A stretch of 64,000 nucleotides of DNA from Loxodes magnus (lineage: Eukaryota > Ciliophora > Karyorelictea > Loxodida > Loxodidae), in assembly GCA_946699065.1 (NCBI GenBank), contig CAMPDV010000308.1, positions 186,001 to 250,000 of the forward strand, written 5' to 3'. The stretch's first letter is position 1, and every line of letters begins with the position of its first letter. A model generated the notes under the pieces. That model saw only the letters and a program-made list of their open reading frames with translations, ran no database searches and had not been told where the DNA came from. Shown here one piece after another: positions 1 to 64,000 of this stretch. Position numbers and translations under genes: made by a program.

Positions 1-202
1 TGCATTTATGAATATTCTGCCACTTTATATGCTGAAATTAAGTCTTTTTTACTAATTTCTGATTATTAAGAATTCAATCAGATTACACCATTAAATTTTA
101 AGTTCTCTTTCAAAACTCAAAAGTTTTTCTTCTAAATTTCAACGTTTTTTTTAATTCTTTAATTTCTTTTTAATTGGTAACATTTCTAATAAAAAAAATA
201 AA

Positions 203-1105
203 ATGGAAAGCTTCAAAAAGAGTTTCTATACCACCTCCTCGAAGAAGGAGAGGAAACCAGAAGAAAATCTCGGGCAGTCTTCTTACACTTAACCTTAACA
301 TTTTTCTTAATAATCTTAACGTCCTGGAATATAATAGAGCTACGAAGAACGGAAACAAATTTAGAAAAGCACTCATGTGCTTACTCCAACGTCGGAGGAG
401 AAGTCTAGAAAACAGGCGAAATCTGCTTTGCACTAGGAGGTCACAGAATTTAACCCTTCTGGGCAGATGAGCATGGAACAGCTCATTAAAGTTTCACTAA
501 ACCTACAGGAATAGGTCAAAAAGCTTAGGAAGGACAATGAGAAGCTAATGCATTAACTTAACCTAGCAGAAGGAATAGAGTCAAGACTCATGTCCTAGGA
601 AAGAGAACTAAGCGCCTTTTGAAACATATCGCAAAGTCATAATAGCTAATCCTAAAATTAGCTTCAGAAACAGACTGAACTGGATAACAGACTCATAAAA
701 ATAGAAGAGAAATTAAAAAAATTAAAGAAAGATTAAAGCGAAACTGGAGCTATGCAAATGGAAATCGAAGCCTAAAAAGAGCAAATCCATCAAGAAAGAT
801 AATTAAAAACCAAAAAGAAATGTTTCTGCTGTGGAAGTGTATGACATCTTTATCGGAAGTGTTGGAAATTTTAATAGAAATAAAGAAACTATTGGATAAA
901 AGAGCAAAAAAAGAAGAAAAAAGAAGAAGCAAGAATGAAAAGAATGTATTGTAACCCGGATGGTTCAATATACAAGATTAAGATGGAACCAAGGCAAGTT
1001 AAAGGAGGGAAAATCTGGAAAAATCCGAGTTCCCAATCTCGCTAAAATTGGGCGACCCGAACTTTTCTATTTAACAGCAGGGAGCATGAACTGCTGTCTT
1101 CCTGA
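203..1105 (+). CDS. Gag-like coiled-coil protein with CCHC zinc knuckle (LINE ORF1-like), 300 aa
   Basis: The frame opens at the ATG at 203 with TAA/TAG read as Gln. It has a basic N-terminus containing 'FKKSFYTTSSKKERK', then a Glu/Lys/Gln-rich coiled coil (about residues 90-200), then a zinc knuckle 'CFCCGSVWHLYRKC' (C-x2-C-x4-H-x4-C) in which the W is a TGA codon. After the knuckle comes 'YCNPDGSIYKIK', a block shared with the genes at 31228 (minus), 40256 and 41434. TGA at 1103 is the likely stop, with a second in-frame TGA at 1112. Zinc-knuckle plus coiled-coil proteins of this kind are typical ORF1 (RNA-binding) products of non-LTR retrotransposons, but no adjoining reverse transcriptase is seen, so it could also be a domesticated copy. 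The GC content is clearly higher than in the flanks, which fits a real coding region. The start is supported by the matching N-terminus of the gene at 41434. Confidence 0.72.
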
Positions 1106-1991
1106 AGGGGTTGAAAATCCCTAAAACGGAAAACATTAATTAATATTATTATTATTATTATTGGTAAAACTTCTCTTTATTTCCGCTTAAATAGAGTTGA
1201 TTCTCTACATTAATCTATTCTTTAGCATTCTATAATAATAATTTTATTTCTCATATAAACATTTCTCCTATTTTAAAAGAATAGATAGCCTTTATTTTTT
1301 CTTTATATTTAGCTTGCTATACTAAATTTCTTCTTTGTTAAGTCAAAAGCAAATTTTTGCTTTTTTTATTCTCATAAAACTTTATAATATAATATTTTTT
1401 AAGTACATATATGGATATTTTCAAATACTTAATAAAAAGAAAACCTAAATATTTATAAAACTATACTAAACTCTAAAATAAATAAAATACTATTACATTA
1501 TACAATATCATTAATAATCAAAAATTTCGTAAATTACATTCTTAAAGACATGTACAACTCTAAGTAAGAAAAACTCAACATAATCGAATTTTATATCGAT
1601 TAGATAAAATTTTTTCAATTTAAATAAATTTTGATAAATTAAAAATCTTCTAATTTATACGATAATAGCTTTTATTTCTTATTTTAAATTTTGATATACA
1701 ATTAAAAAGCTAAAATTATTATATTTAAAAAAATACATCTAAAATAAACAATCTCTAAAATAGAGCAATAAAATATAATAAGAAATAAAAATCAATCTTT
1801 AACATTTTTTAAAACGAAAATCTTAAACTCTAACAGTTAATCTAAGAAATTACAATAAAAGTCTGTGTTCTAATTTAGTAAATTGATTAACTGAAACAAA
1901 AAAACAATAGACTAAAATAAGATATCATAAGTAAATCTTCTAATCGGCAATTTTATTCATAAATCCAAAGATTTAATAAATATTACTAAGA
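1106..1991. other. AT-rich spacer, no gene recognised
   Basis: The spacer begins with an ATT trinucleotide run near 1141-1160, just after the Gag-like gene, which could be a retroelement tail. The rest is very AT-rich with no motif I can support. Confidence 0.4.
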
Positions 1992-4066
1992 ATGAATTGT
2001 AAAATAAGATGAACAGAGATCCATTGGATGTTTAGATATAGAGAGAAGAAATATATTAAGCATTAACTAAAAAAAAACGATAAAAAGGTTCTGAAAATGC
2101 AAGAAGCATTTTCATAAGGTAAAAAATTGTTGGAAACTTTAGAAAAAAACAGAGGAACGAAAGATTTAAATAAAATATTTAGAAAATATGCCAATAAAAA
2201 AGATAAATTATATAGAAGAAAAGAAAAATTAATCATTCAAGCAAAAACTCAAAGAATAATGAAAGCAAGAGAATAGAAAAAAAGAAAATAAAAATTTGTA
2301 TAGAAATCTTATAAAGCAAATCTCGGCAGGAGGAATAAATAAAATTGAGTTTTGGATTTTAATTTTTATCTGCTTTTTGAAATTCTTAAATATGTCGAAT
2401 TTTCAATATTTATTATTAAAATGATTTATTATATGATCAGAACAGCTTGAATAAAATTTAATCTGGATAAAGTATTTAGTAAAAGCAAGAATGAATTCAT
2501 CAAGACAGCTTTATTTAAAAATGTAGAAGCTATCAACGTTTAAGCATTTTACAATTTTTTAATAATTAAGATATTTATTTATTTACGAAAACTAATAATT
2601 TTTTTCGAAATTTCTCTTTTGCTTATGATTAAATTCCTTTTTAATTTGAATTTTTTTTTTAAAAACCTTTTAATTTCCAAATACAAGTGACTTTTATATA
2701 GATAATTAATTCCAGTATTTATGATCTAATTATTAATGCTAAGTATTTTTCTTAAAATGTTCTGAACTAAATTTAATAGTGACTCTGTATATCTATTTTA
2801 ATAAGATATTATTTGAAATAAAAAAACTAATTATTTAAGGAATTTGCGTTATATGATAAGTATTTTATTATATATGACTAATTTCCTCTAAGTAATCTTA
2901 AGAAAATAGTTCTTAAAGGCTTATGAAATGATAATTATTTAGAATTCCTTTAAAAATGCTCTGATTTGGAAACTCTTGAAATAAAGCATTATTTAAATAA
3001 TAAAAATTTTAAATAATTTACAGGTAGTTTTTTAGTTAAATTTTGCCAAGAGATAAATTTAAAAGTCTTAAAGCTAAAAAGTTTATTTATAAGAAAAAGA
3101 TTTATAATTGATTATTTAAAGTCTAATGGAAAGACAATATAGGAAATAGAAATTAATTAAAATTAAATTTCCTCTAAAACTATTAAATAATGCCCTAATC
3201 TTAAAAAATTCGATCTTTAAATAAAGGATAGAGATGATTCTATTTTAAATAAGATTAGAGGATATCATTTATAATAGCTAAACTTAAGTGGAAATTTCTA
3301 AGTATAGTCGTTTACTGACTTTCTATAATAGAATTTTGTTTAACTCTTGTAAGTAAATATTAGTAATTGCTAGTATTTTAATGATGATACCTTACTATTA
3401 CTATTATAAAAAACGCCTTAGTTGCAATGCTTATAATTAAGGAATTTAGAACTAATTGGAAATGCTTCTATTTGGCAAATAGGTGATTTATGTTAATAAT
3501 TGAATCAGCTAATTTTGCAAAATTTACCTTTATTATCAGATGATATTTTATGAATTATTTTCAAAAAATGCAAGAAGCTTAGTTTAATAGAACTTTCTCA
3601 TATTTAAGATTTAAGTCATAAAACTATTAAAACTATAAGAAAAAATAGTTAAAATTTAAAATCTTTAAGTTTAGGAAGTGTTTTTGAATTTAATGAAGAT
3701 CATATTAGAGAAATAATACAAATTAAAACACTTAGAAATTTAAAGCTTTATGATATAGAGTTAATGGATAGTATTATTGCTTTAGTTATTTAAAACTGTC
3801 ATTATCTAGAGAAATTAGAGTTATATACAACTAACTAATTAAAAAGATAGGACTCACCACTTTGAGAATCATTTAAATTCCCTTATCCTATTTTTAAGAA
3901 TTTGAGAAAGTTATAGTTTGGCGCTTTTAGCTAAATTTTAAAATCTTAGTTATAAGAATTAAAATAAAGATTCAAAAAAATAAAGATTAAGATAGGAGAT
4001 GAAGAGATAGGAAAGCCAAAAGAATTTGATGGATATATAGGAAATATAAATTATTTCTAGAGATGA
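1992..4066 (+). CDS. Leucine-rich-repeat protein, possibly F-box type
   Basis: From about 2540 to the TGA at 4064 one frame gives repeated LRR strands such as 'LKKIVLKGL', 'LKSLSLGS', 'LRNLKLYDIEL' and 'LEKLELYT', with Cys/Asn spacing like AMN1/F-box LRR proteins. These normally act as substrate adaptors of SCF ubiquitin ligases. The stop is supported because 'IGKPKEFDG' followed by 'R-TGA' and the next 20 bases recur in the fragment at 44840-45003. Upstream, a plausible N-terminal part ('LLFEILKYVEF', F-box-like) starts at ATG 1992 but lies in a different frame. The join, near 2450-2560, must be an intron, a frameshift or an error in my frame choice. One Trp in the LRR part (in 'DILWIIF') is TGA. 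The LRR assignment is firm; the gene start is not. Confidence 0.62.
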
Positions 4067-6600
4067 AACTTTTAACTTTTATATTAAGATTTGATTAATA
4101 AAATGATTAATATGGTTATAATTATTATCTATTCATAATCATTTTCCCTATATTATCATATAAATCTTCCATTTAATCTTTACTATACATAAATTTAGTA
4201 AATCTAACTATTCGATATATTTAAAATTAGCTTCTTAATAAAATAGTAATATTTCTATTTTATTTCATTTAAAAATAAATAATGGATTTTATCAAACTAA
4301 TACCTCATTAAAGATAGTTAATATAATAGACTAGAGTATATAAAATCATCTTTAAAACTTTTAAATCAGTTGATTAATAAATTAATACCTAAGAATTTTA
4401 AATCTTAGCATGTATAATAGCGCTATATACTTAGCAAATCTTATTTATTAAGTCTGGTAATTTAAATCTTAATCCTTCTTAATCTTCTTTCAATTCAACT
4501 ATCAATAGGCCTTCAAATCTAATTATATTTTTCAAACAGATCTTCATTTTTATTTGAACTCTAGTATTCTAATCTCAATTAGATACATAAATCACTTTAG
4601 TTATTAAAACTCTATTCTTAGAATTTTTCTAGATTTCTAGCGTCCTTTATAGTTCTATAATAAGCAAATAATCTATAGTTAATATTCATATAAATCAGTC
4701 TGTAAATAACTTGCTTTGATTCTCCTTTTTTTAGTAACAGTTTGTCGATTGTCTGCTTTCTTTAGTTTTTGGAACTATTAAATTTAATTAAGATATATTT
4801 AAAATTCAAGTTGATTTATCTCTTTTATATAATTATGACGCTAATTTAAACCTAAAAAATATCAAAAAATATCTATTAAGAAAGATTTTAGCTTTCAAAT
4901 TAATTTAATAGTTGCAAATTCAAAAAAAATTACATTAACAATCTTGACGAAAGAATGAAGTAAAACTGATAATAAAACTGGCTAGACTTAACTAAATTAA
5001 GATATAGAAAAGCTTTAAAATTGTATGTTTAACATTTTAATACTCTAGTTAAAAAATGTAACTTTGAAAGTAGATTTAGTATATAAAACTTACAAGTTTA
5101 GTAGCTAGATAGCAAAACTGTACTGAAATTGAATTCATAACTTTTTCCTTTTTGTATTTAATCTATATTGTATAATACTAACTCAACTACCTTTTAATAG
5201 TTTTATCCTTCTATCTTTTCTAAGCAGATACTTTATTAGAAGAAGGTTTTTGTTCTAGTAGCTAAACTCAGTGATACTATACTAGCTATTTTTAGATGCG
5301 TTTTAATAGCCAAAATATGTAAATTACTAAAGCAAAGACTTTCAAAGTTGGATCTTTAATTGTACAAAATTGCTCTAGATTGCTGTAATTCTTTACAGTT
5401 AAGATAAAAAATTATCTAATTATCACATTTTATTATTCTTGGCATGTATGATTAAAAAGGTAAATGAGATCAGCAAGCAAATATGCACTTTATTTAGTTA
5501 AGGGAATTAAGAAAAAATAACTTCTTTAATTATCTTTAAATGTGATGGACTAATGCTCCGGACATAGAATCGTGCTGTCTTAGGGAATTAAATGGCTACA
5601 AATACGAAAGATAAAGTAGCGGCAGAGAATAATGGTACCCAATGTCTAATATATATAATCTTACTAAATAAACATTACTTAAAAATATAAAAGTGTTAAT
5701 AAAAGAGGACAATAAATACTGCAGATAGAACATTCTCTGAAGTTAGTTATAAAGGATTTTTAATCTTATAAAAAGATGGAATGAAGAAGTGTTAAAGGAA
5801 ATATTAGCGATAATTTCTAATGGATAAAAAGATTCGGAATTGATATGTACTGATAAAGAAAGATGGTTTTAAGGAAAATATATAAGTATAAGTATATTTA
5901 TAAATAATATAGAGAACTTAAATAAATGCATTGGCAGTTCATAGAACGCTTTAATAAGTGCAAAAAAGAATATTCCAGTATTAAGTTTCAAAAGAGTAAA
6001 TAACGCTTGCCTTTAGGTTAACATATAAATAGTTACATCTGGTGCTTGCTTCCATAGGAAAACTATGTTAAATGAAATTTTTATCTTTTTTTACAAATGA
6101 CCAACTTTTTAAATAAATCTAGAATGTAAATCTGAACATATTAAAAATGTAGAAGCTATAGCATGGTATTAGGAATATGAATACCTTTTTATATCTCTTT
6201 TTTTATAAAAAATGTAATTGCTCATTAAAATAGAACATTCTTGAAGCAAAAATAGATAAACATTTTTCTACTCAGTTAATAAATTATCTTAAGATATTAT
6301 TAGAACTTTTAAATTTGATGCTGCTAATTTAAAATTTGTTTATTTGAAGAGCAAGATAAGAGTTGTATATTTTTAGATGCTATTAAAATAAGAAGGATAT
6401 AATGAAGAAACAAAAGAAATTGGTCTTTTAGCAACCGGAGTATCCATAATATAAATTAATAAGATTAGTGTATAGTTTAAGATTGTTCTTGCGTAATCTT
6501 AATATTTCTTAGTCCGTTTTACATTCTATTATTTATGAGAAAAATTATCTCTTTCTCGTGCTTAACTTTTAAAGTTTAAGAAATAGTTATTTACCTTTTT
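4067..6600. other. Unresolved AT-rich region with a GC-richer island at about 5530-5650
   Basis: Frames are open everywhere because of the code, but none shows a domain I recognise. The island near 5530-5650 has a plausible start at about 5593 ('MATNTKDKVAAENNG') that fades into AT-rich sequence. It may be a broken gene end or a structured RNA. I see no rRNA or tRNA here. Confidence 0.3.
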
Positions 6601-6650
6601 ATTTAAAAAATTTTGAATACATTTCATATATTTTATTATATAACCAAAAA

Positions 6651-7500
6651 ATGGACGATGTACATTAATCTACAGAATAAGGTAATAATGGAAAAGTAGA
6701 CTGTATTGCAAATACTCTTGTTAAAAGATGAAATAAAGAATACGTAAGACATGCCTTTTTAGTAATAAGCCTTATTTTTATTATGAATCTTCAAAGTATA
6801 TCTAAGAGTAATAACCTCTATTTTATTATTAAGGAAATAGATTAGTCTCTTAATTCCTGGATATCTATTTATTTCAATTATACTAAGCAATATACTATTA
6901 CTCTTTAAAAGAGAATCTTCCTTAAGTATAAGTATATCATGCTTTTCCTTCTAAGCTACTAAAATATAAAAAAGAGCAATTAAGTTTGGATTTGCTAAAC
7001 TTAAAGTTTCTTACAAGAAGTAAATGTATTTATCAAGTACTTTAACTTGAAGATCTTCATTAAAAAGAATACAATGAAAAAATATAAGAGATTTGTCTAT
7101 TAGAAATCCAAATATTCATTATATATATTTTTAAGTTCTTTTTGAATCTTAGCGTATCCAAAGATGTATGCTTTACACTCCGTCATTCTCGAAAAAAATA
7201 TATCATCCATTGCTTAACATTTTATATTTAAGTCAATGTTAGTAACCTTATTTCATTGGATAATGTTCAAGTATGCTCCATAGTATTATTAAATTAATTA
7301 AATTATATTTAGAGATTCCTTTAGTGATAATAGCATTTCAAAGCTTAAATATAAAAACCTAATAAATGATTTAAAATATCCTTTGATATTCATCTTTTTA
7401 CTCTTAAAGTTACTACCTTAACTTGAATTAATTCTATTATTAATGCTTAATTAGTACATTCTATTGATAAATTGACAATCATTCTTTCTTATTAAATTTA
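6651..7500 (+). pseudogene. Second LRR/F-box-like copy, decayed
   Basis: An ATG at 6651 starts 'MDDVHQSTEQGNNGKVD', followed by 'LVKRWNKEYVRHAF', which resembles the end of an F-box; its W is TGA. LRR-like strands ('LSLDLLNLKFL', 'VLQLEDLH', 'VSNLISLDNVQV') follow, but only after changing frame near 6950. It has the same general architecture as the gene ending at 4066, but I could not align the two base by base. The frame changes suggest a decaying copy; introns are the alternative. Confidence 0.4.
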
Positions 7501-7579
7501 GCATACTTATGTTCTTATTATAACAATGTAAGAATAAACTTTTTCTCAAAGAAGATTACTAGGTAGTTAGAGTTAAAAT

Positions 7580-8060
7580 AAAAAATAGAAGTAGATAAAG
7601 AATGATAAGATAAACTTTAAGCCATTATAAAATTGCCTTCTCTCTGTGTAATTAAACTAGTAATAGTCTAAAGAGATAATATTCAAAAGGTATAGCAGAA
7701 TCATTTTTAAAATAATAGCATTGCTACATGTTCATTAATAAATCTTTTCGAGAAAAGAATTGAAAAATTCGAAAAAGAATGAGATTTGAGAGCTTGATGA
7801 TGAGACCTAGACACTATAAGAATAGAAATAAAGATTCCAGGCTGAGAATGAAAATCTATTTTAGTTTAGAAAATAAGATTATTGTAAGTAATACGATGAT
7901 ACTAATTGATATAAGCACTTAAGATATTAAATATAGCCTGTTAGGATGTAAGCAAAAAATATATGAAATTAATGAAACTTAAGGAAAAGAAAAGAAAAAT
8001 AGAAGAAAATATTTAATTTCAAGGGAAAGTCTTTAAACAGAGCTGTAGAAGGAAAATAAT
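7580..8060 (+). pseudogene. Decayed copy of the coiled-coil gene at 46952-47647
   Basis: The segment encodes 'EVDKEWQDKLQAIIK' and, in another frame, 'KNEIWELDDETQTLQEQKQ' and 'QAENENLF'. These match the intact minus-strand gene, which has 'MEVDQDYEEQLQVTIR', 'LKNEIQELDDENQNLQEQK' and 'LQAENENLS' in the same order and spacing. At least one frameshift separates the two blocks here, so this copy is probably dead. One Glu/Gln site of the intact copy has become TGA. Confidence 0.6.
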
Positions 8061-9144
8061 GAAGAAATTATCTAAAACAAAATATTTTTATAAAAGTCGA
8101 AATCAAGATATCAAATTTGTTATTAAAATAACTCTCTTCTATATAAAATAGAGGAAAATTTATTTACGGAATAAGCAAGAAACGCTAAAGAATTTAAGTA
8201 TTTACTTTATTAAGAATATCCCCCATTTTACCACTTAGATATATTATTTATTTTCGTTAATTTATTATTATTTTTAATAATTTTCAAAAATAAACTTTTT
8301 GATCAAATAGAAGAGTATTTGCTATTTCTTATTCGATGATAAAATCAATTCTATTTCTTGTCTAATCTTTTGAGTTATAAATTAAACGAACAATATTTAG
8401 GTCCATGTTCATCCATCTAAATAATTTTATATTTACTTTTTTAAATATTTTTATAAATGTTGCTACTTTTTTTGAAAAATTGGCATTAAATCTAAACCTA
8501 AAAAATGTCTTTAATTTTATGATGACTAATATTCAAGACAATTTATCATATACGCTTATTTTTTCATTAAGCAATTTATAATATTCAATAGAAAAATTTA
8601 CTTAAATAATCCAAAAATATATTTAAGTTACCTTTATAAATTTAATTTTATAACTTTAGATTCAAATAAACAATATGATATAAGTAGTTGGATGTAATAG
8701 GAACAGTTATTTAACTTAAATTTTTGTAATTTATGCTTAAAGCTTTTTGTGAATATCCCTATTATGAATTTTATGACTTATTGTATGAATTAAAATTTTT
8801 AAGTTTTTTACCTTAAATTTTAGATTTTTCAAGTCGATATATTTTCAGCAGGTTGCTATTTTAAAATGTTCTGATAATAAATATTAATAAATTTATATAT
8901 TCTTAATATATGCTACAAAATTGAGGTAATTATATTTTATTTTAGATAAAAACAAAATTTATCTCTTTAATAATAAATCTTTTTTAGATAATGAGTAAAT
9001 AAATAAAAAATAAGTAGCATATTTTATAATTACAGTTAATATATAGACAAAGCTAGAGAATTATTAGGATAAATTAATATTATTTTTCATAGTATTAATT
9101 GCTTTTCCGATTTATGCAATTTTATCGTCATTTTGATTCCAAAC

Positions 9145-9807
9145 ATGAAGTTCCCAGAAAAGTCTTGAACATTACTAAAATTTTGAATTTTCTCCAGGCA
9201 AAGTAACAAATATTCTCCATTCTCTTGTCTATCGGTAATTTATTATCTTAAATAAGTGTCTCCTTTTAACTGGAAGATACAATTAAAAGTTAAGACTTAT
9301 TTCCTTTCTTATGTACTAAATAATCAAATCACAATCAACCGCTTAATATTTAATAGCTTTTTACGTTCCTCAATACTTGGATTTTATTATTATTCTATTT
9401 ATTTCTTAAAATTATTTCAGTATTTCATAATTCCTTAAGAACCCAAGCAATCTAAAATTGCTTTTGTTACTTCTTTCGTTCTTAATACTTATATTCAAGG
9501 CTACGATTATCTTAAAGAACAATTATATTGTATGACATAAGAGATTCCTGTCGCTAATGTTTTCGTATAATTTATTTAGTCACTTTATTGGATATTGCTT
9601 TCGAAACTATCTTAACATTTTTAGTAAAAAGGGAAAGTTGTTATAGTTAAGCTTAGAGTTGTACATAAGATATGAAATCTATGTATCGTCTATTTCATAA
9701 GAAGTAATAATCGGCTAATTTAATAAAAACCCAAAAAGTAAGCTATTGTAAAGGTATAAAGTCCTATATTAGTCCCATATACTTAAATATTAAATTTCTA
9801 AAATTGA
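9145..9807 (+). CDS. Unidentified protein, about 220 aa, hydrophobic segments
   Basis: From ATG 9145 one frame runs to TGA 9805 and contains 'VKTYFLSYVLNNQITINR', 'IAFVTSFVLNTYIQGYDYL' and 'EIPVANVFVQFIQSLYWILL'. Codons are purine-first in a coding-like way, and the block is less AT-rich than its surroundings. Two early TGA codons must be Trp for this start to hold; a later start is possible. The hydrophobic stretches could be membrane segments. I do not recognise the family. Confidence 0.38.
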
Positions 9808-12400
9808 AGAATTATTTAAGCAATCAGAAATATAATCATTCTCATTGATAAATTAGAAGCTTAACTATCCAAATTCTTTTACTAAAAGTATAAAATAATC
9901 TATAATACATGTTTTATATTAATGAGATATAAGTTACTGTTTATCTAAATAACTATAACAAAAAGTAAAAAAATGTTCTTATTTTGAACTATAAAGTAAT
10001 AAACGATCTATAAATAAACATAGTATTTATAATAATAATTAACTATTTTAAGTAATTTGGTTCTATAGAAATAAATGCATTATATAATTAAATAAATATG
10101 AGTATTTTTATTAAAGATTTATAAGAAAAGATACAAAAATCTGCTTGATTATTTAACAAATCAGGATATAAAAGATGAAATTAATGAGATATAGCTATGT
10201 AATAACTATCGGTAAATTATAAGGTTTAAAGGTTATTCAAAGTGCTGTCTATAGTTTACTACTAGTAGATGATTACAATTTTGTAAGAAATGATAAATGT
10301 ATATTCTTTTATCGCATGATTTGTTATATCTAATTGAATAGCAATCAATTAAATACTCAACTATGTCGTAAAGCAATTTTTATAAACAATAGCTGATATC
10401 CTAATCTTTTTTAATTTCCCTTTTCTTTTTTACTCCCTTATATTTATACTTTATAAGTTAGCTATATAATTTCCTGATTTACAGTATATTATACATTGCT
10501 CGACTGTTTATCTTAAAATCTTTAATTATATCTTATTTATTTACTCTATAATTAGCATCTAAACCTTCTTTGCTTTTTTAAAGCTTTAATCACAAATCTT
10601 ATTCCTAGCATATATTTAGTTCTTTGAATCTATTCTGAATTACTTTGCTCAAAAATTTAGCGTTGAAAATCTATCCAGCTTTGAGTAAATAAACATCTTT
10701 GCTTTGATTCGCTTTACTATTATTCTTTAGCAGTTTTAAGCTAATTTTCTATTATTTTATAGTGTTAATTTACATCTAGAATGAAAAGGCTTTCAAAAGA
10801 ACTTTAGTTTAAATATATTTTTAACTAAATTTAATTTTAAATAGATTTTTAAGGTTCTTAAAATAATATAACCAATCTGCTGTAAATAAGTTATAAAGGT
10901 AGCTAAGTGTTACAGGCTAAAAATAAAGGAATGGGAATTAATACTCATTAATTGTAAAACTATGTAGTAAGAAAATACTTAAAGAGGAGTCTTTTTAGCA
11001 TTTGTTGTCTTAACTTACAGATATAAAAATATAAGAGCTATTAATTAGAAATTTAATATAATAATATATCAGTAGATGAAGCAAGCCAATCGAAAAACTA
11101 AAGATATTTAAATTGATAGGTTTAAGATAATTAAGAGAGTTAGATTAATAATTTGGTCAAAAATAGTCAATTAAATACTTAGCTGTATTAAAGGTTTTTT
11201 TCTTTAACTTCGTGATTTATCTTCATTTTTGATATTCATATGGATATAAATTTGAGAAATTGTAGGAAATATTTTTAGTAAAATTTAGTACGGTTAGTGT
11301 AAAAAAATGGAAAAGAAAAATCCTCTACACTTTTTAGATAAATTTAAATAAGCAGAAATAAGAAAGTTTAAGTGATTATAAGTTTTTTATTACTATTTTT
11401 AAAACTTTACAAATATAAATAAGTGATTGGGGATGACACTGTACATCACCTATGTCTTCGATATTATAAAAAGAAAAATTGGATATTACTTTTATAAAAG
11501 ATATTAAATTTAAAGAAAACAAAATCTTAGCTGTTTAGAAGCTTGTATACTAATATGATAAAATTTATAATAATTTATAATAAATTATAATTAAGAATAG
11601 CAAAAATTTAACTAAAAGCTTTGTAAGATATATAAGAATGAACAATTAATAAGTTCTGAAATTCTTAAAATATCAGTATAAAAGAATCAATTGAAAATGT
11701 TCCTTTATTCGTAAAATTTGGAGATTTTAATGAAGTGTATTTAGAAATATAAGCTAATCGTTAACAGTGTTTATAATATAAATTTGAATAATATCTTAGA
11801 CTTTAACCAAAAATAATCTAATAAATGAACTGATTATTGGGATTATATACTAAACTGAGCAAACACACTTTAATGTTCTTTAATTTAAAATATTTACTTT
11901 ATTTAAAAAGTGAGTGAGTTGTAATAAGAGGTTCCATAATTTATCATTTGATAGATATTTCTTTTTATATAAACTATTATATTATTTATGTAAAATCTAC
12001 TATATTTTAATAAGTTTGATAATTAAATGTTAGATACTAAATTAAGATTAAGACTTATTTAAACGTAGATTAAGAAGAACACTCATAAAAATAAAGCAGA
12101 AACTATTTTAAAAGTTATAATTAAAGATATTTTCCAAAATATATAGAAACTATTTTATTTGTATTTTAGTATTTAGAACATTAAATTTAATTATTTTATC
12201 TAATTATCTTATGGTTTCTCATTAGAGATTATATATTACTAAAATACATTTCATTAAAGTATTTAGTTTATTTTTGTAATTTGATATATAGAAATTAAAA
12301 TACCGGATATATTTACTTTTTATCATTCCATTAGGATATTTCAAATTTATTGTTATTAGTAATGGATTAAAATAATGCTTCTTATTTAAAAATTTCTCTT
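9808..12400. other. AT-rich region, nothing supported
   Basis: Very AT-rich. I found no domain, RNA gene or repeat I can support on either strand. Confidence 0.3.
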
Positions 12401-12559
12401 ATGTGACGTCAAAATGAGTAGAAGAAATCTAGATGACGAGTTCAAAGGCATAAAAAAAAAGATACTTGGATTTGATTTAATTTGATTTGACTTTAAGATT
12501 TAAAGGTAAATTATTTTTTAACCGAAAAAAAATGAATAGAATTTGGAAGAAATGCAAAG

Positions 12560-14960
12560 ATAAAAATTCCATCGAATCAAAATGCAAGAAGAAATAGATA
12601 AGACATATTATAACTACAAAAGGCAAAAAAATAGATTATTTCCTATCAGATATTTTGATTACAAATATCATTATTAAAACTAAATTTTATTATAAAGAAT
12701 ATTAGAAGATTACTAACCAGGTAAAATAATACTTCAAAACAAAAAGATTAGAATTAAATAGTAGTTATAAAAGCGCAAAAGGATAAGTTGATAAATTGGA
12801 TAGCTTATTGATAAAGAAGAAATATATTAAGGAAAAATAACAAAAAATGTAAAGGAATAATATATGATATTAATAAATAAAAGGTAGAATGATAGATCCA
12901 ATTAATTACAGGCCAATATCTATCATTAATCAAATACTGAAGATTATAGATCTTTAATTATATGATTAAGTATAGCTATATTTGTTTTAATGAGAAGACT
13001 AATTATATAGTATGATTTAAATCTGGTAAATCAAGCATATAACAACTTTCAATCTGAGGAAAATATAACAACCATTATGCAGCTTATAAATTTAAAACGA
13101 AACTTAGATAAGTAGATTTCTTTTATTATTTAAGTATATCTAGGTAGTTAGACAAAAAATTAAAAAGCTTAAAAGCATCATTCTTTTGAAGAAACCACTA
13201 ATCCCTATATTTATATAAGAGAAGAAAATGTTCCATAAGCAATTTCTAATAGGAAAAGCTATTAGAATCGCATTTAGGGATATACTAATTTATAATTAGC
13301 TGACTTTCTGTTTTAAGTCATTATAAAATAAACCTTATAATACTAATTATGTATATAAATAAGCAAACTCACAATATCCATTATATAATCATAAAATAGC
13401 TTTCAATAAAAGTTTATTTTAATAGCTATGATAAGAGTAATACGGATAATCTAATAGTTCCTTTTAAAAACGAACAAAGATATTAATTTTAAAATAGCTT
13501 GCTTTAATACTCTAATTATTTAACTAAATTGATACATTTTACTGTTGAAAATCTATATAAATTTAAATAAAAAGTAAGTATTTTAAAGCTAATGAGTAAA
13601 TACATAATTTAGTATTCCAAAGAAAACTAAAAATATAAACTTCAAAGCTAATTAAATATAAAAATATAATAAGCAATAATATTTATCACTTTCATTAGTA
13701 AAATTAAATAATTATAAAATGCTATTATTTAAGTGAATTAATATAGCAAATTTAAGGTTTAAGATTTCAATTTAATATTATTGATAAATTTTATAAGCAA
13801 ATATTTATTAAATTGATAAGGATATAAAATTTAGGCTTCTAATATGTTTTGTAGAAATAGTAAATAAAAAAGGTCTATAAAAATATTTTATTAGTAAGCC
13901 AAAAAATAGATATAACTTTATTCTACTTCAGTATAATGAAATAAAGAGAATATGCTTAATTAGCACTACTAAAATTAAGTTTAATTAAGTAATTGATTAA
14001 AAAGAATAAAAAATACCAATATTAAGAACATAAAATTAAATAATCCATATAAAATTAGACAGATAAATAAAAATTCTTATTTAAGCTATTATTTATAGAA
14101 TTTAAAATAAACTATAAATTAATAAAATAAAATAAGAATATAGTAATTTATTGAGGAAAATAATGTTATAGAGAACTAAATATTAGTGATTATCGGAATG
14201 AGAGAAATAAAATAATTGAATGTTTAAAGTATAGAATTACATCTTGTAAGATTATTGAATCTAATGTATATAATAGATATTAAATAAGGATTTATTGATA
14301 AAATAATATAAGATACAGAAAGACAATGTATCAACAAATAAAATAGATTTGATTGATAAATGCTCACGATAATAAACCATGCCACCTTTGTCTAATGCAA
14401 TTAGATATGTTGGCAGATAATAAAAGGATATAAGTAATGTTTTCCTTCATGTCTATTAAATATCACTTGATTTAATCATGAAAGATAAATCGACCATTAT
14501 CTGCATTTTGTAATATCGAACTAAATTGTTAAGAACACAATTAAGGCATAAAGGCTTTAATGGTATGTGAAAGACAAAATTGAGGATTAATTTTACACAA
14601 CCGCAAACTGAACATGAATAGAATGCCTACTCCAAAAATATACACTTAATAATTTCAAAATATCCAAAAATTTCCTAATATTACATATACGACAGCGAAT
14701 AAGCAATTTAGAAGAGAAATTATTAGTATATATAAAATAATATTACTATTATAAGGTTTTCGCAAGGATCTCAATGATCATCATTACTCTGTTGAGTTTC
14801 CTTTTTGTATGAGTGGAAGATTTGATAATTTTGAACATATTATGATCTATATTTCTATATAGATATAAAGAAATTACTTAAAAAAAGGTTGAAAATTATG
14901 ATTTAAGGTGTCTCATAGTATATGATCAAATTTACATTAACTATTTACCAACCTATAAAT
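12560..14960 (+). mobile_element. Decayed non-LTR retrotransposon (LINE): endonuclease end, RT and zinc-finger remnants
   Basis: In one frame 'KGKKIDYFLSDIL' (12619 on) matches the C-terminal signature of LINE AP-endonucleases (R-I-D-Y-x-L-S). It runs straight on to 'DPINYRPISIINQILKI' (12895 on), the classic first reverse-transcriptase block of LINEs ('NYRPISLLN'). A frame change then gives 'ENITTIMQLINLKRNLDKQ', resembling the next RT block (R-S-T-x-D region). Near 14800, 'FPFCMSGRFDNFEHIM' resembles the C-terminal RVT zinc finger but has lost Cys residues. I found no YADD catalytic motif in frame. The order EN-RT-zinc finger shows plus-strand orientation. Frameshifts and the missing motifs mean it is inactive. 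Confidence 0.68.
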
Positions 14961-16780
14961 TAGAATTTTGGATTTATAAATAAAAATATTCCACAAAATG
15001 TTACTTGAAAGAAGACGAGAGTTATTTACGTCGGAAAAAGCTGAATAAGAATATGTTGCAAAGAATGATTGAGAAAGAGATAGTACTATGATGAACATTG
15101 CGAAATTAATGTCTTTTGAGAGAAATCATTCTAACAATTAAATAGTCGAAAACAATTTTTAGTTTAAATTTTGATAAATCAATCATATAAATAAAAATAT
15201 TCTTACATCTTATATATAATTAGATATAATATGATAGCTAAATATATAATAAAATTGTTTTCATTTTGCCTAAATATGAGAATAAGAAAAATAATAATAT
15301 CTTATCAATATCATAAGGAAAATAATACAAGGAATAAATATAACAAATAATGACAATATAAAATTAAAAAAGTATCGTAATAATTACTTTAAACAGAGAA
15401 GAAATAATTTTAAGTTGACTATCTATAAAAATAAATCAAAATCCTATCAATAATAAATAATAAATGATTAAATTTTATTATTTAATAATAATCATAAAAT
15501 ATAAATAAAACATATTTTATTTTATATATTTATAAACTTTTTACTATAGTAGAATAGAAATGGATTTGGAATTAGAAAATAATTTAATTTATGTAAAAAT
15601 TATAAAAAATGCAAAAAAAATATTTAGCAAAATTTTAATTAAAATTTGCTAGAATAAAAAAATATATAATTAATTAATTTAAATAATATAAATAATCCTT
15701 GTTAGGAAAATATTTTTCGTTTCTATACAATAATGGCTTTTGTCAAAGCTTTATATAATAAAATACTGCTTGTAAATCTTAAGAACTATTTGATATAATA
15801 AATAAAGAAAAATGATAGAATGATATTATATCTATCTATATTTTAATATCTTAGAAAGCAATTTAATTTTTAAATTAGTTTTCGAAATAAAATTTATTTT
15901 CATAGTAATATAAAAATTAATTTTATGCTTTTTAGCAAAAAAATTAGCTAATATAAGCACAATAAAACTTATCGATCCTTTTTAGTAAAATATATAACAT
16001 AAACTATCTTTTTTATTTACTTTAATACAGAGTGAAATAAAAAGCATTGAAAGTTATATTTTCCAGTCAATGCTATAAATTTTGAAAAAATAAATCAGTA
16101 CGATTCTTTATTTCTAGATTTCCAATTATGATATGGTTTTTTCATAATCTTACCATGAAAAGTAAATTAATTTCTAAATTTTTTTAATTTTTAACAGAAA
16201 TAGGAAAAACTAATAAATTTTTTTCAATTAACATTATACTTTATTTTATTACTAAATTTATACTTATGAATTTAATATAGCATATTAAAACTATTATTTA
16301 AATTTATGCTATTTCAGAGAAACCTAAACTAGCCTTATATTTCTAACAAGTAAAATAGAAATTCAAATTAGAGTTAGTATATGATTCATTATTGTTACTT
16401 ATTTAGAAATAAAAAATTAATTAAATAAAAATTTTTTGATTAAAAGATTAACTTTATAAATGAATACTTTCATTAAGCTTTTAATAAATTGTTTATAAAC
16501 TAGAAATATATCATTTTATTTTAACCATGCTTAATAGCAATTTTCTATAAAATAAAAATTGATTAGATAGAAAAAATTAATAAATGAAGTATAAAAATTC
16601 TTGATTTGTTCGCTAATGAATCTGATAATAGAACTGAAAAATATATTCTAGCAGATATTATTAATTAAGAATAATATTATAAATAATAAAAATTAAGAGA
16701 AAAGATTAAAGTAAAAGTATTATTTAACTTATAACTTTAAATTTAGAAAGTATTTATTATTATTATTGATATATATTTAT
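14961..16780. other. AT-rich spacer
   Basis: Extremely AT-rich and low in complexity, with no coding or RNA signal that I can defend. It ends in a short ATT run just before the structured segment at 16787. Confidence 0.4.
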
Positions 16781-16786
16781 TTTTAG

Positions 16787-17010
16787 TAGGGAGGAGCAAT
16801 CCTCCAACTAACTTATATTCTTGTACCAGGAAGTACTTCAGTAGCGATGAACTGAGCAAGAATCTTGGTAGGAACTAAGCAGGAAAGAACTGGAGGCATT
16901 AAGTAACGGTTGATGAAAAATACCAGAGGATTAAGTCTTTTGAGGCATAAATCCGACCTTGCTCTATTAGAAGGCATCATCGAGAGTGCTTAGCACTTTA
17001 TAGTCCAATT
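16787..17010 (+). ncRNA. Structured RNA-like segment, copy 1
   Basis: This is a GC-richer island in AT-rich DNA, closely matched by 33628-33945. The plus strand can form a 5' hairpin (GGAGG at 16790 with CCTCC at 16801), a GTACC-AGGA-AGTAC type hairpin, a CAAGA-A-TCTTG hairpin and a 3' hairpin around AGTGCTTAGCACT. In copy 2 the first stem becomes GGAGG/CTTCC, which still pairs as RNA only on the plus strand (G-U). Single-base indels between the copies argue against coding. I do not recognise it as RNase P, SRP, a snRNA or a tRNA. It could be a SINE-like element or a stable ncRNA gene. Confidence 0.5.
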
Positions 17011-17949
17011 TATTTAAGATTAAATAAATTAAACGAAAAATTAACTCTATAGATTAATAATCAAGTTATATTTGCTAAGATACAAAGAAAATTAAAGGAG
17101 AAAGTTTTAAGGTTTGCAATATTTGATTTAATCTGCTTCAAATGGTATAAATAAAGGGTAAAATATTATATTTTAAATAACCTTTAATTAAAAATCCAAA
17201 TTCATTATTTATTGAATCTTTTGTGATGATTTACTGATTCTTTTTGACTAAATCATACAATTAAATTTTTACAGACTAGTTCAAAATTAAATTTTATTTG
17301 CATGTAGATTGTTTTATTACCTAATAGCATTCTATAACAATAATCTTTGATTAAAATTAATCAGTCTCTTTCTAAGAATTTACAGTTTAAATATAATTAA
17401 TATTTAGAACTATAATTCTTAAACTTTGAACTTCTAATTTTAGGTTTTAAACTTATTTTTATCTTATTCAAATCAAATTTTTTAAGGTTTTAAAAAGGAA
17501 TTTTCTGAACTTGATTCTGCTAAAATGAGACTATTCAACAATCTGAATCATTAACCAAACCACCAATACCACAAATTAACTTCTTTTTATTATAAATTGT
17601 AAGTTTTGTCTTATAACAAAGAATAAGATACAAACTATAATAATTTCAAACTTCGTTGACTTCTAAAATCTTTATAAAACTTAGGTGGTAATATTAGAGT
17701 TTGTATTTAGAATAGGATTATAAATCTTATAATGATTGCTAAGAGTATAAATCTAAATCTTTTAGGAATAAAAAATTCTATAATTTAATTTTTTTCCCGA
17801 ATTTAAACGACAAAATAATAAATATTTTACTATGCTTGAGAATTATTATTTCAAATATTTATAAACTTACTTTAAATAAGATATTTATAGATATTTATAA
17901 AATTATTATAAAGCTATACTTGAATTTTTTGTTTTAAATAAAAAAATTA

Positions 17950-18990
17950 TTTGTGCTTTTTAATTTACTCATATTAGAATAAAAAATTAAAATATTGCTT
18001 TAGTAATTAACTAATCTTCTATTTGCTATAATCTTGATTGATTTTTTCTAAAATGTTTCGTAATTATAAAATATTAACTTTCTTTCGTTAAATGTTTTTT
18101 GCATTTTCTACTTAAAAGGAGATTGACATAATCATCTTCAACCTCCTTTTATACTTGGTGTTGCTTTAAAAAATATTATGCAATAATTTACAAGAACTAA
18201 GACTATCTCGACTCCACTAAGTTCTTTTTATTTAAAAAATACCATGTAATATTCTGTATAACAAGACTTTTACTATAAATAATATCATTCACTTATTTAT
18301 CTTCTAGAAGGCTTATTTAAGAACTTGATAACCAAATATAATGTAAGCTATTCTATTGCAATTTATATTTAAGACTTTTCAAAAGTGAGAAGCTTCTTTA
18401 AAGCCTTTGAATAATAGATAGTATGACTAGTAAGTTCTTACCAAAAAAACTATAATTTCTCTATGAATTCTTCAGAAGTTAAACTACTTCTACATTCGGC
18501 TTAGAAAGTGTAAAAAATCACATAAAATTTAAATCTCAAAGATTCAAATTTTTACGCCTAAATACTTAAATGCAGCCTTTTGCTTTGAAAAAATTTAAAG
18601 GTAAATTCTTTCCTAAAGTATTTCAATCATCTTTTTGATGCATACCTGATTTTATAAATTTCTCTTATATTTATAATTATCTTTTATATAACTAAATTTA
18701 TTACTTTTTATCTCTAAATTATTATTAACAGCATTATAGTTCAATCATTAAAATACTTATGCTCAAATGTTTTATTATTTTCTGCCTTTATAATAAACCA
18801 CCTGATCGTTTAGAACGATTCAAAATGCTTGTAAAGGTAAGCAGTCTTCTTATAAATCTTATTTTTAACTTCTACTTGCATTATTTTCTAGATCTTAGCT
18901 AACAATTTTACCCTCAGTTAATTATATTTAAGTAAGGTCTAAATTGAACAATAAAAAAAGCTATATAATTATATTTAATATTCATTATCT
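17950..18990 (-). pseudogene. Decayed copy of the unidentified minus-strand gene at 34280-36075
   Basis: One minus-strand frame gives 'AYLYKHFESFQTIRW' and 'LYLVIKFLNKPSRRQIS', matching 'AFLFKHFESFQVIKW' and 'HLVIKLINKSSRRQLS' of copy 2. Differences are largely third-position, including a TAA/CAA exchange for Gln, so this frame was once translated. The N-terminal part has no match here, and a one-base insertion breaks the C-terminal end near 18010. It is therefore most likely a pseudogene. Confidence 0.6.
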
Positions 18991-19559
18991 AAACTTAATT
19001 TTCCTTTTGATACTAAGATTTTTAAAGAATCTCATCTAATTATTTTTATTCTTGTTTCATTCTAATGTACTACATTTACTTTTTATAGTTATTATTTAAG
19101 CTATCTAAGTATATTTTCTAGTATATATTTCAATATTTAACGGGTATAAATCTATTATGAAGGTAAAGTTTATTAATTGCATTATATGGATAAAGATTAT
19201 GTTCGAACAGGAGTTATGTTGCATAAGTATTAGTAAATTATTAATAGCTACTATTATTTGAATTTAGACGCTCATTAAGCTTTTATTATAGTCTTAATCA
19301 ACTTTGTATTTATTTAGTATATCTGCTCATAGAATACCCTAATATTAATGAGTTTAAAACTAGATATTTTTTATAGTCTCTATAATTTTTAATTTGCTTG
19401 TTTCAATATATTTAATTTTTCAGCTTTGAATGCTAAATAAATTATAGGGATTTATTCTCTTAATTACCTATTATCATTAACTTAATAGCATAATGATTGG
19501 TATTTTATATTTAAATTATCATTAGACTGTTTAATTATAACTATGAAAAAAGAATATAT

Positions 19560-19850
19560 AAAAAAGGTAAGATAGCTGAAAATTAACTATGGACTCAGAT
19601 AGTACACTTTCAAGCAAGTGGAGGGCATATTTAATAATGAATACCAACATTGTTTGGAAGATTTCAGCTTTGAGGGCTAAATCCTTCCATTTTAATCTCA
19701 TCCTATCTAACCTTTCTTGAGGAATGATAAGTATTATATAAATGGCACCGTAGAAAGAAGCAAAAAATTGAACCCTTGCATAGGTTCGATAAAGCTGAAA
19801 GGCAAATTTATCTATTTTATTTTATTTAATAACAAAAAATAATTTTCCAC
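19560..19850. mobile_element. Structured insertion present only in duplication copy 1
   Basis: The flanks 'ATAATGATTGGTAT' and 'TATTTAGATGCTTATA' are adjacent in copy 2 (near 36140-36230), but here they are separated by about 290 bases of GC-richer DNA. The insert can fold: GGTAAGATAG (about 19566) pairs with CTATCTAACC (about 19704), enclosing hairpins around CACTT-AAGTG and GATTT-AAATC. A GAACC...GGTTC hairpin whose 3' side reads GGTTCGA (tRNA B-box-like) lies near 19780. This is what a SINE or an inserted RNA gene would look like. A deletion from copy 2 is the alternative. No target-site duplication was confirmed. Confidence 0.5.
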
Positions 19851-20718
19851 ATATTTAGATGCTTATAAATTAATCTTTTAATGTGGATAAAATAATTTAA
19901 TTATTATTTAATAAATAAAAGTTTAAAATCTAGCTATAGTCACTATCCTCTATCTTTATTTTCTGATTTTTTTACTCTATTTATATATTTCCTCTACTAT
20001 CTTCTGAAGCTTATTTTTTCTATAACCGTCTTCTCTTTTTATTTTAATGAAAATCATCTCATCCTTTTCACTAAATCTACTATCTTACTTCTTATATAAG
20101 TTGGGGTATAAGGCACAAATGTTTTGAGATTATTTTATAACTTTATCCAATTTTCTGAGTAGCAGAAACATTGATCTAGAGCTTAAAGCGATTAAAATTC
20201 AACATATCTGTTACTAGCAAGAGCTTTGGATTATATTTAATGCCCTATAATTTTTCCGCTTTGATATATTACTCTACTCATATTAAAATCAAGCTTTCCA
20301 GCAACAAACTATAACAATACCTTAATTTATATTAACTACCCTTTTTATTTATCAACCATCAAAGTTTAATTTTCCTACAAGCATTTTTTATTACTTTGCT
20401 CAGCAACACATTTAAAAGCGAAAAACACTTTATATAAACACCTCATATTTATAGGAAGGCAAATAAAAATTATGAATAGCAAATATATAAAATATCAAAA
20501 AATCTAATAAAGTATAACCAACATTTAATTAATCTTGTCATAATTTAAACATTTAACTGACATAAAGTGAGGCGATATCATAAAATAAATATATTATTAT
20601 GAAGAAAAAATAAAGCTTCTAACTGATTTATTTTAGAATAAATTATGATTATCGCTATGAGAATGTTTTAGTGTTTATGTCTACTAATTAAGTTTGCTTT
20701 AAAGTGCTTAGTTATTAA

Positions 20719-21990
20719 ATGGTAGAAAAATCTTATTCTTATCTATATAATGTGGATCCTGAGGATAGTTTAATCAGAGCAAATCCGTTCAAAATTCTAT
20801 AAATTCCTTCTGATGTTAGTGAAGGTAAAACAAAATCCGCTTTTAGAAGCAAAATTTCTAGTTCAGACAGAGATATGAGAAGACGTGCTACTTTGGCGTG
20901 TGAATATTGCTTAGATAGAAATAAAAAATTTAAGCCCAATTTCTATTATGCTCTAATTGGAAATGTTAGATTTTTGAAATAGTGTCGATAATTTCTAGAT
21001 GATGTTGACGAAAACGACGAGCTTGGCAGAACTGTACTATATATAGCAGCTAGATCAGGATATTTTGACGTTTGCTAACTTGCTCTAAAGATGGGTGCTA
21101 GTGTGAATGAACTTCACTAATGTGGAAGTACACCACTTCATGCCGCAGCATTTTATGGTCATTAAGCTATAGTTGAACTTTTGATTCAATATGGAGTAGA
21201 TACTCGAATTAAAAACAAATGAAACGGAACGGCTCTTAATGAAGCAAAAACAACAGTCATTGAATAAATAATTACAACAGGAATGAACGATAAAATTGAT
21301 TCTCTCGCTTCTAAACTTATTTCTAATGGATTGGGCACTAATGTCAAGCTTATCACTCATGGTTAAAATACTATTGGAATTAGGATTCTCCGCAATTTCT
21401 AGAATTAAGATTCCACTTCCAGAGCGATCGTAAATAGCTCGGAATTTTAGTATGATTGGGATCCTGCTTGGCATGGAACGAAATATGCCTATCTTGAATC
21501 GATTATGTAGAGTGGCCTTGTCTGTAGCGGATAAAAAACACTAAACGGATAATTTATAAAACCTCCTTCCGGTCATTATAAATTAGATGAAACTCATTTC
21601 GGAATATAAAATTGGGCGAAAGCTATCTTTTTATCTCCAAGTATTTTTTATGCTGCTGATGAATGTTACTCGGAAAAGATCACAGCTCATAAAGACAGTT
21701 GGCGTATATTAATACAGGCCAGAGTCAAAAAGGGAAGTTTCAAATCTTATGATCCTACCACTTACAAATATGAACCAATAGAAGGAGAGCCTGCTTAGCC
21801 AGAGTGAAGAGTTGAAGTTAGGGACACTCAAACTACTAATCTAATTATGAGAACAGAAAGTAAAAGAAATGTTATAGTAACTGGCATCGTTTTCGTATTG
21901 AATGACTTTCTACTTAACGCTAAAAACTATGTTGATGGTAATCTTCTCGCTGATTGGTCAACAAGTTCAAAAATATTCTTTAATACATGA
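20719..21990 (+). CDS. Ankyrin-repeat protein with PARP-like C-terminal domain, copy 1 (423 aa)
   Basis: The ORF starts at ATG 20719 and ends at TGA 21988, the same length as copy 2 (37111). Residues 20-70 ('NPFKILQIPSDVSEGK') resemble a J-domain but lack HPD. About residues 95-180 form two to three ankyrin repeats ('GRTVLYIAARSGYFDVCQL', 'GSTPLHAAAFYGH'). The C-terminal half has 'WHGTKYAYLESIMQSGL' (His252) and 'AIFLSPSIFYAADE' (Tyr311), the spacing of the His and Tyr that hold NAD in ADP-ribosyltransferases of the PARP/tankyrase type; the fold call is inference. Trp168 is TGA here and TGG in copy 2. Synonymous changes dominate between the copies, so both have been under protein-level selection. 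It is divergently arranged with the minus-strand gene. Confidence 0.85.
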
Positions 21991-22400
21991 AGTCAACATT
22001 TTATAAATTTATTTTTATTCTTTTACCTTAAAATTTTGTATTTCTAAAAAGGATATCTGTAACTAAATCAAATAAACAATATCTTATTAAAGTGAAAAGA
22101 ATGAAAGTTTATACTTTTAATACATCATTTTCCTTTCTATATTTAATTAAAACAATTAAGCACCATATATCCTTAGTTCCTCTCAAATTTATAATATCTC
22201 GAAAAAGATTAAGGTTACTAGATCCTTCTTTTCTTTAAATTTTATATCTTCGTTCCCCATTCTTAATTATTCAAATATGAGTATTTTAATAATTAATTCC
22301 AAAACAAGTTACTCTTCATATATGGAAGTTATAATTTTACCTTCTTAGATAATATTTTTTAATTTGCTTCTATTTATCCATTCTTCGAAATAAAAATTTA
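21991..22400. other. 3' flank shared with duplication copy 2
   Basis: The first bases after the stop (ATTTTATAA) are shared with copy 2, then divergence rises sharply, as expected for a 3' UTR. Patchy similarity to 38383-38800 continues. No gene is seen. Confidence 0.45.
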
Positions 22401-22419
22401 TGTGTTTTCGCTAGAAAAT

Positions 22420-22880
22420 AACTAGATTTATTTATGAAAATCCTAATTCGGATATAGCCTTTTTACCTCAAAAATACAATAAATTTAACTTCACTACGAA
22501 ATATATAGTAGAAGCATTAAAAATACGATTTAGATATTTAAAGAACTTATGATTTCAAAGAGTTTAGAAAACACCTCAATATTTACATCTAAAAAAATCC
22601 TTCTAAGCATACTTTCAACGGAATGCAGCAATGTCAACAACAAAAAGATTTATTATCTAAATAGAAATTAATTAAAAAAGATTTTCCTTTATTAGCATAC
22701 ACTAAATATGCTAGACATCTAATTCAAGAAACTATCTCAATCTATAAACTAAGAATTTATACTTATAAATTTTAATATGAACTGAATCAGCGATATATCA
22801 ATACTTAATTTAATAAACTTTGTTTATGTAGATAAGAATTTGTACATTTTAGCACATTTCAACTTTAAACTTTATATATA
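22420..22880 (+). mobile_element. LINE 3'-end remnant (RT C-terminus with degenerate zinc finger)
   Basis: It is similar to 26440-26900. Both carry 'NPNSD', then 'TKY..H.I.ETISIYKLR' and then a zinc-finger region. Here the finger reads 'LCLCRQEFVHF', keeping C-x-C but losing the His/Cys of the intact-looking version 'CFCGQDFDETDHIFDC'. Several frame changes mean it is dead. It lies next to, and perhaps inside, the end of duplication copy 1. Confidence 0.5.
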
Positions 22881-25800
22881 CTTTTTTAAGAATTTTAATA
22901 AACATAAAATAATTAATGAAAAGATTGTAAAAGACTATTTTTATTAGAATCAAACTATATTAATAAATAATTTACAAAAATATGAGGATTAAAGTAGATA
23001 AAAATATTTCACCAAGAATTATTTAGAAGATAATTAAATTATTTTTAAAGACTAGAATGAAGAAAAAACAGATTATATTAATAGAAACCCATAAATAGAT
23101 TTAATCAGTTAATCAAGTCCTTATCAAGATGAGAGTAAAATAGAATCATGATTAAAAAAGTAGAAATTTTTAATTTTAGCATAATTTGCATGATTATATT
23201 CTAATAAGAATACAAATATGTCAAAATATTTCTAATATTGAAGCTCTTATAATTTATTGTTATTATTATTAAAATTCAAACAATATGAATTATAAAGAAT
23301 AAAAAAAATGTATTTGAATATTTCAATTTAAAAATAGATAAGCTATAAATCTTGAAGTAAAAGATGCTAAACAACAGAGAATTTGGATATCTCTTTAATA
23401 ATGTTTGCTTTAGTTTTAATATTGACCATTAATGCTTTAATATTCTATGAAATAATATGAAAAAGTTAAATATAACACTTTTAAGTTTGAAACAAATAAA
23501 ACAATTTTAAATCAGAATTTAAAAAGAAAATTCATAAAAGCATAAAAGCATAAAAAAATGTAAGTTAACTAGATAATTAAAATCAAATTATAAATAAAAT
23601 ATTTTATAAATTAGATCAACAATATTCTAATAATTTTTTGACAAAATCAGAAATTTAAATAATCTAATTTTTATAATTAATAATTTTTTTAATTTTTATT
23701 CAGACCAAGTAAAGTTTACTTTTTGATTGAAGTTTGAAAAATTTTAATGCTTGAAAAGTTCTCCTTTCTCAAAGAATTTTTTGATCTGTCCATTAATTCT
23801 TGCTTTCTCATCCGATCTTCCAGTTGTCAATGGAATGAAAGTTTTTGCCTTGCGTCAGATCAATTTGTAGTCAAAAACAAGCCAACTTTACGCTATTATT
23901 AAGATTAATTCTTACTTTTACTTAAAATTATTTTAAGAAAATCTTTATAATTAGATTTATTAGGAAAGTATACTCATTTTCATTTTTAAGTAGATATTTT
24001 TCTCTTTATGTTTTTCTTTTTTAAAAATGTAATTATTTTTTAAGCTTCTTTATAAGAGATATTTTAGCTTAAGATATAGGTGTAATTTTAGAAGGTTAGT
24101 TCAACTTATTTACTGTCTTAATTTTTAGAGTTTTTATAGTTAAAAACAATTAACTTAAAATTATAAAGATTATACTTTATTTACGATATTCATTTTATAT
24201 ATGCATATTTTTTCTCTTATTTATTAAAAAATCTCAATTTTTTGTTATATTAAACACTTTGGTCTTCATAAACTTCTGCTAGCAAATTTTAAGACTCTTT
24301 TTTTCCAATAATTAAATACATAAATTCAACCTTCCTTCAATTTCATTTTTTAACTTATAAATAGTAAAATAAACTATTTCTTAATATCCTCAAATATAAC
24401 TTATATATACTAAGAATTAATTATTTTAAAAGGTATTTAAAAGATAATAAAATCTATGTAAATCAATTTAATTTAATACTATATATGAACAATATCTTTT
24501 AATTATACTGTAAGTTATTAAATTTCATATGTTACTTGAATGTTGATATTATAAAATTGGAATTTTAAGGCCACATTTTCAGTATAATTTAAAAAAGGCT
24601 TAAACTTATTAATTATAAATTGAAACTAAAAACGATGCAACTGATAAAATTATTGTAAGTAATGAAATACTAAAAATACCAAAATAAATAAATGATGAAA
24701 TTAAAAACTAAAGGAGTAATAAAAAATATTTATAAGTATATATTCCTAATTAACTGTATATCAAACTACATAAATTAATTAAATAAAAAGTTTTAATTTA
24801 TTATACTATAGTAATTTATTATCTCTAATAAGAAATAAAAAAATAACTAGATAAAATAATTAAAATTTATTTATTTAAATGCTATAAATCATAAAAAATT
24901 GCTTCAATAATCGTTGATTAATCAATTTAATTAATTAATTGAGATATCAAAGATTTTTAACATGGTTATGTATAATTATATTTCTATTCTAATTCTTAGA
25001 TAGTATAAGCTTATAAATTAATACTGTACTTATTTAATAATATGTAAAGCTATTTAAATAAATAAATAAATTTAAAAAGGTCATTAAGATAGATTGCAGA
25101 TATTATTATATTTAATATATAAATATGATTAAAATTAATAAGCAAGATCTTTTTATTCTGCTTATTATATACTTTATAATTTTAAATTTTTGCTGAGTAA
25201 CAAATTCGATCAAAAAGTTTATTCGAGTTTATGAAATTTGGAATAAAAATAAAATGAATTCTGAGGGAAGAAAGATTTTTCGATATAATGCTTCCTAAAT
25301 TTTTTTTAAATTCATTCCTTTTCTGCCTGAAAATATATGCTTAAAATTTAAGAGAAATAAACTAAATATCCAGTTTTGCCGAGTAGTTTCAAAAAATTGT
25401 AACATTAAATTGCTTCTGTTTAGAAATTAAAGTCACATTTTTAAAAATTTGAAAGAAAATTGACAATTTTAAAATGAAGCAGAAATTAAGATATCAAAAT
25501 AAAAAATTTCTCTATACATTTAAATTTATAAGAATAATAATTTAATTTTACAGAATTTGCATTCTAAGATTTACATATCATTCAAATACAACTTAATTTC
25601 TAAATAATTAAAATTAAATATTTTTTAATATTATTATTAAATATATTTAAATCTTATATTCTTAAAAAAAATTTACATTTTCAAATTTTAAGGAAATAAC
25701 AAAAAAAAAATTTAACTTTAATTACTATCAGAAATGTATTTTATTTTAAATATATAATTATTTAAGATAAAATATATTTATTTGTTAAAATCTTTAATAA

Positions 25801-26430
25801 CAAAATTTGATTATTTAAATTATAATTTTGATTATTTTTATCTCATTCTTATAGAAATTTAAATTATTTAAGTATTATAAAACTGATATAATGTTTGATT
25901 AAAATTCCTTTTATATTTCTTTAAAGCTAAAATTTTAGCCAAATTATTTCTTATATAGTAATTTAAACTAACTATTCTATTAAAATTATCTATTTATTAT
26001 AAGTTTATAAATTTATTATTACTTTATATTAATTTAATTTTCAAACCAAATATTATTCCTTAATAAAATTTTACTTATTTAATCATTTAAGAAAAAAGAT
26101 ATTTAAATAGTAAAGTGAGAGTTAATTTATCATTATTTCTAAATTATTTCTAATTAATTATTGTGATTTTTGCTGCTTCTACCTATGATTAAATTATAAC
26201 TGTTAGAATTTATTTTTTTAAGTTTATTTACTATAATAAATATTTAAAGTTATTTTATGCTTTTTTATTTTGCATGCGTTTATATCATTTTATAAGCTTT
26301 ACATAATTATAATAATTATTATTATATCAAAATATCAAAATTCTTTATTAAAAAGAGGATTAATAATATTAAATAATTAGAATCTTAATAAATCATTTCT
26401 TAATATTTTAAGCTTTAAAATGTATTTTAA
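22881..26430. other. Very AT-rich region, no gene recognised
   Basis: Low-complexity AT-rich sequence. A GC-richer stretch at about 23700-23890 holds no motif I recognise. Confidence 0.35.
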
Positions 26431-26439
26431 TCTTATAAA

Positions 26440-27220
26440 TCCGTAAAATCCTAACTCAGATACTACTTTTTTATTAGAAAAATGCACTAAATTTAATTTA
26501 CCATACTAGAAACATATAAAGAAATGTATATATTTGTATAATTTTGACATTTCACATGTTTAGATAATATGGAATTTTATAAACTCACAGAATAAAAAAT
26601 AAAACATTAATTCTTAATGGAATGTCTCTCTAGGAATACACTTATGCCAACATCAAAAAGAATTATAGACTAAATAGAAAATAATTAAAGTGTATTTCTG
26701 AAATTATTTATACCAAATATAATAAACACTATATTAGAGAGACTATTTCTATCTATAAACTGAGGACTTTTTCTTATAATTTTCAATAAGAACTTATTAA
26801 TCGCCACATTAACGTTAGATATAGCATTATTTGCTTTTGTGGCTAAGACTTTGATGAAACTGATCATATTTTTGATTGTTAATACTATGCAGATATTATT
26901 GAGGAACTTGAAAGTCATAAAGCTTTTAAAGAAAAAGACAAGAAGAAACTAATTCTTTATGACTAAAACTATATAAACAAACATTTTTGTAAAAGTCAAA
27001 TTCCTAAAAAGATAAATTAATTAAAAATTTTCATTCTAAATTACTAAAAAAGCGTATTGAAATGTTTAAACTACAAGACTAACTTTTAGAAGATTTTCTA
27101 GAAAGAAAAAAAAAGATAAATTTCATCAAGACAATAAATAAAAATATATGATAGAGAAAGAACAAGAAGAAGCTTGGTTGGCATTTGCAAACTTTTATCT
27201 TTCAACATATTTGTAATATT
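26440..27220 (+). mobile_element. LINE 3'-end remnant with RVT-type zinc finger
   Basis: One frame encodes 'ETISIYKLRTFSYNF', then 'CFCGQDFDETDHIFDC', then 'YYADIIEELESHKAFKEKD'. C-x-C-x9-H-x4-C placed after a long basic stretch is the zinc finger that closes many LINE ORF2 proteins. The upstream part needs a frame change and no RT catalytic block is left, so this is a 5'-truncated or decayed copy, as is usual for LINEs. Confidence 0.6.
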
Positions 27221-27229
27221 TATAGTCTA

Positions 27230-30200
27230 AGCTATATTTTCTGCATATATGTCTCAATATTCTTAAATATTGAAACTATTATATTTTAATTAATTAATTA
27301 ATCTTATAAATCTGTTGAAATATAATTTAAAGCAACATATTATTAATAAATTTATATTAATAAAAAAATTAATAAAAATAATGTTGACCAATAAGTCAAT
27401 AACTATAATTATTTTATTTAAAAAAAGTAAAATTTTTTCTAGTTTGCATAGTAACATAAATAATGAAATTTTAAACAAAATTAGATTATAATTTAGGAAT
27501 ATGTAAAATTAGCGTGTAATTTATTTTTTTTATTTTCTAAGATTAGTTAAAAATTACTATTTTTATAACTATTATTTTTAGATTCCAAAATAATCAAATA
27601 ATTAATCAGTATTTGAGATTTATTAATCTCACTAAATTTTTAAATTCATCGTTATACAAAATATTGTAGAACTTAATTTCTTAATCTTACAAAACTAAAT
27701 TTTAATTTCTTTGTCCATTTTTATTAAGATTATTAGAAGTTTTATTATTTAAATGAATTAGCATAAAATTCTTTAAATTTTAATTATAAGCATTTAATTT
27801 AACCTCTTATTTGAAAAACTCTTCTTTTATGGTTTGAAACTGAGAAACGCTGATGAATAAATTTACAATTTTTCTTTTATTTAAATTTGTTTTTAATAAT
27901 TTATCTTGATAGGAGATTTATATTTTACCTCAATTACCATTAAAATTTGGTGTCATTTAAAAATAAGAAGTAATAACTTCAGTAACTTAAACCTTTTCTA
28001 CTTCTCTTATTGTATTTTAAATGAAAAGTGATAATGAATATTCTTTATTATTATTCTGATAATAAAATCAATTAAATTACTTTCTAAATAGATCTCAAAG
28101 ATTTAAGCGCCCAAATGACATCACTGAATTAAAAGATAAGCTTTTCTTTCTAATCCACTTAATTATATTGATTCCACTATTTATTATTTAAATTTAAAAA
28201 TTCAAAATTAACCTCCATTTATATTTTAATTTTTAGTTATTATTTTATTTGCTATCTATAATAGTTTTCTTCTTTAATTTTATACTTCATATAGATTTTA
28301 TAGTTTCATCACCTGATTAGCTGCTGAATCTTACTGGATTTTCAATCTCTATTTGATTTAAGTTATTCTAAATTTTATCCTCTGCAAATATATTAAATCA
28401 TGATTATTAAATTTTGATTTAGCTTCTACTATATATCATATTTATTTAGTTATAATTTGATTAATATAATATTTATAAAGTTTTCACTAAATTATTTAGT
28501 TAATATTTTTAATCTTAAAGCCAACATTTTTTCCTTAGTTTATAATTAAATAATTATTTTACTTAATAGTTAATAAAGGTAATTATTTTTATCGTAATGC
28601 TGATTGGAATTCCTTTCTTACTTATTAGAAATTTAAATTTTTCTATTTTCTCTGAAGGAAAATTAAAAGATATAAGGTATTAAAATATTTTGATTAGATT
28701 ATAAGTATAAAATTTAGAAATTAAATAAGCTTTGAATGTAAGTTTAAATTCAAAAACGATTAGCTTTTCCTATTATTATCAGTAATTTAAATAAAATTAG
28801 CATAACTATCAAACTTTTCTAGGCAATAATTTTAGAACCCCATCGTAACTAAATAACCTTAAATTAAAAATTTATTAATTAATTCAAGATTTACGAATAA
28901 GACTGAGAAATTTAACCTGCTAGTTTTCTTTTAGGTAGCCTTAAATATAATAAATGAATAAAATAAATAATGCTAAATGATATTACATAAATGGACTAAT
29001 ATATTATAATGTGATTATAATTAGAAATATAAACACACAACAACTAAAAAAGTACTATATTAATATGCAAATTATTTCTATTATATAATTGACATAATTT
29101 TGCCATTTAAAATTTATATTTAGAACTAAGATAGAGTAAATATCACTCTAGTTATTTGTCTCTTTGTACATATAAAAAATAATAATGTTAAACTAAAAAA
29201 ATAATAAATTAAACAATAATAAAAATAGAAGCATTTCATGACATAAACAATAATCATATTTTTTTAATAATAATATACTGAATAGTTATAATCTTTAACT
29301 AACATACTTTTTGCATTTTTTCCATCTAAATTATTTAAATTTTCTCTAATAAAAATTTAGTTTTTTCTAGTTTCAGTTTTTTCGATTTACTAAAGTAAAA
29401 GTTTAAAAAACTATAAATTTTAGCTTTTTTCATAATAAATCTTATGAATATTATTAAAATCCAAGTTAGTAATTTACTAATTTATTAGGTTTAAAATTTA
29501 TATATTAAACCAATTATTCTATCTACCGATATACTATTTCCTACTTGCTTCATTTTTTACTCATTATTAGTTTAACTTAAATAAATAAAAAGTTTTAACA
29601 GATAAAAGAGTTATTGAAAATAGTATTTTAAACTTAAAATTTTAATAAATTCAAATAAATTTTGTCATTAAACTAACTTTTATAAATTAAATAAAGTAAT
29701 TTTTTTTTGACTGATAGGCATTTGATAATAAATGAATCGACAACAAAAATTTGACATATAAGAATAAGCAGGTAATTTGTTTACGAAAAAATGATTAATA
29801 TAATTATATTTGATCTTAAATATTTTCTACCACTTAATTAACTTTGCTTAATTCATTTTTTTAAGTACACCTTGTATTTCATTAAACCATAAAAATACTA
29901 TTTTTTAAATAGATTTTTATAAAGGTTTGATACTTTTAGTTATAGTAATTTTTTAATTATTATAGGAGATAAGAAAATATTTCAAAGGATTTCTAAACTT
30001 CTTCTTACAACCTATTAAAATTTTGGTATATAATTTAAAAATTTAATGCTAAACTATTCTATCTCTTTAAGTCTAAAATTTAAAATCCAGAAATTAAAAA
30101 AATAATGTTAAAAAATGTATAACTCAGAATTTAGATTAATAGCCAAGTGTTAAATAATTTAATTTTTTGTAGGTTCTAAAATATGAAAGTAAAGATTAAT

Positions 30201-31220
30201 GTAAATAGCTAATTTAAAATAAAGTAATAAAATTTTAATTTCTATATTTTTAAAATCCCTAAATTTTTCTTCTTTTTCATTCCAAGAAGGTTTATATAGA
30301 AATCTTTTTTATATATAAAAAGAAGAAAACAAAAAATAAATATCTTTAAGATTAGTTACTACAATCCTGATAATCTTAATTTAATCTTTAATTTATATTT
30401 TAAACATTAGTAGTGTAAATAAAGAAGATTCTACTATCAAAAGTATTTAAAGTTTTTTGATTTTGGTACTTAGAATTTTAAGATGGAAATTATGAGTTGC
30501 AATTAGATTATTCACACGAATCTTCAAAATATATATTTTAGGAGAATCTGATCTCTCAAAATTTGAACTTGCTTAAGTATATTCGTGCTAATTAACTATC
30601 TTAATTTTAGATAATTAAAGGACCAAACCTTCAAAGTATCACTATTTAAATGAGGTAAAACTAAACTTAATTTATAACATTAAGATATAAAAGGCTTAAA
30701 ATTAATGAAAATATAGCATATAAAGGAATATAAACAGTTTCGCTTGGTATAAACAAATTAAATAACTAATAAGAAAGTAGTTTTTTGAAGAAAGATAAAC
30801 AAAATAATGACATGAAAATATATTATTGAAAGAAAGTAAAAGCATATAATAAATAAATACATGGATACTTAATAATTTTCTCTTGATAAATTAAAAAATT
30901 AAAAATTAAAACCTTTTTATGATATCTTTAATTCTAAAAATTTACTCAAATTAATTACATCATAATAATATTAAAAAAATAATATATTTTTTTAATTTTT
31001 TAATTAATTTTTAGATATAATCTTACTAAATAAGGAAGATAATCAAATGTTTATTTTACTATAGATAAATAATTTAGCAAAAATGTATTTGAATTCAAAT
31101 AACTTATCTTTGCTAATAGGTTAGTATTTCTGATAGTAAAAAATTAGGTAATAAAAAAATAATTTTCAATTCTTTTTAAAGGATTTCCTTAAATTTTAAT
31201 AATATAATAATATAATATAC
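27230..31220. other. AT-rich region, nothing supported
   Basis: Among the most AT-rich parts of the window. I saw no domain, RNA gene, or repeat with a clear unit on either strand. Confidence 0.35.
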
Positions 31221-31227
31221 TTAAAGT

Positions 31228-32039
31228 TCAAAACTGTTTATCTTTGACAGGATTTGCAACCTGCTTCCGATGACCACTATTTTTTTATGTGGTTGGATTC
31301 CACAAGCTTTTTGTGTTGGAAGCTTAACCTAAAAGTTCATGCACAGAATCTTTTGACTGGAACAATTTTCTTTTATAAACTCCATTTTTAGTTATAAATA
31401 GTCTTGTGATCTCTTTTCATGTTTTTTATTCGTTATTTCTTTTGAGCATTTAAAAGTTTCAACATTTTCTTAATAAGTGATTTTGATATTAACAAAATAA
31501 GCATTTTTTTCTTTAGGTTTTCATTTAAGTTTTTAAATTCAAAAATCTTTCAATTTAATCAATTCTTGTTTTCATTTAAATTGTTTCAATTCTATTTCCT
31601 TCTTCAACTTGTTGTACTGCAGATTGAGAGATTATTTAGATTTCTTATACAACTTCGACCTGCATTGCTACACTTGATGATGGAGGTTATTAAGATTAAG
31701 ATCAAATTTATTATCTAGTAATTTACTTGTTATTTACCAATATAGTCTTGAGTTAATCTATTTCATTGTTTAGTTGATCATAGTTGGTTAAAATTTCTCT
31801 AAGTTAAATCGAAAGGTTATAAATAGTTTCCTCTTGTTTCTTGATAACTGATTTAAGTTACCCTATTTGTTCTGCGTCAATTCCATAAGTTTCAGGACCA
31901 ACCATGCGCTTACCTTAATAAGGAGATGAGGAGTTTGAGTTCTCAGTGGCCTGCTGTTTTTAATTTTAAATAAGAAGAGCTTTTATTTAGCCTTCTTTTT
32001 CTCGCCTTTACTAAGATGTTGCCCGATATGAAATTCCAT
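31228..32039 (-). CDS. Gag-like coiled-coil protein with CCHC zinc knuckle
   Basis: The minus-strand frame ending at TGA (31228-31230) has 'SYRATSQQRREKEGQ' near the start, similar to 'YTTSQKGERKQE' of the gene at 41434. A coiled coil ('LKSVIKKQEETIYNLS', 'LREILTNYDQLNNEIDQLK') and a canonical knuckle 'CLFCQYQNHLLRKC' (C-x2-C-x4-H-x4-C) follow. After the knuckle comes 'LFITKNGVYKRKLF', equivalent to 'GSIYKIK' of the other members. Trp codons after the knuckle are TGA. The nearest ATG (32037-32039) is one frame off, so the true start is uncertain. The end is well supported by the GC drop. Confidence 0.68.
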
Positions 32040-33625
32040 TTTTTTTAATATGATTCCTTAAATTTTAAAGTTGTAAAATGTAAGTGTATAAACTAATATT
32101 TAAGAATACATCTTAAACTTAACTTAAATCTTGATTTTAGTAAACTAAAAAAGTTTTAAGTTTTATTGAAAATAGTTTTTTTTAATAAAGTATCTTAGAA
32201 TGAAATTATTATTTAATAAGAGTAAATTTATGCAATAGATAGATCTAAAATGATAATCATTTTGAATAATTTCTATTACTTATTTCTTAGTTTTTATCAT
32301 AAGTTATATTTAATAACTTATTTCGTAGTTCCTAAGCTAATACTTAAACACTCATTTATACTCTTAATAATTTTATTTAATTTTTTACTTTTTTAAGCTT
32401 TTTTAGTAACTTTAAATAAAATTTTTAGAATAGTTTATTTATTTATTTTTTCCTCATTTTTTTGCTTTTATTGAGTATTTTTTATGTATTCTTTTTTTAA
32501 ATTATTTATTAAGTTGAAACGCTAATTTATTGATCTTTTATGGAATTATTTTATAAATTTGATAAAATATTTGTATATTTTGTTTCTATTCCTTAATTTC
32601 TGTTTAATTTAATGGGATCTGGAATATAATTTTTTTTTTTAGTGATTATTTGTATTGTAATCTGACTTGGGTTAGTGGTGAGCACTACCTTGGTAGCCCT
32701 AAGAGATTCAATCTACCATGACTTCATTTTTCAAGATATTTCCTATTTAACAATATTGAACAGCTTAAATTGTTGTTAGTCTTAGTGGTTAAGCCATGTT
32801 AATTTATTATGTTAAGTTATTATAGTAAATTCATAAGTTATCTGACATTCATGCATTGTTATATGCAGAATATTTTTACTTTGTTCAAACAATTTTTAAT
32901 GTTATTTTAGTAAATTTTTCTTAATTATTTTTTATTTGTTTTAGCATTTTTTATTTAAAGGAATTAAAATTTATTTTAGTCTTAATTGATTTATTTAATT
33001 TTTTGTATTAATTAGAAATTTTACAAGTTAAAACGTTTAATCGAATTTTCGTTCTGTAGATAGTTTTTTAAGGTATAGAATAAAATTGTAAGCTTTAGCT
33101 AAAATCTTTGATTCACTAGTTTCCGAAATGAAACCATTTTTAAATAGGTAAAATTTTTTAGTTTATTTATAATGTATATAATTAAAAACTATCTTTAATT
33201 TTAATAAATTTAATTTAATACTATATTCTTAATTATTACTTAGATTTATTTTCAAATTTTATAATATTAATTTAAAAGATTCTCCTTACTAATGTATGGA
33301 TATGTAGCACAACTTAGCTTAGTATATATAAGAAACTTTTGATTTACTATAAAATTGTAATTATTTATCCCTAATAGAGATATAAAGATAATTAGATTAG
33401 CCAAAAATTAACTATCTAAGTTCTGTTTATATTCATAAAACTGCTTTAGTTCCATTCTATAGATAGTTTTATACTTTCTTTTATTAAAACTCCTTCTAAA
33501 TACTCAATTTTATAAAGTATTCTTAAACTTAAATCAGTCCAATCAAAATTAGACTTTCATAATTAAAATATATTTTTAGATTCCTACTGAAATTACTTAG
33601 CTTTTATTATATTATAATAGTTTAA
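32040..33625. other. AT-rich spacer with a small GC-richer patch at 32650-32720
   Basis: The patch near 32650-32720 has a loosely tRNA-like look but no acceptor stem. The rest is AT-rich without recognisable features. Confidence 0.35.
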
Positions 33626-33627
33626 AT

Positions 33628-33945
33628 AGGGAGGAGCAATCTTCCAACTGAGATTAACTTAATTCTTAGTACCAGGAAGTACTTCAGAAGCGACAAACTG
33701 AGCAAGAATCTTGGCAGAAACCAAGAGGAAAGAACTGGAGGCGTTGAGTAACGGTTGTTGGAAGATACCAGACGATTAGATCTCTTGGGACATCACTCCA
33801 ACCATGCCCTATTAGAAGATAAATTTACAAAGGAGTGTAGCGCTGGAAGAAACTTCCAAGGAGAAATTTTATTAGTTTTAAATAAAATTAATTTAAAGAG
33901 ATGCGCACCATCGAAAGTGCTACACGCTCTATAATCGAGTTTAAT
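33628..33945 (+). ncRNA. Structured RNA-like segment, copy 2
   Basis: This is the homologue of 16787-17010 and begins with the same GGGAGGAGCAAT. The first stem is GGAGG (33630) with CTTCC (33641). The hairpins around GTACCAGGAAGTAC and CAAGAATCTTG are kept. Copy 2 has about 75 extra bases before the terminal hairpin (33901-33938). One-base indels relative to copy 1 speak against coding. The plus strand is favoured by the G-U pair. It lies about 335 bases beyond the stop of the minus-strand gene and converges on it. Confidence 0.5.
33897..33940. repeat. Shared hairpin motif, site 1
   Basis: It contains GCACC-ATCGAA-AGTGC and then TACACGCTCTATAATC. The same block, read from the complementary strand, occurs at 42389-42428, with looser versions at 16971-17008 and 40979-41008. 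The GCAC/GTGC stem is kept at all four sites. Confidence 0.5.
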
Positions 33946-34279
33946 AATTTATAACATTTTTGCGTAATTAATTATATCTTCCTTTTTCTTACTTTGTATT
34001 TGATCTTTTGGAACATTCTAAACCCAATAATTTACTTCTTAGATTAATGTTTATATTTTAATGGATTTATTTAATTTTCTTTGAGTTATAAAATTCTTGA
34101 AGTTAACTTTTTACTTTTTTCCAATTTAAAAATCAAAATAGAAGATATTTAACCACATTTGAGATTTATCATTTAAATTTTTTCTCTTTTCATATTAGAA
34201 ATTTATGTCACATATGTATTAATTTTATAAATTTATACATTTGATTTGTTTCTACATTAGGTAAAATTTATTAGAAGCT

Positions 34280-36075
34280 TCATAGCTTTATCGTAATATC
34301 AAATAACTTTTGAGCAATGTTTAGGTGTTTATCTAAAACTTCTATTTGCTATACTCTTATTGATTTTGAATGATAGATTTCTGTAAAATATAAATTATCA
34401 ATTTTCTTTGTTTTAATACCTTTTACATTCTCTATCTTAAAAGGAAATAGAAAATATAATTCCCAACCATCTTTATACTTGGAATCACTTTAGAAAATAG
34501 CATGCTATGATCTTCATTCACTAAAACTTTCTTACTCTATTTATTAAATTTTATTTAAGAAATATCAAGCAATATTCTGTATAAATTGATCTTACTCTAC
34601 TAGTAATATACTTAACTATCTTCTAGAAGATTTATTTATTAACTTTATTACCAAATGAGTTTGTATGTTATCTTATTGCAATCAATATTACTTAATTTGC
34701 TAAAATTGACGTAACTTCTTTAAAGTCTTTCTATAGAAGTTAGTATGACTGCCAGTTCTATTCAAAATCTTGTAATCCTTTATGAATCCTTGAGGAAATA
34801 AAATACCTCCATACTCTATTTTAGAAGTATAAAAAATCAGCATATAGTTTTAAATATCAAAGAATTGCATTTTTCATCTCAAAACTAAAAAGCAATTTTT
34901 TGCAATGCTGAAATACTTAAATCCAACCTCTTTACTATGCTGTTTCATTCATCTCTTTTTATGCAGAATTATCTTAAAAACACCTATTATACTAATAAAT
35001 ATCTCTTATATCTTAGAAATTTATTTTTCCTTTTAATCTCTAAATCCCCATAGCAGTATTATGTAATCTTTAAATCCATTTGATCAGAAATTTTTATCTT
35101 TTTGCCTTTAAAAAACCATTTAATCACTTGGAACGATTCAAAATGTTTGAAAAGAAAAGCATTCTTCTTATAAAATCTCGTTTTGTCATCTATTCATATC
35201 ACTTTCTTGATCTTAGTCTAATAATTTTACTCTCCACTAATCTTATTTTAAAAAATTCTAAATTGAGCATTCAAAACAGTTAGATCATTATTTTGATACT
35301 CATTTTCTCAACTTTATTTTCCTTTTTGATGTTAGAGTTGCTTAAGAATCTAATCCATTGAATTTTTTTCATATTACCATTCCCTATCCATCTCTCTCAG
35401 ATCTAATCTGAATAGGATCATTTATTTTTTGGTTCTTTTTTTATTTATAAAGATTCTTGCTAATTCTCTTAAGGTTCCTTTAATCCTCTTACTTTTAAGC
35501 TTTTTTAATCAATGCAGTACTTTATTAGATGTTGTGAAGATTGTAATAATTACACCTTCTATCTTATATTTCACTTCTATTTCGGAATAATAAAGTTTTC
35601 AAGTTTTTCCAATCCTTTTATGTCTCAGTTCTTTAAATTTCTATTTAATTATTCATTTAAATAGACAATTTATAAGTCATATTTTCTTCATTGATCATTA
35701 TATCTTCCTGAATTTAATCGTTTTAGGATCAACACCACAATTATTCTTATGCTAAGCTTTTATTTTGAACAATTTACTTCCATAAGTAAATCGTTTCTAA
35801 GTACAGCTATTCAATATGTGTTTAATTAAATCTTTTATTCTAAAACGAGAAATGTAGATAACCTTGTCCTGCTTGCTGAGAAGTTTCTTCATTTTTTCAT
35901 ACTATTCAAATATTGATTCATTTTCCTTTCTATTATTTATATTTTTTCCTAGATTCCTATTAGTCATTTACTTTGAAACAATGAGGAACATTCCGGTGAT
36001 TTATTCTTTTCTCTTCTAGTCTGATTTATCTCCTGCCCTTCTTTGCCAAGTTTTTGATGCTTCGTTAGTCTCCAT
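34280..36075 (-). CDS. Unidentified protein of about 600 aa, one frameshift
   Basis: It starts at the ATG at 36073-36075 ('METNEASKTWQRRAGDKS') and ends at TGA 34280-34282. It is strongly basic, with motifs such as 'YKKNAFLFKHFESFQVIKW', 'SHTNFYRKTLKKLRQF' and 'LVIKLINKSSRRQLS'. The frame is verified over two blocks by synonymous differences from copy 1 (17950-18990), including TAA/CAA and TAG/TAA exchanges at Gln. Between the blocks, near 34800-34860, copy 2 carries a frame-changing indel relative to copy 1. It is therefore a recent pseudogene, an intron-containing gene, or a programmed-shift gene. I could not match it to a known family; a DDE transposase was considered but no catalytic triad could be placed. 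It is divergent from the PARP-like gene with about 1 kb between the starts. Confidence 0.55.
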
Positions 36076-37110
36076 TTTCTCGGATTTGTTATTTATTTTC
36101 TAAGACATAACAACCTATTATCATTAATAACTTTAATAGCATAATGATTGGTATATTATACTTAAATTTTCTTTAGAATGTTAAATTATAGCTATGAAGC
36201 AAGATCTTTTATGTATTTAGATGCTTATATACTTAATCTTATATGATGAAAAAATAAAATCTATTTATTATTTAATAAACAAAGACTTTAAAATCTTACT
36301 ATATTTACTCTCCTCTGACTCAATTTTCTAACTGTCTATTGATTCACTCTACTAGCTTCTGAAGTTTATTTCTTTTCTATAGCTGTCATTTTAATTAAAT
36401 GCTCATCGTCACATCCTTTTACTAGATCTACTATTTACTTCTTATATAAAATGAGATATTAGCTATAGCTATTTTTAAGACTTCTATACCTTTATCCAAT
36501 TTTCAGAGTAGTAACAAATATTGATTTAGAGCTTGAAGCAACTGCAATTAAACATTTCTGTTACTAACTAGAACTTTGGAATAACATTTCATACTATCTA
36601 GTTCTTTCAGTTTAGGTATATTACTCTAATGGTATTACTATCAAGCTTAAACACAAGCTGAACTATAACTAAATAATTTAATTTATATCAAAGCTATCAA
36701 TTATAACCATCTAACATCAAAGTTTTATTTCATTACCTTAATTTCTTAAAATTAAACTCAATACACATATTTAAGTTATAATCCTTATATAAGCCAAAAC
36801 TTATAAATTTTTTCTTCAAGATATTTAAATCTAATAAGAACAAAAAATTATAAATCATTAAAAAAGTATTAAGAAGTAAAATAAGGAGTTATCTAATAAA
36901 ATCCTACCAGCATTTAATTAATTTTATCATATCTAAAACATTTAAATTATTTAATAAAAATGAGATATCAGAAAGTAAGGCTCACGTTATAAGTGAGATA
37001 AGAATATCTAACTGATTTATTTTTAGAATTAAATATAATTAATACTATGTGAGTGTTTAAGTGCTTAAGCTTAGTATTTAAGTGTGGCTTTAATTTTTAA
37101 AGTATATTAA
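36076..37110. promoter_or_regulatory. Intergenic region between divergent genes
   Basis: About 1 kb separates the starts of the minus-strand gene and the ankyrin-PARP gene, so it presumably contains both promoters. Parts are conserved with 19440-20718 of copy 1, for example the block around 'ATAGCATAATGATTGGTAT'. No promoter element could be assigned. Confidence 0.35.
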
Positions 37111-38382
37111 ATGGTAGAAAAATCTTATACTTCACGATATACTGTAGATCCAGAGGATAGTGCAATTAGAGCTAATCCATTCAAAGTTCTCTAGTTAACT
37201 TCGGGTGCAAGCTAAAGCTAAGTAAAAACGGCGTTTAGAAATAAAATTGCTAGTTCTGATAGAGATATGAGAAGACGTGCTACTTTGGCATGTGAATATT
37301 GCTATGATAAAAATAAGAAGTTTAAGCCCAATTTCTATTATGCTCTAATTGGAAATGTTAGACTCTTGAAATAATGTCGAGAATTTCTAGATGATGTTGA
37401 TGAAAATGACGATATTGGCAGAACTGTACTTTATATAGCAGCTAGATCGGGATATTTTGACGTTTGCTAGCTTGCTCTTAAAATGGGTGCTAGTGTGAAT
37501 GAACTTCACAAATGTGGAAGTACACCACTTCATGCTGCATCATTTTACGGTCATTAAACTATAGTTGAGCTATTAATTCAATATGGGGTAGATACTAAAG
37601 TTCAAAATAAATGGAACGGAACAGCATTTGAAGAAGCAAAAACGACAGACATTGAGTAGCTAATTACAACAGGAATGAACGATAAAATTGATTCTCTCGC
37701 ATCTAAACTAATTTCAAATGGATTGGCTACCAATGTAAAGCACATTACTCACGGTTAAAATATTATTGGAGTTAGAATTCTCCGTAATTTATAGAATTTA
37801 GATTCCATTTCTTTAGCATTAGTCAATAGTTCAGAATTTGAGACGAATTGGGATCCTGCTTGGCATGGAACGAAATATGTCTATCTTGAATCGATTATGT
37901 AGGGAGGTCTTGTATGTAGCGGCGAAAAAACAGTTAATGGGTAAGTAGTTAAACCTCCTTCCGGTCATTATAAATTAGATGAAACTCATTTCGGAATATA
38001 AAATTGGGCGAAAGCTATCTTTTTATCTCCAAGCATTTTTTATGCTGCTGATGAATGTTACTCAGAAAAGATCACAGCTCACAAAGATAGTTGGCATATA
38101 TTGATATAAGCCAAAGTAAAGTAAGGAAGTTTCAAATCTTATGATCCTACAACTTACAGTTATGAGCCAATAGATGGAGAACCTGCATAACCGGAGTATA
38201 GAGTTGAAATAAAGGATAGTCGAACTTCAGATCTAATTATGAGACTTGAGAGTAAAAGAAATGTTATAGTTATTGGCATTGTTTTCGTACTGAATGATTT
38301 TCTTCTTAACGCAAATAACTATGTTGATGGAAATCTTCTCGCTGATTGGTCTACAAGTTCAAAAATATTCACTAACACATGA
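37111..38382 (+). CDS. Ankyrin-repeat protein with PARP-like C-terminal domain, copy 2 (423 aa)
   Basis: Collinear with copy 1 (20719) over all 423 codons without a gap, ending at TGA 38380. J-like N-terminus, ankyrin repeats ('GRTVLYIAARSGYFDVCQL') and the 'WHGTKY...GGL' and 'IFLSPSIFYAADE' motifs are all kept. Codon 168 is TGG here and TGA in copy 1. A Gln in 'ILIQA' is TAA here and CAG in copy 1, and 'CQLAL' uses TAG here against TAA. Most differences are synonymous or conservative, which indicates function in both copies. The two may differ in the N-terminus, where change is concentrated (residues 6-40). Confidence 0.85.
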
Positions 38383-39171
38383 AATTAACATTTTATAACT
38401 CCTATTCTTAAGATCTTATCATTTATCTTTTCTTTTGATTAAAATTATTATTGTAATCTTATCATATTAAGCATTGCTATTAAACTATAAGAATGAAGAC
38501 TTATATTCTTAACGCATCATTTTCTCTTCTGAATTTCGTTTAAACTTAGCATCATACATTTTTAGTATCTTCTTAATTTTGATCTCTCGTAAAAGTTTTA
38601 TGTTATAGTTCCTTCTTTTCAATAAGTTTATATCTTAACTTGATTATTATTAATTATACATCTATTGTGTATTTTAGCATTATCATTTCAAAGTAAATTT
38701 TATATGAGCATTATAATTTCACTTTCATATACTAGACTTTATTCATATACATTCATTTCTCTATATTACATTTTCCAAAGTTTTTATCTATGTAGCTGGA
38801 AATTATATTTGAGATATGATTATGCTATTAAACCTGAATCTATTTCCGTATATTTCTATTGGTCAAATTATTCCGTTAAGGATTTTCCTCGGTTTATACT
38901 AAATAAATGCTCCCCTTTTAATGCAGTTACATGACTCTAATTTATAAGCCTTGAGCTTAAATATTAAGTTGATCTTCCTACTAATTCATCAGTTTCCTTC
39001 TATTATTTTTCTCGAATACTTGCTATATGATAAACTACCATAATTTAGTTCTCTAGGTATTACCTATAACTATGATAAGCTAACTATATTTTCACCAATT
39101 GTAAAAAGAAAAATTACCTATATAAGCATAAGATTTTTCCTTTTATGTACTAGTATATGAGTATTCTCAGA

Positions 39172-39696
39172 ATGGAAAAAGAAGAAAGATATGAAAAAGT
39201 TTCCATTTAGCTACTTCAAGTAACTAAAATTAACCATATCGAAAATTAATCGATTTGATCTTATGAAAAAGCATAGGAAATCAGATTAGATAGAATCCAA
39301 TTAAATGAACTTGTAAATATAGAACGCTTGATAGTATCTTTAATATGGTTTTTTCAGTTTAAATACTTTTATTTGAAGTTATACACTAGTTTGACATATA
39401 AAAAAGTTAAGCAGGAATGTGATTGAATTAAAAGGAAGATGAAGAGAAGAAGAAATAAAGCGATTTAGTTCTATGAACTAGAGAAGAGTTATTTGTAAAT
39501 AGAAATTTAAGTACTTTAGATTAATGAAGACAAATTATCAATGGACAGTTAGTATTATTTATTTGGGAAGCTTAAGAAGAAATTTGTTTATTTAAAGAAG
39601 AGAATGAAGGACTCATTATTATATGACAAAGTATTGTGGAAAGCTTGATGCACATTGAAAAAGATAATCTAAACTTGCAAAATCAAAGAGTAATGA
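39172..39696 (+). CDS. Coiled-coil protein, about 174 aa, unidentified
   Basis: From ATG 39172 the frame gives 'MEKEERYEKVSIQLLQVTK', a hydrophobic patch 'LIVSLIWFFQFKYFYLKL', then Lys/Glu-rich heptad-like sequence ('YELEKSYLQIEIQVLQINEDKL'). It ends at a TAA-TGA pair (TGA at 39694). Three earlier TGA codons must be Trp. The coding look continues downstream in the same frame to about 39800, so the end may be later. No family recognised. It lies a few hundred bases upstream of the Gag-like genes and could belong to the same element. Confidence 0.4.
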
Positions 39697-40255
39697 AAAT
39701 TTTAATTAAAATGATCTAGAAATGAATACTAGCATAAAGATTCGAATTAACACTTAGTTAAGAGATTTAAGATAATTGGAGTTGGAAGGAGATAAGAGAT
39801 CAAAAGATTGAAAGTCTTTAGTATTTGTAAATCTATAATGGATAATCATAAAGAAGATGATTGTATAGTATATATCATATTGAACAATAGATAGAAAATC
39901 AGTTTAATAACTTTTCTAAAAGCATGCTAGGATAAATAACTAAGAATGAGAGGGTTTAAAATACCCTTGATGTTAACATAGCAAGAACTATTCTTTTATT
40001 CTGAAAATTCTATTAATTTATCTTTTGTGAGATTACTAAAAAACATAAATCTCATTCCCAAGCCATGAAACTTAAATCAGATTTCCTTTTTTGTAAATAA
40101 TCAAATTATTTTAAATTTTCCTTTTAATTTTTTAATCTCTTTTATAGATTTAGCAAATCATCAGAAAATATAAAATAAAAAAAAAGAAGTATAAATATAT
40201 ATTTTGCAAAAGTTAAAATCATTTAAAAAGTGAAAAAAGGGCATTATTAAGATAA

Positions 40256-40993
40256 ATGGCTTCTAAGAAATAACAGAACTTTGAACAAAACATTTAAACA
40301 AAAAAATTCTCTAAAAAATAAAAAAAAGAAATAATTACAATGAGTGAAAGTGAGAAATATGATTGATATGACGAACATTAACCACTTGGAAATCCAGAAC
40401 TAAAAAAACTTCCGACACTAACTCAAATAGAAATATTATCTAAGTCATTAAAAGAGTTTATGTTTAAAAATAGATACCTCACTGATAAAGTAGAAAAATT
40501 AGAAAAACTAATAACGTCTTTACTTGAGAAACAATATTAATAATCATAAGAAATAGAAAACAAACTGGAGCAAAGAATTCTTTAAATTTAATAATAAATT
40601 CAGGTTACGTCATTTTCGTTTTAACAGAATTAATCATATCCTATGGAAATAGAAAATGAAGCCTCAAATTAAAATAAACAGTAAACGTTTATTTAAAATA
40701 AGTAGTAAATTTAAATTAAATAAGTGTTACAGGAATAATAGGTTAAAAGAAGAATAAAATGCTACGTGTGCAATAAATAACACCAATGAAAATACTGCTA
40801 CTAACTAAGCGAAATTTAAAGAAAGAATAAATAAGATATTTTTAGAAAACTATTTAGGATATACCCAACATAAAGCGGAAACATTTATAGAAAAAAATTC
40901 TTTAATTCAAATCTTAATCTTTGGATAAATAATTAGGAACGCTACATGCAAGATGAAAACTATTCAGAATATTAAAGGATGGTGCACTAATGA
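40256..40993 (+). CDS. Gag-like coiled-coil protein with zinc knuckle (245 aa)
   Basis: ATG 40256 ('MASKKQQNFEQNI') gives a Lys-rich N-terminus; an in-frame ATG at 40340 is an alternative start. A coiled coil ('FMFKNRYLTDKVEKLEKLI', 'IENKLEQRILQIQQQIQ') follows, and then the knuckle 'CYVCNKQHQWKYC' (C-x2-C-x3-H-x4-C, one residue shorter than usual), whose W is TGA. Next comes 'YPTQSGNIYRKKF', aligned with 'YPSGSQIYKPKW' of the neighbour at 41434. The likely stop is TGA 40991, inside the hairpin motif at 40979-41008. It is very rich in Gln encoded by TAA/TAG. The same architecture as the other members suggests a retroelement ORF1 family. Confidence 0.68.
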
Positions 40994-41008
40994 AGTGCTA
41001 CACCGCCT
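40979..41008. repeat. Shared hairpin motif, site 2, over the Gag-like stop codon
   Basis: GGTGCACTAATGAAGTGCTA followed by CACC can form GGT...ACC and GCAC/GTGC pairs. It is in the same orientation as sites 16971 and 33897 and overlaps the stop of the Gag-like gene. Confidence 0.4.
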
Positions 41009-41433
41009 AACTAAGCCTAGTAGGAATTCAAGACAAACTAATAGAGACAAGCTGATAGAATAGGTCAGATGGCTGACTACTAAGGCTTTAGCAAAGCTTT
41101 TTAACTTTAACTTTAACTTTTTAAGGATAATTTGAAGATAATTCAAAAATATTAGTTTTAAATTTTAAATTAGCATTCACTAATATGACTAAAAATTTAA
41201 GTTATAATTGAAAAATTTAAATTATTTACTATGTTAACTGCAAACCTCTTGGCTATTATCCAAATTTAAGAATGCAAAAATAAAAGAGGAATGCACAGAA
41301 ACAAATACGATTGGAGTGGAAGAAACTTTTCACCCATGTAGATAATTAAGTATAAGAAATTGTTTAAAATATAGGAATGATGTAGGAAGTTGATTTTTAT
41401 AAATCTAAATTAAATGTATAATAATGTAAATAA

Positions 41434-42390
41434 ATGGTAGAAGGGTTCAAGAAAGGCTTATATACCACCTCCTAAAAAGGGGAGAGAAAGTAAGAACCCT
41501 CATCTTTAACTCACACATCTTCTTCCTAGAAATAATCTTCTTCTCAAAACCTTCAAGAATAATAGACTCAACTAGGAACTTTCAGGCCAACCTAAAAGAT
41601 GGGACAAAAGCGCCAAAAGGCTACCCCGATGACACCAACTGAAGAGGAAGGACCTAGAAAGGTGCTGGAGACGCAAGAAGCAGCAGCCGTGCGAGAGTTT
41701 GCGATGCCACAGTTCCAGGAAGAACAGGCATAAATTTTAGTCGCATTCTCTGACCTGAAGGAGGAAGTAAAGAGGCTACGATTAGAGAATAGAGCTCTAA
41801 AAAATCAAGTTACTGAGCTCAAGGAATGGAAAGAAAGCTTCTGGGAAATCTACGATCGAGAGCAAAACACTTTCTTCAGGGAAATGGGATTGCTGCAGCA
41901 GAGAACAACTGTGCTTGAAGAGAACAGCAAGTAGCAACAGTAGTAGGAATTCAAAGTTAGGACAATTCAAGATACAATGGACATAGAAGGAGCTTCTAAT
42001 TTACCGAGGAGTCCAGATAAGAAATGAATTAGGAATAGACCAAGATGCTTTGTATGCAAACAAACTGGACTCAAATATAGACAATGTTAGAAATTGAAAT
42101 TAATTAAATAATAGTACTGTAATAGAAAATAATAAGAAAAATAATAGTACTAATATTAGGATAAGATTATACGAGAATTCTGTAACTAATTTTATCCGTC
42201 AGGAAGTCAAATCTACAAACCGAAGTGGTACACAATCCAAGGTGACTGAAGAAAGAGTTCTGAAGGGAGCTGGTTCCACCCAGGTTATCAAACTGGCCCT
42301 GTGAACACGAGGTTGAAAGTCCTCCAAGTTCACTAAACTCAATTTAAACTTTTTAATTTATAATGTATAAATAAAAATAAATAAATTTGA
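41434..42390 (+). CDS. Gag-like coiled-coil protein with degenerate zinc knuckle (318 aa)
   Basis: ATG 41434 starts 'MVEGFKKGLYTTSQKGERKQE', clearly related to the gene at 203. A high-GC coiled coil follows ('LKEEVKRLRLENRALKNQV', 'LLQQRTTVLEENSK'). The knuckle is 'CFVCKQTGLKYRQC', in which the expected His is Leu, so zinc binding may be lost. 'FCNQFYPSGSQIYKPKW' follows. Two TGA codons (before 'IRNRPRC' and in 'GDWRKSS') are best read as Trp because homology continues past them. The TGA at 42388 is taken as the stop, though coding quality falls from about 42340. Fragments of an endonuclease-like ORF lie 200 bases downstream, as expected for a LINE. Confidence 0.7.
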
Positions 42391-42428
42391 TTATAGAGCG
42401 CGTAGCACTCTCATTGGTGCGCAGCTCT
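42389..42428. repeat. Shared hairpin motif, site 3, directly after the Gag-like gene
   Basis: GATTATAGAGCGCGTAGCAC, then TCTCATT and GGTGCGCAGCTC. GAGC/GCTC and GCAC/GTGC pair. It is nearly identical to the complement of 33897-33940. It starts at the stop codon of the preceding gene. Confidence 0.55.
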
Positions 42429-42439
42429 TTAAAAAAATG

Positions 42440-42556
42440 TTTCATACTGACAAGAATGTTTCTTACTGATAAAATTATCAGATAGTGATAAACCTTGTTC
42501 AATACTGGTATAATTATTCAGTACTGATAAAAATGTTCAATACTGATATAATTTTA
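42440..42556 (+). repeat. Short degenerate tandem repeat of TACTGATA units
   Basis: About six copies of (T/A)ACTG(A/G)TA occur at intervals of roughly 15-25 bases, separated by AT-rich linkers such as AAAATTATTCAG. Confidence 0.55.
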
Positions 42557-42584
42557 GAATGCTCGTAATCTTTAATACTTGCTG

Positions 42585-42835
42585 GAGGTCCAAGGACATG
42601 GCAGGATTGTGTCTCATTGCATCACCAAAGCAGAGGACGACATGTATCAATTATGGGTACTTAAATTCCCCACCTCTGATGAAGCTCGCAATATTATTTC
42701 TTTTTCGTTCCAGAATTAAATCCAAATTAAGCCATTGCCGAAGGTCTAAGAATCTTATGTCTCGAGGCCAAACCAAAGCAGAGGAAGACATAAAGTCGAT
42801 TATGGGTACTTAACTTCCCCAACCTCTGATGAAGA
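42585..42835 (+). pseudogene. Tandem remnants resembling a LINE endonuclease segment
   Basis: Two units about 150 bases apart share ACCAAAGCAGAGGA and then GGGTACTTAA(A/C)TTCCCC and CCTCTGATGAAG. Unit 1 encodes 'GHGRIVSHCITKAEDD' followed by 'LWVLKFPTSDEARNIISF', a pattern like the 'GR...NVYAPNSDEER..FF' part of LINE AP-endonucleases. Unit 2 keeps 'LWVLNFP' only after a one-base shift. The CAGAGG/CCTCTG ends can also pair, so an RNA role is not excluded. The position downstream of an ORF1-like gene favours a broken ORF2. Confidence 0.42.
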
Positions 42836-42879
42836 TGACTTTGTTGTTCACCTTCAAACAACTATGGCGGTTTTAAAAA

Positions 42880-43320
42880 AAATATAAAAATGTTTGCTCA
42901 ATTTCAGGCTATTTCTATCCGTTTTGGAGTAGCCGATTTCCTTTAGTGATGGAATCACTCTCGAAACTCAACTTTTTTTTGCTACTAAATTTCTGGATTA
43001 GATCTTCATTTTCTCTTATATATCTTTCTTTAAAGTTCAATATAATTTTTCTAAATTATTAGGCCTATTTCTTTCTCGTCAGTATCTCTCTTACCATAAT
43101 GCTTTTTATCTTTTCTAATAATTAGCACTACTGATATAAATGTTTTTCACTCCTAAAGCAGCAATATTTCTTCGAAGTTTGCTTAACTATTATCTCCAAG
43201 TGTATAATGACGGTATCTTTTTCATTCTTGTTATCTCTGATTTCTTTTATCTTCTAGTTGTGTGCTTTAGAGTTTCAATTGCAAATTAAGTTGATTTTTT
43301 TTATTTTTTCATAACTTTTT
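42880..43320 (-). pseudogene. Possible Gag-like fragment, tail to tail with the gene at 41434
   Basis: One minus-strand frame gives 'YCCFRSEKHLYQQC', resembling 'CFCCGSVWHLYRKC' of the gene at 203 but with wrong Cys spacing. Lys/Glu-rich sequence ('FKERYIRENEDLIQKFSSKK') follows. Other frames also look protein-like, so the call is tentative. Confidence 0.3.
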
Positions 43321-43399
43321 CCTAGTAAACCTCAAGATTCTAAATAATTATGTAAGATTATCGATTTCTAATCCTTGAAAGGATTTATTTTTATCAAAT

Positions 43400-44370
43400 A
43401 GATAAAATTAAATTACAATAATAGCAACATGAAGATAAAGTATTTAGCAGCTATTTATTTAAAAAGATTTCATGGAAAATAAATTTAGCATTATAACAGT
43501 GATAATCTTACTTCATGCATTTATTTTGAAGAAATTCAGAACTAATTTCCAAAAATAAATCCAGCATATGAAGCAAAGACCAAAATATAAAATAATATTA
43601 TAACTAACTAAGTCAATGAGTTTCTAAAAACTGAAATTATGATTAAATATTTTAATTTCTTTGGGATCTTTAAATGAATAAATATTTCCTACTTATACAA
43701 AAGTTACTCTAAATATATTTAAATAGTGAGCTTGCTTTAAAAATAAAATCTTCAGTTCATCTTTTTAAAACTTTAAAACGAAATAAAAATAAACTCAACA
43801 TTTAGTCTAAAATTGATTTTTGTTTTCTTAGAATATTAATAATCATATAAAATAATATAAAACCTAAAGAATCTTAGAAATAGCATAAACTGAAGAAAAA
43901 ACTATAGCAATCTGAAAATTAGAGTTGCAATAATTATATCATTTATCTCTCAGAGAGTTCACAATCAGATTAAATTCTTTATCGAGCCGTAAGCATATAT
44001 TTTTGTTAAATACTCCTAATAAAAGCTAAAATTATATTAAGCATACATAAATTATTTTCTATTAAAACAAAAAAGAAGTTAAAAAAGGTTCTAAGTTTCT
44101 AATTTAAACATTATTACATATATTTATTTATTGTCTTTAAATTAAATTTTTATTTTATTTCTATATCTTTATATCTTTCTTTCTCACTTACTACTTTTTA
44201 TAAGTTATCTATTTATAACTTTAGATACAGGTACTTAATTTATTATTTTGTGCTTCTATTTATGCTTCAGTAACTTTTATATTCAATCTTGTTATATAAA
44301 TTTTATAAATAATTCATAATAGATCTTTTTTATTTTTATTGTTACTCTTTTTTATTATATATAAAAAAAG
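43400..44370. other. AT-rich spacer
   Basis: AT-rich, with no gene recognised; it ends abruptly at the GC-richer ORF at 44371. Confidence 0.4.
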
Positions 44371-44598
44371 ATGATGGTTACTGTTTAAAAATTGTAGGAA
44401 ATCTGGTGTAGTATATACTGCGTTGATAGTAATCTTGTACTATATGCCATGACGGAGGAGTATAACAAACTCGGAGGGGACAAGCCTAACTTGCCAGAGG
44501 GATCTCGCTTGCAGTATGAACACTTGAATGATAGCTTACTCTTAATCAAAGATTTTTCATAACCAACATTGAATTTTCTGACTGTATATGCTGCATGA
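44371..44598 (+). CDS. Small orphan protein, 75 aa
   Basis: A sharply bounded GC-richer island matches exactly one frame from ATG 44371 to TGA 44596. The start reads 'MMVTVQKLQEIWCSIYCVD', the middle 'AMTEEYNKLGGDKPNLPEG', and the end 'SQPTLNFLTVYAA'. Gln is encoded by TAA and TAG. The stop begins a perfect 14-base palindrome shortly after (GAAGTAGCTACTTC). Length, composition and clean edges suggest a conserved small cytoplasmic protein. I do not recognise the family. A structured RNA was the alternative and is less likely, because the frame has no TGA and reads naturally throughout. Confidence 0.6.
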
Positions 44599-44839
44599 AG
44601 TAGCTACTTCATTTTTTTAATTTTAATTTTTTTGATTTTATTTTAGAAAACTGGTATATTTAAAAAGATATAAGAATAAATTTATAGCATAAAATAACAT
44701 ACATAACATAATTTTTAATGTGATCTTGCCTTTTTTACTTTTCAAGTATTAGTTTATAAAAATATTGTGAACCATGTTAGATCTATTTACACTAAACGAA
44801 ATAAATAAAGAAACATTTCCATTTCGAAATTCATCCAAA

Positions 44840-45003
44840 AATGATTTTCCTATTTATAGAATTTTGAGAAAGTTAAAGACTACTTAATAGAATTAAAAAA
44901 AGATTTTAAAGTATAAAGTTTAAGATAGGAGAAGTAGAGATAGGAAAGCCACAAGATTTTGATGGGAACTTAAGAAGTATAAATTTCAACTTGAGATGAA
45001 ACT
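44840..45003 (+). pseudogene. 3' fragment of an LRR gene
   Basis: 'KFKIGEVEIGKPQDFDG' followed by 'NFNLR' and TGA matches the end of the gene at 1992-4066 ('KIKIGDEEIGKPKEFDG', ending R-TGA). The following bases (AACTTTTAACT, then TTATATTAA) are shared too. Upstream, 'ILRKLK' is in another frame, so only a broken 3' end remains. Confidence 0.55.
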
Positions 45004-45099
45004 TTTAACTCTTATATTAAACTTTGAATTACTTAAATAATATAAATTCAAATGCTTATAATTATAACCTAGTAGCTGGCTTATATTAGTGCAGTTCTA

Positions 45100-46120
45100 A
45101 TTTTATAAGATGATACATAAGAAAAGTTAAATATAGATATAGTATAAATAAAAGCATTTTAGGTAAGAATAATATAGTTCTTTAGCTCTACTATTTTATA
45201 GAAGTTAGCTAGTAATTTTCTTATATAAGTCTTTATATGCTAGAGTTAAGAATTATAGGACTTTGAGAAGATAAATTAATAGGTAGTTAATTAAACTACT
45301 TTCAATTATTAATTAGCAAATCTCTATCTTAAATAGCTATTTAAAAGCAATTAATTTAAACTTAAACTATTAATATCGAAGTAAGAAATAAATAAATAGG
45401 GTTATATTTCATAGTAGTAAGTCTTATTATTAAGATTGTCTTATACTATTAAGATATTAAATGAGTATCTTAGTATCTCATTTAAGTCTTCATATACGAG
45501 CTATTTAGCATCCTTAATTTCTTTACTCATTAGCTTTTATCATTTTGATATATCTCTAAGTAATCTATAACTGTTATCTCTTTAGTAATTAGAGAATATC
45601 TTTCATCAGTGCTAATTTTTTCATTTAGCATATAGTCAGTATTAATTTTGTAAGTAAGGCTATGATAAATATCTAAGTTAGCTCTATAATAACTAGCATT
45701 ATTAAGGCTCTTCTTTATCTTCCTCATATATAGAACTTTATCAAAGCTAAAATAAAAATATCAGTAAGCTTATAACTGCTAGAAGAGCATGAGGTATTAA
45801 AAGCTGAATTAGTTAATTATCTAGGAAAGTGTAAGTGGATGATCCTACAAATCTTAGTTTAATAGAGTAACACTATTAACTTGAGCTAAGATAAACCCTT
45901 TTTTACAAGCATTAATGGTACTTAAATTCCTTATATAGTGATACTAAATATAGCTTCTAATAGTGCTATTATTATTCTAGCTCTTTGATATCTAACTATA
46001 TGGTTAAAATCTCAATATTAGCTTTATGCTTTATTATCTACTTATTAGTTATTCTTATTTATATCTGGATGATGGAAATATTTAGGGTTTCGGAAGTATA
46101 TTGGATTGAAGTTTTATAGA
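45100..46120 (-). pseudogene. Minus-strand coding remnant, unidentified
   Basis: Protein-like minus-strand segments are 'YKINTDYMLNEKISTDERY', 'SLITKEITVIDYLEIYQNDK' (45530-45727) and, in the next frame, 'MSKEIKDAKQLVYEDLNEIL' (below 45530). Upstream (45730-46100) a third stretch has 'KGFILAQVNSVTLLNQDL'. The frame must change at least twice, so this is a decayed gene or one with introns. No family recognised. Confidence 0.35.
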
Positions 46121-46951
46121 TCGAAATAATTTTTTTAGGCCCAAAAAGTTTCTGATGCTTTTAAGATGGAAAAAAGATAGTAAGGTGATACAGGAGCAAG
46201 CTAAAGAGAAGAAAAAGGTATAGAGTGTTATAGTAATATGCTTATAAGTAAAATCATTGACTACTATAGATTATTATAAGAGACTAACTAAAGAGAATAG
46301 TTGCTTAACTAGAAGAGATTCAAGACAGTAATAGTTGCTAAAATTACAGGAAGGTAAGTATATCAGAGGATAAAGAAGAAAGGCAAAAGATTGAAAATAT
46401 ATAAACTTTATAAAGCTGAAGATAACTGTAATAAGTCACTGAAGCATGAAAAACTTTAATAATCAAAGAATTAAAAAATTAAAGCTACTCAAAAAGGATA
46501 TCATGAGTTATAAACAGGCTAATAAAATAGCATTAGAGCTATATTATTTGATTAAAGAAACTAAAAATTAAAATAGATAAATAACTAGAGACTAAGATAT
46601 ACTAGTCTTATATAATTATAATAAGAATATAAAGGTTTTAAGTCAAAGTTTAAATAAATAGCTAGCATGATAAGTTGAAATTAACAATTTGTAGTCAAAA
46701 AAGATTTGGTTTGTAATTATAAATGTAAATTTATAAGCAGCTAGTAGAAAATAAAGATATGTCGAAAATATAGGAAGAAGCAGAAGACTAGAAGCAATCT
46801 TTTATGTAGTTCACTTAGAATAAAACTGATAGAGAATAAGGAATATATCTACTAATAGTCGTTGAAAGAAATAGCGAATGCTCTTCTATTTATTTTAAGG
46901 AAAAGTTTATCTTTAAAATGTTCAGAAATAAATCATTAAATAATAGCAAAG

Positions 46952-47647
46952 TCACGAAAATAAAGAATATATCTAAGCATAAAAGGAAGAATACTCTTTA
47001 CCAAGTAACTATCTTATATTCTCAAGTGTTTCTTCCTTATTCTGTAACTAGCTATTCATCTGCTTTATATTAAACAGAAATTCGTTAAATAACTCATTTG
47101 GAAGCTCAGCCTTTATCTTCCGATATAATTACTTTGCATCCAAGACTTTCTACTACTAACCTTCCTTCTACTACTCAGTTTTCAAATTTCGTTGAGAAAT
47201 TTAATAATTGGTCTTCTAGTTTCCTTTCCTTTCATTAAATTGCATTTTATTCATTTGATTTTTGATAACATCTTAATACAGACTATCATCTATAACTTTA
47301 AGCGTCGATATTAAGTTAGTATCCCATGTATTTTCTTCCAAAGAGCTCAATAAAACTTTTTTAAGCTAACTAAGGTTTTCATTCTCAGCCTGCAGTCTTT
47401 ATTTCTACTCTTAAAGGTTCTAGTTCTCATCATCAAGCTCCTAGATCTCATTCTTCAACTCTTTCAACTCTTAATCTCTCTAACTGAACTATTCTTAGAT
47501 ATTTTCCAGATGTTGTTGCTTTTAGAAATGTTCTTGCTTTGCCTTCTAAAGCTACCTTTCTAGACTAGTTGTAGTTTTATTATACAGAGAGGAGATAATT
47601 CTTATAGTGACTTAGAGCTACTCTTCATAGTCTTAATCTACTTCCAT
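46952..47647 (-). CDS. Coiled-coil protein, 231 aa
   Basis: It starts at the complement of 47645-47647 and ends at TGA 46952-46954, with no internal TGA. The sequence opens 'MEVDQDYEEQLQVTIRIISS', then has about 80 residues of heptad-rich coil ('LKNEIQELDDENQNLQEQK', 'LQAENENLSQLKKVL'), a linker, and a second short coil ('NSQLQNKEETLENIRQLL'). Gln codons are mostly TAA/TAG. A decayed copy at 7580-8060 matches the N-terminus and the coil, which confirms the frame. It is probably a structural or scaffold protein; the family is not recognised. Confidence 0.72.
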
Positions 47648-47699
47648 TTTTATTTATTCTTTATATCGTCTAGCAATTCTTTTTGAGAAGGGATTAACT

Positions 47700-48850
47700 C
47701 TTTCTGGGCTATAATAAGCATATCAGTATTTTAGACACAGTAGGAAAGAGTGGTAGCTATGCCTATTGGCATGAAGTAGGGCTTAAGTATATCAAAGAGA
47801 GTTTGAGAGGGCTAGTTTATAAGAAGACGTATGGAATTTAACTAATCAGGGAGAAGAGATACCTTGATATCCAGATCTCTCAGTAGTCTTAGGTTTTAAA
47901 GTTCAAAAGCCAAAAGTAAAGCAATATTAGCTAACTATACCCAATGACTGTCGATATTTATAAAGGAAGACTGATAAGAATGCAAAGACATCTTATATTC
48001 AAGCGAAAAAGTGATTATTGGGAGTCGCTGAAGATAAGAAAATAAATTAAGATAAGCTAAGATGGTAGCTTTGACTTAAGTTAAACATTTTTAAGAATCA
48101 TTGGATATTATTAGAGATAACTGCTAGATTATTATATCCAAATTTTGAGATCTTTATGGATACTAAAGATAGACCGGCAATTTTAAAGGATACTTTAATA
48201 ATAGGGATGAATCAACTTAAACTCATCAGTATAAGTAAATTAGAATTAGTTTAGATTCAAAATTAAAGATAGAACGAGCTATTTTTTTGTAACTGAGTAA
48301 AGAAAATACTTATTTAGATATATTAAGATTAGACAAGAAACAACCTTATACTGTATCCTAATCCTAGGAATATAATCATAGAAGCTTTTGTTATTAAAAT
48401 TTGAATTTCTTTGGTTTCTCTTCACGCCTACAGTTTCAAGTAACAGCAACTAAGTAGAAAATCTATAGAAAAGGCATCAAGCCTATTATAATATCGTTCT
48501 AACTTGTGCCAACTAAGTATACGCAGTTATCATTTTAGATTGGTTAATGAAGCCTTTCATTCATAAAATTTGACCTAAAATTTCAAAGCAGCACAGTTTC
48601 TTAATAAACCAGCTCTGAGAGCAATTCCATCTTCCTATTCTATCTCATTCTACTTCTTAACTTCCCAGTTTTGCCTACTTAAATTCTTGCCTCTCAAATT
48701 AATTTATCCACCAATCCTTAACTTTCATATTCAAGCTTTTATAAACATCTCACCTTATAGTAATTAACTCACTTCTTTACATTTCTAACATAAAACACAG
48801 TCAAAATTTAATTAGCTATTTCATTAAATCTTTCTGTCCTATTTTAAACT
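47700..48850 (+). other. Coding-like region, frame unresolved
   Basis: Less AT-rich than spacer DNA. Two plus-strand frames read naturally: one with 'LLYPNFEIFMDTKDRPAILK', the other with 'RSLSSLRFQSSKAKSKAIL'. I found no domain or second copy to decide between them. An exon of an unknown gene is likely. Confidence 0.35.
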
Positions 48851-48859
48851 ATAAATACA

Positions 48860-49402
48860 ATGGGGAATTGCTTAAATAGAAGTCCTATACCATTTTAACC
48901 AACAGATGAAGCTTACAGACTACAAGATAGCTTGAAAATCCTTTTTTATATCCAGCTTGCAATTGGAGTACTTTTCTTATTTTTTGTACCCATGACAGGG
49001 TTTCATATTCTGATATAAGCTGCGATTCTATGATGTGGATATAGTAGAATGGACTACTGTACTATATTGCTTTATCTTATCTTTTGCTTGTATAGATGAA
49101 TATCTTATGTAGTCGATCTTGCAAGTTATATTTAAATTGGATTTTAGGTTTCGATGCTTTTCTTTCTGATTATTGGCTTGATCCTGTTTTATACTTATGC
49201 TATCTACTTGAGTTTTCTTAGTTATAGGGAGTTCAAAGCTTGCTCTTAAGACTCAGGAGTTGAAGGATATTATTCATAAATGGGACAAAGTAGTACTTAG
49301 TACGGGTAAAGAACTGGAGGATAAAGTTAATCTCAGACACAAAGCAGATCAACTGGTTCAAGTAATTTCGTGCCTTTTAGTGGAACTGGGTATAGACTTT
49401 GA
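48860..49402 (+). CDS. Small membrane protein with four predicted TM segments, 180 aa
   Basis: ATG 48860 starts 'MGNCLNRSPIPFQPTDEAYR'; MGxC is a pattern often seen in myristoylated/palmitoylated proteins. Four hydrophobic helices follow at about residues 26-47, 52-75, 80-97 and 102-128 ('VLFLFFVPMTGFHIL', 'ILLYLIFCLYRWISYVVDL', 'MLFFLIIGLILFYTYAIYL'). The last 45 residues form a polar Gln/Ser/Gly tail ending 'SNFVPFSGTGYRL' and TGA at 49400. An AT-rich spacer of about 90 bases follows, which supports the stop. One or two internal Trp are TGA. The layout resembles small tetraspan vesicle proteins, but no family is assigned. Confidence 0.68.
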
Positions 49403-49494
49403 TAAACGTATTTTACTAATAGTTTTTTACAATTTTTGGGTATAAAAAAGCACCAAAAGTAGCTTATTAAGTAATAATAATCAATCTAACTTTT

Positions 49495-52400
49495 GAAAGG
49501 AAGCTTTCTTCTTCTTTAGTCACATAAAGGCTTAGAAAAGATTGAATGCAAGGGTTTATAAGTTGTTTGATAAGGATTGGATTAAGTAGTTAGAAGACGT
49601 AAGACGGTTAGATATGAATCCTACTCCAGAATAGTCTAGTTGACAAGCTTCTTAAAACTATAAGTTCAGCGTAAAAAATCTACCTTTAAATTTGTCTTCA
49701 AGCAAAGTAATAATTGGATAAGCTTTGAACTTCATAATTAGTCTAGGTCTTCGCTAGGTTAAATTTAATAAGTTTAAGGATTTTAATAATTAAGTATGCT
49801 TAAAGATCAAGAAGAAGACGTTCGTATTAGATGTTAACAAGAGATTGGTGAAGCTCTAGTCTTAAATAACTCAGTCTTAGTTTGAACATCAGAGATTGGT
49901 ATCTTGGTAATACGACACAAAAAGACTAGAGTAGCTTTATTGGGTTATAACCTGATATTTTTCTAGTCTACTCTAGTTCTTTGAGCATGGACTTCTAACT
50001 ATAAAAGCTAGATTAGCATAGCTGCAAATGCTCTGCTTGACTGATTCTATAGCTTCTCCCTGGTTTTTTATTTCCAGTACTTATGACTCTCAAAGGAATA
50101 GAGCGATAAGATTAGCTTTTCCTAACTAGGACTAGAAGTGTCAATAACTCAAAGGTTTAAAAAGGAGGAGTTACTCATTAACATCTCCTAGAATATAAAT
50201 CCAAAGGGGGATCGTATAAGGCTTTTACTTCCCAGTTTTATAGGTTCACAAGCATAAAGGGATTGTGTAGTTCCCACTAAGAGATATGAAAGGTATGGGT
50301 AGATATAGGGAAAATGGCCTAAATAATAGAGATATGAAAGAAAGCCAAAGTGACTATAGGAAGTAATTGAGATAAAATACTAAGGTAAAAGGAATAATTA
50401 GGAGTGACTTTCCAGACTTATCAGCTCTTTAACGTTAATTTTTAACCTAATTGAAGAGCAACAAGGATTTTAGCTATTTAAGCCAGAACCAAAATAAAGT
50501 AAACTACGAGTAAAGAAAGCTAAGCTTTTAGGTTTTAAGTGATTAATATAATCGCTTAAATCTTAAGCAAAGGAAAACGGGAATTCTGTATAAGACTGAA
50601 GCTATAAACTCTTGAAAATAGTAAAGTCCAGAAATACCTTAAAAGTAATTTTAAGATATCACTATGACTTGAAATATCTAGTTAATAAGTCAAAGATATA
50701 ATTTAAATCTGAGGAATAAGAAGGTTTGTTATTTTAATCTAGCTCCTAAAGACGAAGTATCTAATACATATTGGGCATTTTAAAAGAAAAATTTAATTTT
50801 ACAGTTTAAATTTTAGTTAGTTGATGCTTTTAAAAGGCTCAAATTAAAATAACTTGAACTAAAGACACACAGATTAGTTAAAGACTCAAGGTTGAGATTG
50901 ATTTAAATGATTTTGAATCTGAGAACATAGAGCTTGATTATAGAGCTGACTCCAAATCGCTTTAGTTTTATATGTTTAGATAATTTTTCTTTTGTGATCT
51001 TAGCTTTTCCACTCACTACAGTCTTCATAGTATTTAACATAGATAACTTAAAAAAAGTTGCAATCTAAACAATTAGCTTAAAAAAGTAGAATATGTAAGG
51101 ATTTATTTAGCAGCTGGTCTTTTACCTTCTGTAGTTCAGCCAAATTTCGAATGTTCACTCGACGGTTATCTAGTCTAGGAGAAGAAGATATTAGATAGTT
51201 GCTTTGTGATGGTTTTTAGTGATTCAGAAATGGAATTTACATAAAATAAGACAAACTTTTCGAGATTAGACTCTAGTCTTCTAATTACACCCATAACTAC
51301 TCAGATTCTTCATTCTCTCCCATTGATTTATTGAAAAACGATTTTAAGTTCTGAGTAATTCCAATCTCTAGAAATGATTTAAGTTGGTAAGATATAATAG
51401 GAGAATAACTTTCAGCCATTTGAGCTAATAATACTTAGTTATTCATAGACAATCAGCTACGCAAGCACCTTCAAATTTACCTATTTAAAATTAACATCTT
51501 CAGGCGAAATTTCAGCATAATTGCTAATGCCAGATGAAGATTACTTTTAAGTGACTCTATTACAACTAATGAATACTATTTTAAGTATCAACAGTACAAA
51601 AAAGTTCCTTAATCCTAGAAGCTTAGTATAACACTTTGAAATATGAAGTTGTCCAGTTACCTTCATAATTAAATATATCTTAGTTTTTGTCTAAAAAGAG
51701 GCTTTAAACTTGTAACCTCTTTGTTACCTTTTCAAATGCCTATCTATTTTCCATTTTGTAGGCTCTCATTTAGCAAACTCTAAAGTTTTGTCCATCTTGG
51801 CTTTAATTGGATCTGCTCTAAATAGAACTTACAATAAAACTACTTAACTCTTTTTTCCATTTTCATCCTCAAGGTTTTTCCTGTTAACTCCCATAAGTAA
51901 CTGTATTCAAATTCATACCTTCTAGTATCTCTATAATTTCAGAGAAATTCTAGCTTTGAACCTCATTTCTAAAACCTTATCATGTCCAGCTGAATACTAT
52001 AGCTATTCTTTGTTGCTAAGAAAAACCTAAAAACCTTCTTTATCCAAGCTAAATTATAATTAGCTCAATCTGTTATATTTGTACGCTTTTTTAAATCTGG
52101 CACAAAATGATAATCCATTCCCTTTTAACTATGTATTTATTTTGCCCTTTATGATAACTTACATTCATTTACATTACTTGCAGTAGCGATGGAATCATTT
52201 GGATTAATTAAACGCTTTTTATTTTTTTATTCTTAACTATACCGAATAAAGCCAATCAGATTGATAGCATATGTTAGCTGATGCATTTAAGTGAAGCAAG
52301 ATAATGGGAGAATTATTCAAACTAAGCGTGTGATTTGCTAACTCTATTCCTTAGAATTACCGCCTTTTTATTTTCCCGCTATAAGATAAAAATATTAGCC

Positions 52401-55400
52401 AGTATTATAAATATTAGTTTTAAGGTATTAAACTAATAAATTAAGCATGTTAGCATTTAGATTAGATTATAGAAAAACACCCCGTTGTTCTTTTACCTCT
52501 CTTCATTCTACTCTTTTAGCTAATTTTTTACTCAATTAGCCTTTGAAAAAAAGAGGCTTATGTCTGTTCTACCTTCTCATAAGCTGCTTATACTTTAGAG
52601 TGGAAAGTATTATAGGTTGCCTTCATCCTTGCAACTTACCCTTCAGACCTTATTTAAATACTTTGAGTCAAAGCTTATTAAAACTACCTTTATCATCTCT
52701 TTACTTGCAATAAGCCAAACTTACTTAAGAAAGAGGCTTTTCAGCTAATTCAAATGTTCTTAGCTATTGACTTATAGCTTAACTAGTCTTGCTTATCTAG
52801 ACATAGAGCTTAAGTAAGCTTATCCTGCTGTAACTAAGCATTAGTAGCTGAGAATTAAGGTAATATTATGCATCCTTTTGCTAGACTAGCAAAGAAATTA
52901 CTCTTTTGCTCTGAAGCATTTAAGAATAAGCACTCACCATTTGACAGTTGTAATGAATGAGATTTTTAGTTTATGAGATAAGAAGCGTAAAACAAGTATA
53001 GAAGTAAGGCTTGTACACCTCCATGGTAAGCCAATATAAGCATGACATGATATAAAAAAACCGTACTAGTTCAGTACTCTTTCCTTTCGGCCCTTATGTA
53101 AGTTCAACCTTCTAAATGCAGGAAAAAATTAAACTAGAAACAGTATAAAAATGACCAGGTAGCAGACTCAAGTTTCTTATTAAGTCGCTTAGTAAATTTA
53201 GGTTCTTGAATAGGTAATAGAGTTGGCTTTAGTTTATGAGATAGAAGAGAAGATACAATCTACTGTGGAACGGAAGCTATGTAATCTAGCCAAAGTTTAA
53301 AAAGACTTCAAGGTAACTATTTAAAGTAGCTTTTATTTGTGGTGAGTAGAATTGATTGCTTACGATAATAGAGAAATTAAGAGAAAACTCCTTTGATTTA
53401 GTAAAAAGAACTAGTAATTTCTCTCAAGAAACTTAAATGAAATCTCACGCTTTGATAGAATTTGAATTTTTACCTAGATAAAGAATCTCCAAAGACTAGA
53501 CTTACTATTTTAGAAATAGATTGGTATGCAATATGCTGATTGATATGAATCAGCTCAATAGCTTATTTTACTTATCCAAATTACTTTTATTTTTCTTTGC
53601 TTTACCTCAATAAATTTTTTAGGTTAATGTCTCAAGAATCTTAATAAGACTTCTTTATTACCATATCCAACAATAGACTGCCTTACCTTTTATATTCTCA
53701 ACTTAATTAAGACATCATAAAAAATTCGACTATATGCTTATTAAAGAGCAAAGGGTTTCATCTATATCGTTACCCTATTACTCTTCCCCTAAAATCTTCC
53801 TTTGTAGTTACTACAGATCAATTCTGCTTTACTATATAAGATAAGTCAAAAAGTTAAAGCTAGCTATGTAAACATTGCGATGTTCTGTTCTTATCTCTTA
53901 TTGTTGCTCTTTGATCTTCTAGGGGTTTTAAGTTGATAGTTGATAATTGAAATTTGCTAGCTCTTATCTAGTTTGAAGTGCTTAGGTTGCTTCTAGAATC
54001 TATAGCCTTATTTAAATACTTTGCAATGAAAAAGTGTTATAGCTTAGTTATACTCTTCGATAATCCTCCCCTCTCTACAAGCTGGTTCCAAATTAACCTC
54101 AATAATTCCTATTTTCTCTTCAACTATCCACATATCTATTAACTCCGTTCTTTAAAAGGCAAAGCTAAGAGACTATTTAAGCCTTTCTTCTCTAACTTTA
54201 CCAAATTAGCAGCTTCCTATCTAATAGGCTTAACCTTCTTGATAATTAAATAAAAGCTTCTAGTGATTTTAAGTAGCAAAATCTTTCTAAGGTTTATTAA
54301 TATACTTTGCTTGACTTTCCGTATAAAAAGCCTAGTCTCTAAGTCATTTAATTCTAGCTTTTTAACTAGAATCTACTTCAGTTTTTGGTATTTTAGGTTC
54401 TGCTGTCTTGTACCAAAAGTGAGTTTTAACGCTATATTTGCAGTTTAAATAAGAGAGCTAAATATTTTCCTCCTACAGCCGATTCTTGTTGTTCTTATTA
54501 GAGTTTTATTAGACTTTACAAGTTGTCATGTTATAAACTGCCATTTTGCGACCTTTATTACTTCATATGTCAGCATCATAAATGAATGTAAGTTCTTCTA
54601 TCTAGATTAATTGACTTGCTTCGACCTCCTTATCTTCAGTCTCTTCTAATAAGTCTTTTTAGGTTTGAATTCCCTTTCAGTAATAAGAATTTGTCCAAGA
54701 TTGGTTGAGATAATCCTACTTATAGTCTAAAGAAGGACAGTTAAATACCTTGTTTAGATATACTGAAACATATTGCTGGAGCCTTAGGGCATAAACTAAG
54801 GATCATCAAGCTAAGCCTAAAGAGAAACTTGATAAGCAAGTCAACTAGATAGCTCACAGAGTTAAGAGGGTCAGCTAAACATACATCAAGACAGTATAAG
54901 GGATAGCAAATGTAGAAGTCAGTTGGATATGAAGAGATTTATAGGGTTTGGCTTCAAATTGGAGATAACAGCTTTATAGGACCATCTTAGAGGGAGATTG
55001 CATAGTAAATGTTCATTTCGTAGCCTGGATTATAAAGAGGTTTAAGTATATTAGTTAACTGAAGCTTTAGACGTGGTTAGGTAGTTTTAGAAAGAAGATT
55101 CAACTCTTATATCAATAAGCTCAAGTAGAAATATATCTTCTTTCAGTTAGAGAGTCTAAAGTCACCTATGGCTTTCAGATAAGCAACGGATAAAATTTTA
55201 GAGGAATTGACTCCAAAGGAAATGGATAAGGATAAAGTTTCAATTATAGGTTGGAAATAGAAAAACTGATAAAAGGAATGCCTCACAAGTTTCATTTCAG
55301 TGACACAATAATGAATTATAAAGCTAAGGAGATGTAAGCAACGGTTAGAAGCAGATATATGAGTCTTTTAGGCTTCTGCTGTCTATAACTACTCTAGAAA

Positions 55401-56800
55401 GACATACTACGACCTAAAAAGTTACTTATCTAACTAATCCTCCAAGAGGCTCATAATCCACTTGCTTAGATATGAAATGAATCTCCTAGATTTTAACAAA
55501 GTTGAAGTTCCAGCTACAAATTAGAAGTATAAGTAGCATGACTAAAGTTGGAAGCGTTTAGAGTAATATAGCAAAAAATCTAAAGTTGATGTTTCAATTA
55601 GTGTATCTCAATAAATCAGTTAAATAAGCCATTGATTAGTTATAAAGGTTGGAAATATAAGCAAGGTAAATAGGGAAATTATCTAACATAGGCGTTATAT
55701 AAGAACTTAAATTTAAAAGCTAAGCTTCTAACCACATAGCGAAGATAATTTTTTTAAATTTTTTAATCTGAAAACGAGAAGAGACTCAGTCAAGACGATT
55801 AAGAGATCTGATTATTTGTCTACTTGACTTTTCTTATTTGATTCAAACTTTCTAGGAGATTTTTGGCTAATCACGTTTACCTAATTAAGTAATTAAGCGT
55901 GCCAATAAATTTTCCTGCTTAACTAGCAAAGAAATTTTAAGCAGGATACTTCTTTTCTTTTTATTGACTTTTTTGCTTCTAGTTCTGCATAAATCTTGGA
56001 TTCCTCATTCCTCCATCTTTGATATTGTTATTTAATTACCTTTTAAATGCATAAATTAGCTTCATACCTTTGCTTGCTCTTCATCAAGGTTTGACTTTAA
56101 AAAATTGGATTTAATTTATAATCTTTCAGTTATACGAGACATTAAGCTTATTGGCTTTCTTCTATTGATTTCACAATCGCTGAGCTTAGATTTAGCCTTG
56201 AGATTTATTACTTTCGAACGTCTAGACCACATATTTTGGTTTGCCTATGAATAGTTAAATTTCTGTCTTAAGCACTCTTCATTTATACTCTCTTTACTTG
56301 TTTAAGAACTAGCCTCCTTATGAAATACTATCTAGAAGTGAATTATAATTGAAACTTGATTAACCAGTTAAAAGGGGACAAAACTAATGAATATCAGCCA
56401 CTAAAATCAGTTATAAAGGAAAGTTTAAGCCTAGCAATTATGAGGTACTTTGTGTGAGTATATGAAGAAACAAGAAAAGCTACCAAACTTATCCTTAAAG
56501 GAAAAGAGTGAGATATTTCTAAAGAGTAATAATCTCTCTTTGTAATTTTTTAGTAGATCAGAAGTTATCTGTTTGCTTGGTCATTTTTTGATGTAGTTGT
56601 AAGTAAGCAGCAGTTATAATCTCTTGCTTATAAAACGCCTTTAAATTTCTACTCTCAAATAATATTTTTCCTTGCCATTTTGTACCTTAAAGAGTTCAAA
56701 AGATTAAAGCAGATTTTTGGCTTAAGGTATGATGACTTTATTTATGCTTAATCATCATTTTATTATCCTCTATCATAACTCAGCATCATCAATGAAAACC
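49495..56800 (+). other. Long coding-like block, one or more large genes, frames unresolved
   Basis: About 7 kb of less AT-rich DNA reads protein-like on the plus strand almost throughout. Examples are 'LPLNLSSSKVIIGQALNFI' (one frame, near 49680), 'SLDGYLVQEKKILDSCFVMV' (second frame, near 51150) and 'QATDKILEELTPKEMDKDK' (third frame, near 55190). The frame that looks best changes along the block, so introns or several genes are likely. Hydrophobic runs in 53.9-54.6 kb suggest membrane segments. With no reliable stop codon I cannot separate real frames from shadows, and I name no product. Confidence 0.35.
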
Positions 56801-56849
56801 GTTAAGCAAATATAAGCTTATCATTAACCTCCTTCACTATCTATTTTAT

Positions 56850-59084
56850 ATGTCCTATCATTATCTTCTTAGGTTATGTATTATAACATTCATTTCTGCT
56901 GTCTCATTTAATTCAGACCATTTAAAAAGTTCTCAATTCCAAGATGACTTAAATTTCTCAACTGGTAAAAAAAGTTTGTCCCATTTTCTTCATATATCAC
57001 ATCGATCTAGTTTAACCAAATCTATCTTTATCTTTATCTTATCCTTCTTAAAGCCAATAGCCTATAATAGAATTTTACATGCATTGTATGATAAATACTG
57101 CGAGCTATCACTTTATTTAAAAGCTGGTAAAGTTTCCAATCTAATACTTGCAACTTAGTCGAATTTAAAATATCTAAATGTCTTTATGATTCTAAGCTTA
57201 TAACTTATGCCACTAATATTCATACTAAGACATATTATTTAAATTCCCATTCGCTAAAGAAAATTCTTAATTTATTAATAATAGTGACTATTGGATTTAA
57301 TTTCAATACATATTCCTATGACTTAGAGAGCTATTTTCATATCTACTTTACCCTTTTTTAGGCTTCTAATTCGTTACCTAAAGTGCTTTTAATAGCTATG
57401 AAAAGGCTAGATTTATCCACTTGCTAATTTTGTTTCTGGATTTTGACTCTTTGATTATAAAGACTTTGGTATACCTCAGTAACCTTCCTCAGACATAACT
57501 ACCGATTACATCTAAAAAGCTTACTCGCCTAACTAATATTCATCTTTTAGGAAGATAAGAAACTAAAGGAGTATACCTAATCATTCTATACCCTCTTTGA
57601 CTAATTTTACTCTCTTAAAGATTGATCTCATAACAAGGTCTACCTAATCCTTCCATCCTAGCTATTTTAATATCATTTTCTCAGTTTGAAAATTGACACT
57701 ATGAACTGTCTATCGATACTATACCTAAGAAGTATATTAGTACTAGAATAGATCTGAGCTAGGTAATAAAGTGATTAGTTTAGCCTAGAATAGACAATCC
57801 TGTTATGAAAACCTTCTTAAGCTTGATTATGTTGAAGGATGAATGAACTAGGTAGAGACTAGTTTGCTACTCAAACTCTTCTAATACAAGGTAGGACAAG
57901 TAAAAGAGGGATTATCTTATGAGCTTCAGTTAAGCCTAGAAAAAGTCAATATAATCAGAACATTTCTTATCTTTGATCGTGCTATGAATTAGACTATTTA
58001 GATCCTAAACTCACTGAAATAAAACTGAATCATATGAACAGAATTAGTTAGGAAAAAGCAACTCAATTGCTAAGCAGAGTCAAGCTAATGAAATACAGTC
58101 ATCAGGCCTTTAAGTATTGCAGCTATTAAGAAATAAAAGTGGAATCTTTTAGGCCTTATCTAAGTTTGCTTAAATCTCATTCTAGTTTAATTACCAAAAT
58201 GTAAGAAGGTCCATAATTAAGTATCTTCAATCAAACATTTTTCTGATTATAGCTAAATGAAATGCAGTAAAGAGCAAGCAGTATGAAAGCAAGTAAGGAG
58301 GTTATCTGAATAAAGTAGGAAAAAACAGCGAAATACAAAGATCTAATATGACGAGTGATATAACAAGCTTCTCAAAAAGGATAAAGAAGATAATATCTTT
58401 AACTGAAGGATTATGAAAGATATGATTCCATTTATGATTCTCCTATTCATTACATTCTTTGGGTTCTGTACTAAATACATTATTATCAAGAACGAAGACG
58501 ATTAAGGTAGCCTATCTATGATGAGTGATTTTGGACTTTACTACAGATTAATTTTCGGTGATTTTGGATTAGTAGAAACCTTTTAAGATGGAGACAGTAA
58601 ACTTTCCCAGCTATGGATTATGTTCGTTATCAGTTCACTTTTCATTTCTTTGACTATGACGAATTTATTTATTGTGAATTTATCAAGTAAAAATGAATAA
58701 GTAATACTAGATTAAAATATCTTCAGCTTAAGAAGTTAAAATAGCAAAGCAAAAATTATAAAACCTAAAATTCAAAGGCAAAATAAGGATAATCTATCTA
58801 GTTCCATTCGATAAATTATGTAACAAAAAAGAATTAAGTGGACCAAAGGTAATGCTAGAGCATTCATTTTTCCTATAAGTCTGAAACTTAACTTATTACA
58901 AACATCTTCAATCACTAGACAAAATAATTTACTCAATCGCTACACAATTACATTGTTGGAGTTAAAATCAGAGTAGTAAAAAAAGTTAAAAAGGTAAACA
59001 GACAAATTAAAGACAAATGAAGACTTCTAAAATCATTAAGATAGAATCATTACTATGGATAGAGTTTTAGTAAGTGAAAATTGA
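56850..59084 (+). CDS. Ion-channel-like membrane protein (ion-transport/TRP-PKD type C-terminus)
   Basis: One frame runs from ATG 56850 to TGA 59082 (744 codons). The C-terminal third is the most secure: a TM helix 'MIPFMILLFITFFGFC', a pore-like loop 'LIFGDFGLVETFQDGDSKL' and a last helix 'LWIMFVISSLFISLTMTNLF', then a basic tail. This S5-pore-S6 order is typical of ion-transport channels of the TRP/polycystin group in ciliates. Upstream there are hydrophobic stretches ('VFMILSLQLMPLIFIL', 'FISTLPFFRLLIRYL') but no clear S1-S4 set, so parts of the N-terminal frame may be wrong. About eleven Trp are TGA. Three TGAs cluster at 59082-59102, a plausible strong stop. The block at 49.5-56.8 kb could be its N-terminal part. 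Confidence 0.5.
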
Positions 59085-59394
59085 AAGCAAGATATTTGAA
59101 TATGAGTAAAGCTAACAAGATTGAGCCTATTTATATTCAAACGCTATAATAAGAAATATAATTATATTTAAACCTTTAGCCTTTTATTATATACTGTTTC
59201 TCTTTATTTAATAATAAATTGCGACTTATTTATTAGCCTAAATTTTTTAATTTTCCTTACTGTTTTACGCTTTTTTTATTATATTTACATTACTTAAGAT
59301 ATTACTTATTTAAATTAACTAAAAACTGAGAATTATCATTAAGGAATTTGAAAGTTGGATTATCACTTATTTAAATTAGAAAAGGCTTGTATGA

Positions 59395-61461
59395 GTTTAA
59401 TTATATTTTTCTACTATATTAATATTTAGTAATATTTGCTAAGTATACCCTTTCTGTTATTTATTTGGTACTCTTTCTCAGAATTTGGGGTTTCTTTAGT
59501 TTTAAAGCTTTTTATCTTAAATAAAATTCTTTGGCTCATTTCTGCTTTATTGTATATTTAAATCTGCAAATTCAGGTTACTTACCTTTAATTTAAGCTGA
59601 AGATCTATCTTATTATCTAATAAAATACTACTCCTTTGCTCGGCTTCTATATCTATACTTCGTTTATTCTTTTGATTTTAACTGTAATTAAAAGCATTAT
59701 TTTAAGCAAGGAGGGTATCATTTTATTTTTACCATTCTTCAATAAAATTTTAGTTTTTTCAGGATCGTTTATATCTTGAGCTTTTTCAGAAAAAGGATAA
59801 TCTTTTTTATCCATCGAGTTTAGAAATATTTCCTATTTATTCACATTCTTTATAAGCTTTTATGGGTAAATTTTTAGCTTTGAAAATTGATCCAAAGCCT
59901 CTTTAGATTGATAATTCAACTTAACAATTTTAAACCTCATAATGACCTAAAAATCTCTGAAGAGAGTATTGAAAAGGATGTTAATAAACTCTTAGTATTT
60001 TGGATTCTTGCATTTATCTACGAAACAGGTAAAATGATTATTCTTATTTCAATACGGTTATTAAGACTTATTTTATGAGGCGTTTTACTTTTCTAAGTAT
60101 CCAACTATTATTTTTCCTAATTTCTTAGCTAGAATTTGCTTCAATACGACTTTTATTAGTTAATTTTCATTATATTTTAGTCCAGCTACTAAACTCCTCC
60201 TTGGAATATCTCTCTATTATTACTTTCCTTAATTTGCTTCTTAAGAGATTTACTTCTGCATACATCACAAGCAAACAGATCTGCTCTGCTTTATAATTCC
60301 CTAACCCCACTAACTTCTTATTTTAAATTTTCTGTTCTTCTCCTTATCTGGCTTTTATTATGGTTGCTTCTCTTTTAGAATGAGTTATAGATTAATAAAT
60401 AATAGGTTGACAATTTAAATTAAGATTAGTAATTATATAAAAATTAGGGTAATAACATACAAGTATAGGAGCAAAGAAGCACATTCTTTGATATTAAGAA
60501 ATAAAGGAATCAGCTTTACAACTTTCTCAAGAGGCAATAATATCAGTATCACTTAGTTATCGGAAAGACTCTCTGCAAAATGGGAATTTGACTCTTAGAT
60601 GACAAGTCTGATTGACCTGATAAAGGTGTTGATAAATGATTTTAATAAAAGTTTGAGAATAGAAATATAAAATATGTTAGGAAAGTAATTTGAGAAGAAA
60701 AGAAGTTATTCTATAGATAAATATGACAATTATTATAATCCCTTATATTGAAGATAGCAGAAAGCGAAAAGATGCTGAAAGCTTATTAGGTAAGAAAGGA
60801 AGTTCTATTTGAAGATAAATGAACATTGGTGCTTTAAATTTAAAATATTAGACCTGAAAATGATTAATAGTTTTATTATGAGAAGATTAATCTAAAATAC
60901 TTTAAGAAAGTTTTATTCCACTTGAAACTAACGAATAATGACATCTTACTAGTAAAAAATATCTGAGTATAGAAGAAATAGCTTCATTATAGATTAATAC
61001 GCTGGGTTAGGAAATTTATTTGCGAAAGAGATGAATAGGAGATTAAATCAATTGAAGCTTTTCTAAGCAAGGAGTTTCTTGCTTTCTTGAATATATAAGG
61101 TGGTTACTCTGTTTTTTAGTAATTGTGCAACACAAAAAATCCAGTTAAGGTTAAAATATTATTTTCCCAATATTTGTTGAAAAGAAACTTGGTTCCTTAA
61201 CTTGAGAACATTTAAGCTACTATTAAGAATAAAAATATAGTAATTGAAGTAAAAAGCTATCTTTCAAACTAGAGTCTGTAGATAGAGATATCAAATATTT
61301 TTATAGGAATGAGCAGATGAAAAATTCTAAACCAACTGAGGACCAAAAAGATAGAAATCACCAAAAATTAGTTATAAGCAACAGATGCCAATAGAAAAAG
61401 ACCAAATTCAGAGAATTAAAAATCAAAAAAATTCATAATTGGTTTGTGCTAGAGAAGCTGA
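59395..61461 (+). CDS. Multi-pass membrane protein with basic C-terminal half, unidentified
   Basis: A frame bounded by TGA at 59392 and TGA at 61459 has many hydrophobic segments in its first 350 codons ('FVYSFDFNC', 'IVYILSFFRKRIIFFI', 'LLVFWILAFIYETG'). A soluble, Lys/Glu/Asn-rich half follows ('IAESEKMLKAYQVRKEVLFE', 'VRKFICERDEQEIKSIEAFL', 'IEVKSYLSNQSLQIEIS') and ends 'LCQRS'. No start ATG could be fixed. Another good-looking frame continues from 61446 to about 62250, so the gene may extend through an intron. No family recognised. Confidence 0.45.
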
Positions 61462-62810
61462 ACAATATTAAAGGAATTGAGTATAAAAGCAAGGGTTGTA
61501 AGTATAAAAATTCCACTTTCTCTAGAAATAGATTAAATAGAGAAAATATATACCTTAGCTATGCAGGCAGTTTAAGAAAGTTCATGTGCTTTTATACAAA
61601 ATATAAATTTAAGAAATATTTAAAAGGATTTATTATAAACATAACAGTTTAGTTAATTTTACTCTTAAAGTGGGCTAAATAATTAAAAAAATTAATGTAT
61701 AAATTGATTTTATAAATGATTATGCAAATATGAAAAAATATCTAAATTTAAGTGCATCAGGAAGAAATCTAATTAGAAAGCAAATAAATCTGTCAGAAGC
61801 AAGAAAGAAGCTCTTAACGAAAAAGTGGATATATGGTTGTTGTAGTAGAAGGAAAAAATTAATTAAAGCAGTTAAACTATGATTTATCTAGAAAAGCTAG
61901 AATAACAATCTTTTGGATATTAGTGGATTAAAAAATTAAAACATAAAAGGCCAAGAAAGTACTTAAAAGTGATTAAGTATTTTTCAACGCAATTCTGAAA
62001 ATCACAAAAAAGAAAAAGTAAGAGTTATAAGTATTTAGTTGGCTTGCTAATCTTAATAATAATTAGAATGGCATGACTAAAAGAGAAAAGTAAAGGATAC
62101 TTACTCTATCTTAAAAACAGTAACTAATAAGTTCAAAGCCACCTATTAGATTATAATTTTAAGTTATGAATTTCTTTCTTGAGATTATTATTTATGAATT
62201 TGCTTAAATCCTAACTGCTATGAAAATAAAAAGCTTTGCATATAAGTTCTGTCTTTGAAGTGCTTTTTAAAATTACTTCTGTTATCTATTCATTAATAAT
62301 AGCTTAATGAGCTATATTAAAACTGTTAGTGCAAACAATTATTGAATTCTCTTAGAATTATAAATTTAAGTATATGAAGTTAGTATTTGATCTTAAGCAA
62401 ATTAGTAATTTATTGATGTAATATATCTAAATACTTACCCTCTTTAATAATTCTTAATCACTTATAATTGTTCTGAATCGCTTTCTTTTATCCTCTAATT
62501 TTTAAAAAGTTCCAAGCTATCTCAGCTCGATTTTCAAATTTTACTTTAAATCCCCACACATTCAATCTGCTTACTTTTATTAGGTAGCATATTGTTGGGA
62601 TTTTAAACTAGTTTTGTAGCTTTTTTCATTGATTAGTCTCTTATTTTCCGAAAACTTTATATGTAAACAATTATTTAATACCTTCAGCTTTTATGATGAT
62701 TAGTTAATGATAAGCGCACCTGCTAATTTAAAGGAAGACATATTTAAATCCTTAGTTTAATTTAATTCGGTTTAAAAGGCTTTAAAGACATTTTATTTAT
62801 AATTTCCACT
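61462..62810. other. Possible 3' exon, then intergenic DNA
   Basis: To about 62250 one frame still looks coding ('NNIKGIEYKSKGCKYKNSTF', later 'LNYDLSRKARITIFWIL'). From 62250 to 62810 the DNA is AT-rich and presumably includes the promoter of the WD40 gene; no element is identified. Confidence 0.35.
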
Positions 62811-64000
62811 ATGTCTGAAGTAGAACTGAAACAGCCAGTCATTAGCAATGTTTCTAGAGAGACTGTAACTTAGCCTCAAGTCTCAAAATAAGATTATTAG
62901 GATATCTACAGCTTATTTGAGAAGGCAAGTTTACTCTACGATGGGAAGGCTTTGGAAGTTCCTGAATAAATGGAATATAAAGCAACTCTTATTGGTAAAG
63001 ATTCCAACCTTTTCTATTTGAAGGATAACTAGATCCTAGTGAAATCTTTAGTTATCAATAAATTTTTGGAACCTGTTAAAGTCAAGAAACATATTATTAA
63101 CCTTTACAATACGCAGTTTAATGTTCTTTTGGAATCATCGAAGCACAATTTATATCTTTACGATGCATTTTCCTTCCAGAAGCTAGAAAAGATCAAGGGA
63201 AATGGTCTAAACATTTTAAGTACTTCATTTAATTAAAGTGCTGTAGTGATTGTTACAGGCTAAGGCGGATTAATCTTATTAAGAATTGTCAACAACCAAT
63301 GCAAAGAAAGATTTTTAGCCTTTGACAAAGAACAAGATTTTACTCAAGCTATGGTAACTTCGGACTGCAAAACCATAGTTGCATATTCGGAATGAAAGTA
63401 ATAAATCTTTGTTTATGCGAAAAATCCCTTTTAACTTCTTTGGTCTGAGTCAATTAAGGTAGATTGAAATGATAATCCCATGAAGTTTATTCAGTTCTCT
63501 CCAGATGAATAATATCTACTAAAAAGAGATAACATGAAGAAAGGACTTGTCTTATACTCTATTATGGATGGTACAGTGATAAATAAAATTCCTAATATGC
63601 ATGTGAACCCCATAAATAAAATTTTATGCTATGGAATTCATAAGATGGCTTTCACATGCGGAAAAGACAGAAAAATTAAATTGTGAAACGTTTAAAATGG
63701 ATAACAAATTGGAATCTTCTATGGACATGAAGATTCAGTTGAAGATATTATTCTAACGCCCAACTAGACATATCTATTCTCATGCTCTCTTGACTAATTT
63801 GTATTCATGTGATGCTTGAAAACAAACCAGATTATTGCTAAATTGGAGGCAGGCATCCCTTTGAATTTTATATAGTTTACTGATGATGCATCTTGTCTGG
63901 TAGCAAGAAAAAATGCTGGGGATTTTATACATAAGTATTGGATTCTTGAAAAAAACTTCGATGCAATAAAACTAGGTATTTAGTCCGAAAATGTCAATGA
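62811..64000 (+). CDS. WD40-repeat protein, 5' part (396+ codons, runs off the window)
   Basis: ATG 62811 starts 'MSEVELKQPVISNVSRETV'. After a linker, beta-propeller-like repeats follow. The clearest are 'FTCGKDRKIKLWNVQNGQQI' with 'YGHEDSVEDIILTP', and 'SCSLDQFVFMWCLKTNQI'. The diagnostic Trp of both repeats is a TGA codon, the best single proof here that TGA encodes Trp. TAA and TAG fall at variable Gln-like sites. Earlier repeats ('NLYLYDAFSFQKLEKI', 'QQIFVYAKNPFQLLWSESI') are weaker. WD40 proteins are scaffolds and the partner cannot be told. No stop is reached before the window ends. Confidence 0.85.

Follow-up and report, generated by a model that had tools for sequence, protein, structure and literature searches.

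The window is a 64,000-nt stretch of Loxodes magnus DNA (C308, positions 186001–250000) from an assembly of 705,730,643 bases and 7,843 contigs, in which the genome searches were performed. It contains the following genes and features.

20719..21990, forward strand: ankyrin-PARP-like copy A, 423 codons and a TGA stop (21988–21990), with sense TGA codons at 21220 (codon 168) and 21805 (codon 363)
37111..38382, forward strand: ankyrin-PARP-like copy B, TGG at codon 168 (37612), no sense TGA, stop TGA at 38380–38382
44371..44598, forward strand: short open reading frame of uncertain gene status, 75 codons, TGA at 44596
47647 to 46952, reverse strand: coiled-coil-like gene, 231 codons, 28 TAA/TAG codons, no sense TGA, TGA end at 46952
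48860..49402, forward strand: predicted membrane protein gene, sense TGA at 49031 and 49097, stop TGA probably at 49400–49402
62811..64000, forward strand: 5′ part of a WD40 and ion-channel gene, sense TGA at 63393, 63465, 63684, and 63810, extending along the contig as far as a TGA at codon 1284

No tRNAs or other RNA families were detected in the window using ARAGORN and Rfam (gathering scores), and no inverted repeats of at least 60 bases were found at 36000–64000. The WD40 gene was read with 6 kb of contig past the window. It has seven sense TGAs, at codons 195, 219, 292, 334, 664, 976, and 984, and another TGA lies four codons past its terminal one. Two repeat tryptophans that the first-pass annotation took to be encoded by TGA are indeed so encoded, at 63684 (IKL-TGA-N) and 63810 (FM-TGA-CL). 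Pfam identified WD40 repeats and an Ion_trans domain (E 6.2e-10, residues 932–1140), spanning stretches with sense TGAs.

The same annotation had the features at 44371, 46952, and 48860 end at TGA. This holds for the coiled-coil-like gene at 46952, whose Pfam matches are weak and below cut-off (E 0.035 and 0.037). In the gene at 48860, TGA appears at codons 58, 80, and 181, and one weak Pfam match falls below cut-off; codon 181 (49400) is probably its stop, as placed by composition only. The open reading frame at 44371 is without support as a gene, because it has no Pfam match and a weak coding score.

The two ankyrin-PARP-like copies differ at codon 168 as had been noted, with TGA in copy A and TGG in copy B. 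Their codon 333 is the aligned glutamine that was described as CAG in one and TAA in the other, and both copies terminate at TGA (codon 424 in each). At codon 363, TGA in copy A is opposite TAT in copy B. The name holds in part: ankyrin repeats were found in both copies, and PARP is not confirmed because Pfam gives ankyrin repeats only.

Further family members were aligned, as the first-pass annotation had proposed, and their internal TGA codons align with TGG or TAT. Copy B had 66 matches in a genome search; 12 of them span at least 421 of 425 residues. These full-length copies form three lineages of four, three, and five members; since copies are near-identical within each lineage, the independent evidence amounts to three lineages. 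One lineage has TGG at codon 168 and the two others have TGA; at codon 363, one lineage has TGA and the two others TAT. Four of the five members of the third lineage carry TGA at codon 251, where the remaining eight copies carry TGG. Codon 424 is TGA in all 12 copies.

With one copy per lineage, dN/dS for codons 169–423 is 0.17, 0.23, and 0.18, much like the 0.20, 0.13, and 0.14 of codons 1–167. Judged by these ratios, the codons beyond 168 are under purifying selection. Soon beyond codon 424 the alignment opens into gaps. The frame is thus kept beyond the TGA at 168 and not beyond the TGA at 424. Such selection past an internal TGA speaks against a reading by table 6, in which TAA and TAG encode glutamine, TGA is stop only, and the genes at 20719, 48860, and 62811 are pseudogenes or split genes. 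TGA does end genes here, and a gene fragment is present at 58404–58672. The copies also bear on the proposal that UGA in the DNA is edited to UGG in the mRNA or lies inside tiny introns. DNA alone cannot show such changes, and 93% of L. magnus introns are reported to be ≤25 bp (PMC11441545). However, the aligned copies exchange single codons without gaps, and in the published work coding UGA was counted in assembled poly-A transcripts (PMC11441545). Editing or introns are scarcely credible as an explanation.

Codon meaning was examined in protein kinase domains, using the first 60 in table order of 136 scored domains (5,592 candidates). Their 15,335 codons include 55 TGA, 103 TGG, 295 TAA, 138 TAG, 159 CAA, and 61 CAG, so that TAA and TAG make up 433 of 653 glutamine codons. 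Each codon was assigned the residue with the highest enrichment at its columns in the remaining rows, leaving out places where fewer than 10 other residues were available (one TAA and three TAG). As a control, 53 of 56 sense codons with a synonym and at least 20 places were recovered. CAA was among the misses, with Glu on top.

Residues opposite TGA, TAA, and TAG, whose tabulation had likewise been proposed, agree with the claimed meanings. TGA was assigned to Trp (55 places, log2 6.42, mean share 0.61), and Gln was the most enriched residue for TAA (294 places, log2 2.08) and TAG (135 places, log2 2.25). In columns conserved at ≥70%, 25 of 26 TGAs fall in Trp columns and one in a Leu column. 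The invariant Trp column holds TGG in 36 domains, TGA in 18, and Phe or Tyr codons in six. There are exceptions for the other two codons: TAA occurs in some conserved columns of E, G, K, W, or H, and TAG in some of E, P, or G. Conservation was too low in every Gln column for a test. In these domains TGA occurs 55 times in frame, versus 223 and 731 times in the other two forward frames, and its in-frame placement opposite Trp is more than chance. Selenocysteine was considered as a meaning of TGA and dropped because in-frame TGA aligns with Trp, not Cys.

TGA is absent from 25 of the 60 domains, occurs once in 19, and occurs more than once in 16. At least one TGA in 35 of 60 high-scoring domains, placed opposite Trp and not at random positions, is hard to reconcile with table 6, which is vanishingly improbable.

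An eRF1 gene was identified in the genome by similarity to human eRF1 (L078, E 8e-159). It keeps GTS, NIKS, and GGQ. Human TASNIKS is RAQNIKS in Loxodes, and the Tyr of the human YxCxxxF motif is Phe. A second match of nearly equal score lies on the same contig. Locus L077, also from the eRF1 search, was set aside; it is without NIKS and by eye resembles Pelota.

The eRF1 gene has 20 TAA/TAG codons and no sense TGA. Loxodes TAA is opposite human Gln at seven of 13 places and TAG at two of six. The first stop-type codon past the last one aligned to the human protein is TGA, and two further TGAs follow in frame within five codons. This end bears on a Condylostoma-type code (table 28), in which TAA and TAG are also possible stops. 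Occasional use of either as a stop would be hard to see because both are abundant. The WD40 and coiled-coil genes fit TGA as the only stop, but this fit is circular, since reading was continued to the first plausible TGA. Against table 28 stand the eRF1 end, the TGA directly past the conserved end in the 12 ankyrin-PARP-like copies, and the published L. magnus work, where UGA is the sole stop (PMC11441545). We regard table 28 as extremely unlikely for this genome.

The codon meanings are almost certainly those of the karyorelict nuclear code (table 27), as first claimed for these genes: TAA and TAG encode Gln, TGG and internal TGA encode Trp, and TGA near the transcript end is the only stop. 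The aligned copies, eRF1, and the 60 kinase domains bear this out. At the level of sequence comparison, the reading is supported by tests of TGA versus Trp, of TAA and TAG versus Gln, and by a terminal TGA conserved between copies. Internal TGA corresponds to Trp both in the gene copies and in the kinase domains. The signal for Gln is weaker than that for TGA (log2 enrichment 2.1–2.3). Its assignment also draws on eRF1, codon exchanges between copies, and published work, because the kinase test is weak for Gln, with CAA missed and no testable Gln column. TGA is the sole stop in 12 of 12 ankyrin-PARP-like copies and in eRF1, a small sample of genes with which rare termination at other codons would be compatible.

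Dual-meaning TGA is already known in this organism and is published for karyorelicts and for this species. Table 27 was reported as the L. magnus code, with UGA the sole stop, in PNAS in 2024 together with a 706-Mbp macronuclear assembly (PMC11441545). The genes described here share with that account TAA/TAG as Gln, TGA as Trp or stop, and an AT-rich 3′ flank, and no difference was found from the passages of that paper. Context-dependent UGA, as here, was also reported for Condylostoma magnum and Parduczia sp. by Swart et al. 2016 (PMC4967479). C. magnum stops at UAA and UAG as well (PMC4967479), whereas no such case occurs in the Loxodes genes read here. That one codon has two meanings within a single gene truly departs from the textbook code. 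Added here is an independent check from raw DNA on one gene family and 60 kinase domains, and the tRNA-Trp arrays, tRNA-Gln matches, and eRF1 gene of the same genome provide sequences to test.

How a ribosome tells Trp-TGA from stop-TGA had seemed not obvious from the genes of the window. A published model, based on nearness to the poly-A tail and on tRNA-Trp with a four-bp stem, offers an answer that parts found in this genome fit. Positions −3 to −1 and +4 to +6 around 48 sense TGAs and 78 TGGs of the kinase domains were compared, leaving out seven TGA and 25 TGG too near domain ends, and no clear difference was seen. The smallest p value was 0.038 at +6, one of six tests and uncorrected. 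Sense TGA therefore has no clear local mark, as its flanks resemble those of TGG. Were termination the default, with a local sequence signal making internal TGA sense, the weak +6 difference is what would favor it, against the likeness of the flanks and the arguments made for Condylostoma and Parduczia (Swart et al. 2016, PMC4967479). Such a signal is very unlikely.

Three tabulated genes contain sense TGA, and the one closest to a stop lies 61 codons before it. GC content in six genes is 0.31–0.34 in coding sequence versus 0.13–0.23 in the 60 nt after TGA; published L. magnus counterparts are 33.5% and 18.6% (PMC11441545). UGA and UAA are reported to be depleted for about 20 codons before the stop in L. 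magnus (PMC11441545), and in the model of Swart et al. a stop UGA is near the poly-A site, with coding UGA depleted just upstream (PMC4967479). The missing local mark, the 61-codon distance, and the GC drop fit this model, in which Trp is the default and stop is set by nearness of poly-A. One TAA lies 14 codons upstream of the eRF1 stop, inside the zone of published depletion, and counts against it.

Under the mechanism we favor, UGA would be read as Trp by default via tRNA-Trp(CCA) with a four-pair anticodon stem, and UAA and UAG would be read by tRNA-Gln with UUA and CUA anticodons. At the last UGA, eRF1 would win, the 3′ UTR being short and the poly-A tail and its binding proteins close. 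We consider this combination of tRNAs and poly-A likely; decoding by these tRNAs and choice of stop by poly-A are what we infer or take from papers.

Putative tRNA-Gln genes were located by pattern only. A first, stricter pattern had no matches in the genome. A looser pattern gave 83, with anticodon UUG in 80, UUA in two (C2342), and CUA in one (C416), and its reversed form had none. Candidate suppressor tRNA-Gln genes with both UUA and CUA anticodons are thus present by this pattern. Stop-reading anticodons occur in just three of 83 matches despite the heavy use of TAA and TAG for Gln in the kinases (433 of 653 codons), which counts against the proposed decoding. A genome search with RF00005 scored 63 matches of 42,786 candidates; 12 of 30 loci were scanned by ARAGORN, and all gave tRNA-Lys at the match.

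Putative tRNA-Trp genes were found by a pattern search and a DNA search of the genome. ARAGORN identifies two on C148 (L072 and L073) as tRNA-Trp, and the Rfam covariance model recognizes them as tRNA. Both have anticodon CCA and the stem UUCGA/UCGAC, whose top position, U.C, is unpaired. Allowing three or fewer mismatches, a pattern search yielded 123 matches, 52 on one strand and 71 on the other, and the reversed pattern yielded none. Among the 100 matches listed of these 123, 72 are on C148 in the U.C form, mostly 241–242 bases apart, and 28 are on C67 in an A.C form, about 187 bases apart and identified by pattern only. Base 27 is U in one array family and A in the other, and in neither does it pair with C43. 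All 100 listed matches have CCA, and no UCA anticodon was found among them, a result that covers these tRNA bodies only. The genome accordingly has tRNA-Trp(CCA) with 27–43 unpaired, as modeled for L072 and L073, and no tRNA-Trp(UCA) among those matches. In C. magnum, tRNA-Trp(UCA) was likewise not found (PMC4967479). Minimum-energy folding of two tRNA-Trp forms gave no cloverleaves. A match on C7736 has a broken stem and is not called by ARAGORN. Three tRNA-Trp(CCA) genes on C110 (L070, L071, and L075) have a full five-pair anticodon stem, so the four-pair tRNA-Trp is not the sole form.

A four-bp anticodon-stem tRNA-Trp has already been reported for Loxodes (PMC13092985, PMC12005148). The same papers describe four-bp tRNA-Trp(CCA) in Blastocrithidia and Condylostoma, with CCA and an unpaired top pair as in Loxodes. 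Relative to those reports, this genome has two families, with U.C and (by pattern) A.C mismatches, in tandem arrays, and a few five-bp copies elsewhere. In the passages of the two papers that cite the primary paper, no mention was found of arrays, the A.C form, or five-bp copies. The unpaired top of the anticodon stem may be kept by selection, with the C110 copies a second class reading UGG only, a doubtful proposal at present. If it were true, the balance of four-bp and five-bp classes would set the strength of UGA reading as Trp. The tRNA-Trp arrays are the one part that may deserve a closer look.

Across 60 kinase domains of the Loxodes magnus genome assembly, TAA and TAG together account for 433 of 653 Gln codons, whereas only 3 of 83 tRNA-Gln pattern matches carry an anticodon reading UAA or UAG:

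G000:C416:210408-210452, tRNA-Gln match, CUA anticodon
G000:C2342:10483-10527, tRNA-Gln match, UUA anticodon
G000:C2342:61812-61856, tRNA-Gln match, UUA anticodon

Further suppressor tRNAs may escape the search pattern. Many same-score tRNA matches are concentrated on few contigs (C78, C103, and C158), some at regular spacings of 527 or 1752–1753 bp. In the 12 loci scanned, which take in C78 and C103 and not C158, these are tRNA-Lys(TTT). Four loci on contig C110 (L070, L071, L074, and L075) encode Trp(CCA), Met(CAU), and Arg(CCU) tRNA genes whose bodies are almost the same, with most of their differences falling in the anticodon arm. They look like anticodon-swap products or pseudogenes.

Additional in-frame TGAs lie within a few codons past the stop in two genes. 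The eRF1 gene (L078) has two (codons 437–442), and the WD40/ion-channel gene on the contig extension (L009) has one (codons 1284–1288). The 16 codons examined past the stop of the ankyrin-PARP copies contain no in-frame TGA. The extra TGAs are possible back-up stops. Near-identical WD40 repeats occur in long arrays on contigs C1503, C119, C9, and C1832. Among the matches listed from these arrays, 36 of 150 repeats contain a TGA (by-eye count).

The intact WD40/ion-channel gene is preceded, about 4 kb upstream, by a partial copy of itself, and the window also contains a dispersed repeat:

Window 58404-58672, WD40/ion-channel gene fragment, 93% identity to L009:3934-4200
Window 42400-42890, dispersed repeat of about 490 bp, minisatellite at its head (42441-42553)

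Copies of the dispersed repeat that are 94–98% identical are present in L009, L054–L061, and L071, loci mostly fetched for tRNA genes, and the eRF1 locus has a copy at 82% identity. The ankyrin-PARP copies at 20719 and 37111 recur in inverted order farther along the same contig (G000:C308:261997-263271 and 277513-278781). The recurring stretch is 99.1% identical over 4.2 kb (gene and 1.5-kb flanks), and represents either a duplication in inverted orientation or a fold-back introduced by the assembly.
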